From Perkinsus chesapeaki (taxonomy: Eukaryota; Perkinsozoa; Perkinsida; Perkinsidae), in the NCBI GenBank assembly GCA_013115145.1, contig JAAPAO010000007.1, forward strand, positions 62,001-126,000: a DNA stretch of 64,000 nucleotides. Reading direction: 5' to 3'. This document shows, one piece after another, positions 1-64,000 of the stretch (its first letter is position 1; every line of letters starts with the position of its first letter). Below the pieces are notes generated by a model that did not search any database, was not told where the DNA came from, and saw only the letters and a program-made list of their open reading frames with translations. Position numbers and translations under genes: made by a program.

Positions 1-3000
1 TTCGCCGACAGGGTGCTGCCGAATCTGGCTACCGATCTGCAAGAAAGACTGGAACCTAGAGAAAGGTTATCCAACACGCTCAGCTTAGATGCCAGCCTGG
101 CGAATGACCTAAGTGAGATCGTAGAACCCAGGCTGCTCAATGATACGACAGAAAGGCTGGAGCCGGTACGCAGCAGGCCAAGTAACGAGAGGTCACAGCC
201 CATGCGAGTGAACTGCCGAACTGATAGAGAACTGCCCAAGTGAGTGAAGCCGATGGTGGATATCTTATAGATTGACCCTATCCTGGCGAGACCAAGGACA
301 GAAACACCACTACCTAGTCGAGTCATCGATCTTACAGACAGGCTGCTACCCAGGACGGCAAAGTCGACCAGAGTCAAGTCGCTTCCTAAGCGTGCGAAAG
401 ACCTCAGCGAAAGGGCGGAGCCGAAGTGGACGCTATCAAAGACTGATACTTGGCTACCAAAGCTTGCGGCGGAAAAAGCGGACATGACGCTACCAAACCT
501 TGCCGCCGACCTCAAAGAAAGCGAGCTTGCCAGGCCAACAAAATCGAAGACCGAATAGCAGCTGCCGAACCTAGCATAGCTCCGCACAGATAGGCTGCTG
601 CCAAGGTGAACTTCATCAAGTACAGAGAGAGCCGCTCCAACGCGAGACTGGGAGATAATCGACAGTCCGCTGCCGAGCCTGATAAAGCTCCTCAAAGACA
701 AGCTGCTACCGATGGCAGTAGAATCGAGAACAGTTAGCGACGAACTGAATCGCGCGAAAGACCTCAGCGAGAGCGAGGACCCGAAGCTGCTTTGACCGAC
801 CAGCGACATGGATGACCCCATGTAGCAGAACGATCGGAGAGAGAGCGTGCTACCGAATTCTGCCGAATCTAGTATAGACGTCTTGCTGCCGAGCCTAGCA
901 AACGACCTCAAAGAGAGGCTCGAACCGAAGAGGCCTCCAGCGATTACAGACAATTTATAAACCGAGCCGATTCGGGCAAGACCAGTTACAGATAAGCCAC
1001 TCCCGAAGCGAGCAACCGCGTGTAGTGACAACGAGCTCCCAAGTCCACAAGCGTCCAATACAGTCAAGCTCGCACCGAGTTGAGTGGAAGATAGAGCAGA
1101 GAGTGTGCTGCCAAATCGACTGAATGACCTCAGAGACAGCGAACTGGCTAGCTGAGAGGATGCAATCACCGACAGCTTGTAAACGGAGCCAACGCGTGCG
1201 AGGCCGTAAGCACTGATACCGCTACCGAATCGAGCTACGCTCCTCAGAGACAAGGAGCTGCCTAAGCCCACTGTGGCGAGGACAGTTAGGCTGGAGCCTA
1301 GTCGAGTCGAACCAAGAACAGACTGGGAACTACCAAACCTCATGAAGCTCCTGAGAGAGAGCGAGCTTCCAAGCAAAGCACCATCCAAGGCAGACAGACC
1401 GCTACCGAGGAAGCCACTGAGTGCTGCAGAGAGCGAGCTACCAGCTCTACAGAGGGACCGTACTGATAGAGAGCTACCAAGCTGCGCGTACCCAATGACC
1501 GAAGCCTTGGAGCCTAGGCGAGCAAAGGATCGGAGAGACAGAGAAGACCCGAATGCGGTACCGTCCAGAACGCTAGTGGACGAGCCCAGACGTGCAGCTG
1601 ATGCCGCGGAAAGGGTGCTTCCAAAACGCACGAGGGAACGCAAGGACAGCGAGCTGCCACAGGTTACGTGGTCTAGAACGGTAAGAGACGAACCTACTCT
1701 TGCAAGACCAACGGTAGACACCGCCGATCCGAGTCGAGCTATAGCCCGCAAGGACAAGGAGCTCCCGAGAGTGGTGAAGTCAAGAACGGATAGCTTGGAG
1801 CCAAACCTTGCGAGTGACCGAAGCGATAACGATGACCCACAAGTAGTTGCATCCAGAACGCTCATGGTGCCAGACAAGACGCTATCGCCGAACACCGATA
1901 CTGAGCTTCCTAGGCGGGCAAACGAGCGCAAAGATAAAGTGCTACCGAAATTGGTCATGCCAATCACGGAGAGTTCCGCGAGTGACTCAACTCGGAGCAC
2001 TCCGGCAACCGATAATCCGCTACCGGCTCTCACAACTGACCGGATTGACAGACTACTGCCAAGAGTAGTGAAATCAAGAACCGATAGATGCCCACTTAGC
2101 CTGGCGAATGACCGCAGTGAGAGTGACGATCCAAATGCTGCCTCACCAACCACGGATAAGGAGTCGCCAACCCGCAACCAAGAGTGTACCGAAAGCGAGC
2201 TACCAAGCCGAGCAAAATCTCTTAGGGACAGCGAACTGCCAAGTGTACAGACTTCCAAAGCAGAGAGCTTGCTACCTAACCTGGCAAACGATCGCATCGA
2301 CACCGATGAGCCAAAGCTGGCAAAGCTCAATACCGAAAGGTTTTCCCCTATCGATGCACCTTTCAGAGTAGAGATCGAGCTGCCGAGCCTTGCGAAGGCT
2401 CGGAGGGAGAGTGAGCTCGCGAAACTAGCCTGAGCTACGGCGGAAAGGCTATATACAGAGCCAATCCTTGCCAACCCAAGAACAGACACCGAGGAGCCGA
2501 GCCTCGCCATGCCTCTCAAAGACCAGGCGCTACCAAGTTTGACGAAGTCGAGAACGCTAGCTGAGCTTCCTAGTCTAGCAAATGATCGTAAAGACAGGCT
2601 AGATGCCAGATGTGTCTCTTTGACAACCGACATTGCATTACCGAGTCGGGCGCGACCCACTATCGAGAGGGAACTGCCGAATCTGGCGACGGACCTCAGG
2701 GACAGTGTACTGCCCAAAGCAGTGCATGTGAGCGCTGACAAGGAGCCTCCGAGCCTGGCGAAACTTCTTAGAGAAAGACTGCTGCCGAAGCCAGCGCTTC
2801 CTAGAACCGACATGCTGCTGCCAACGATCGCTTGCCCGAGGCAGGAAAGTGAGCTGCCTAACCTTGCCATAGCCTTCAATGAGACAGCACTACCGCAGTT
2901 CACGTAATCTAGTACACTCAATTTGCTGCCGAGTCTGGCAAAGGAGCGAAGAGAGAGCGAAGATCCCATGGCGCCTTGCCCGAGAACCGTGAGAGAACTA

Positions 3001-6000
3001 CCCGCGTTACAGCTACCGAAGGTCGACAGAGTGCTGCCGAGCCTCGACACCGCTCGTAAGCTAAGCGAGCTTCCAAATGATGCCCCATCGAAGATGGACA
3101 AGGTGCTACCGATGTTAGCTCTGCTGAAGACACTGAACGTGCTGCCGGCACGGCAAAAGCTTCTCAAAGAGAGACCGGAGCCGAAGGTAGCCATCGAGAC
3201 CGCTGAGACCGATGAACCTATACGCGCGACAGCTAAGACACTCAGTGACGATCCGGTTCGGATGAAGTTGCGAATCGACAGGGAGGAAGAGAACTGGGAG
3301 TATTCCACAACAGATAGGCGACCGCCGACTCTTGCTCGGCCGACAACAGAGACTTCACTGCCGAAGCGAGTAAATCCACGAACGGACATAGCTGAGCCCA
3401 TCAAGACGTAGTCGAAGATGGACACGGAAGAGCCTATCCTGGAAAGACCGAAGACCGAAAGCCTTCCACCAAGTCGACCAAAACTGGCCAGGGAAAGGGA
3501 GCTGCCGAAACCAGTGCAGTCGAGCACACTAAGACCCTTGCCTATGCGTGTGGAGTGGTATACTGAGGCAACACTGCCGATCCTAGCAAGAGAGCGTAGT
3601 GATAGAGCAGATGCGAGCGATGTAGCGTCGAATGCAGATAAGGTAGAGCCTAGACGCGTACTGGATAGCACACTCAAGTTGGAACCAAACCGCATAGAGG
3701 CTCGAAGGGACATAGAGCTACCTAGAGCCACATTGTCCAGAACCGACAAGGCACCGCCCATCCTAGCAGCGCTGAACATGGACAGCCCAGAACCCAGTCT
3801 GACGAAATCACGCAGCGAGAACGAGCTACCAAGGTTACAAAGCTCGAACACCGTGATGGAACTGCCGAACCTGGAGACCGAGCGGATCGAGAGGTTGCTG
3901 CCAAAATTAGCATAGTCGAAAACAGAGGCCGTACTACCGAGCCTACCGAAAGACCGCAGAGACAGTGACGAGCCGAAAGCAGATGCTCCAACGACCGACA
4001 GATCATGAAGGGAGCCGAGACGTGTGAGGCCGGCTACCGATACCGTGCTGCCAAACCTAGCGAAGGCTCTCAGTGATAGCGATGATCCCAAGTCGACGAA
4101 GTTCAGGACTGATATCGAGCTAGCAAGTCTGGATGCTCCGAACACCGAGAGCGTGCTGCCGAGCCGAGTGAAGGCGTTGAGAGAGAGGCTGCTTCCTAAG
4201 TTTGTCATATCAAAGGTCGAAAGGGGTTTGCCGTAGCGGGTTATCGCAGCAAAGGACACGCCGCTGCCAAACCTCATGAAGCTTCTCAAAGACAGGGAAC
4301 TTCCGAGAACTGCCGCGTCCGCAACAGACACTCTTGACCCGAACCGAGCAAATGATCGTAGGGAAAGAGATGAGCCAAATGTAGCACCTGCCACGACGGA
4401 AAGCTTGTACACAGAAGCCAGTCGAGTAACACCACCGACTGATAAGCCGGAGCCGAGTCGGGCGAAGCTCCTGATTGACAGGGCGCTACCGAAGATCATG
4501 GCATCAAAGGCAGATAGTCGCTTACCGAAGCGGCCAAAGGAACCAAGTGATACGGAGCTACCAAGATTCACCGAGTCGAGCGCACTAAGCGTCCTCGTTA
4601 AGCGAGAAAGACCGGTGATAGAGCAGCCGCTTCCTAGGCGCATCAGACCCCGGAGCGAGAGAGAACTGCCGAAACTGGTTGCGTCAAGAGCAGAGAGAGT
4701 TCGTCCAAACTGAGCTTGACTGAAAACGGAAATTTGGCTGCCGAATCGACCAAGGGACCGCAAGCTTAGTGAGCTGCCGAGGCTGACGAAATCAAATACA
4801 GAGGTAGGCGAGCCAAGTCGAGTGAAGCTGGTCACCGACAGAGTTGAGCCGAACGTACCATAATCGAGAACGGACAAAGCAGAGGCAAGCGTGGTAGAGC
4901 TATACACAGACATACTGCTGCCGAAGCGCGACACTGCCCGAAGAGAGAGGCTGCTACCGTAGGTCGTAGCATCGAGCACACTGAGAGAGTCACCGAGCCG
5001 AGCATCGGACATAACCGAAAGGACACTGCCTAGGCGCACAAAGGACCTCAGCGATAGACCAGATCCAAGTGCCATTGCACCCAATACACTCATAGAGCCG
5101 CTAACGCGTGACTTGCTAGTGAGTGACAGTGAGCTTCCCAGGCGAGCACTCCCTCTCAACGACAGGGAGCTACCGAGAGCAGCATAACCTAAGATGCTAG
5201 CGGATGCTCCGAGCCGTGCAAACGAGCGCAGAGAAAGAGAAGACGCCAGCTCTGTTTGGGCAATGACCGACAGCTTGAACACCGAGCCTATACGGGTCAA
5301 CCCAGCAACAGATAAGCCGCTGCCAACACGAGCGAAGCTGCGCACCGACAGAGAGCTACCCAAAGCAGTTCCAGCAATAACCGATAGCTTATATACAGAA
5401 CCTACCCGAGCCAAGCCAACAACGCTCAGACCGCTGCCAATTCGAGTGAACTGTCGAACCGATAAGGAGCTTCCGAGACATGCGTACTCCAAAGCACTCA
5501 AGGCACCGCTGACCCTGGCAAATGCTCGAACCGAAAGGGACGATCCGAGGTCAGTGAATCCGACCGCAGAGCAAGAGCCACCGAACCTAGCCCAACTAAG
5601 CGAGCTGAGGGCACTTCCAAGCCTTCCAGTACCAGCAACAGATATGCCGCTACCTAGTCGTGCGTGGGCACGGAGAGACATAGAGCTACCACAAGTGGCA
5701 AAGTCCATAACCGTGACTTTGGAGCCCATCCTGGCGAAGCTTCGCAAGGACAACGAGCTACCGAAGTCAGCTAGACTGGTTACAGACATGGTGCCCATAC
5801 CAATCATGTTGCCGACAATCGATAGAGAACTTCCCAATCGAGCAAAGCTTCTCAGTGACAAGGCGCTGCCGACATCAGTCTGTGCTATGACAGAAAGTCG
5901 GTACGCTGAACCCAAGCGGAGCAGACCGACCATTGACAAACCGCTGCCGAGTCTGGCTACATTACGGAGGCTCATGGAGCTACCACAACTAGCATAGTCC

Positions 6001-9000
6001 AAGACGGAGAGTTTGCTGCTAAGACGAGTGAGGCTTCGTAAACTGCATGAGCTACCGAAGCTAACTGCATCCAAAGCACTCAGTGTACTGCCGGTTCGTA
6101 ACCATCCCAGAGAGCTCGTCAATGAGCCGATATGCAGTCCAGTGGTAACCGATAGGGTGCTGCCAAGGCGACCGAATGAACGGAGGGAAAGGGTGCTTCC
6201 GAAGGAAGTGCACGCCAGGACACTCATCTTCTCTCCTACGCGTGCGAAGAACCTCAACGATAACGAGGAGCTCAATGATGCCGCTTCCAACACCGATACT
6301 TGACTCCCGAGTCGTCCAAATCCACGCAGCGAAAGGGTGGAACCGAAAGCAACTTCGTTAAGTACCGACAAGGTCGACCCTAAGTTTGTTGCGGCGAAAA
6401 CAGAAGCGACACTTCCCAATCTGGCCATGGTCCGTAAAGAGAGAGATGAGCCGAAGTCTGTGCTATCTAGGGCAGACAACTTGCTTCCGAACCTCGCTAA
6501 CGAGCGTAGTGACAAAGACGATCCAAATTGAGCTGCTCCTAAAATGCTTGTAGTGTCACCGAGCCGAGTCCAGGACAGTAAGCTCGCCGTCGAACCACCG
6601 CGTATCCCGTCGAAGACAGAGACAGTACTACCAAATCGAGCAAAGGAGCGGAGAGATAGACTGCTTCCAATAGCAACTTGGCACAGGGCGGAGCTTTGAC
6701 TGCCTAAGCGGGCAAACGATCGCAATGATAGGGAAGACCCGCAAGTGCTGCTGGCAAGAACTGAGATGGCACTGCCGCACCGAGACACTCCCGATACCGA
6801 TAGAACGCTGCCAAAGCGCACGAGAGTGCGGACGGATAACGAGCTTCCAAGGGTAACATAGTCCAGGATAGACGCAGATGAGCCAACACGGCCAAAGGAC
6901 CGGAGCGACAACGTTGAGCCAAAATTGCTGCAACCCAAAGTAGAGATAGAATCTCCCAGTCTAGTTGCTGACAACACAGAGGCCGTCGAACCAAGTCGGG
7001 CCATGGCTCTCAATGACAAGGAACTAGCAAAGCTTGATGTGGCGATAACAGATAGCTTATACAGAGAGCCAACACGTGCCAGGCCAGTCACCGAGATACC
7101 GCTGCCGAGTCTAGCCACCGAACGGAGGGACAACGAGCTCCCTAAGCATGCATAGTCAATGACCGTCGTTTTACTGCCGAGTCTAGCAAAAGACCTCAAG
7201 GACAGACTGGACGCGAAGGATGTCTTGCCCAAGGCAGACAAAGTAGAACCGAGCCTACACTGCGAGAACACGCTGGCGCTGCTGCCAAGTCTAGCAAAGG
7301 ATGTCAGGGAGAGAGCGCTACCCAGTAGTGTGAAGTCCAGTATGCTAACCTTAGAGCCGGTTCTAGCAAACGACCTCAGAGAAAGGGAGGAGCCAAGATC
7401 GGCGCAGGCGAGTGTGCTTGCCTTACTGCCGAAGCGAGCAAAGCTTCGCAAAGATAGCGAGGAACCAAAGGCAGTCGTACCGATGACGGACATACTAGAG
7501 CCGACCCGAGCAGCCCCATAAACCGAGCACGAACTACCGATCCTCAAAGCGGCCCTTAAAGACAGCGCACTGCCGAGGCAAGTACGATCAAGAACTGTCA
7601 ACTTGCTACCGAGCCTTGCAAAGCTTCTAAGGGAAAGCGATGAGCCCAGAGTTGCCTCTTCTACTGCGGAGAGAGATTGGCCTACTCTGACAAGCCCTTG
7701 TAGAGAGACATTGCTGCCTAGCCTGGCGAAGGATCGCAGAGACAAGGAGCTACCGAAGGTCATACCGGCTATGACGGAGAGGTCGTACACCGAGCCCAGA
7801 CGAGCTAGCCCGAAGACGGATACACCACTGCCGCAGCGAGCCATCGCCCGAACGGACAGAGAGCTGCCGATGAGCACGTAATCGAGAGCGCTAACCTTAC
7901 TACCAAGCCGGGCGAAAGATCTCAGGGACAGCGACGAGCCAAACTCGGTCTGCGCAAGGACTGATAGGGTGTCTCCAAGACTTGTAGAGGCAATCGCCGA
8001 TAGTGAGGACCCAACATTAACAGTACCAACCATCGAAAGGGAACTTCCGAGACGAGCGAAGCATCGCATAGATACGCTGCTGCCTAAAGTAGTGTAGTCC
8101 AAAGCGGAGAGCTTGCCACCTAGTCTGGCAAAGGTGCGAACGGACAAAGAGGAGCCAAGCTCAGCCTGTGCCACCGTGCTGAACCCAGAACCGAAGCGAG
8201 CAAAGGATCGCAAGGATAGAGAAGAAGCGCAAGTAGTAGCAGCTATAACGGAAAGCTTGTAGACCGATCCGATCCGAGCGAGCCCAACCACTGAAAGGCC
8301 GCTACCAACGCGGACAAATTGCCGCACCGACAGGGAGCTGCCGAGGTTTGTGAAGTCTAGAATACTAGTCTTGCTTCCGATCCTCGAGAAAGACCTCAAA
8401 GAAAGAGCGGAACCGAACTGGACGGAGTCTACTACGGACAATGTCGAACCCATCCTCGTATAATCAAGGACAGATAGCGAGCTAGATACTTGAGCTGCAC
8501 CAGTAACAGAGATGCAGCTGCCTAGACGGGCAAAGCTTCTCAGTGAGAGGCTGCTTGCGAGGTGCTGGGATGCTATCACAGAAAGCTTGTAAACTGATCC
8601 GATCCGGGTAAGCCCCTTCACAGACATACCGCTGCCAAGGCGTGCCATCGAACGCAGCGAAAGAGAAGAGCCCAGATCGACCTCAGATAGAACACTGCTG
8701 CTGCTACCAAATCGACTGAAGGACCGTATTGACAATGTGCTACCGATCTGACCGAAGTCGAATAAGCTCATCGACTGACCTAGTCGTGCAAGAGATTGCA
8801 GAGACATAGTGCTGCCGAGACGAGCACAGGACCTCAGTGAGAGAGAGCTGCCGAAACTCGCCTGTGATATCACAGACAAGGAGTATACTGATCCGACGCG
8901 AGTGAGGCCAGTGACAGATAAAGTACTCCCGAGGCGAGCGGTACCACGCACCGATAACGAGCTGCCAAGTTGTACAAAGTCAAGCACGCTAGCGTAGCTC

Positions 9001-12000
9001 CCGAGACGAGCGAAGGACCTTAGCGACAGCGAGGAGCCGAATGCAGTTGACGCCACCGCTGATAGAGAACTGCCGAGCGATGCAGTCTGGACGACTGACA
9101 GCGAGCTACCAATACGAGCTAAGCTCCGGACCGATAGCGAGCTAGCAAGAGTTGTGTAGTCAAGGACTGAGACTGAGCTACTTAAACGAGCAAAGGACCT
9201 CAGTGACAGCGTAGAGCCAAAGCTCCCTGCAGACAAGACTGAGACGCTACTGCTAATACGGGCCAAGCCGGCTACAGAAACACTACTTCCCATCCTGGCC
9301 ACTGCTCTTAGAGACAAGGAGCTCCCGACGGTTGTAGAGGCTATAACAGAGAGCTTATACATTGATCCAACTCTGGTGAGACCGAGGACCGATAGCCCAC
9401 TGCCGAGCCTTGCGAATGCGCGCAAGCTGAGCGAGCTTGAAAGACAGGCCGTGTCAACCACAGAGAGCTTGCTGGCCAGTCTGACGAAAGAGCGCAGAGA
9501 GAGGGAAGATCCCAAACCGATCTTGCCGATAACACTGAGGCTATCCCCGACGACACTCTTCCCGAGGACAGAGACTGTGCTGCCTAGCCTCAACATATCT
9601 CGCAAGGACAGGGAACTACCTAGAGTAACAAAGTCTAAGACAGTGACGTCGCTTCCAAGTCGAGCAAAGGAGCGCAAGGAGAGCGACGAGCCCATAGTAG
9701 ATGCGGCGATCACAGAAAGCTTGTAAACCGAGCCCACGCGACAGAGGGCCGCAACCGATATACTTGAGCCGAATCGAGCGATGCTGCGAACAGATAAACT
9801 GCTGCCAAGTGAGACCGCATCAAGCACCGATAAGCCGCAAGCGAGACGACCAGCAGCGGTCGCAGATAAGCTACTACCGAGTCGAGCGAAGCTCCTCAAA
9901 GACAGGGAGCTACCGAAACCCGAGTCGTCAATCACAGAGAGTCTATAAACGGATCCAACGCGAGCTAGGCCAAGCACAGAGATTCCGCTACCGAAGCGAG
10001 CAACGCTGCGTAGAGACAGAGAGGAACCGAAGTGGACAGCATCCAAAGTAGAAAGGGTCTCGCCTAAGCGGGCACGCGACACTGTCGATAGACCGCTTCC
10101 GCAACGACAGAAGTCACGTAGAGACAGAGAACTGCCGAGAGTCGTGAAGTCAAGAATAGACACACTGCTGCCGAGTCGAGCGAATGAGCGAAGAGATAGC
10201 GATGAACCAAATGCGGAGGTTGCTATAACTGATAGGTCATATACCGAGCCGATTCTCGCTAGACCTGTTACGGAAAGACCGCTGCCGATCCTGGCGAATG
10301 ATCGCAAAGAGAGCGAGCTCGCTAGGTTAGATGCTGCAATTACCGATATGCGGTAAACTGAACCTATTCTAGCTAGGCCACAAACTGACACACCGCTTCC
10401 GAGTCTTGCCATGGACCGTAGAGAGAGCGAACTCCCCAACAGACTGTAATCCAGTACAGTGACTTTACTGCCACACCGAGCAAAGGAACGGAGCGACAAG
10501 CTCGAGCCGAACTCCGTTGCGCTCATAATCGAGAGGGCAGAACCGATAGTTGCCGAGCTCAGTGTAGATAGGCCACTACCCAAGCGAGCAGCTGCACGAA
10601 CTGAGAGGGTGCTGCCTAGCACGAGGAAGTCGAGAACCGAAGCCTGGCTTGCTAAGCGAGCGAAGCTGCGTAATGATAGAGATGATCCTAACTCACTCTG
10701 TGCAATGATCGATAACGACTCGCCCAGTTCGGCACTGCCCAGGACAGATATAGAGCTGCCGAGACGAGCGAAGCTCCGCAGTGACAGAGAGCTTCCGAAA
10801 CCACTACAAGCGATAACCGAGAGCTGATACACCGATCCTACACGAGCGAGCCCATAGACAGAGGCTGAAGACCCAACGCGAGCTACACCACGTAAACTAA
10901 GAGAGCTCCCGAGAGTCACGAAGTCGAGAACGCTCAGTTTGCTACCGAAACGGGCGAAGGACCTCAGAGACAGCGAGGAGGCCAAACTTGCGTCGGCTAT
11001 GGTAGAGAGCTTGTAAAGGGAACCAAGACGCACTAAACCGGTTATCGAAATACCGCTGCCCAACCTAGCAAAACCTCTGACAGAGAGGGAGCTACCGATA
11101 CCCACGGCTGCGATAGCAGATAGTTTATAGACGGACCCTACCCGTGTGAGACCAGTAACAGAGAGGCCACTGCCGAGGCGAGCCATGGACCGCAGTGACA
11201 GGGAGCTACCGAGAGTGATGCAACCAAGAACTGTCGACGCACTCCCTAGCCTGGATAGAGAACGTAGGGAGAGGGACGAACCAAAGGCTACTTGGCCGAT
11301 AGTAGAGAGGCAGCTGCACATTTGCACCCGGCTAAGCACAGAAAGGCCACTGCCAAGCCTAGCAATAGCGCGAAGAGACATAGAGCTGCCCATTATAGCC
11401 TGATCTATCACAGACAGCTTATAAACAGATCCTACTCTGGCCAACGATGCTACGCTAATACCACTGCCGAAGCGCACAAACGACCGAAGGGAGAGTGAAC
11501 TGCCGAAGGACGCAGCTCCGATCACACTCAAATTGCTGCCCAGTCTGGCCATGCCTCGAAGAGACAGTGTAGAGCCAAATGACGCAGCAGATATGAGACT
11601 CATGGAAGAGGAGAGTCGAGCCCAACCTAGTATTGAGAGATGCGAACCAAACCTGGCACACGATCTTAGTGAGAGGGCGCTGCCAAGGTAGGCGCTGTCG
11701 ATGGTTGACAGCTTATAGAGAGAACCAATACGTGCTAGGCCGGTGACGGACACTCCACTGCCAAATCTGGCTACACCGCGGAGCGACAAAGCACTACCGA
11801 GAGCAACGTTGTCCAGAACAGTGAGTTGGCTTGCAAGCCTAGCAAACGAGCGCAGCGAGAGGGAGGATCCGAAGTGAGCGTCAGATGCTACTGAGAGAGC
11901 AGCACCCAACTGAGAGTCGGCGAAAGCAGAGATAACACTTCCAAAGCGTACAAGAGATCGAACAGACAGGCTGCTACCGAGGGTGGTGAAGTCGAGGACA

Positions 12001-15000
12001 GAAGCTGAGCTTCCGAGTCTGGCGAAGCTCCTTAGTGATAGACTGCTTGCAAAAGAGGAGGTGGCAATGACCGATAGTTGATAGACCGAACCAATACGTG
12101 CAAGGCCAGTCACAGAGATGCCGCTACCAAATCTAGCTGTTGACCTCAAGGATAGAGAAGAGCCGAAACTTGTGTAATCCAGGACAGAAATTGACTCGCC
12201 AACACGGCAGGCACTAAGCAAACTCAGTCCCGAGCCGATCCTAGCGAAGCTCCGTAACGAAGTAGAGCTTCCGAGATGAGAGAAGCCAACTGTGGAGAGG
12301 CTAGCGCCCAGAGAAGCAGTCGAGACTGCACTGATGGAGCTACCCAACCTGGCCATTGACCTCACCGACAAGCTGCTGCCGAGGTGAACAAAATCAATAA
12401 TAGAAGCACTGCTACCCGCTCTCATGAATGACCTCAAAGAGAGAGAAGATCCCAAGTGCGCCTCGGAAATGACAGAGAGCTTGTAAACCGATCCTATCCT
12501 GGCGAGTTGCTGGACTGAGATGCCCGAACCGAGTCGGGCAAAGCTGCGTACTGACAAAGCACTGCCTAGAGCAGCGGAAGCAATCGTAGAAAGATAGTAG
12601 ACAGAGCCTACCCGGGCCAGGCCAAGGACCGATGCACCGCTGCCAAGTCTAGCAAAGGACCGCAGAGATAGTGAGCTCGCTAGATTGGTAGCATCGTAGA
12701 CCGATGTTCGGCTTCCAAGCCGAGAAAACGAACGGAGGCTAAGCGAGCTGCCAAAGTCAGCCTGTTCCACCACTGAGAGGGAGTCTCCGAGCTTAGCTTG
12801 ACCATAAAGCGAGAAACTACTTCCTATACGGGCGAAGCTTCTCAGGGATAGTGCGCTAGCAAACTGCGCGCGATCTATCACAGACAGGCTGTAGGCAGAG
12901 CCAACGCGGGCTAGGCCAATAACAGAAATGCCGCTGCCCAGTCTAGCGAAGCTCCTCAACGAGAGTGAGCTACCGAAGGTGATGCAGTCAGTAACCGAAA
13001 GCTTCGATCCTAGTCTGGCAAAGGCTCTCATAGAGCAACTGCTGCCGAGAGCGGCACTATCAAGAACTGAGAACTTGTCGCCAATACGAGTTCTGCCCAA
13101 AGCGGACAAGGCGCTGCCTAGACGAACCGTGCCTGTGACTGACATAGAAGAGCCCAGCCGGGCAGTAGCTCTGAGAGACATTGAACTACCAAAGCATGTG
13201 TAGTCCAGAGCAGAAAGCTTGCTGCCGAGCCTAGCGAAGCTCCTCAAAGATAGGGATGATCCGAAATGGGCACTCCCTACAGCTGAGACCGCAGTCCCTA
13301 TCATAGCCCGACCGAGGGCAGATACGCCACTTCCGATACGCATTAACTGGCGTAAAGAGAGCGAGCTTCCCAACGAAACTGCATCCACAGCAGACAGAGT
13401 GGAACCGACTCGAACCTTCGAGAGAACCGACAAGGAGCTACCGAATCGGGCAAAGCTTCGGCACGAGAGCCCACTGCCTACCCACACCGACGAGATCGTC
13501 GACACGGAGCCTGCACGAGTCCAGCCGAATACGGATAGACTGCTACCGAGCCTACCGAATCTCTGAACGCTTAGCGATGAGCCAAGATTGACGAAGCTAA
13601 GGACAGAGATGGCGCTGCCTAGCCTCGCTACACCGAGAGCAGTCAAAGAGGAACCAAGTCGAGCAGCTGTCATGACGGACGCACTGCTACCGAGGCGAGC
13701 AAACGACCGCAGAGAGAGGGAAGACCCAAAGGCGCCACTATCCAATACGGACATCACACCTTTCACGTAGCTATAGGCCTCAACTGATAGGCTACTACCA
13801 ATATGGGTGGATCCGCAAACAGATGCAGAAGAGCCCATACGAACGTATCCTCTCAGAGATAGAGAGCTGCCGAGGGTAGTATAGTCAAGAACTGAATATC
13901 TTCCGCCAGTAAGGGACCTACCCGCTGTAGAGAGGGAGCTGCCGAGGCGGGCGATCGCTCGTAGGGAGAGGCCGCTACCAAAGCTGCTGTACCCCACCGC
14001 ACTCAGGCTGGAGCCCAGGCGACCCCAGCCAAGAGCAGATAGAGATCCACCGATACGGGTGCAGCTAGCTGCTGAAGCAGAACTTCCAAGACGAGCGAAA
14101 GCGCGAAGTGACAGGGAGCTGCCGAAGGCCGCATAGTCGAGAACAGTTGTATGGCCACCAAGCCGAGCAAATGAGCGCAGCGACATGCTGCTGCCGAAGT
14201 TCGCGTTTTGATAAGCAGATATGGTAGAGCCAGCCCATAACGCCCCTGCGCTTGACAGTACGCTACCGAGGCGAGCAAAGGAGCGCAAAGAGGCCGAGGA
14301 ACTGATAGTTGCCACTCCGACTATGGAAAGGGCATCACCAAATCTAGCCAAGCCATATATGGAGTACGTTGAGCCAAGGCGAGCCATCGACCTCATTGAT
14401 AGACCCGAGTTTAGGAATACTGTATCAAAAACTGATAGTGTGCTCCCGAGCATGCCGAGACCGGCCAGCGACAGTCGACTGCCGAGTCTTGCGAAAGACC
14501 GAACCGACAGAGATGAGCCTAACTCGACCGCTCCATACGCTGATAGCGGTGTCAAACCAGTGAGCTGGCCAGAGATGCTAACACAGGAGCCGAACCGCGC
14601 GAAGCCTCTAAGGGAGAGAGAACTTCCAAGGTTTGCCTGCTCGAACGTGCTCAACGAGCCCAGGCGAGAATCGGCGAAGACTGAGAGGCCGCTGCCCAAG
14701 CGAGCGGAAGCACGCAATGACATTGTGCTACCGAGAATGGTGTAGTCGAGAACGCTAACCTTACTCCCTAACCGAGACAGAGAGCGAACCGAGAGAGAGG
14801 ATCCCAAGGTAGCTGCTGAAAAGGCTGATAGGACATTACCGAACCTTGCAAAAGAGCCCAGGGAGAGCGAGCTGCCTAGGTTGCTTTGATCCAGGATACT
14901 GACCCTGGAGCCGAACCTAGCGAAACTGCGGAGCGATATAGAGCTAGATAAGTGAGTGTAGTCTACGACTGAGAGAGAGCTGCCAATAAGGGCAGACCCC

Positions 15001-18000
15001 ACCGTTGAGATTGCGCTGCCAAACCGAGCAAACGTGCGCATGGATACAGCAGAGCCAACGACCATCATATCCACAACAGATAGGGTTGCCGACAATCGTG
15101 TCGTGCCTAGAATAGACGCTGAGCTACCAACCCGCATGAGGCTTCGCAGAGATAGAGAGCTGCCAAGAGTGGCCGCCCCTACGGCTGTTAAGGATGCTCC
15201 GAGTCGCGAAATTTCTGATAGGCTCATACTGCTGCCAATGCGACACATCTGTCGCAAACTCAGAGATGATCCGAGAACGGTAGCATCTAAGACTGACAAG
15301 GACGAGCTCAAACGTCCAAGAGAGAGAACGCTGATAGATGAACCGAACCGGGCCATGGAGCGGAAGGAGATGGAACTCCCAAGGGACGCGCTGGAGAGGA
15401 CCGACAGAGAAGCATCCAGCCTGGTAACGCCAAGTACCGACACGCCAGATCCAAACCTAGCAAAGTGACGAAGAGATAAGGAACTGCCCAAGGCTCCAAA
15501 GTCCAGTATGGATGAAGAACCGCTAATGCGAGCCATACTCCTTACCGACAGGGAGCTGCCTAGGGTGCTGAAGTCCAAGACAGACATCTTACTGCCAAGT
15601 CGGCCAAAAGAGCGCAACGATAGAGTGCTACCGAACGCTGCCTGCGATAACGCGGATACCGCTCCACAGAGTCTGGTCTTTCCGTAGGTGGATAGCTCGC
15701 CACCCAGACGAGCGAATTGTCTTAAAGACAAAGAGCTCCCCAAAGACGCCGAATCGAAGAGTGAAACCTTCCCGGCCAGACGAGAGGCCCCGGCCACGGA
15801 GAAGGCGGAGCCAAACCTTGCCTGGGATCGTAAAGACAGGGTTGATCCCAGAGACGCTGCCTCGAAGGCTGAAAGCCTGCCACCAAACCGAGCAAACTGT
15901 TGTAGAGAAAGAGAGCTGCCTAGATGCATGCTATCGAAGATAGATATCTGGCCACCGAGGGAGGACTTGCCCGAAATGGATAGATTGCTACCGAGCCTAG
16001 CCATTGCCCTGAGCGAGAGGGTGCTGCCCATGGTCATTTGACCTAGCACAGTCAACGCGCCACCGAATCGAGAGGCACTGGTTACTGATACCGAGCTGCC
16101 GATTCGAGCTACAGCTCTCAAAGACAGTGAACTTCCTAACACCGCGCAGTCAAGGACCGATACGGAACCACCAATGCGAGAGAAGGACCGCAGGGATAGA
16201 GAAGAGCCGAAGGAGGCTTCTCCCAATACACTTAGAGCGGCGCCAACCCGAGTAATATCTAGCGCAGAGCACATAGAACCGATTTGAACAACGCCGACTA
16301 CAGAGAGTGCGCTGCCAAGCCGGGCGAACTTCCTGACAGAGCAGGAGCTTGCGCAGGTAACGAAGTCAAGTACGGAGGTCGACATGCCAATGCGGGCACG
16401 GTCGAAGAGAGACACAGCGCTACCAATCCTGGCAACATAGCGAAGGGAAAGTGAGCTTCCCAGAAGACCGAAGCTGAGAGCTGATAAAGAACCGACGCGG
16501 GCACCCGCTGCAGTTGAAAGGGAAGAACCAAATCTCGCAAAGGTCCTCAAGGACAGAGAACTACCGAGGGCAGCCATGTTCACTGCGGACATAGAGGAGC
16601 CGACAAATGCGCTGCTAAGCGAAGACAGGGAGCTACCCATCCTGACGAAGCTTCGAGTTGATAGAGCACTGCCGACTAAAGTAGAGCCGCAAATGGATGC
16701 AGACGAGCTCAATTGCGTCTTGCCAACCACCGATAGAGCCCCACCAACTCTGGCGAACGACCGCAGGCTCAGCGAACTGCCAAGGGCAGCAGCCTCAACA
16801 ACAGAGAGGCCACCACCATACCGTCCATGGCTGACTACTGACAGAGACGAGCCTAGCCTTGCCACCGAGCGGAGAGATAAGCTGCTACCCAGCGTGACGA
16901 GGTCAACAACACTAAGGCTGCTGCCGATTCCCCCAAAACCAAGGATGGAGTACGAAGAGCCTAACCTACTGAAAGACCTCAATGACAAGGACGAACCGAA
17001 AGCCATAGAGTCCAGTACAGAGAGGTGGCTGCTGAGCCGCGTTTGCCCAAATACCGATAGGGCTCCACCAGCACGAGAGAACGAGCGGGCTGATAAGGAG
17101 CTCCCCAGCTGCGCAAAGTCGAACAGAGACACACCACCCCCGAAGCGGCCAATGCCACGAAGGGACAAAGTGCTCCCCAGAGTAGTGCAATCGTATGCCG
17201 ATACCGCACCGCTGAAGCGGCTATAGCTTCTAACGGACAGTGATGATCCAAAGGTGACAGCGTCGAGAGCTGACAAAGTTCCGGCCATACGAGTGCCGGT
17301 AAAAACTGATATATCGGAGCCAAATCTGGCGAAGTTACGCAAGGAGAAGGAGCTACCGAGACTGATGAAGTCTGTTGAGGAGACCTTGCTACCAAGTCGG
17401 GCGAAAGACCGTAGCGACATACTCGAGCTGAAGGTGGCCGCAGATACCACGGACAGGGCGCCTCCGAGAGCTGAGTCACCAAAGACGCTGACTGAGCTGC
17501 CAACACGGGCGAAGCTCCTCAGAGACAGGGTGCTGCCTAGAGTTACGGCACCTACCACAGAGGTGGCTGCTCCGAGCCTAGAAGCACCGAAGACAGATAC
17601 AGAAGAGCCAACGCGGAGCTGAGCACGGAGAGATAGCGCACTTCCGACGGTGACGAAGTCCATAACGGATGAGCTTCCTCTGAACCTTGACCAGCCATAG
17701 CAAGATAGGTTGCTGCCAAGGCGTCCGCTGCTCCTCAATGAGAGGGATGAGCCGAGGTTGAGGTAGTCCAATATAGAACACGAGGATCCGAAGCGGCCTG
17801 CTCCAGCAAGTGACAGCTGGCTACCAAGCTTGGCGATGCTGCGGATGGATAAACTGCTACCAAGGACGGCCATCTCAAATGCAGATAGGCTGCCACCTAG
17901 ACGACTCGCACCCGCGACAGAGACTGCAGATCCGAGCCGAGCATATCCACGAAGGGAACAAGTGCTACCCATGTGGACGGCATCGAAGACACTAAGGATC

Positions 18001-21000
18001 GAGCCAAGGCGAGCAACACCGTAGAGGGAGAGACCGCTGCCTAGCCGTACACAGGAACGCAGCGATACCGAACTGCTCATTTCTACCTGTTGGAAGACCG
18101 AGAGGACACCGCCAAGACGGGACTTGCTGGCAGCGGAGAAGGCACTCCCCACCCTCGCGAAGGACCGCAAGGACAAAGCACTGCCAAGGTTACTACTGCC
18201 CAGAGCTGAAAGGGCCGCACCACAGGCTGCCGTGGACGTCACAGAGAAGGACGAGCCAACTCTTCCGAAGCCGCGAAGAGATAGTGCTGACCCAAGCAAG
18301 GTAGCATCTAAGGTCGACAGAGCAGCACCAAGCCTTGAAACGGCAGTCACACTGACAACAGAACCGAAGCGGGCAAAGGATCTCATTGACACTGAGGATC
18401 CGAGGGCAGCAGCATCGAGGACGCTCATACGAGAGCCAAACCTGGCCAAGGCGCAGGCCGAGAAGGAACTTCCAAGCCTAGCCATTCCACGGAGGCTAAG
18501 AGTGCTGCCGAGGTGCAGCTGTTGTACAACAGAAAGCTTGCCACCAACACGCGCGAATGAGCGAAGCGACAAGGACGATCCAAGATGAACCTCCGCCAGA
18601 ACGGACAGACTATCGCCAACTCGAGCCAGATCAAGGATCGAGGTGGCAGAGCCGACAATAGCGGTGCCGACCAGTGATAAGCTGCTGCCAAATCTCGCGA
18701 AGTCTCTTAATGAGAGGGAGCTCCCGAGGAGCTGGCGGTCGACGAGGGACATGGTCGAACCGAAGCGAGTCCAGGAGAAGACCGAGAGGCTACTACCGAA
18801 CCTCGCGAGTGTCCGAAGTGAGAGGGCGCTGCCAAGCTGGGTGTAGTCCAATATTGATACTTTGCTGCCCAGCCGAGCGAAGGACCTCAGAGAAATGCTA
18901 GATCCGAATTCAGTTCGGCTTAGTACACTCGCGGAAGCTCCGAACTTCGCCTGACCAATAACTGACACACCACTGCCGAGGCGAATGGCGGCACGAAGAG
19001 ACAGTGAGCTACCAAGAGTGGTGGCGTCAACCACAGAGACCGTCTTGCCCATCCTGGCTTTGTCGAGAAGAGACAAAGATGAACCAAGACGCACAACATT
19101 ACGTAGGGACAGGCTGCTGCCTAACGTGAAGTAGTCTAGTATGGAGGCTGATGAGCCTAACCTGGCGAAGGTGCGCAGGGAGAGCGAGCTGCCGAGCTCG
19201 GCTTGTTCGATAACCGAGAGGCCAGATACACGAGCGAGACCAACTGCTGAGACCTGGCTGCCTAGCCGGAGGGCGCATCGTACTGACAACGCGCTGCCGA
19301 AGAGGACGTAATTGAGAGCGCTCAGCTTCGAGCTCAGTCGAGCCTGAGTTCTAAGAGACAAAGAACTGCCGAGGTGAGCGAAGTCAACGGTGCTAATGCT
19401 CTTCCCGAGCCTTGCGAAGCCTCTTATAGACAGGGTGCTACCGAAAGTGGTCGCATCGAGTACGGACAGAGAGTCACCAAGTCGGGTCCAGTCGAGGACG
19501 GAAAGAGACGAGCCGACGCGGACAAGTCCGAGAGTCGACAGACTGCTTCCGATGCGACTGGTGCTGCGCAAAGATAGGCTGCTGCCGAAAGCAACGAAAT
19601 CCACTGTACTCAAAGAGGCGCCGAGCCTGACAGTGGAAAGGGCCGACATGGAGCTGCCCAACCTGGCGAAGCTCCGTAAGGATGCCGCACTTCCCAGATG
19701 AGTGACGTCTACCACCGACAAGGATATACCGACGCGAGCTCCACCAACAGCAGAGATCGAGCTTCCCAGTCTAGTAGAAGCTCGTAAGGACAGAGCACTG
19801 CCGAGGAAGGTTGCCCCCACGGCACTTAAGCTGGCTCCGAGCCTCGATGTAGAACATACGGAAATAGAACTTCCTAATCGAGCGAATCCTCGAGTTGAGA
19901 GGGAACTTCCTAAGTGAGTGAAGTCCAGCACCGACAGGTCCTGCCCAAGGCGAGTGGTATCAAGCGCGGACAGAGGGCCACCAATGCGAGTGTCCGACAG
20001 AACGCTGATCGTGCTTCCTATCCTAGCAGCGGCTCTGATGGATAAAGTGCTACCGAAAACAACCTGGTCGAGGACCGTCAGGGAAGCACCCATCCGTGTA
20101 GCGCCTATCACTGACACTGTGCTGCCGGAACGGAAGAAGCTTCTCAATGATAGAGAACTACCGAACTCAGAGACATCTAGCACAGACAGGGAACTGCCTG
20201 CTTTAACGAAGCTCCTCATTGACAGCGAGGATCCAAACTGAGCCTTGCACATTACGGAGATTTGGTCACCGAGCCGAGAGATACCTCGGACCGATATAGC
20301 CGAGCCTACTCGAGCAAATGCCCTCAGGGATAGCGAGCTAGCAAGAGTCGATGAGCCAATGACGCTCAACGCATCGGCCATACGGGTACGGCCGAAGATG
20401 GACAGTGAACTCCCGAATCTCGCCAATCCTCGAAGAGACAATGAGCTGCCCAGCTCGGTGGCGGCCAAAACTGAAGCACCATCCGATATTCGAGCAAAGG
20501 ACCGCATCGAAAGCGAGCTTCCTAGGTGAGTCTGACTCACGACGCTCAAGGAGGATCCAGCTCGAGCAAGACCAAGCAACGAGCACCCACTTCCGAGCCT
20601 TCCGACAGCTCGAAGGGATAAGCTGCTGCCGAGATTGGAATAATCGAACAATGATACCCGACCGCCGAAGCGAGCAAACCGTGTGAGCGAGAGAGAGCTG
20701 CCAAGAGTCATTGCATCAACGGCCGATAGGGCAGACTGGAATCGTGCCAAGCCGGAGACAGAGAGATCGCTACCAAGGCGAGCTGTCGCTCTAACAGATA
20801 GAGTGCTTCCAAGAGCGACGTAGTCCATAATGGAGAGATAGCTTCCGGCCCTGAGGAAGGAACGAACCGAGAGGGAAGATCCGACCGTAGTGCAGTCCAG
20901 AACGGAGAGAGAGCCGCCGAACCGGGACAGGCCATACGCGGAGCAGCAGCTGCCGAAACGAGACAAGCTCCTCACAGACAGTGAGCTGCCCAGCCACACG

Positions 21001-24000
21001 TGGTCAAGCACAGACACGGAAGCACCAAGACGAGCAGCACCGAACACGGATGCCGCACTGCCAGCCTTCATGAAGGCTCTCAGCGATAAGGAGCTGCCAA
21101 GATGGACCATGTCGAGCGCAGTTAGCGACTCTCCGAGCCGCGCACGTCCGGCAAGGGACAGTGTACTGCCAACCCGGAGCATCTCCCTCAGAGAGAGGGA
21201 AGAGGCCAAGGTTGCGAAGTCGAGCACTGAAAGGCTGTCACCAAACCTCACGGATTCCATCGCGGATAAGCTGCTACCAATGCGTAGGTAAGCTCGTAAC
21301 GACAGCGTGCTGCCCATATTGACGAAGTCGAACACCGATACGGAGCTGCCTACTCTACCAAAACCGAATACGGATAGAGCCGAACCCAGGCGAGTGAAAG
21401 ACCGTACCGAGAGAGCGCTCCCAAGTAGGAAGAAATCAGCGACGCTGATTGAGCTACCGAGCCTGACCGCAGAGTAGACGGAAAGCCTAGAGCCAGCTCT
21501 GGCGAACCCTCTCAAAGAAATAGTGCTGCCGAGGGCAGCGCTGTTGAGGAGGGACATGGTGCCACCAAGGCGGGCTCCTGCGAATACTGATAGACCACTG
21601 CCAATGCGTCCTAGAGATTTCGTCGAAAACGTAGATCCAAGAGACGCCATGTCAAGCAAGGATAGGGAGGATCCAAAGCGGGAAGCTCCAGCTACGCTCA
21701 GAGTGCTGCCGAACCTCGCCAGGGATCGTAGTGACATAGAACTACTCAGAATTGCAAATCCAACTGCAGATGTTGCGGCGCCGAGGCGGCTAGTGGACTG
21801 CAATGAAAGACCACTTCCAAGTCTTGCGAAGCTCCGAATGGACAGAGAACTACCGAGAGCGGCCGAGCCAAGGGAGCTCGTCACGGCACCTAGCCTTGAA
21901 GTACCGAACGCTGAGAATTGACCACCAAACCTAACGAACTGGCGGAGAGACAGAGAGCTTCCCAAAACGGTAGAGTCCAGCAAAGTAGTACTACTCCCCA
22001 GCTTACTGGTACCGTAAAGACTGAGGGCTGACCCCAGGCGAACAAAGGCGCGTAAAGATAGGGAGCTGCCGAAGTGGGCTTGGGCGAGTACCGTGAGTTG
22101 ACTGGCAAGCTTAGAAGCTCCTAAGACGCTAACCGAGCTGCCGACGCGAGCAAATGTTCTCAATGACAGGGCGCTAGCCAAAGTGACTGTATTGACGGTA
22201 GAAAGGACACTGCCTAATCTAGCTGTGCCAAAGACCGAAAGCCTGCTTCCCATTCTGACAAGGCCACGAAGGGACAGACTACTCGAGAGAGCAGTGTAGT
22301 CAACAGCACTGAACGAGCTTCCGAAACGAGCCAAGCCGAACACCGACAGGCAGCTACCAAATCTGGCAACTGATCGCAACGACATCACGCTGCCCATAGA
22401 AGCCCAGTCGAATAAAGAGATTGACTCTCCGAACCTCGACTTGGCTGCAACACTTAGCGAGCTGCCTAGCCTGGTGAAGGACCTAGCAGATAGGCAGGAA
22501 CCAGCGTAGATCCAGTTATCTCCTGAGAGGGCGGAGCCCAGTCGTACAGCCTCGTATACAGATAGAGTGCTGCCAAGTCTAGCATAGTGACGCAAGGATA
22601 GGCTCGAGCCAAGTGTGACGAAGTCAAAGATGGAGGCACTGGAGCCTTGGCGAGCAAGACCGAATAGTGAGAGGGCCGAACCGAGCTTCTGAGTACAACG
22701 CACTGACAGAGTGCTGCCCATATGGGTAAAGTCTAAAACCGACAAAGCGCTTCCAAACCGGGTGGCACCAAAAACGGACACCGAACTACCCACTCGGAGA
22801 AGATCTCTCAGGGAGAGACAGCTGCCCAAGGCCAGGAAGTCCAGAGCCGACAAGGAGCTTCCGATGCGCTGACATCCTACGGTAGACAGAGCAGAGCCAA
22901 CCCGGGCAAAAGTACGCAAGGAGAGAGTACTGCCGAGAGTCGCTCGGTCCAGGCCACTGAGAGAGCTGCCAAGCCTCGAGCCACCGAGTACTGACAGAGA
23001 GCTGCCGACGCGCACGAACGTACGGACTGAGAGATTGCTGCCCATGCTAGCCAAGTCGGCAACAGATGCTGAACCCCCAATCTTCGCATAGCCCCACACA
23101 GACATAGCACTCCCCATACGAGCGCCAGATCGAAGAGAAAGACTGCTGCCAAAGTTGGCGCACCCTAACACCGACAAACTCTTACCAAGTCTAGCATAGG
23201 ACCTTAGAGAAAGAGTCGATCCAAAGGAACTGGCATTCAACGCACTAAGTGTGCTGCCAAGTGAAGCTCTGCCGAGCGCCGAAACGAGACCGCCAATGCG
23301 GGCTTGGCCATATGCTGAGGCACTGCTGCCCAAGCGAGAAAAAGACCTCAACGACAGAGTGCTGCCCACGAATGCCGAGCCGACGGTCGACAATGTGCTT
23401 CCATAACGTACAAGACCGAAGGTGCTGATCTGACTGCCGGCCCTTACGTAAGACCTTAGAGATAGTGTCGAGCCTAGCGTGGCAGCATCGAAAAGTGATA
23501 AGGCAGATCCGAACCGCGCCAAGGAGAAACAGGATAGAGCCGATCCAGCACGCGTAACACTGCGAACCGACAAAGCGCTGCCATAGCCAACCATGTCAAA
23601 CACGCTCAGGGATGCTCCGAGGCGGGACAAGCTGCCAACGCTTAGTGCACTGCCGGCACGAATGAAAGACCTCAACGACGTAGCTGATCCCATCTGAACA
23701 TAGTCCAAGACTGACAGGGCGCTGCCAAGCCTAGCCACACCGTACACAGTGAGGCCTGAGCCAAGTCTAACGAAGCTACGGGCCGATAGACAGCTGCCGA
23801 GTTGTTTCTGCCCAACGACTGAGCACTCAGTACCGATTCGGCACGAACCCAGCACGGATACACTCGAGCCCATTCTGAAAGCAGCTCTGAGAGAAAGGCT
23901 AGAACCTAGGGTGGTGGAGTCTAGAGCTGTCAGCGTTCGACCAAGCCTGAGGGTCTCTACTATAGAGATAGCACTGCCAATCCTGAGCAGCTGCCTCAGG

Positions 24001-27000
24001 CTCAAAGAGGAGGCCAGCGTAGTCGAGGCCAGCACTGACATACTGCTGCCGAGACGCGCTGAACCGTACACCGAGGCCACACTGCCGCATCTCGAAAAAG
24101 CTCTCACTGACGCACTTGAGCCGAGGAACACACAGTCCATGACGGACATGGCTGAGCCGAACCTCGAGATACCGAGTACAGACAAGGTGGAGCCCAGTCT
24201 GATAAGGCTACGCAAAGAAGTGCTGGAGCCGAGGGCTAAATAGTCAAGGACACTCATAGAGCTACCGATCTGAGATTTTAGCATCACCGAGGCCGCACTG
24301 CCGATCCGGGCAAAGTTGCGCAATGACATAGCACTGCCGAGGTGGGCAGCTCCAAGGATTGAGACAACAGAGCGGATTCGAGCAAGGCCGAACGTAGATA
24401 GATTGCTACCGAATCGAGCCACAGCACGGAGAGATAGAGCGGAGCCCAGAGAGGCATAGTCGAAGGCAGACGTTTGTTTGCGAAGGCGAGAGCAGCCTGT
24501 TACACTAAGGGCACTGCCTAGTCGAACGATCGCCCTTAACGAGAGCGAGCTGCCGAAGTGAGAGAACCCCACCACTGACAGACTAGAGCCAACTCGGCCC
24601 ATGGAGGCAATCGAGAGGCTACTGCCAAGTCTGGCAAAGTTGCGGATAGATAGGCTTGATCCAAGGTTGACGTAATCTAGGATTGATAGAGCCGACTGAA
24701 TATTGGTTTGACCGAATGTCGCACTACTGCCAAGCTTGAGAATACCCTGAACGGAGAGGCTCGAGCCCAGAGACACCTGGTCTAGAACCGATAAGGCGCT
24801 TCCAAAGCGAGCAAGCCCGAACGTCGACATGGCGCTGCCGACACGTAGGAAGTGCCTCACTGAGATGGAGCTACTGAACGTCGCACAGTCGCAAACGCTG
24901 AGAGCGGATCCTAAGCGGGCTAAAGAGAAGAGAGAGAGGTTGCTGCCCATCTTCATTATGGCGCGGAGGGAGAGCGCAGAGCCCAGGTTCACCAGGTCAA
25001 GCACCGACAGCTGCGAGCCGAGCCTCGCCGCACCGAAGAGCGAATAGGAGCTACCAATCTTGGCCGTAGACCGCAGAGAAAGAGAGGAGCCTAGGACGCT
25101 GATGTCCATCACGGATAGCGCACCAAGCCTGGTGGCGCCTACGATTGACACAGTGTTACCGGATCGGACAGCTCCACGAATGGAAAGCGTACTGCCGATG
25201 CTGGCCCAATCAAAGACGGAAACCGAGCTGCCCAGCCTGGCCAAACCAAATAGAGACACCGAGCTGCCGGACCTCGAGAAGCTTCGGAGAGATAACGCGC
25301 TAGAGAAATGCACACAGTCGAGAGAGGACAGGGAACTGCCCAGCCTCAACACACTATGCAAAGACAGGCCACTGCCAAACCTGGCCACAGATCTTACCGA
25401 AAGAGAGCTACCAAGCAGTGCGAAGCCGATTACTGACAGAGAAGAGCCGAGTCGACCCGTACTAAGGAGAGATACACTAGAACCGAACTTGGCCATAGCC
25501 CGCAACGACACCGAGCTGGCGAGAGCACAGAAGTCCATAATGGAGGTTCGATCGCCGTGTGAGACTCGGCCTAGCACACTCATACCGCTGCCAATTCGAG
25601 AGGCAGAGCGAACAGACAATGTCGAGGCCAGAGTAGTGAAATCGAGTACTGAAAGCGAGCAGCCGAACCTTGTCCTACCAAAGGCCGAAACAGCCGAGCC
25701 AAACCGGCTGAAACTCCTCAGGGAGAGGCTCGAACCCGCAGTGGCAAAATCTAAAACCGATAAGGCTGATCCAAGGCGAGCCAGACTAAGCATGGACAGA
25801 CTCGATCCCATTCGCATGGTGCCACGGAGGGAGAAGGCGCTTCCGAGGTTAACAAAATCGAAGGTCGAGAGGCTGCTGCCGATTCGGGTAACACCGTATG
25901 TTGACATGCCCGAACCAAGACGAGAGAAGCTGCGGATGCTCACCGAGCTGCTGACAGTGACCAAATCGACAGTGCTCACCAGCGAGCCGAAACGAGCGCC
26001 ACCGTAGGCGGAGATAGTGCTGCCAATACGGGCTACGTTACGTAGAGAGAGGGAGCTGCCGAGCTGCAAGAAGTCAAGAGCGGAGCATGCCGAACCAAGC
26101 CTCGCCGCACCGAAGAGCGACAGACTACTACCCATGCGAGCGGCTTGGCGCAAGGAAAGGGTTGAGCCGAAGCTGACCGTATCAAGCACAGAAACGCTGC
26201 TACCAATACGTGAGGTCCCGTAGCATGACAGGAGACTGCCAAACCGGCTGAATGATCGGATAGATAGAGACGATCCAAGGTGGGCGTGTGCAACCACAGT
26301 GAGGACCGAGCCAAACCTGGCCGAGCTCAAGAGACTCAAAGAGCTTCCCAAGCGAGAATAGGACCTCAGGGATAGGCTACTTCCAAGGTGAACTTCGCAG
26401 ACTGTCGATAAAGCCTTGCCGAGGCGAGCACCAGAATAAACGCTTATGGAGCTGCCAATGCGGCTATAGATACGCAATGACAGAGAGCTGCCTAGCGTGG
26501 CGAAGTCAAGGGCACTAAGGAAGCCGCCGACTCTGCCGTGTGATACCACTGAAAGAGAGCTGCCGACTCTGACAAACTGCCTGACGGAAAGAGAAGAACC
26601 GAAGTCGACCAATCCCAGCACGCTGAGAGATGAACCGACACGTGTGACGCCTAGCAGAGAGCATGCGCTGCCGACCTTCGCAGAGAATCGAATAGACAGC
26701 GCGCTGCCAAGATTGGCAAAGTCAACGGCAGAGATAGAGGCACCGAGCCGAGTCCGACCAAGCGCACTTAAGCTGCTACCAAACCGGGCCATGTTCCGGA
26801 GTGAAAGACTGCTGCCGAGAACAGCAGCATCGAAGGCTGAAAGTCTGCTGCCGAGACGGCCCATGCCGAGGATGCTCAATGACGATCCGAATCTGGCGAA
26901 TCCAGATAAGGATACCGTACTGCCTAACGACGCGAAGTCCAAGATAGAGACCGAGCTGGCAAGACGGAGGCAAGAGAATGCCGACAGGGTTGAGCCCATG

Positions 27001-30000
27001 CGGACGAAGTTCCTCAAGGACAGGCTACTGGCGAGATGGACAAAGTCCAATGCGCTCAGAGAGGATCCCAGACGAGTCACACCAACAATGCTCAGGGAGG
27101 AGCCTACTCGGGCAAGCCTCCTTACAGATAAGCTGCTGCCAAGTTGGACGAAATCTATGGCACTGAGGTCTTTGGAGAGTCTGGCCTGACCAAGAACGGA
27201 CAGAGATGATCCAACTCGGGCGAAGCACCTGACGCTCAAGGCCGAGCCCATGAGAATGAAATCAGTCGTAGACTGGCTTGCGCCAAACCTTGCAGTACAC
27301 ATAGTTGAGATTGAGGAGCCTATCCTCGCCATGTATCGCACTGAGAGAGCGCTACCCAGGGCAGCCTGCTCCATGAGGCTCATGCTCGAGCTGAAGCGCG
27401 CACCGCCCAGCATAGACAGTCCTGAGCCTAGACGGAAGAGAGATCGAGTAGATAGTGAACTGCCCATAGAAAGGAAGTCCAGCACCGAGAAGGATGCACC
27501 AAACCGAGCTGCTGATGTGACAGAGAGGGTGCTGCCATACCGGGCGAAGTGCCTAACAGACAGGGCGCTGCCAACAGTAACGAAGTCCATGACAGAGTTT
27601 GAGCCACAGAAGCGAGTCTTGCCAAATACAGATAGGCCAGAGCCCAGCCGAGAAACACTCCTTAAGGACACCGTGCTACCGATAGCTGCTAGATCCAGTA
27701 CGCTCAGACTGCCACCGAAGCGAGCAATCCCGAACAAGGACATTCTTGAGCCCAGCCTGGCCGCTGACCGTATAGACAGTGAGCTACCGAGCGCTGTTGC
27801 TCCGACGACTGAAAGGCTCTTGCCGAGTCTCGACGTTGCATAGAGTGAGAGTGAACTACCCATGCGGGCCGCTGCTCTCAGGGAAAAGGCGCTGCCCAAA
27901 GCTATGCAGTCTAGAGCTGACAGCTGGCTGCCTATACGAGACATACCATACACTGACAATGCACTACCGAACCGAATGAAACTACGTGCTGAGAGACTTG
28001 AGCCAATATGGCAACGGCCGACAGCACTTACAGCGGAGCCGACTCTGGCAAGGCCAGCTATGGAGATACCCGAGCCCAGTCTGGTAGTGGTCCTCACAGA
28101 GAGGCTGCTGCCCAAATGTAGATAGTCAAGCACCGACATTGATTTCGCCAGGCGTGCGCCGCCGGCGACACTGAGAGAGCTAGACAAACGGACCATAGTA
28201 CGCACCGACAGGGAAGACCCAAGTTGGAGGAAGTCCAATACACTCATGTCGCCACATATTTTAGCACGACTCAGAACAGATAAAGAGCTACCAAGACGAG
28301 CCAGCTGCCGCAGAGAAAGAGACGAGCTGAATGTGGCAAAGTCAACGAGGCTGATAGAGTCACCGAAGCGGGCCATGCCAGTAAGGGAGAGGCTAGAGCC
28401 CATCCTAGTAAAGGACCGCAGGGACAGAGAGCTGCCCATAGCAGCATGAGCGAGAGTAGACAAGGACCCACCCAATCGAGACCTATCGAACACGGTGAAA
28501 GAGCTGCCGAACCTCACGAAGCTTCTTAAAGACAAAGAGCTCGACACTGCTGTACACTTGAGGACAGATAGCGATCCACCAAGCCTAGAACTTTCGAAAA
28601 CAGAGAGGCAACTGCCTAGCCTGGTGAATGCTCGAAGCGACAGTGAGCTGCCCAGTTCCACGTTGGCCATAGAGCTCATGCAGCTGCCGAGCCGAGAGGC
28701 CGATAACACCGAGATACTCGAGCCGACTCTGGCAGTCGCTCGAAGTGATAGAGAAGAGCCAAGAAGGATGGAATCCATTATAGATACCTCTGAACCGAGT
28801 CTAGCCAGGCTGAAGAGCGAGCACTGGCTGCCGAGACGTGCTTGGCCTCTCAGGGACAGAGTGCTCCCGAACGAGGCAAATGCTAAGACGCTCAAGGCCG
28901 ACCCGAGGCGAGCCGAACCAAATAAAGAGCAGGTGCTGCCCATCCTAGCAAAGGTGCGCAGAGAAAGGGACGAGCCGATGGCTGTCTCGTGCATTATGGA
29001 GGTTTGAGAACCAATGCGGGCCATACCAACAGTGCTTATGGAGGAACCGATACGAGCAAAATCTCTAATTGACAGAGAGCTGCCTAAATGGACTGCGGCG
29101 AGCACAGACATAGTACTGCCCAATCTAGCCATACCCAAGGCAGAGACACGACCACCGATGCGGACGAAGTTCCTTAAGGAAAGAGACGAGCCGAGGCCTG
29201 CAGAGTCCAGGACGGACAGCTGCTCACCAACACGCGCTCTTGATACTACGGATAGGCTGCTACCTACTCTAGCGAATGTACGCAACGATAGAGAGCTTGC
29301 TAGTGTAGTGAAGTCAACTGTTGAGAGAGTACTGCCTAGTCTAACAAGGCCGAACGTGGAGATAGAACTGCCCATGCGAGATGAGTCTCTAAGGGACAGC
29401 GAGCTACCCAAATGGAAGTAGTCTAGAACTGAACATGCCGAGCCAACTCTAGTGACACCGAAGATGCTCTGGTGGGAGCCAAGACGGGCATAGCTTCTGA
29501 GGGATAGGGAACTACTGAAGTAACCACCATCGAAGACAGAAAGAGAGGATCCCAGCCTCGCCACACCCATTACAGAGAAACCGCTGCCGAAGCGAGCGAA
29601 CCTAGCTAGGCTCAGAGAGCTGCTCAAATGCACCGCATTAAGGACGGTGAGTGCTGAGCCGAAGCAGGCCTTGGCCATGACGGAGCAAGTCGAACCCAGT
29701 CTGGAGAACCCTCGTAAGGAAAGGCCACTGGCGATCTCCGTGAAACTTAAAACAGACATAACATCCCCAAGCCTGGCCGCGCTGAGCAGCGAGATGGTAC
29801 TGCCTAACCTGGCAAATTCGCGGAGCGATAGCGAGCTGCCCAAGTGAGTGAAGTCCAGTATCGACGCTGCTGAACCGAGCCGGGTCACAGCAAAGGCCGA
29901 ACAAGAGCTGCCAAGCCTTGCAACTGCCCGGAGAGAGACAGAGCTACCGAATGCCGCAAAGTCGAGGGCACTGAGGGAGAGGCCGAGCCTGGCTAGACCA

Positions 30001-33000
30001 AATGAGCTAATGCTACTGCCGAACCGACTGAACGAGCGGAGTGACAGGGAGCTGCCCAAAGTGGCGAAGTCAAATACAGACAGCGAGCTGCCAAGTCTTG
30101 ATACGGATAGGATCGAGACTGTAGAGCCTACTCGAGCCAAGTTTCTAAGAGAGATTGCGCTGGAGAGGCAGGCGAAATCAAGCAGCGACAAGGAAGACCC
30201 GAGGCGCGCACAGCTCAGAGCTGTTAGTGAGCTACCCAACCGGAAAAAGGCTCTTGTAGAAAGAGAGCTGCCGAGGTGGGCCTCCGAGACCGTGGAGAGG
30301 TAGGCTCCGGTTCTCATGCCATCGGCGACGGACAGACTGGATCCCAGACGAACATGAGCACGCAGGCTTAGAGAGGATCCAAGGGTTGCATAGTCTACCA
30401 TGGACATGGAACTACCAAACCTGGAGGCGCCGAAGAGAGATATAGTAGAGCCCATGCGAAAGAAGCTTCTTAATGACTGAGAACTGCCGAGGCTGACCCA
30501 GTCGAGAGTGGACATACTGCTGGCTAGCCGGGTAACCGAGAAAACCGAGAGCGTGCTGCCCACTCGGGAAAAGGTCCTCAAGGATAAGGAGGAGCTCATA
30601 CTGCTGTAGTCCAGAACAGACATAGAGCTAGCAAGTCTAGCTAGACCAATAACAGATATCGCAGAGCCAGCTCGGGCAACGGCTCGGATGGATAAAGTTG
30701 AGCCGAAGGAAGCACTATCTAGCAAGGACATGCAGCTGCCGAACCTCACCATACTGAAGACCGATAGCCTGGAGCCCAGGCGAACGTAGCTCCGCAGAGA
30801 GCAAGAGCTGCCAAAGTTGGCAAAACTTAGGACTGATGCGGACTCACCGAGCCTGGCCAAGCCAAACATAGACAAGGAGCTACCGAGTCTAGCTAGGGAC
30901 CTTACCGACATGGAGCTGCCCAAATGTAGGAAATCTAACACGCTCGCACTGGAGGCGAGACGGTTGCGGCCCACAGTAGAGAGAGCGCTACCGAGGCGGG
31001 AGAATCCTCGAAGACTAAGAGAACTACCCAAGTGGACGAAGTCAAGGGTGGACATACTTCCACCTAAACGGTACGATCCGAATGCAGAGACGCTAGATCC
31101 GAGTCGAGCAAATGACCGCAGGGAAAGGCTACTGCTGAGTAGAGCCTGACCACAGGCTGACAAGCTGTCACCGACTCGTGCACGGCCAAAAGCTGACAAA
31201 CTACTACCAAACCGAGCAAAGGTTCTCAAAGAGAGGCTGCTGCCAAGCCGAGCGAAATCCAGAACGGAAACGCTGGAGCCGAGCCGAGCGCCTTCTAGAA
31301 GGGACATAGAGCTACCGACGCGGAGAATCTTACGGATAGATAGAGCACTGCCCAAAGAAGCAAAGTGCATAACGCTCATGCTACTGCCAAATCGTGCACC
31401 GGCAAAGACCGAGAGGGTAGAGCCCAGCCGGGCAAAGGAGCGCAGGGACATGCTCGACGACAGCCGGGCGGCGTCGAGAACGGATATAGATCCGCCTACC
31501 CTGGCTAAGCCGAACGCAGAGAGGCAACTACCGAAGCGGGCCAAACCGCGGATTGAGATCGAAGAACCAAGGTGGGTAAAGTCAACCAGTGATATCGATG
31601 AACCGAATCGACCGACACCAAAGATGGAGAGGCTGCTGCCTAGGCGGCCATAGGACCTAATGGACAAGCCCGATCCAATTTGGAAGAAATCAGTAACCGA
31701 GATGGGAGCCACTGCTCGGAGCTCTCCAGTAATAGAGACCGAGCTGCCCATCCTGGCAACACCACGCAGCGATAGACAGCTGCCGAGCATGAGATAATCT
31801 AGAACAGACAGAGAACCAGCGAGTCTCGTTCGATCAAATACTGTCAGACTGCTGCCCAGTCTGCTGACACCTCGTAGTGAGAGAGTAGAGCCTAGCTGAG
31901 CAAAGTTGAGGATCGAGACCGATGAACCGATCCGACCTCCACTCAATGTTGACAATGAGCTTCCTAGTCGCATCGCTGCACGAAGAGATAGCGACGAGCC
32001 AAGAATGAGGTAGTCCAGAATGGAGGTAGAACGGCCTATTCTAGTATTAGTGAACACTGATAGAGAGGAGCCGAGTCTGGCCAGAGACCTGAGGCTCATC
32101 GAGCTGCTGCTCGCCACGCAGTCCATCACCGATAGTGCGTCTCCAAGCCTTGACAGCCCATAGACAGAGATATAGCTGCCCATTCTGGAGACAGACCTTA
32201 CCGATAGTGAAGAGCCAAATTGTGTGTAGCTCAAAGCCGAGAGCACGCTGCCGAATCGGGCAAGACCGTACACACTAACAGCGCTACCAAAGCGCATGAA
32301 GGAGCGCAGTGACATCGTAGAGCCAAGCATGACAAAGTCTAGGATAGACCCGCTGCTGCCTGCCCGGAGTAGCGAAACCATCGACAGAGATGATCCCAGC
32401 CTAGCAGTTGACCGAAGGGAAAGACTGCTGCCAAGAGAGGCGAACTCCACCAGTGACATACGGCTGCCGAGACGGGCCTCACCGAAGGTCGAAAGATATG
32501 ATCCGAGGCGAGCGAATGATCTCAGAGATAGGGTACTACCAAGCTCGACGGAGTCAAGTGTGGATAGCGTTGACCCCAGCCTGCCCATACCAAACAACGA
32601 AAGCGCCGAGCCACCTCTGGTGAATCCTCGAATAGACAAGGTACTGCCGAGATCGACGAACCCCAAGGTGGAGAAGGAGCTACCACAGCGGGCCATGGAG
32701 AAGGTCGAGATGGTGCTCCCGAGACGAGCGAAGGTCCGGAGGGACAGAGAACTCGAAACGGCAGTGTAGTCGAGAGCCGATAAGGATGCTCCAAAGCGGG
32801 CAGTGCTGCACAAGGACAGAGTGCTGCCAAGGCGGCCAGTTCCCCGGACACTCAGGCTGCTACCCAGCTGAAGGAAATCCAAGACAGTTGCGGAGCATCC
32901 CAGTCTGGCAAGGTCGAACATCGACAGTGAGCTACCGAGCCGAGCGTAGGTCTGTAGGGAGAGGGAACTGCCCAAGTGGAGGAAGTCGAGCACAGAGACA

Positions 33001-36000
33001 GAAGATCCGAGCCTGGTCCTGTCGAAGGCCGAGACCGAGCTGCCAAGTCTAGAGAAGCTCCTGAGAGATAGAGAGCTGCCAAGGTGGCTGTGATGGAGAA
33101 CGGAGAGAGCGCTGCCCAGCCGAGCTACACTGTAAACCGATACACTTGAGCCGAGGCGCGCTGTAGATCTAAGGCTCAAGGAACTTCCTAGAGTGGTCGA
33201 ATCGAACAGAGATATGGTAGAACCGAGTCTAGCACAAGAGAAGGCACTCAGTGTGCTGCCAAGCTTGAGGAAGCCTCTAGCACTGATAACGGAGCCGGTC
33301 CACAGAGAACCATGGATGGAGAAAGTGCTGCCTAGGCGAGCATAGGATCTGATGGATAAAGCGCTACCAAGGCCACTGTAGTCCAGGACAGATAGCTTCT
33401 TCCCAAGCCTCGCCCAGGAAAAGACTGAGATGTTGCTACCGAGACGAGCGCATGCTCTGACCGACAGGGAGCTGCCCAGGGCAAGATAGTCCAGTATGGA
33501 CAAGGAGCTGCCAAGCCTCGATGAAGAGTACACTGACAACCCGGATCCCAGGCGACCGGTAGCCCGCACGGAGAGGGTCGATCCCAGATCGCAGAGCTGA
33601 CGGGCCGAGAAGTAGTCTGAGAGCTGTGTCGAGCCGAAGACTGAGAGAGTACTGCCCAGTCTGATGAAGGACCGTAGGGACATCGACGACCCGAACTGGA
33701 CGTAGTCGAACACTGACGCTGAGGAACCGAGACGAGAATACCCAAAGACTGACAGAGCGCTGCCAGCTCGGGCAAATGACCTAACCGATAGCGTCGACCC
33801 TAGTGTGGCGTAGGCGAGCATGGAGAGATCACTACCGAGACGGGCTGAGCTGAAAGCCGAGACCGAGCTGCCGAACATGCCCATAGCACGGAGAGATAGG
33901 GAGCTGCCCAGCCAAGAGTGATCCAGGGCGCTGATCAAAGATCCGAACTTGGCCATGCCGTACAGAGACAGGGTGCTACCCGAGCGGACAAAGCCTCGCA
34001 GAGAAAGCGCGCTTCCTAATGCGACAAGGTCGACAGTGCTGAGCGACTGGCCAAGCCTAGCGCCACTGAAGACCGTGAGGCTGCTTCCGGCACGGAGAAG
34101 CCCACGCAGCGACAGGGAGCTACCTACCAGGCTGTAACCGAGGACAGAGATGCCAGATCCGATGCGAGCGGAGCCAAAGGAAGACAAGCTCGACCCTAGA
34201 CGGGACATGGCTCGGAGGGAAAGGGAGCTGCCGAGATCAGCCCACGCCAGGCTCGAGACAGAGCTTGCGAGCCTGGCAGCTGCTGCCAAGGATAAAGTAG
34301 ATCCGAGCCTAGCCACTGCACGCAGAGACATCGACGAGCCGAGAGCGAGGAAGTCGAGAACCGACGAGCTGCCGCCGATCCGCGCTCCACAGAAGGTCGA
34401 GAAGGTAGAGCCAAATCGAACTAGGGACCTCACAGAGAGGGCGCTGCCGAGGTGGGAGAAGTCACAGACGGACATCCCCATACCCAAGCGGGCCGAAGCA
34501 TAGGACGACACCGATGACCCAAACCTCATCAATGAACGCATGGACAGTGAGCTTCCAAGCCCGACACAGTCCAGGACCGAAACGGTGAGCCCCAGTCTGG
34601 TCGTAGAGAAGACCGACGCCATTCGACCAAACCGAGCGTGCTGCTGGAGGGACAAGGTGGATCCTAGGGTAACGTAATCGAGAACGGAAAACGAGCAACC
34701 GAGGCGACTTAGACCGGCCACCGAGAAGGCTGATCCGATGCGAGCATGGCCTCTCAAGGAGAAGGCACTACCAAGATGAACAAAGTCGAGGACCGAAACT
34801 GAGTCGCCCATCCGGCTCATACCGTATACCGAGATGCGGCTCCCAAACCGAGAGAAGTCCCTAAGAGATAGAGAAGATCCTAAAACAGTGAAATCAAGCA
34901 CGGAAGACGACGAGCCTAAAGTAGACACTCCGAACAAGGACATGGTGCTGCCGGCACGAATGACCCCACGAACCGATAAGCACGAGCCTAGTGCGCTGAG
35001 GTCTAGAACACTGAGACCGGAGCCGAGCCTAGTAGTGCCGAATATAGAAACTGTGGAGCCCATCCTAGCAGCTGACCTCAGTGAGAGTGCCGAGCCAAAC
35101 GACAGCTGCCCTAGAACCGAAAAAGAACTACCTAACCTCGAGGTGGCGTACACAGATAGGGTACTGCCTAGCCTCGAACTGGACCGAATACTCATGCTAG
35201 AACCCATTGTGAGGTAATCGAGCACCGACAGGCTTTGGGCGAATCTGCTCGCTGCCGCAACCGAAACGGTGCTACCAGCTCTAATGAACGAGCGAAGAGA
35301 TAGAACACTGCCAACAGCTACGAAGTCCAACACTGAGATGCTACTGCCAAACCGTGACACGCCATAGGTCGAGACGTGGCTGCCTAGGCGGGCCACTGAC
35401 CGCAGGGACAGTGCGCTGCCCAACGCTGTGAAGGTCATCACAGACAGAGCCGAGCCTAGCCGCGTCGTCGCCAGGAGAGAGATAGTACTCCCAAAGCGAG
35501 CAAACGAACGTATTGACATGGACGAGCTCAGTGTCGCGAAGCCCAGACTTGAAATCTGAGAGCCGAACCTTGTCTGGCTGAAGACCGAGATAGTGCTTCC
35601 GAGTCGGATAAGGCTGCGTAGAGAGAAGGCACTGCCGAGGTTCACGCAGTCATACGTGGACAGTACGCTGCCAAGGCGAGCCAAGCTAAAGACCGATACT
35701 GCAGAGCCAGCTCGGAAGAAGGCCCTCAACGACATGCTGCTGCCCAAGGCCAACATGTCCAACATAGAGACTGAGCTGCCCTGGCGAACCTTACTATAAA
35801 CCGAGAGAGAGCTACCGAACCTCATGCTCGAACGGATGGACATGGTACTGCCCAGGTTGACAAAGTCTAAGACAGACATGCTGCAACCGATGCGAGCCAT
35901 GCCGTAGGCTGAGCAGCTCGAGCCGAACCTAGAGAAGGATCTTATAGAGATAGCACTGGCTAGGTTGGTAAGGTCCAAAATGGAGAGAGAACTGCCCATA

Positions 36001-39000
36001 CGAGCTTGGCCAAACAGACTGAGCGTGCTGCCAAAACGGGCAAAGTTGCGGACGGAGAGGGAGCTGCCGAGGGCCATAAACCCGAGGGTCGAGACCGAGC
36101 TAGCCATTCTCGCCACAGCAAAGACCGAAAGACCGCTGCCAGCTCTGGCGAAAGTTCTCAATGAGAGTGACGAGGCACAGGTGGCGAAATCTAGCAGGGA
36201 TATCTGCGACCCTAACCTGGCCATACCAACCACAGAAAGGCTGCTGCCGAGGCGAGCAAAGGATCGCAGTGACTGGGTCGAGCCTAGAGCCGCAAAATCG
36301 AGCACAGTAACGGTGTGGCCGAAGCGCGCTAGACACTCTAAGGAAAGAGAACTGCCAAGGCGAGCAAATGCCCGTAGAGAGAGAGCACTGCCACCTAGGC
36401 TGAAGTCTAGCACAGAGAGGCTAGAGCCAAGTCTGGAGCAACCGAAAACTGAGACCGAGCTGCCAACTCGACCCAAGGCTCGTACCGATAGTGCAGAGCC
36501 AATGGCTACGCTGTCCAAAGCGGAGAGTGTGAGACCAAGACGAGCTCTGCTGAATACACTGAGGGTGCTGCCGAGCCGAGCGAACTGACGCATGGAGACA
36601 GTGCTGCCAAAGTGGGCCGCGCTAACCACGGAAAGGTGACTTCCTAGTCTACAGAGACCGAAGGCCGAGACAGAGCTACCAAAGCGAGCCAAACCACGCA
36701 GAGAGAGAGCGCTCCCCATAGCCGAGAAGTCGAGAACGCTGGCGGTACTTCCAGCACGAAGACAACCAAACGTCGATACCGTAGAGCCGAAGCGGGCGAA
36801 TGACCGCAGTGATATGGTGCTGCCGATCAGTGTGTAGTCCAGCACCGACAACGAGGACCCGAGCCTCGCCCAACCGTAGGCTGATAGAGTACTGCCGAGC
36901 CTGGCCTGGCCACGGAGAGACAGCGATGAACCCATCAATACAAAGGAGAGAGCAGACAAGCTGTCACCGAATCGGCTCAGGCAGTGGGCGGACAAGGCAG
37001 AGCCGAGCCTGGTAAAGGCTCTAGTGGAGAGTGCCGAGCCGAGGTTGATGAGGTCCAGCGCTGTAATGCTGGCACCGATGCGAGCCAGACCGACCGTGGA
37101 TAGAGCGCTGCCGATGCGGGCCAGGTTACGAAGAGATAGGCTGCTACCGAGCTGGAAGAAGTCTAGGATGCTGACTGTCGATGCCAGACGGGCTAGGCCG
37201 ACCAAAGAGAAGGAACTGCCAAATCTGCCGAACTCCCTCAAGGACAGTGAGCTGCTCAGTACAGCAAAATCTAGTATAGAGGCTGATGAGCCAAACCGCG
37301 CCAAACCAAAGGCAGAGACAGTCGAGCCCATACGAAGGAAGGACCTCAGTGAGAAAGTGCTGCCTAAATGGGCAAAGCCTAGCACGGAGAGAGAGGTGCC
37401 GAGCCGAGCTTGGCCATAGACAGACAGCGCAGAGCCGGCCCTTGCCGCCGATCTCAAAGACATGGACGAGCCCAGGTGAACCCAGTCCAGGACGGACACA
37501 CTGCTGCCGAGCCTCGCCATACCGAAGGCTGAGACACTTGACCCGAGCCTGGAGAAGGACCGGAACGATAGCGAACTGCCAGTGTGAGCGTAGTCTAGAA
37601 CGGATAGATTATCGCCTATGCGAGCACCGGCCACCAACGATAGAGAGCTGCCGACCCGGACGTACTCCCTAAGGGACAAGCTGCTTCCCAGAGTTGAGGA
37701 GTCCAGGAGTGACAGAGCCGAACCGAAGCGTCCAAGACCGCACACTGACAGAGCACTGCCGAGCCTGTTCACCGCTCTGAGACTCAGGGAGGATCCCAAA
37801 GCCGACGCATCTAGTATAGAGAAGCCGCTGCCCATACGGAAATGGGTGTGCATGGACAAGGACGATCCTAACCTTGCTGCTGCTCGAAGAGACAATGTGC
37901 TGCCTAGGGCTATAGAGTCCAGGACAGATAGGCTGGAACCAATACGAGCCAGACCATAGAAGGAAAGGCCAGAGCCAAACCTAGTAAAGCCTCGGATGCT
38001 CATCGCCGAGCCGAGGTTGGCGAAGTCCAAACCGGAAAGCGACGAGCCGAACCGTGCCATGCCGTAAACCGACACCGATGAGCCAGCTCGAGCGAAGCGA
38101 TGAAGAGACAGAGAGGATCCCATGGTTGTGAAGTCGAGCACCTGAAGAGCAGCATGTCAGCCAGGCGGCAGGCTCGTACACTTACGCTCAGGCTGGCGCC
38201 AAGGACGGCACGATCGAATATACTGCACGAGCTACCTATCCTAGCAAAGCCTCTCAGACTCAATGACGAACTCAGAGTTGTGAGATCCAGAACGGAGAGA
38301 GATGCTCCGAACCGAGAGGTTCCGTATCTGAGGACGCCTTCAACGGTCTAGGGGAGAGAGGCACGTACAGAGAGGCTGAGCTGCCCAGTCTCATGAAGGA
38401 CTGCAAGGATAGTGCGCTGCCGATATTGATGAAATCTAATGTGGTCAGAGATTGGCCCATACGAGCTCGACCTAACAAACGACTATCGCTGAGCATGTAT
38501 TCGAAGCTCGACCCTTACCTGCAACCGACATGTAGCTTCCCAGTCTGAAGGATGCCCTTATCGATGCCGAGCTGCCCAGAGCAATCTACACAGGCAGCGC
38601 TCATCCAGGCCGCTCCAGGCCGACGAGTATTTCCTTACCCAGTCCAGTACGGAGAGGCGGCTTCCAAGCCTTGTTGTGCCATATAAGGACAGTGCGCTGC
38701 CAATCCTGGCATACGTTCGGATCGAGGTCGAGCTACCGAACGTTGCATAGTCCAGAACCGATAACGACGATCCAAACATCTAACAAGAGTAATCCGGGGA
38801 GGAACAGAGGACGGTCCTACCGCCGAGTTGAAGAGAGATAGGCCACTGCCAAGCTTAGCGAAGTTGTATACAGACAGGGAGCTGCCCATTGAGACATAAT
38901 CGAAGATGCTGACCGTGGAATGCAGAACTGCTGAGCCGTACACCTAATAGGCAGACAGTAAGAGTGTATTTCCATACGTTAAGGAGATCCCTACGCTGAG

Positions 39001-39283
39001 ACCGTAGCCAGACTCTGGTGCACCACTTTGAGGATCTGTAGGCTCCGAGTTACCGATGTTGATGAAGCCCTAAACATGCCATCACCGGCTGTGCTAGCTA
39101 GGATGTCCTACGTGAACGGAGAGGCTGGATCCGACTCTACCAACCTCCTGGACGCTTATGGTGCTGCCGAGGCGGACAAAGGACCGCACAGACAGGGTCG
39201 AGCCGAGCACCACACGGTCGTACATATGCCTACAGACAAGCAAACCAACTCCATCGAGATGAGGCCCCCAACATTCAACCTAC
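1..39283 (-). repeat. 36-bp coding repeat array with 108-bp higher-order period
   Basis: Read on the minus strand, 12-codon units cycle through three flavours: one with VLDF-like residues after GSSLS (type A), one with LRSFARL (type B) and one with V-x-G-x-A-R-L (type C). The cycle of about 108 bp holds over most of the array, for example around 20,100-20,180 and 37,800-38,141. The DNA copies are diverged and use many synonymous codons, while Gly1, Ser2, Leu4, Ser5, the hydrophobic residue at 6 and residues 9-12 are kept. Units upstream of 38,141 are split by small introns. Confidence 0.9.
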
Positions 39284-39876
39284 ACATAGTTCCCCAAGCG
39301 AGCGAATCCCATAACGGAGATCTGTGGTCTCTTTGATGCATCTGGATCCTCGGGGTCGTCGGGTTTACCTAGGCAAGTGGAGGGTGAAGAGTCCACTGAG
39401 ATCAGACCACATCGCACCAGGTCGCTTGGTCGAAATCCAGAGATTCGAGAAGAACTGAGCCTGCCTCCAGAAGGCCGACTCGCCCGTCACCGACAACGCA
39501 GCCGAGAAATGAACGGCTTCTTCAACCTGGCAAGCATCCGTGGGAAGCATATCCTGCCCGTCCCATGGCGTACCGAAAGCGACTTCTTAAAGACGGCCAC
39601 GTCGAGCACCTCCATTGAACTGTTAAATATGGCCTTTTTGTAATATCGAGGGAGCTCAGCTAACATGCCGAATTCAAGTAGATAACTTTCAAAAGAGTCT
39701 ACCTGAACCATCCGGTGCAGCTATCATAGCTCCTCCTTCTCGTTGATCATCCAACATCAATATCAACACTGATACCGGATCGGCACCTAGGATGCATAAC
39801 TATCTCGTCAGCAGGCGCCGTCTTCTTCATGCTCACCGATGATGTCGTGGGCCATAATGTGTAAATCGGTCTTCAT
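1..39876 (-). CDS. Giant tandem-repeat protein, multi-exon 5' end, C-terminus beyond window
   Basis: Unrecognised protein of at least about 13,000 residues. The last exon (38,141 to 1) is a single minus-strand frame with codons on plus triplets starting at multiples of 3. No in-frame stop was found in 12,713 codons and it runs off the left edge. It is built of about 1,050 units of 12 residues with consensus GSSLSVxxFARL. The inferred start is the ATG at 39,876, with an AG acceptor nine bases upstream. The leader begins MKTDLHIMAHDIIG and has no evident signal peptide. Assigned introns are 39,787-39,836, 39,660-39,702, 39,527-39,573, 39,230-39,283, 39,070-39,111, 39,015-39,053 (weak), 38,944-38,994, 38,780-38,820, 38,586-38,638, 38,472-38,518, 38,328-38,368 and 38,142-38,185. 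The join between about 39,480 and 39,320 is unresolved. Comparable GSSLS-type repeats are, from memory, common in dinoflagellate predicted proteins. A structural, surface or adhesive role is only a guess; a beta-solenoid fold is possible. Confidence 0.85.
930..12910 (-). repeat. Cluster of 14-residue variant units (GS-x-Y-K/S-LSVI type)
   Basis: Within the giant repeat array, a recurrent variant inserts two residues, so that GSSLSV becomes GSVYKLSVI or a near relative. Examples read on the minus strand lie near 5,385, 5,270, 7,050, 7,775, 8,880, 10,235 and 12,890, where the last reads GSAYSLSVID. I count roughly 25 copies between about 0.93 and 12.9 kb and no clear copy between 13 and 38 kb. 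They mark a C-terminal-proximal subdomain of the visible protein and break the strict 36-bp register without breaking the reading frame. Confidence 0.75.
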
Positions 39877-41338
39877 TTCAACTCCTGTAAGTTCTTTTTT
39901 CGCCACAAAATCCCACTGTGGCAGGCCGTGCTTATTCAAAGCAAACCTCGAGGCCTATACCCGCAATACCAACGCTCACATAGGCAGCATCCAGCCTACC
40001 TGTGCGGGGCTGGGGTCGACCGTCAATGGCCCCAACAGTGTTATATCACCACGTCGACCAACTAGCACCCACCCTTGGACGAGCTGAAATGACGGAGTAA
40101 ATAGAGCATTCGGCGGTGTAAGGATCTACCTGTAGTGGCAGGATTAATAACCACAGTATCATTATATGCAACCAAGTGTGCATGGAACAGGTATGCATCT
40201 TATTAACAACCTGAATCAGTTATATAGCGTGTTGTGATGGTGGTGATGGTGATGCTACTCTCTTTAAATGAATTGTCAACCTTGCTGTATCGATAATAGC
40301 AGAGGCCGAATTATGCCATGCCCAAGGTACTAGCCTTGTCCGGGTCAAAATCCCGAAAAAGGTGAAACCTACCAAAACCAAAGCCATTTATCGTACGCCC
40401 CAGGTTTGAATAGACTAGGTCATCGTAGCAGCTATATTGATGCAGATGCAGATATACATCGCGGATTGTAATGATATATATCTTAATTTGTGCGGACGTA
40501 CTAGTCGATTAATACCACTAATATTCACATTATAACAGGCGAAGAGGAGGTGAATAGGTCAGAAAGAGAGTGTTCAGCATGGATAGAGGCCGTCATAGAC
40601 GAGCATCTATCTTTAGGAGCTATATTAAGATCCAATCGGTATCGACAGAGATAGCAACATCGTTTAGCGTATTAATTAACGAACCCAACAAGCACTGATA
40701 TGTGATATAATATCATCATAGATCGTCGAGTTCATTATTAACCCATCGGAAGGATAAACATCAGATTTACTAATAGGATTCATATCGTTTAAATTAAATT
40801 TGGCTGACAGCAACCAGCCCGAACATCACAAAATCCACACTTAAAACGATGTGAGAAGGCTCAAAACCGGATGATAACCACCATCAAAATAAGCTATAAC
40901 ATTATTAGAGTCAAACCGCACAAATAAGACTGTTAACAGCGTCATAGTGGAGTCAGTACAAGCAGCGCAAGCGGCCATCTCGAGCAAGTTCCGATCAGTT
41001 TCAATCTTGCGCTGTCACTTGCTTATCTTGCATTTCTTGTATTTTCTCAACGCAGCGCGCTATAACGCGTGTCGATCACGTCGCAACACTCGAAAATTTG
41101 TATGGAGTTGCTACTCCTCACTCTACTGATAAGCTCTGTATTTCCTGCTTGGTTCGTCATTACGTAATACGAACATGGCATAGTAAGCGGAGCAATATCG
41201 TATCTAGTGATCATCGGGCTCGCTTTATCCTGTGCTCGTCGAGTGTAGGATTGACCAGTGTATCGCACACTTAACATTTGACAAATAGACTAATACTGCT
41301 ATCAGCGGTCCTCGTGGTCATTGATATGGCTCACAGGC
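39877..41338. other. AT-rich intergenic region, no gene seen
   Basis: About 1.46 kb between the inferred start of the giant repeat gene (minus) and the start of the coiled-coil gene (plus), so it probably holds two divergent promoters. It is visibly richer in A and T than the flanks, has no open frame with family resemblance, and has scattered short purine and TGG/TGA runs near 40,230-40,260. I see no RNA gene or mobile element. Confidence 0.5.
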
Positions 41339-42375
41339 ATGTCCCACCTTAAGCGAGCAGACGGTTCCGAGCTACCGAAAGGGTTATCGGCTTTGTACAA
41401 GTAAAGAGGGAATGTCGGTTAAAGCCTTCTACTTTATTATAGGCGGTTTTCGCAGAGCAGCTATAGTGATGACGACAAGGAAATGAATAAAGACACGGAT
41501 GACTTGGACCATCTTAAAATATTGTTGGCCATTGAGGCTAGTAGACGGAAGAAGGCCACACAGTAGGCATGCATATCCAAGGTCGACCCGTGCACCACGG
41601 CCTCACTTAGCGATCTGCTCAAGATGAGACGGGCCCATGATCAGCAGTTTCTAGAGGAACAGCGCGTCAAACGAGCCGTTTTCGAAGAGAAGGATCGCGA
41701 GGTGAGGGAATGATGGTTAGCACGCAAGCCGCCGAGGAAGCTTAGGTCACCGACCTCCTGGATGAGCTCCACAGGCTCAAGTTCAACAACCAAACTTTGC
41801 GCCACAAACTCCAATCAAGAGAAGCACTCCGTTCTGCTTCCGACTATAAGAAACTGGTAAATCTAACTGAACATACGATCCAAGGCTGGCTTGTAGGTTA
41901 GCGAATGTAATCGATCATCGAGTCGCACTAGCGATGCTGCTCCATCCAAGAGTGCCCGTATGGCAAAGGAACACAACACAACCACTGAAAGTTCCCGGCA
42001 GCTTGTACGTCCTGCCACACGGGAGCCGCCTCTCGCCGGCAGCGAGACAGCACTCGTGCAGAAACCTCATGTGACTTCTGAAGACGTCGGTGGAGCAATC
42101 ACAGTTCCTAAGGTCCGGTCGACATCGAGCGCTGGCCAGGTTCGGTTGGCTACGGTATGATGATACAATGTAGACAGTGAGCAAGTGCTTCGTGGGTTCA
42201 GGCTGGCCAGGAACCGTGGGACAAGCGGCTGGAGCGTAAAGTGGCGATGCATCGCAAAAATGAAGAATTGCAGAAGTCTATCTGGGACATGTACTCGTTC
42301 GTTCACTTAGTTGCCGGTTTGAGTCTCCGAGTCTGTAGGTATTATATTTGGCATGATTCCTTCAACTACCATTAG
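41339..42375 (+). CDS. Unknown coiled-coil protein (six exons, 271 aa reconstructed)
   Basis: Reconstructed from six exons: 41,339-41,400, 41,443-41,562, 41,611-41,701, 41,746-41,856, 41,897-42,154 and 42,202-42,375. Introns of 40-48 bp begin with GTAAAG, GTAGGC, GTGAGG, GTAAAT and GTATGA and all end in AG. Exon lengths keep one frame through to a TAG stop (816 nt). The ATG is preceded two bases upstream by CACAG, a possible trans-splice acceptor. The protein has an acidic stretch near residues 28-42, a charged helical and probably coiled-coil region at about residues 42-130 (with LLKMRRAHDQQFLEEQ), a Ser/Thr/Ala-rich linker and a basic C-terminal helix. I do not recognise the family. A THOC5-like coiled coil is a very weak possibility. 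The last exon could contain another intron. Confidence 0.65.
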
Positions 42376-42538
42376 CTACCATTTACCATGCTTAGGTGTT
42401 GTAACATCATAATCATCATCAGCTTGTGTTAGCTTTAGTTCTCATTACTATAAACTCACACAAGGAGAGGTAACGACAAAATCTTGGTTGTATAAAATCA
42501 TCATGCTTAACAATACAAATTAGTCAGATCAGGAACGA

Positions 42539-43677
42539 CTACTTATTGAAATGATTTAGATGACGCTCTACGGCTCGTTGGGGCGGTCGACGGAGCTGAA
42601 CCTGTGCGGTAATCAGGATACACTCCAGTTGACGAACCGTACCGGGTTGCCGTCGCTGCACCGGCAAAGTACTTGTCGGTAGCTTACCCAGCTTGTCTGG
42701 GGTTGGCTCCGGCACTACTGGTGCTACTACTGGTTTAGGGCTGCTACTCCGACATCGCACCAATGCGAGGAGCGATGATCCTGAGTTAGACGTGTCGACA
42801 ACTAGCATGCTAACCGCCCACCGAATCGCTTCAGGATTGGCTGTCTGCTCCTAGCCGTCTGCTTTCGTAAGGCCTCTGCAATGGCTAAAACATTAACACA
42901 ATTTGACAGTGAAAGGTTTGATATTGAGGAACCTTTTTCCTCCTCAGCTTTTTCTTTATTATACTGTAGAACCATCGCCAGTAAATCTTGATCGTTATCC
43001 TGGACACTTGTGTGAATAGCCCGCGCGAGGTTAAATTACCCTTATCATGCCCTCAAGCAGGGGGTATAGCTTATACATGGTCCTATCTTCAGACGGTGGT
43101 AGCATATCTACACGCTCTATCATTCCTCTTACCATACCTCACCAGCTCACCGTAGTCCCCATACATTAAATCGAAGGCATTGGGCCGGTACGCTGTTCTG
43201 GTGAAAGGACCTAAACCGTCGCGATTGCCGCCGTCTCTCCAAAGTGGCTGATGCGTACGTGGTGGCTCCTCCAGTAGGCATCCCTCTCGAGGCAGAGACC
43301 GTCTTCTAACAGCATTACGACGAGCCACTACTGATGCAGCAACCGCTGCATGCATCATTAACACAGGGGATTGGGGAAGAGGATGGTGACCTTGCCGTCA
43401 TCAACGCCACGTCACGTCCGTTGAGGAAATGCAAGTGCGCAAGTGGTGGTGGAAATGGCAGGTTCGTTAGTGATTCAATGAACGCGGTGAAGCACGGTGC
43501 CAGTTGGGCAGTAACGCTAGCGTAACAGTGACGTATTGGTACCTTCCAGCATTGTAGACTGATCATCTTGCTCTTGGTCCAAGTTGTACCCAGAGACGAC
43601 TGGGCGAGGTGGCCCCTGAATTCCGGTCTGCGTCTCGAGCATGTTGGGGGTCGTCGAGTTGTTGGTGTATTGGTCAT
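42539..43677 (-). CDS. Unknown multi-exon protein, 5' end not fixed
   Basis: Several coding-like segments join on the minus strand if short GT-AG introns are removed. One contains GPFTRTAYRPNAFDLMYGDY (about 43,220-43,130). The next contains PPSEDRTMYKLYPLLEGMIR (about 43,095-43,035). After an intron of about 40 bp ending in TCCAG comes a Glu/Lys-rich stretch with LLAMVLQYNKEKAEEEKG (about 43,000-42,900). The C-terminal segment is Pro/Val/Arg-rich and ends at the TAG at 42,539. Some proposed introns are very short (about 20-25 bp), so parts of the model are unsafe. The 5' end lies somewhere between 43,570 and 43,790 and would be head to head with the pyruvate:NADP+ oxidoreductase gene. No family recognised. 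A decayed gene is the main alternative. Confidence 0.4.
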
Positions 43678-43798
43678 CCTTTCAGGAATTTCGGTTCTTC
43701 TTTCTACTCTCTACTAGACAGCTCCGGTCTAGTATTATCATTCACCTAACGACAGCGGTAGAAGTTAGCAACCTTACCAACGTCCTCATCACCACAGC

Positions 43799-46700
43799 AT
43801 GCTATCAACGAAGTCACTCTTCACCTCGTCGAGTGCCGCCGCTCGCACTGTAGCGGCTGCCGCGTCCGCCTCTCGGATGCGAGCATTTGCCAGCAGCACT
43901 GTTAACCACTCATCATCGGAGGGTTATACGGAACTGGTAGAACCTGCATGGAAACGGAAAGGAGCCAAGGTAAGCAAACTGTTAAGTGGTTATTCTTGTA
44001 TCGTAACACTTTTGCTACTCAGGGTTTAAAGCAGTTCCCACAGAAGCAGCTCCCCTATGACGGTTGCACTGCAGCCGCCTATGTGGCATATGCTTGGTCG
44101 GAGCAAGCAATGGTAAGCAATAGAAATCAAGTCTCCTGTTGATGACTTCGACTTCAGATTTATCCGATCACGCCCGCCACGCCAATGGGAGATGTTATGG
44201 CTAATTGGGCCGGTCAAGGTCGAAAGAATCTTTTCGGCAGCGTATCTAAGGTTACTCAAATGCAATCTGAGGGTGGCGCTGCTGGTGCCGTCCATGGTGT
44301 CCTCGATGTTGGTGCTCTTGGTACTACATTCACCTCCTCGCAAGGACTACTTTTGATGATCCCCAATATGTACATAATTGCCGGGGCTCTCAACCCTTGT
44401 GTTTTCCACGTTGCCGCACGTGCCATCTCGAAGCATGCATTATGTATCTTTGGTGACCACACCGATGTCATGGGTACTCGACAGACCGGTTGGGCCCAGC
44501 TATCCGGCCATAGTGTGCAGGCCTCTATGGATATGGCATTGGTGGCTCATATTGCTACATTGAAGAGCTCTGTTCCCTTCGTTAACTTTTTTGATGGCTT
44601 CCGTACTTCACATGAGATCAACAAGATCAACATCATACCGTATGAGGCCATGGAGCAGCTTGTGCCGTGGACCGAGCTGGCAGCCTACCGTGCCCGAGGC
44701 TTGAATCCTAACAGACCCCATTCGCGTGGTCTAGGCCAGTTCGCTGACACATTTTTCCAGAACTCGGAGGCCGTCAACAAGTACTATGACAACACCCCTG
44801 GCATTGTGCAGTCGGTTATGAACGATGTTGCCCACGTCACCGGCCGCCACTATAAAAACTTCTTCTACTACGGCCACCCTCAAGCTGAGTATGTCACTGT
44901 CATCATGGGCTCCGGCAGCTCTACTGTAGAGGAGACTGTAAACTACATGAGTGCTCGTGGAGAGAAGGTTGGCCTTATCCGTGTCCATCTGTACAGGCCG
45001 TGGGACGCGGACTCCTTCCTGAGTGCCTTACCCCACTCGGTTAAGCGTCTTGCTGTCCTTGATCGCACCAAGGAGCAGACTGCCATTGGTGAACCACTGT
45101 TCTTAGATGTTGCAGCTACACTGCAGTCTGTTGGCAGCACTATGAAGGTGGTGGGTGGTCGTTATGGTCTCGGATCCAAGGAGTTCACTCCAGCCATGGC
45201 TGAAGCTGTCTTTGACAACCTAAAGCAGTCCAGGCCAGTTGAGAACTTCTCCGTCGGTATCGAGGACGACATCACTCATCGGTCTATTAAGGTTGGCCCA
45301 GAGCCGGATGTTTCCGCCCCGGGTACCAGACAGTGCTTGTTCTGGGGCATGGGATCGGATGGTACAGTATCTGCCAATAAGAGTGCAATCAAGCTCATTG
45401 CCGACAACACCGACCAGTACGTCCAGGCCTACTTCGCCTATGATTCCAAGAAGTCCGGCGGTTGCACCATCTCCCATCTTCGTTTCGGCCCGGAGAAGAT
45501 AGAGTCCCCTTACGCCATCATGAACGCCGACTATATCGCCGTGTCCCAGCGAACTTGGCCACACAAGTTTCCGAGGGTCATCGTTGAGACCCTGAAGCCC
45601 GGCGGTATTGCTGTCTTCAACTCTGCTTCCAAGACGGCCGAGGATTTCCTCGCTGAAATGCCTCAGCCAGTTATCAACCAACTCGGTGAGAAGAAGGCTC
45701 ACATCTACACCATCGATGCCTCTAAGGTGGCTCGGGACAACGGCTTAGGTCGCCATACCAACAACGTCCTGGCTGCTGTATTTTTTAAATTGGCTGATAT
45801 TATCCCCTACGAGAGCGCTGAGAGGTTGCTGAAGGATGCAATGAAGAAGGCTTACTCGGCGAAGGGTGATGATCTTGTACAGAGGAACTTTAAGGGTGTC
45901 GATGCGGCTATTGCTAATTTGGTCGAGATACAGTACGACCCGCAAGTCTTCAGTACCTACTCTAAGCCCGAGGATGTCGATCCTACTAGGCCCGCCTTCT
46001 GTACTGATCTCATGGATAAGCTCAATGCTTTAGAGGGCAACAATCTGCCCGTATCTTCCTTCGACCCTCGTGGTCACTACCCACCAGCCACAACCCAGTA
46101 TGAGAAGCGTGGTGTGGCTCTGACTATCCCTATAGTGGATATGGATAAGTGTACTCAGTGTAACAAATGCTCGGCTATCTGCCCTCATGCCGCTATTCGC
46201 CCCTTCCTCATCTCACAACTCGAGGCTGATGTCGCCCCCAAGGCCTTTGACATGCGAATGGCCAAGGGTGGCAATGACGTCGCTGGTATGATGTACCGTA
46301 TCCAGGTTGCCCCTGAGGACTGTACTGGTTGCGAGGCCTGCTCCTGGGCATGCCCGGACAACGCCCTGACTATGACACCGTTGGAGGATGTTGTAGAGGT
46401 GCAGCGTCCCAATTGGTCATTTGCCATGAGTATCCCCAACCGTGGCTATATGGTGGACCGCCACACCCTCAAGGGTTCACAGTTCCAGCAACCTATGCTT
46501 GAATTCTCGGGTGCCTGTGAGGGCTGTGGTGAGACTCCTTATGCCAAGCTCGTCACGCAGCTCTTCGGTGAGAGGATGGTGGTTGCTAATGCCTCTGGTT
46601 GCTCCTCCGTCTGGGCTGGCACTGCTGCCTTCAATCCTTTGGCGGTCAACAGTAAGGGCCAGGGCCCTGCCTGGGGTAGGTCCCTTTTCGAAGATGCAGC

Positions 46701-49404
46701 TGAGTACGGTCTTGGTATGGCTAGAGCTGTTCAAGAGCGCCGTCTGAATCTGAAGGAGAAGGTTCAAGAGCTGGTCGATGATGAGGAGTACAAGGTCTTG
46801 CTGAGCCCTGAACTTAACAACGCCTGTCACGAATGGTTGGAGAAGTACAATGACTCCAAGATCTGCCAGGAGCTTGCTGATGACATTCCCTCCATGCTCG
46901 AGGCTACTTCCGGCCTCCGCCATGTCCCTTTGGTCCAGGAGATCCTATCTATGAAGGACCTCTTCCCTAAGATATCGCAATGGGTGTGGGGAGGTGATGG
47001 CTGGGCTTATGATATCGGCTTCGGTGGCCTGGACCATGTCCTTGCTTCGCAGACCGATCTCAATGTTCTGGTCATGGATACCGAGGGTTACTCCAACACT
47101 GGTGGTCAAGTGTCCAAGTCTACCAACTTGGGTGCTGTGCAGAAGTTCGCTCCCACTGGCTATCGTCGTGCCAAGAAGGACCTCGGTGCCATCGCCATAG
47201 CCTACGGTGACGTCTACGTTGCCTCGATCGCCATCGGTGCCAACTACGCACAATCGGTGAAGGCTCTTGTCGAGGCTGAGGCCTTCCCCGGTCCCTCGCT
47301 GGTCCTGTGCTACTCTCCTTGCATCGAGCATAAGATTCTCTATCCTCGTGGTTTGTCCCGTCTGGCTGAGGAAATGAAGAAGGCTGTCGACTCGGGTTAT
47401 TGGACCCTCTACAGATACAACCCAGCTCTGACCCCTCACGGCCAGAACCCCTTCACTCTGGACTCTAAGCACTTATCTATTGATGTGGGCCACTTCACCA
47501 AGCTCGAGAACCGTTTCGAGATTCTCAAGCGTACTCATCCCGAGGTGGCCGAGCAGCTCAAGACAAGCCTTCAGAAATGGACACAGGAACGTCTTGAGAA
47601 CTTCAAGTGGATGGAGAAGCGTGGCGCCCCCTCTGAGGAGGCCGCTGGTCCTGCGCTCGACGTCCTCGTTGGTTCCGACACCGGCACCACTACAGAGTTA
47701 GCCAACCGCTTCGCCAATCTATGTCGGTCTAGGCAGTTCAACGTTGCTGTCCATGAGCTCGACGAGATCACTCCGGAGTCTCTGCGTGCCATGAGCAACG
47801 TGGTTGTGCTGTGCTCTACAGCTGGTGAGGGTGACTTCCCCAACAACGCCCATGCTTTCTGGGAAGGACTGTCAGATCCCGAACTTGAGGAGGATTTCCT
47901 TTCCTCTACCAAGTTCTCTGTATTCGGTCTCGGTGACACCGGCTACAAGCACTTCAATGCCGCCGCTAAGAACATCGAGCAGCGTATGCTTGAGCTTGGT
48001 GCTGTGAAGTCTCAGGACATCGGCCTCGGTGATGACAAGGATGAGGACAAGTACGAGACTGCCTTCGAGTCTTGGCTACCCGACTTCTGGAAAATCCAGA
48101 ACGCCCCTGAGTCGCCTGATGAGCATGAGATCCCAGAGCCTATTGTGGAGTTGGAGGTCGTCGGCAAGGAGTTGGCCTGCAAGTACCAGAGAGTGCATCC
48201 CCCGAAGACCAAGACCATCACTCTCACCAAGAATGAGCGTATCACTTCGCCCGATTACAACCGTATCATTCGTCATCTCATCTTTGACGTCCGTGGTGTC
48301 GACTTCTCTTACCTTCTTGGAGATGCTCTTACTATCTATCCAGACAACGACCCCGCCTTGGTGGAGGACTTCTTGGATTGGTACAGGGTTGATCAGAGCC
48401 AGTGGTATCACGTCCGTGGCACTAAAGACCTGGACGCTCGCCGTGCCGCGAGCTATCGTCACCCTATGACAGCCAGGCAGATCTTTGGTGAAGTTGTGGA
48501 TATTACTGGTAGACCTAATAAGTTCTTCTACAAGCAGCTGGCCAAGTTCGCTGTCGACGAGGATGAGCGTAAGGCACTCGAGACCATCGTGGCCGACACC
48601 CCCGAAGGCCATGCCGCTTACAGCGCCTTGTCTACCGAGTGTGTGAACTACATTGATGTCCTCAAGAAGTTCCCCAGCGCCCATCCACCACTGGAGCATC
48701 TTATGTCCCTTGTGCCGTGCATAAAGCCAAGGCTCTACTCCATTGCTTCCTCTCAGCGTTATGTCAATGACAAGGTTGAGCTTGTTATTGTTGTGAACGA
48801 CTGGAAGACCCCCAGTGGTGCTCTGAAGCGCGGTCTCTGTACCAACTACGTCGACAGGCTGGCCACTGATGGACAGGAGGATCTCACTCACAAGGTGGTC
48901 GTGTCGGTTACGCCTGGCACCTTCAACTTGCCTCCAACTTTAATGGAGCCCTACATTATGACTGGTCTTGGTACTGGTTTGGCGCCCTTCCGAGCCTTCA
49001 TTCAAGAGAGAGCTTTCTTCAAGAGACTTGGTTATGAGACTGGTCCCATGTGGTTGTTCTATGGCTGCCGATATCGCGCTAAGGACTACATCTTCGGTGA
49101 CGAATTGGAGAAGTATGCCGAGGAAGGCGTCATCACCCATTTGAAGCCCGCTTTCTCACGCGATCAGAAGGAGAAGGTCTATGTTCAGCACAAGATGCTT
49201 GAGAGTAAAAATGAGTTGTACGAGGATCTCATCACCAAGGGTGGCTACTTCTATCTTTGCGGTCAAGCTGGTCAGTTGGAGATTGACGTCAGGAATGCTA
49301 TTCTTACGGCAATCAAGGAGGGTGGAAACATGTCCGCTGAGGAGGCCCAGAAGGTATTTAGTAAGTTTGACGAAGAGGGCCGATACTGCCTCGAGCTCTA
49401 CTAA
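43799..49404 (+). CDS. PNO: Pyruvate:NADP+ oxidoreductase (PFOR-CPR fusion), mitochondrial type
   Basis: Oxidatively decarboxylates pyruvate to acetyl-CoA and passes electrons through Fe-S clusters and flavins to NADP+. Exons are 43,799-43,969, 44,023-44,112 and 44,158-49,404 (1,835 aa; the Euglena enzyme is about 1,800). Residues 1-33 are Ser/Ala/Arg-rich with almost no acidic residues, like a mitochondrial presequence. PFOR domains start around residue 70, with YPITP at 89-93. Two ferredoxin-type 4Fe-4S motifs begin with CTQCNKC near 752 and CTGCEAC near 809. The CEGC of the thiamine-diphosphate domain is near 874, GDGW near 1033 and GYSNTGGQ near 1064. A flavodoxin/FMN domain starts near 1255 (GSDTGTTTE). 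The FAD/NADPH module has RLYSIASS near 1612, GTGLAPFRAF near 1692 and a C-terminal aromatic residue. All expected cofactor motifs are present. The ATG is preceded by CCACAGC, a likely trans-splice acceptor. Confidence 0.95.
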
Positions 49405-50141
49405 GCCCGTAGCGGTATTCGATGACTACTGAGGTTACTCTGCAAAATGCGTACCATTATGTCACGTCTTCAGCACTTTTCACTTGGTTGCCTGGTATTT
49501 ACTGTCGGCATCCATTTTTACTGCAAAATAGGCTCTTGTGGTTCGGTGATGTAAAGTCGCCATCTTGCTCATTTTATCGCGTCCTGATCTGTGGCTGCTA
49601 GCACTAGAGATTTTTTAAAGGATTTCATTGGTTGGTTGTTGTTGCTGGTGCTACTGCTATCCGTGCGTGTGTGGCATTCATTAGCCCTGATATAATATGC
49701 TAACACTTTTTATCTCATTCAAGGTGGTGAAGCTATTCGGTAGTAATACGACATCTATTAGCTGTCTGTGAACGTTATTAATCAGTAGTTGTTGAGTTAT
49801 TCAGTTTGTCAGCGGAACCTGTTCATTTAGCTGGGCTTCAATTAGCTATTGTAATAGTGCCGTTTCGGAGAGTGTTATTATGAACAGGGCTCGGCTGGTG
49901 CTACAGTTCTTTGGGCAGTAGTAGATACCGCATGTGAGTGGGCGGCGAAGTAACCTGCTCCACCCCACTGATAACGATCCATAAATTACAGAAGCCAGTT
50001 ATGTCACCAGAACGTGAAGTGTCTGTCGTTACTAATAAAGTGAGTTTTTGTTTGTGGCTCATGGTGGCTGTGGTGTTCACTGGATAACACAAGACCCCTT
50101 TGCGATCAGTAGTGATGACACATAAAGTATACACGAGTAGC
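49405..50141. other. Intergenic region between convergent genes
   Basis: About 740 bp between the stop of the pyruvate:NADP+ oxidoreductase (plus) and the stop of the UBE2J-like gene (minus), so it should hold both 3' untranslated regions. It is T/A-rich with several GTTGTTG and TTATTA runs. I see no gene or repeat, and no recognisable polyadenylation signal could be assigned with confidence. Confidence 0.5.
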
Positions 50142-51233
50142 TCATAGATAATCCTCATTGGCGTTATCCATCGAAATGATAGCATATCCGATTGCTGCAA
50201 CAACGGCAACAACTACAACAATAACGGGCACCAGCGATTGGTTGTCATTAGCTAAGCCTATGGCAGCGAAACGGTCGTCTTCTTTTGAATTGGGGTCGAA
50301 CACATTCTTCTCGCTTCCTCCAAGCCGTTTGCAAAACCTCGTGAAGTCCTGAGTGGAGGCATCATCCCAGCAGATAACATGTCGTTGTGACCCACCTTGC
50401 AGGCGAAGACAGCTTCGTCATTGGCAAAGCCGCACTCGGCACAAGTCTTGGCTCCGTCAGGCGGGGGTATCCGATTGAAATACCCATGGGTAGGATAGAA
50501 CCTGCGTTCTGATAAATCTACCGGCATACCTAGCGACTTCCCCACCGCGAAGTATCCAAAAATTCGGGGAAGAGTTCTCGGAAGTCCTTGTCCTGGAAAA
50601 AAGAATAACAAAGTCTCAACAGCAGCAGCGCTTACAAATTTATTCTTGGCGAAACTATTGATGGCGCATTTCTCCCGATAGGCTGCTGACGCCGACATTC
50701 CTCCGGTTGTCCGAGGCTCCGTTTTGTCCAACATAAAACTAACTAAACCTGATCGATGGAGAATAATCCGTATCTTTGCTACCAGCGAGGAGGAGCGCTA
50801 CCAATGAGGATGGTCTCAACGCGCCAACTTGGATTCCAGGATTCTGGATGAAAGTCGGACATGGACAGGCAAAGCTTTGTATGAGTCTCGAACCTCCCTA
50901 AGATACATTGACCATCAGACTTCGGTGAAGTTGGCATCAGTGATACCATTGGGAGTGATCATATAGATCGCTGGTGGCTTGAGGGGGTACATCGGAGGGA
51001 ACACCAATTTGCCATGGTACACTCCACCATAGTAAGGAGTGTCTTCGGGAAGATCGAAGACTACAAAGTGCCATTCAAGCATGCTTTTAGTAGAAGGCAT
51101 CGCATCGATCTGAGCCGGGCATGACCTGCCAAGTGCCTACTGTCTTCTCTGCTGCTCGTACGCCCGTAACCTACTTTTTCAAAGCCTGTAGTTCACGAGT
51201 TAATCGCGAGACTGCTTGTCTGTTCTCAGACAT
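50142..51233 (-). CDS. UBE2J: ER tail-anchored ubiquitin-conjugating enzyme E2 J (Ubc6 family)
   Basis: Transfers ubiquitin to ER-associated degradation substrates. Seven exons join in one frame (268 aa): 51,233-51,175, 51,125-50,947, 50,897-50,802, 50,748-50,636, 50,592-50,546, 50,501-50,396 and 50,348-50,142. Introns are 43-53 bp, all GT-AG. The UBC core includes LEWHFVVFDLPEDTPYYGG, then PPAIYMITPNGRF, then the active-site segment KLCLSMSDFHPESWNPSW with the catalytic cysteine at residue 89. As in Ubc6/UBE2J proteins, the HPN tripeptide of ordinary E2s is absent. A Cys-containing linker (TCAECGFANDEA) precedes a hydrophobic C-terminal helix at about residues 239-259, followed by a short tail, which fits a tail anchor with the catalytic domain in the cytosol. 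The PUS10 gene ends only 123 bp upstream on the same strand. Confidence 0.93.
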
Positions 51234-51356
51234 ATTACAAAAACGTGTTAAATACTAAACATTGCATATCTTGCCATAGTACCCTCACTTATCGCCAGCA
51301 ACCGGACACTGAAACTAGACTCTTGGTGCTTTTGAAACGTTGATTGTTGGTAAACT

Positions 51357-54300
51357 CTAATCGGTAGGAGTTGCCGCCGAAGCTGTCGCTTTGTCGAGCT
51401 CGGCTTTCCTCTCAGCCTCTCGAAGCCGCAGCGGAATGTAGTCTTTCATATCTTCCTCCTCCACCAAGTCGCCAACATCAAGCTGGAGGATGTCGCAACT
51501 GCCAAGACGAGAACTATCGATCCGCCGAACGTCGCCTTCGGTAGTAGCCTACTGTCTCGAGCCGAGTAGCTCTGCCATGGAGGGTCTGGTCCTGCCAAAG
51601 TCACCATGGACGAATTCCTTGATATACATTCCGGCACTGCACGCCAGGGACACCTGAGGGGAGTTCAGTAGGCCATGATGGCTGAGCCTATGGTGCCCAC
51701 TTTGAGGTAATGTGGATTTATCATCTCACAGGTGATGCTATGCATTATTTTAGTCCGCATGGCGTTGGCTCGTCTGTGCATGACTCGAAGAGGAGTCCTC
51801 TGATGGATCTCCAACTCCTTCATAGCGTTCACCCTCTCCACGACTTCCTCGGTAACCGGGTCCTCACACCACACGACACACACGTACCTGAGGTTGTTAA
51901 TAATAATAACAACATCTAAGGTATAGACCCTGAGAGAATTGAAGACTGATAATAAAAGACCCCATAGTAGTAATGATATAATAAATGTAATGGTATAATA
52001 GTAACAAATGTAGCTCCCTCCATTCCCTTCCCCTGAGCATCGCCTACACTTTAGTGTGTCTCTCACTAGACCAGCCTAGCCATTCCATAACATGCTTATC
52101 AGCTGGATGGATGAACATAACTTCAAAGGCATCGGTCTTGGCAGCAAGAGAAGGCCAGTCCACCTTGTGGTGCGGGAGGAGCAGGTTCCTGTGGGCATCT
52201 GGTATCTAATGGACGATCTGGACCCCCTATGGAACGATCTGTATGGATCCACCCTACCTCTACAGCAAATGGTCGGCCGTTGCCAAGCATTCTAACATCC
52301 ACGTCCTCTCGACCAGCACTGCAGAAGCTACACCGTTTCCAGTCAGCACCGAGGGCCTCGCAAATGGGCTCTGACCGGAACGCGTGGATCCCGCCGCGGA
52401 GAAGGTACAGATCGAGTACGAACTTTGGGGGTGTGTTCACAAAATGGGTTTTATATCGGCGGTAACTAATTTGGCTGCAGATATCCCTGCTGGAGGGGAT
52501 CCAGCTTCATCGATGTGCTCTGATGACTCAATTTTAATAATATAGCACCGATGATCATGTTGCTACTTCAAAACAATAGTTCTACGATCTTTATGTCCTT
52601 ACAGCCTCGTGGTAAGCAAATGGATATTATTACTAAGGGCAATCTCCGAGGCCGACGTCTCGCACCGGCTACGTGGCTTGGCACCATCCCGGACAACCCA
52701 TGGTGTCTGGGATATCTTCCTGCTGAACTTCCTATACCTCCCAAAGAGGTAAATACTGTCACGATTGATAACAGCCTCTAGAGTTGGTCTAAACTGAGCT
52801 GTATTAGGATACGCCTTCATGCACTTCCTCAAGTCATCCACACCTACATTCGACATCATAACCCTCCGCCCTCCCCTCCACCCTACCAAGTAGCATTTCC
52901 AGGCGCTCGGAGCTCTGCCCTCTCATAGCCTTTATAATAGTGTTGGCCGATGGCAGGTCCTCTGGCTCAGAGCCCTCTGGTGATGATTCCGTGGAGGGCT
53001 GTTGAGAGATGATGCCTGCACTACGGTGACAGTGCCTACTACCTCCTCAGTGGAGGACGATTCTCCTCTATTTTTATCTCTTCGCCATCGGCCCTTCCCT
53101 TTGCCACCTTTCCGTGCAAACTTCCTATCATCTTTCCATTCTAGTGGGGAGGACAATCATAAGACATAATCATCACAGCAGTCCCTTCCTACTCGAAGGT
53201 GGTCTGATCCTCTGTTCACTGGCCAACGCTGAGCACTCTAACCTGTCCGCCTCCGGGGAGTTGACCTATAACAACCGAGCATCCCCGACCAACGATGCTT
53301 TACTATAAAAGTCCGATCTAGAGACTGACGTTCGAGTCCCGTGTATGAGGTCGAGGTAACGGTTACCTGGTGACCCCTAGCTACCCAAGCTAGTAATAAC
53401 CGTCCCTATACACCCTCACGGAAACGACGCTGAATGATGGAATAAGCTTCCGAAGGCACTACAGTCTACTTTCCGTGGAAGAGTGAATATTTGTTACTAC
53501 TTCTAGAGTAACTCTAAAGTAGGCATCTGCCACTGGTGGTGATGCAGCCAAGGTCTCCTGTGTCACACCAGGGGTCATCTTACGCATCTTGTTGATCAGC
53601 TCGGGCAGCAACACCCACCGCAATACCTCCCGGACCTCTGGAACCTGATAACACTGCTACGTATCTGGTACGCTCTTCCAGAGGGATACAAATGAGTATA
53701 GCTTTTAAGGAGAAGGACACCAAGTGATGGCCTAAGAAGCGTCCCCGGTTTTGTATTGAAAATGCATCTTGCACAAACCGTCACGATTCCCTAATGTATA
53801 CTCTTTTCGTTGGGAACGCTGGTATGTACAAGGTAGATCACCGAGCACCAGGAAGCACCGAGCCCTCAAGATGGCACCGTAGTAGCACTCAGCTGCCTCC
53901 GCCGACCACCGCCCGCTATAGTACCTCCTCCACTTGATCCTTCTCGTATAGGACCTTCTCAATAAACCCACGGACTACCAGCGCTGGTGGCAGACGAGTC
54001 GATAGGACCAGATCGTAGGTGTCCTCGAAACTGAGCAATACTTTACACCCACGGGAAGGCCACCTTCAATTTACCCTGATGAGTTAATAGCCGCGATGAT
54101 GTCCTCCATTACAGGGTTCTCATGCTTAATCCGACATGGGTCCTCTAGAAGCCCGAAACAGCCACCACAGAGATACTCCGGCTCCGGTCTGAAGCCATGG
54201 CAATGTCCTCTTCCCTCTCTGGAAGGCCCGCTGCTCCGGTTGTACTACCTGCTATCAGTTGGTGGGCCAACCCATTGCTCAGGTTTGTATCGTTCTGGCT

Positions 54301-54367
54301 CCTTGATGCCCTCATAACGCAGACCGCATCGCCAGCACAGATAATCTGCCGAGGGCGCGCTCGACAT
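51357..54367 (-). CDS. PUS10: tRNA pseudouridine synthase PUS10
   Basis: Isomerises uridine in the T-arm of tRNAs. The N-terminal THUMP-like half starts at the ATG at 54,367, with CWRCG and then CGGCFGLLEDPC as zinc-ligand-like Cys pairs, followed by a segment with VLSTRLPPALVVRGFIEKVL. Later exons give SIYLFGRYRKFSRKISQTPW (about 52,760-52,700), then AGREDVDVRMLGNGRPFAVE (about 52,320-52,260), which carries the family catalytic Asp in GREDVD. Next comes QRTPLRVMHRRANAMRTK (about 51,810-51,750), then MYIKEFVHGDFGRTRPSMAE and CDILQLDV near the C-terminus. The stop is TAG at 51,357-51,359. Clear introns include one of 47 bp before the IKEFVHGDFG exon and one of about 52 bp after it. Exon joins between about 53,900 and 52,350 were not all resolved; a Lys/Arg-rich insert lies near 53,110. 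Identity is strong, the exon model partial. Confidence 0.88.
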
Positions 54368-54961
54368 TATTAGACCGTCTCGAGCGTCTAGATCTTCGCC
54401 GTCACTTGAACGCAACTCAACTCCGTAGTACGGGAAAGTCTTAGTGGTCCGCTAGTAAATACGAAGGTCCTTGCTCCGAACTGCCGTCAGCAAGCAGCGT
54501 AACCAACACCAGTAGAGGACTGCGGGCCGGACAGCTGAGGAGCTAGAGGGGCTCCAACGCTCAAAAAGTCCACGAAGGAGAAAACTCTGGTGTGGTGGTG
54601 GAGCGAGATCTCGCTGCTACTGATGATGGGGAGAGGACGAAGAATGGAGGCTATTATTGCCTCTGGTCACACAAGGCAACCGACTAGTGTTAATAATACA
54701 GACATGGTACTTATAGATTACTAGCGACAACAACAACAACACCGAAGTGTAGAACAGTTACAGTAGGGCTACGACAACAACAACAACACCGAAGTGTAGA
54801 ACAGTTACAGTAGGGCTACGACAACAACAACAGCTGGGGGTAGTAATACGACAAGGAGGGACATCAGACATAGTCAATAATGGTGCTGGTGATGATGGCA
54901 ACAGCAACAACAATACACCTAGTGCAGAAGAACAGATGGGCTTAGATAATGATGTGCTTGT
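54368..54961. other. Intergenic region with low-complexity repeats
   Basis: About 590 bp between the start of PUS10 (minus) and the stop of the Ser/Pro/Gln-rich gene (minus). It contains a 47-bp tandem duplication with CAA runs (listed separately) and further CAACAG and GATGATGG runs near 54,880-54,920. Part is probably the 3' untranslated region of the upstream gene and part the PUS10 promoter. No coding frame supported. Confidence 0.5.
54726..54832. repeat. 47-bp direct tandem repeat, two full copies plus partial third
   Basis: A unit beginning GACAACAACAACAACACC and ending CAGTAGGGCTAC occurs at 54,726-54,772 and again at 54,773-54,819 with no visible differences, followed by a partial third copy to about 54,832. 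The copies look identical, so the duplication is recent. The start of each unit is a CAA microsatellite. Confidence 0.85.
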
Positions 54962-57900
54962 TCACTGTGGTGATGCTGCTGCTGGGATACTGGCATCACT
55001 TCTCGGTAATGATGTTACATCAACCTAGAAAGGATAACTAATGATGGAGTATACAATAGTTGCCTTACAGTTATAGGGCTCCCAGCTCCAGTGCTTGATG
55101 CTGCTGCTGCTGCTGATGCCTGCTTGCCTGTTGTTGTCGTTGCTGACTGCTTACCACTATTAATCTCTATAACGCCATTAGAGGTAGAATGGGAGGAGGA
55201 GGAGCATGCTTCATCCTGGGGAAAAGGTACATGAACTGATGAGATGGACGGGCTTGATGGACTTGTAGAGGAGGCGGAGGAGGAGGATAGGCTAGCTATC
55301 AAGGACGCCAAGGTTGAAGGGTCTCCAACTACGGACAAAATGTAACCCAGCAAGCAGCTTCAACCTTACCTTCACTGCGATGACCAGGCATACTGTGGCT
55401 GGCATTGCCGGTAGCCACCACCGGGCGACGAGGGACATTCGGGGACCTATGACATGGTGAAGTGGGGAAGGGACAGGAGACGGGAAGGGTACTCTGAGAT
55501 GGATGAGGAGGATACTGCCGAGTTGAGAGGGTTCCACCAACTCTGAAAAGGCAAAGTCACGCTGCTGCCGGTGCTGGGACAAATAACAAGGGGGAACTTA
55601 CAGAGTTGCTGGGAGTGAAGGTGGCTGCAGTGGCGCTGAGATGGCTGCTACTACTGCTGGCCCCGGAGGTCCCAGTAGTACCAAGATCTGAGGAAGAAGC
55701 GGTACAACCACCTGCTACTGGAGGTTTTACCAAACTGGCCGGAAAAACCGCCGAAGGAGCCGAAGTCAACACTGTCGCTGCTATTGCTAGCATTGGTGCT
55801 GCCAGTGTGAGGGCCAGATCCCGCCACGGACACGTTGGTGCCTGCAAAGATACTCACCATGGCAGCACTGAAATGACTGATGTGATGAGAAGGAGAGGAA
55901 GAGATGGTTACAATCCACTGATTTGTTAAAGAAGAAGCACCCATGGGAAAAAACCTTAATAGATTTGCGAAATTCCAGTCTCCCAATAGCAAAGCGAAGA
56001 GAGGGTCCTTACGTACCTGTAGTAGGGGCGTTCCGAGGTGATGTGGCAAGGGGGCCAAAGGGGCTGGCAGCCTCAGCTCGACCAAAGCCATAGGAGCGCA
56101 TCAACTGCTCGGCAAGTTTGGCCAAGGAGTCACTGAAATTGAACACGCTCGGTTACCAGGTATGAAGGAGAATGCTTACTCGGGGGCAAGTGAAGTGGTA
56201 GCAGGAGGGTCAGCAGCAGCAGGGACGGCATCCCAGGACGAAGTGAACCCACCTCGTGAGTAATCAACCTGCGCAGCAGGTGAGGTGGTGAGGTGGCGGC
56301 AAGGACCACTGGACTCACGCTAGGGGTAAAAGAGGGAGCATCAACACTTAGGTTGCTAGCGGCACTGCTGCCTCGTTCGGCCAGGACGGAGCCTGTTGTG
56401 AAGTTGTCAAACGAGGACAGGGATGGCGCCAAATCTTCCGAGTGCGCCGATGACGACAATGGAAGGGCTTGTGAGAAGGCATTGGGCATGATGGACTCGA
56501 ACCCAGGAGGAGGGGTATTAACCTCAGACTCACTAAGCTCCTCTTGGGTGGGAACTAAGACACCACAAACAACGACTATGCGGCTGCGGCGGGAGAGGAA
56601 GAAGGCTGCCTCCTACAAAACTGTGTATTGCGTCCATCGTAGCCTCCGCCATGCCTTGAGGCCGCTGGGCCATTGGACGTCACTTGGGTCTGCTGCTGCT
56701 GGTGCTGCTGCTGTGTTGGTACACTGGATGGCATTCGGTTGCTACCACCCGCAACACCTGATGCCCGTCTAGTCTTGAGGAATGCTACTGAAGTCGTACT
56801 ACCCATCTTGGATGCCACAGAGGCCGCTGTTGCCGCGACCTGCGGATCGGTCGGAATACTGGCGCCATTTTGAAAACCGCAATAGACCATGTAGTTCTCC
56901 ATCAACTGCTCAGCGAGCTGGACGAACTGACTGTGCGAGCGAGACCTGCGGGAGCAAAGATATCTTTGCGCACTCGGAAGATTTTCACTTGATAGCGTTA
57001 TATATCTGCCCCTTGAGATTGTATTCTTCTAAAAATGCATCGGGAGCATGTCGCCTAATGATGCGAAGGAGGTCTCGCTTGCTTAGATTAGCATAATCCG
57101 GCCCAAACTCTGCCAGGACCTATCACATGCCAATGGCTGGTGAAGGACAAAAGCATACAGCCTACCATCTCTGTTGTCGAGTACTGTGTAGGAGGGTACT
57201 GCTCGGCCAGTGGAGGGACCTCCCCTCGAACTTGACCGCTCACAGCCCCTGCACTGTGGTAATGGTTGCGTAGAGATTGCCTAGTCGGCCTGGATGGCGC
57301 CGGAGCACCTTGAGTGTAGGCTAAGGCTGTTGGTGACAAAGATGCTGATGAGGTGGGGGTGCTGCGGCTTGGAGCAGCTGCCACAGGATATGTGGCTGAT
57401 GATGATGATGACGACGATAATAATAATAACTCTCCCAAAGCCGGTGAGGAGGCGGTTGATGCTAACTGAGGGGCAACCATCGGATCTGACAAGGACATAG
57501 AAGGCATCCTAAGCCCAAGCGTACCTTGCAGGCTTCGACCTCTGATATGTGGGGGCATCCCTCCCTTTACGGTCCCTCTGGGCGGCATGCCTCCAGTCCA
57601 CTGCGTCGGAGCTGCTGGATTAGCTGCTCTCATGCCTTCACTGGGCTGGTGGCCTTGCATGTGATTCGCACTTCCTTGATGATGCCGTGGTCCTGAGGGG
57701 TTGTTAGTCGTCCAACCATTTGCTGTTGTTGCTGTTGATTGGGCGGCAAAGACAGAGTTGGCCAGGCCCTCTGTGCCTCCTAGATAGGCCTGGAAGGGAT
57801 CGGAGGTGTTCCGATCGGCAGAAGAGGAAGAGGAGCCGATGCGAGGATTATGGGACGACGATGGCACCGCCATAATGGGTAATAACAAAAGCCCTTCCAT
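54962..57900 (-). CDS. Large Ser/Pro/Gln/Ala-rich protein, unknown function
   Basis: Unrecognised. The frame opens at ATG 57,900 (an alternative ATG lies at 57,873) with a long Ser/Pro/Gly-rich exon containing GRSLQGTLGLRMPSMSLSDP. After an intron starting GTAGGC (after TEM) comes the only compact-looking segment, with NLSKRDLLRIIRRHAPDAF and YNLKGQIYNAIK, then after another intron SRSHSQFVQLAEQLMENY. A Gln-rich run (near 56,700) and more Ser/Thr-rich exons follow. A second copy of the LAEQLM motif (SLAKLAEQLMRSYGFG) lies near 56,110. The last exon, after a GTAAGG intron, ends in ASIPAAASPQ with TGA at 54,962-54,964. At least six introns. The composition suggests a disordered regulatory or RNA-associated scaffold, but that is inference. 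Several middle joins are unresolved. Confidence 0.6.
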
Positions 57901-58113
57901 ACCGCACTTCCCTCAAATCATGCCCCCCACAACCCCCTGTTATCCACTTCCGTCACAAGCCAACACCACAAATGGTAGTGGAAACGACAGTCATCATATC
58001 ATCAAAAGTAGCAGCCCTTATGGCCTGAGTCTGGGCTACTGGTAATATAACAGTGCTGCCTAGTAGTCATCTCCTCTAGTAACAACCTCTTTACAGGTAC
58101 CTGACACATAAGA
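57901..58113. other. Short intergenic spacer
   Basis: About 210 bp between the stop of methionine aminopeptidase 2 and the start of the downstream Ser/Pro-rich gene, both on the minus strand. No gene or repeat is seen. The tight spacing is typical of a gene-dense, trans-splicing genome. Confidence 0.4.
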
Positions 58114-60039
<1,926 letters not shown>

Positions 60040-60378
60040 TTATTAAGTCAACTGAGAGGTTATTGCCAATATCCACTGTGTGACTTCTGACCATAGCGTT
60101 GGCATTCCAAAGGTCCCAGGTTCCAATCCCACCGGAGTCATTTTTCGGCAATTAATTCCCAACGCACCTTGAGACCGTGCCACTGGTCCATTCCTATAGC
60201 GGTGTTCTAACATCTATCCTAAGCACTCCAAACTCTGATATCTTCCTTCATATCGTTCACCATCACTTGCCGGTTTCTTTCCTATCTCCTCTAGCACGGC
60301 AGCTTGCCAATGGCTGTCTAGGGTCGGTCGCGAGAATGGTCATGGTAATGGTTGTTAGAGTTTCATATTACATCACTA
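60040..60378. promoter_or_regulatory. Divergent intergenic region (MetAP2 / V-ATPase a)
   Basis: About 340 bp separate two genes transcribed away from each other, so promoters for both should lie here. Candidate trans-splice acceptors are the AG at 60,052-60,053 (minus strand reading CTCTCAG) and the AG at 60,357-60,358 (plus strand, GTTGTTAG). A B-box-like element (GGTTCCAATCC) followed by a T run lies at about 60,119-60,143 but does not form a proper tRNA. No TATA box could be assigned. Confidence 0.4.
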
Positions 60379-63300
60379 ATGGGCCTCCTCCGTAGTGAGA
60401 CCATGAAGCACGGGACACTGGTCCTGCCCACGGACAGGGCCAGAGAGTTCGTGGACGTCATTGGCTACTCTGTACGGCGATCAAACCAGATTATTAATAC
60501 CACATTTCCTTCACTTCAGACTCGGATAGAGTTTGAGGACATGAACAGTGCTAGTATGAACCGGAACTATAGGAAATACGTTCAAAGGTAATAGTGAGCT
60601 GACTGGGAGGGGCAGGAGGAGGCTTTGGTAGGATTGAGGAGCTTGAGAGGATCATACGGTTCTTGGAGGCCGAGATAGAGACAGCAGCGCCACACACTAA
60701 GATTCGGAAAGGGCATATAAATACATTTCTAATGGAGACGGCCGATGTACTAAAGGGGATATCGGTAGAGCTAGAGGGAGGCTGTTCAGAGCTACAGGCT
60801 TGATACTGTGGAGGTCGATCTTAAGAGGATCTACAAGCGATTTGTTAAGTTCCAAGAGAACAACGCGTAAGCACGCAGGGCTGGACGGTCGGGCGGGAAT
60901 GGTGGCTGTGGTGGGCAGGGAGCTGGTCACGTCGAGGAACGCTGCGCTGGAGGAGAAATATGTGTGTTTTGCGGCCAGCAACTCGCAGGTGTATCTGAAT
61001 AGTACGGGTGGAGATGGTAATATTATCTATTTATTATTACCTATATAAAATTGTATATAGGCCTTACTGGGACTGGTGTGATGGCTGGCAGCAGTCCACA
61101 GGAGGTAGTAAGTATCATTGTTAAGCAAGGATAGTATTGTCGTATAGGCGTCCCTGATAGAGGAAGGGGAGGCGCTGACTGGAGGCTATGGTCGATCATC
61201 TCGGGCAACTGCTGGTGTCTCCTGTATTGCCGGTGTGCTCCTACAGGTGGGATGAGATGGGGTTGGGGTGGGAAGAGCTGGTATTATTTTAGTCGGACCA
61301 AGCACGATTCGCCAGAACGCTGTTTCGGGCAACTTTTGGCAATACGTAGGAGGAATCTTTGCGCACTGCGAAGAATTTGCAATTGCAGATTCACCGATTT
61401 CGTACAAATACCTGAGCCTCTACGAGACGCCAAGACCGGCGAGAACGAGTACTACAGCGTCTTCGTTGTCTATTTCCAGGTGAGGGAGTGGGGTATCTTG
61501 AGGTCGACTTCCGACCCTACGTGTTAGAACACCCTTTTGGTTGTCCTCTAGAACTTTCCCCGCCTTTCTGCTTGCGCAGAGGTGGAAAAAATAGTATCTT
61601 CTTCGCCGACATTCCTCCATCTCAGGGATACTCAGCCACTACTGGGAGCATGGCTCAGAAGATCAGGAGAATCTGTACCGCCTTTGGTGCTCGTATGTAC
61701 CCATGGCCACATAGCGAGGCTGAGGCCAACTCGAGGATGAGGGTAGCCATCTTTGCCACACCTCTTGTTACTGGTCCCTAGGTCCTAGATGAGCTGTTGA
61801 TCGATAAGCTGCAGGCATTAGATGCATACAGGAGGTTCATTGGGGTAGTGCGGAAAAGGGGACGGGAGAATGGTAATGTGTTAGTATTCAGGAGGAGGTA
61901 GATCAACTAGTGGAGCCTGTGAGACTCGGAGGGAACTCCCTAATTGAGGATTGGTCATTGTTCTTGGCTAAGGTAGTAGTAGGTCAGGGCCGTGGATCCT
62001 ATTATCGACCGGGCATGGTCCTGTCGGCATCCCCGATGGTCATTGGTCTTTATTTAGGAAAAGGGTATCTACACCTTACTGAACAAGTTCGAAGGCGACG
62101 TGACACTACGGTGTGATTGCTGGTATCCAGCGGAGGAGGAGGATGACATTAGGCACACGCTATTTCGGATGAGTTCAACTAACATGGTATGCTGGAAGTG
62201 GGGTATCTTGGGTCGACTGGAAAGATACTTTACAGGTCGGAGCGATGCTCCTTACTGACCATGATCGATTGTATTCTGCTGCTGCCGTGGATGAGGAGGA
62301 TGCCAGTGGGCACAGTAAAGGCCCACCGACGTATATGAAGACCAATGAGGTCACCCAAGTCGCCCAGGATCTGGTCGATACGTAAGTGGTCGCGGGTTCG
62401 ATCCCGGCATCCAGCATCAGATACGGTGTTCCTCGGTATAAGGAGGCTAACCCGGCCCTGTTCACAATAGTGACATTCCCCTTCCTCTTTGGTGTTATGT
62501 TTGGTGATGTCGGCCACGGTGCTATGCTATTCCTCCTAGGCATGTGGGCTATCATACAGGTAACCTCCTCCTTGCCGTGTACAGTACAGTTCTGTTGTAT
62601 GTGTCTTAGGGCCCTCAACTTGACCGCAGTTTTCCTATGCTACGCAAGCTCCGGTATATGGTCGTGGCCATGGGGTTCTTTGCCATATATGCTGGTAGCT
62701 TCCCCTGGTTCCTCCGCCCTATCTATCTCTTCTCAGGTCTGATGTATAACGATTTCTTCGCTGTTGGCCTTAATTTGTTTGGCAGCCGGTAGCGCCCTTA
62801 TCCCTGTTGCACAAGAACTGTCTCCTTTTTAGATGGGACTGCTCCGGCATCACATGCCGTCCTCTATATGATATAACGAACACGGGAAATCAGAAGGGTA
62901 AGGCAGCATCTCCTCCTGTGGTAGTGGCGGCCACGGGCGATGGTTCAGGATCCTACCCCTACACTGGTCCCTACCCCTTTGGGCTTGATCCAGTCTGGCA
63001 TGGCGCTACTAACGAGCTTGTATACGTTAATTCGATGAAGATGAAGACCTCAGTTCTGTTTGGTAATGCCGTCATAAGCTTTGACAAAGTGATGTTCCGT
63101 CAGGCGTTGTTCAAATGCTACTTGGCATCTTTCTTAAGTTCTCAAATGCTATATATGAGAGAAGCGCGCTTGACCTGTTTTGTGAGTGCATACCGCAGGT
63201 AGAGGATGATGTTAGCATTCCTGTATCACCCGGTTGTTTTTTTTAGTTGGTATTCCTCCTGAGCTTCTTCGGATATATGGATTGGATGATTCTGTACGCC

Positions 63301-64000
63301 CCTCCCCTCCCCCTCCTCCATCGGGTACCTGCTGTTGTTGTTAGGTATAAGTGGACCCACGACATCACATTCAATCCGGCACCAGGGCTCATTAACACTC
63401 TCATCGCTATGGGCCTCGGCCAAGGTGTTAAGCCTGGTCAAGTTCTCTATCCCAGTAGGAAGAGCCTCATTCGGGTATTGGTGATGGTATCTTTTGTCAG
63501 ACCAGGGATGGTGGCAGTCTTTGCTCATATTACTAGCTTTGGTTAGCGTCCCTATTATGCTCATACCAAAGCCATTAATCCTATGGTGGAGACATCGGGA
63601 AACAGAGTAAGATATAATATGTATTCAGGAGAATGATGCACTGTGTGTGCTGTTGTAGTGAGCAGTTTATGGAGCGTCAACGTGCCCATGCAGTGCGGCG
63701 TCGCGATGAGGCTGGAGTCGGGCTTATGGATGGTGGCGACTCTGTCGAGATGGTGAGTTGATGGGTTAGATGATGGTTATGTCTGCTTAGGTTGAGGGTG
63801 GATCGTCGTCCTCCTCCTCATCCTCCTCTACAGCGGCTTGGGATACCACTCGCCCACATACCTCCTCCGGCCCATCCAAGAAGAAGGTCACCGAGGATGA
63901 AGAACAAGAGTTCGATCTTGGTGATGTTGTTATACATCAAGTCATAGAAACAATAGAGGTATCATCAAATCCTTGCTGCTGTTGCTGCTGTTGCTGCTGC
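60379..64000 (+). CDS. V-type ATPase V0 subunit a (5' part, continues past window)
   Basis: Membrane subunit of the proton pump that acidifies vacuoles and endosomes. The start ATG at 60,379 gives [19 protein letters not shown], the usual subunit a N-terminus. A first intron of 48 bp follows, then EFEDMN and coiled-coil segments ([15 protein letters not shown]). The cytosolic half has [25 protein letters not shown], then [20 protein letters not shown] and [11 protein letters not shown]. The membrane half starts with [20 protein letters not shown] and [11 protein letters not shown], then [57 protein letters not shown] and [13 protein letters not shown]. The last visible exon has [20 protein letters not shown], after which an intron (from 63,959) leaves the window. 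The proton-path arginine helix lies outside. About 17 introns of about 39-90 bp, with one join near 60,770-60,810 ambiguous. Confidence 0.93.
63974..64000. repeat. CTG/TTG microsatellite in V-ATPase intron at window edge
   Basis: A CTGCTGTTGCTG-type trinucleotide run begins at about 63,974 and reaches the window end. It lies just after a GT donor at 63,959, so it is probably intronic and polypyrimidine-rich rather than coding; its full length cannot be seen. Confidence 0.6.

What the first reader, a model, noticed from the sequence alone, without database searches (positions are those of the whole stretch)
1..38141. Single exon of at least 12,713 open codons encoding a megadalton repeat protein
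One minus-strand frame stays open for the whole left 38.1 kb and leaves the window still open. Spot translation at the far left (VARFGSTLSA), near 2,900, near 20,100 and near 38,100 always lands in the same frame and repeat register. No stop-terminated ORF of 60 or more codons occurs in that frame anywhere in the region, which it would if a stop interrupted it. With the 5' exons this implies at least about 13,000 residues, roughly 1.3 MDa, among the largest proteins of any microbe. The family and function are unknown to me.
Basis: seen in the sequence. Interest (0 to 1): 0.95.

Follow-up and report, generated by a model that had tools for sequence, protein, structure and literature searches.

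The report
Two-megadalton fibre protein of a perkinsid
A single-celled organism that looks like a Perkinsus parasite carries a gene for a protein of about 22,500 amino acids, almost all of it one 12-residue motif repeated about 1,800 times and ending in a bacteriophage-type self-cutting folding domain, so it probably makes a very long fibre outside the cell.

Summary
The minus frame is stop-free over window 3-38,156 and stays open 28 kb further left: 22,003 codons, one coding exon of about 65.9 kb. It is no assembly collapse: no 31-mer occurs twice, and silent sites between repeats are near saturation while the protein motif is kept. The exon is an almost pure array of about 1,797 twelve-residue units. 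Three short exons behind it encode a Peptidase_S74 intramolecular chaperone (E=1.6e-14) with its Ser-Lys dyad and a coiled-coil-like tail; before it lie about ten short exons and a likely signal-peptide exon. A second, diverged giant (13,728-codon frame) with a similar layout lies on another contig. Spliced-leader sequences place the genome in or near Perkinsus. Relatives with repeat plus S74 occur among transcripts, including Alexandrium; a Vitrella model has the repeat without S74. My searches found no published description. Best reading: a secreted, probably trimeric beta-solenoid fibre, about 0.6-0.9 micrometre long, folded and released like a phage tail fibre. Sequence, architecture and selection are shown; secretion, trimer, cleavage, fold and location are inferred. 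No structure could be predicted. A flagellar-hair shaft is an attractive untested role.

The parts
1..38141 (-). Window part of the giant coding exon (12-residue repeat array); it continues left out of the window to C664:34,204 (window coordinate -27,796), about 65.9 kb in all
38186..38327 (-). short 5' repeat exon, joined in register to the giant exon over a 44-nt GT-AG intron
   Evidence: predicted by a splice-aware script
38369..38465 (-). short 5' repeat exon
   Evidence: predicted
38519..38585 (-). short 5' repeat exon
   Evidence: predicted
38639..38779 (-). short 5' repeat exon
   Evidence: predicted
38821..38908 (-). short 5' repeat exon
   Evidence: predicted
38978..39042 (-). short 5' exon
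   Evidence: predicted, less certain
39112..39229 (-). short 5' repeat exon
   Evidence: predicted
39284..39328 (-). short 5' exon
   Evidence: predicted, less certain
39369..39526 (-). short 5' exon
   Evidence: predicted
39574..39685 (-). short 5' exon; the path between here and 40,000 is unresolved
   Evidence: predicted
40000..40083 (-). exon with WVLVGR-G-IT-LG motif, shared with the paralogue on C12
   Evidence: borders set by hand (the script preferred another donor at 40,050); tblastn E 0.001 in a 3.7-kb target
40130..40183 (-). putative first coding exon: hydrophobic signal peptide starting at ATG
   Evidence: judged by eye, no predictor run
44146..49401 (+). neighbour, not part of the system: pyruvate oxidoreductase fused to flavodoxin/FAD/NAD reductase (PNO type)

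Best explanation
The gene encodes a secreted giant fibre. Order: signal peptide, small N-terminal region, about 1,800 twelve-residue units forming an unbroken beta-solenoid rod, Peptidase_S74 (intramolecular chaperone, ICA) domain, coiled-coil-like tail. Proposed working: the chain enters the ER; the C-terminal coil and ICA, made last, bring three chains together and nucleate the rod; once folded, the ICA serine cuts the chain just before the SDRRLK motif and falls away, leaving a mature, strongly cationic fibre (net about +1,330 charges), about 0.58 micrometre long if a coil takes 18 residues and 0.86 if it takes 12, which acts at or outside the cell surface. SHOWN: open frame, repeat, selection for the protein, S74 match with dyad, paralogue, relatives, some of them under transcript names. 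INFERRED: secretion (signal peptides by eye), trimer, cleavage, rod fold, surface role.
For: Frame and size: (giant frame plus C-terminus 22,144 aa, 2,252 kDa; five of these codons lie before the splice acceptor). Purity: 1,797 units = 98.1% of 21,984 aa, spacings 12 (1,704), 14 (65), 23 (24); Ser at position 6 in 97%; one run of 361 units without indel; held-out test. Selection: identity by codon position between units 36 aa apart 0.48/0.67/0.31; best DNA identity among 108-bp blocks averages 0.614 against 0.597 in one synonymous shuffle. S74: genome search E 1.4e-7, spliced E 1.6e-14 over profile 1-58, paralogue 1.4e-12; phage tail-fibre PHROGs down to 4.1e-19; PDB 6f45 long tail fibre E 3.7e-4. 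Dyad: Ser and Lys five apart, in both paralogues and in 60 of 60 relatives that I picked by length from those with PF13884; over all 120 listed hits 99 have the SD-x-[RKQ]-LK motif. MYRF S578/K583 has the same spacing (PMC3742443, passages). Relatives: 194 hits, 106 of 120 listed carry PF13884, 13 of 120 have transcript-assembly names. Extracellular hint: Vitrella relative P0009 carries TSP1-like matches, below their cut-offs. Rod-fold hint: the NCBIfam families that match the repeat are LpxA, LpxD, NeuD and GlmU, which I recall as left-handed beta-helix proteins.
Against: No structure prediction ran, so rod and trimer are untested. All NCBIfam matches are below curated cut-offs (140.3 and 205.5 of 231 bits), and the Pfam matches that do exceed a cut-off are of unrelated families (NOP5NT, Peptidase_C23, LRR_5), which shows how loosely such a repeat can match. 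No RNA or protein data exist here for this gene itself. Signal peptides are by eye; the N-terminal similarity of the paralogues is short (E 0.001) and the rest of the N-terminal region is unresolved. The 78 viral S74 loci that could be tested lack a clear 12-residue periodicity, so the tail-fibre analogy rests on the S74 domain; on the other hand two phage families of unknown function match the repeat itself. The Vitrella and S. necroappetens models with the repeat have no S74 match. A frame this long may fail to be translated end to end.
Confidence: 0.6

Rival explanations
1. Captured viral fibre: the gene descends from an endogenous polinton-like virus, giant virus or phage fibre gene and is a remnant, not a working host gene.
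For: S74 fibre proteins up to 3.9k aa are reported as ubiquitous in polinton-like viruses of most eukaryotic groups sampled (PMC12220804, passages); 144 viral-contig stretches encode a relative of the S74 query; P0011, of unnamed source, combines S74 with similar repeats and a bactofilin match; phrog_36281 and phrog_5353 match the repeat.
Against: Introns, two of the three S74-side ones at corresponding places in two diverged paralogues; the recognisable neighbours are cellular: two PFK frames, an exonuclease frame and its near copy, PNO (7 of the 10 frames had no Pfam match, and no search for viral genes was made); selection kept 22,003 codons open; of 78 viral S74 loci tested 5 have their best lag at 12/24/36, one at 12, weak. 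Remote viral origin of the S74 domain is not excluded.
Confidence: 0.1
2. Intracellular polymer: the repeat forms a bactofilin-like cytoskeletal rod, and the S74 domain frees it from a membrane as in MYRF.
For: Bactofilin matches in relatives P0011 and P0053 (precomputed); in MYRF the ICA domain works in a membrane-bound protein (PMC3742443, passages).
Against: Putative signal peptides in both paralogues; TSP1-like matches in the Vitrella relative; no bactofilin match in the scanned pieces of this protein.
Confidence: 0.12
3. Parasite surface coat or adhesin: the cationic fibre binds host or mucus polyanions during infection of molluscs. (A special case of the best explanation.)
For: Net charge about +1,330, with Arg at position 12 in 56% of units; Perkinsus-like genome.
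Against: Relatives occur in Alexandrium and Symbiodinium, so a parasitism-specific role is unlikely to be the original one; no credible binding domain found in the exon.
Confidence: 0.25
4. Artefact: mis-assembly or a chance open frame.
For: None beyond the extraordinary length.
Against: 0 stops where 469 are expected, codon-position signature, no repeated 31-mer in 65,979 positions, independent second giant.
Confidence: 0.03

Closest known systems
Peptidase S74 / ICA intramolecular chaperone of phage tail spikes and tail fibres (Pfam PF13884)
   Same: Domain match over the curated cut-off, near the C-terminal end, Ser-Lys dyad with spacing 5, coiled-coil-like tail
   Different: Sits behind about 22,000 residues of one 12-residue repeat in a eukaryote; none of the 78 viral S74 loci that could be tested has a clear 12-residue array
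MYRF/MrfA, the eukaryotic ICA proteins
   Same: Same kind of chaperone/protease domain in a eukaryotic protein
   Different: MYRF is a membrane-bound transcription factor with a DNA-binding domain; here a putative signal peptide and a fibre-like array
Uncharacterised 'Peptidase S74 domain-containing proteins' of Alexandrium monilatum and A. catenella, and repeat proteins of Symbiodinium and Vitrella
   Same: Same 12-residue repeat and, in 106 of 120 listed hits, PF13884 (36% identity for the two Alexandrium entries; 27-58% over the list, the highest over 9% of the query)
   Different: Hits are 352-2,783 aa, which the length windows of the searches impose (352-1,120, 1,128-3,591 and 5,500-17,500 aa; the last gave nothing); lengths between and above were not searched. 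The Vitrella and S. necroappetens models lack S74
Left-handed beta-helix (hexapeptide) proteins such as LpxA/LpxD
   Same: Sequence periodicity that LpxA/LpxD profiles recognise (NCBIfam E to 7.7e-61, below cut-off); 36 aa would equal two 18-residue coils
   Different: No acyltransferase cut-off reached; the array is about a hundred times longer

Membership tests
Peptidase S74 / ICA domain | Profile match above curated cut-off | tested here: met
   PF13884 54.4 bits, cut-off 22, profile 1-58 of 58 (hand-spliced)
Peptidase S74 / ICA domain | Catalytic Ser and Lys five residues apart | tested here: met
   SDRRLK in both paralogues; 60 of 60 picked relatives, motif in 99 of all 120 listed; dyad described in PMC3742443 (passages)
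Peptidase S74 / ICA domain | Trimerises the chain before it and cuts itself off | not testable with these tools
   needs protein
Phage tail fibre | Encoded in a phage genome, fixed to a virion | tested here: not met
   eukaryotic genome with introns, cellular neighbours
Left-handed beta-helix hexapeptide proteins | Curated profile cut-off | tested here: not met
   LpxA 140.3 and 205.5 of 231 bits; Pfam Hexapep 24.6 of 27
Left-handed beta-helix hexapeptide proteins | Triangular left-handed coil | not tested
   Structure prediction was busy in all 26 attempts
Bactofilin | PF04519 match | tested here: not met
   no match in the scanned pieces of this protein; only in relatives P0011 and P0053
Perkinsus (organism) | Perkinsus-type spliced leader with C at the variable site | tested here: met
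   8 exact copies, all with C, and 9 one-mismatch copies; control 0; sequence given in PMC3101222 and PMC9399869 (passages). Species not determined
Mastigoneme (flagellar hair) protein | Located in flagellar hairs | not testable with these tools
   only size and phylogenetic plausibility

The most novel reading that the evidence does not exclude
The two giants are the shaft proteins of the flagellar hairs (tinsel) of perkinsids and dinoflagellates: single-molecule-long trimeric rods, made in the ER/perinuclear space, measured out by gene length and finished by a phage-type self-cleaving chaperone. P. olseni tinsel is reported as 1.3 micrometre long (PMC7398310, passage; the printed error, +/- 2.9, looks wrong); the two arrays end to end would span about 0.9-1.4 micrometre (21,564 residues in units here, 13,728 codons there, 18 or 12 residues per 0.48-nm coil; coil size and rise recalled). 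Fibres in the dinoflagellate perinuclear space have been read as hair precursors without molecular evidence (PMC3377698, passage).
Probability: 0.15. Interest if true: 0.85.

Novelty: new variant of a known kind. Interest (0 to 1): 0.66.

Why it matters
To my knowledge (recalled, not searched) it is one of the longest uninterrupted coding exons and one of the largest proteins of a microbial eukaryote, made of a single ancient motif that shows no recent re-amplification. It joins a phage-type self-cleaving chaperone to what is probably a cell-made micrometre-scale fibre, and supplies a gene family with which the composition of dinoflagellate and perkinsid surface fibres or flagellar hairs can be tested.

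Tried and rejected
Rejected: a collapsed or misassembled array (no repeated 31-mer; no 108-bp block above 74.1% identity to another, neighbours within two units left out). Rejected: enzymatic or other domains inside the exon. Pfam gave NOP5NT (34.5 bits, cut-off 27), Peptidase_C23 (29.2, cut-off 25) and LRR_5 (29.8, cut-off 27.7) over cut-off, but none has a single stretch that passes alone; I read them as sums of weak repeat matches. LpxA/LpxD names are below cut-off and often sums. The first segmentation figure (98.1%) is weak by itself, because the same lax procedure puts 1,179 units into a shuffled protein; hence the held-out test.

Led nowhere: structure prediction (26 calls, machine busy); SSU rRNA search (not completed), so no species; a search for related proteins of 5,500-17,500 aa (455 candidates scored, none at E<=0.001); an automatic gene model for the paralogue's 5' end (poor in AT-rich DNA). 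Papers: 'LGSSLSLR', Perkinsus + peptidase S74, dinoflagellate + peptidase S74: none found. Mixed terms on chaperone, alveolates and giant proteins: 13 listed, seen as listing only, none about this by title. Perkinsus + intramolecular chaperone and endosialidase + dinoflagellate gave 1 and 2 papers; of these I read passages of PMC12220804 only, the other two were seen in the listing alone. Giant-protein search and Perkinsus genome search: listings only, nothing used.
Full report
Observation. The minus frame is free of stops from window 3 to 38,156. The window lies at 62,001-126,000 of contig C664 (166,478 bp) of a 35.4-Mb genome in 884 contigs. Fetching the left flank shows the same frame open to C664:34,148, 22,003 codons with no stop. 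With the splice acceptor at window 38,141 and a donor after C664:34,204 the coding exon is about 65.9 kb. Base composition predicts 469 stops in this frame and none is seen; the other five frames have 340 to 1,420.

Reality of the array. No 31-mer occurs twice among 65,979 positions. Between units 36 residues apart (in the 361-unit run), identity by codon position is 0.48, 0.67 and 0.31, and the best DNA match of each 108-bp block is hardly above what one shuffle of synonymous codons gives (mean 0.614 against 0.597; maxima 0.741 and 0.704). So the units are old, their silent sites are near saturation, and the protein motif has been kept by selection without recent tandem expansion. Short-read collapse is not a concern in such an array.

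The repeat. Segmentation gives 1,797 units of 12 residues; position 1 is mostly L/F, 2 G, 3 S, 5 L, 6 S (97%), 7 V/L, 12 R (56%). In a held-out test 97.4% of 897 units score positive, against 3.9% for shuffled sequence at its best phase; segmentation alone is too lax to prove this. Three zones can be seen: to about residue 8,200 mostly strict 36-residue triplets, including 361 units without an indel; to about 20,500 a two-residue insertion every 38-518 residues (65 in all); and in the last 1,300 residues an 11-residue unit, mostly every 59-83 residues. The exon's product has 1,962 K+R, 632 D+E and 11 prolines.

Ends of the protein. Right behind the exon a 90-nt GT-AG intron contains the in-frame stop. 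After it come exons at C664:34,113-33,893, 33,817-33,704 and 33,624-33,478, which encode a complete Peptidase_S74 domain (E 1.6e-14) and a coiled-coil-like tail (weak Pfam coiled-coil matches below cut-off). On the 5' side ten short exons (window 39,685-38,186), most of them with repeats, are predicted, and a likely signal-peptide exon at 40,183-40,130 is followed by an exon with the motif WVLVGR-G-IT-LG. The part between 40,000 and 39,685 is unresolved. Giant frame plus C-terminus is 22,144 aa, 2,252 kDa; with the 5' exons about 22,500 aa.

A second giant. The repeat matches two places only, C664 and C12 (94 matches, all there; 23 of 33 candidates scored, so a lower bound). PF13884 also matches only these two at E<=0.001 (3 candidates scored). 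C12 has an open frame of 13,728 codons (C12:7,416-48,599), the same unit in the parts that I hold, two of the three S74-side introns at corresponding places (the third is absent there), and a signal-peptide-like start with the same WVLVGR motif. Identity of its stretches to the window's repeats is 46-59%.

Organism. The genome contains the spliced-leader exon with C at the variable site, 8 exact and 9 one-mismatch copies, reversed control 0 (the pattern allowed C or T and every exact copy has C). This form is that of Perkinsus marinus, while dinoflagellates have T (PMC3101222 and PMC9399869, passages read). The fused pyruvate oxidoreductase next door fits, from general knowledge. The species is not known: the SSU rRNA search did not complete.

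Relatives. A 2,052-aa repeat query found 24 proteins, among them Symbiodinium necroappetens, Symbiodinium sp. KB8 and Vitrella brassicaformis, and weakly a chromosome-borne Ostrea edulis protein (E 2.4e-6). A 640-aa C-terminal query found 194; of the 120 listed, 106 have PF13884, 13 bear transcript-assembly names (one of them Alexandrium) and two more are UniRef entries of Alexandrium. 99 of the 120 have the SD-x-[RKQ]-LK motif and 116 have their best lag at 12, 24 or 36; since the hits were found with a repeat-bearing query, the lag figure is partly built in. In an alignment of 60 that I picked by length from those with PF13884, Ser and Lys of the dyad are invariant. Of 80 viral S74 loci (the best of 144), 78 could be tested and 5 have such a lag, one at 12 and weak. 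But two phage families of unknown function match the repeat itself (phrog_36281, E 9.6e-29; phrog_5353), so the repeat is not confined to alveolates; what I saw there and not in the tested viral loci is the long array joined to S74, with the unnamed P0011 as a possible exception. The Vitrella relative has TSP1-like matches below cut-off and no S74.

Mechanism. In phage endosialidases and in MYRF the ICA domain drives trimerisation, typically of a triple beta-helix, and cuts the chain at the serine of a Ser-Lys dyad five apart (PMC3742443, passages). The same residues and spacing are here. The NCBIfam families that match the repeat, here and in P0002 and P0009 (not P0008), are LpxA, LpxD, NeuD and GlmU, all below cut-off; I recall these as left-handed beta-helices. 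The PDB profile search points weakly the same way (LpxA, E 0.028). Pfam instead puts three unrelated families over cut-off as sums of weak matches, a warning. I propose a secreted trimeric beta-solenoid fibre, 0.58 micrometre long at 18 residues per coil or 0.86 at 12 (0.48 nm per coil, recalled). The rod fold, trimer, cleavage and secretion are inferences.

Where it acts. Relatives in dinoflagellates and Vitrella argue for a general surface structure over a parasitism factor. Flagellar hairs are a concrete candidate: P. olseni zoospores have a one-sided tinsel row reported 1.3 micrometre long (PMC7398310, passage), and perinuclear fibres in dinoflagellates have been read as hair precursors without molecular evidence (PMC3377698, passage). 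This is untested; I give it 0.15.

Novelty. The pieces are known kinds: S74 domain, beta-solenoid-like repeat, dinoflagellate S74 proteins in databases. The scale, single exon, two giants in one genome and frozen array are new to me; the named paper searches found no description.

Noticed in passing
proteins P0003, P0005, P0006, P0007, P0008, P0010, P0012, P0013, P0014, P0016, P0060, P0101, P0131: In 13 of 144 relatives (P0008 is Symbiodinium necroappetens; most others are unnamed) the conserved Ser of the unit reads P, L or F in more than 40% of units; in five of them (P0003, P0005, P0012, P0101, P0131) other residues make up 3% or less, in the other eight 8-35%; 129 proteins have at most 20% (mean 6%) and two lie between. 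In the six looked at, Gly often reads D/E and Arg H/C/Q. At codon level these are mostly one-transition changes; I had proteins only, no DNA. Nuclear RNA editing or a transition-biased mutation process are candidates; editing in 1.6% of nuclear genes is reported in S. microadriaticum, with all base-substitution types (PMC5357065, abstract).
   Followed up: partly
window 44146-49401 (+): Pyruvate:ferredoxin oxidoreductase fused to flavodoxin, FAD- and NAD-binding domains (PNO type), 1,752 open codons.
   Followed up: partly
C664:17163-19109 and 19583-21571 (window -44837 to -40429): Two neighbouring frames for 3'-5' exonuclease-like proteins that share near-identical blocks, suggesting recent duplication or gene conversion (Pfam on the first).
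   Followed up: no
C664:776-1687 and 3465-4298: Two phosphofructokinase frames in tandem.
   Followed up: no
window 54725-54832: Perfect 47-bp tandem repeat, 2.3 copies.
   Followed up: no
protein P0001 (window 32000-38156, minus) and P0011: Phage protein families of unknown function match the repeat: phrog_36281 and phrog_5353 match both P0001 and P0011, phrog_5070 matches P0011.
   Followed up: no
protein P0024: A protein of the flat oyster Ostrea edulis on a chromosome-length contig matches the repeat weakly (E 2.4e-6, 26% identity over 25% of the query); possibly chance in a Ser-rich stretch.
   Followed up: no
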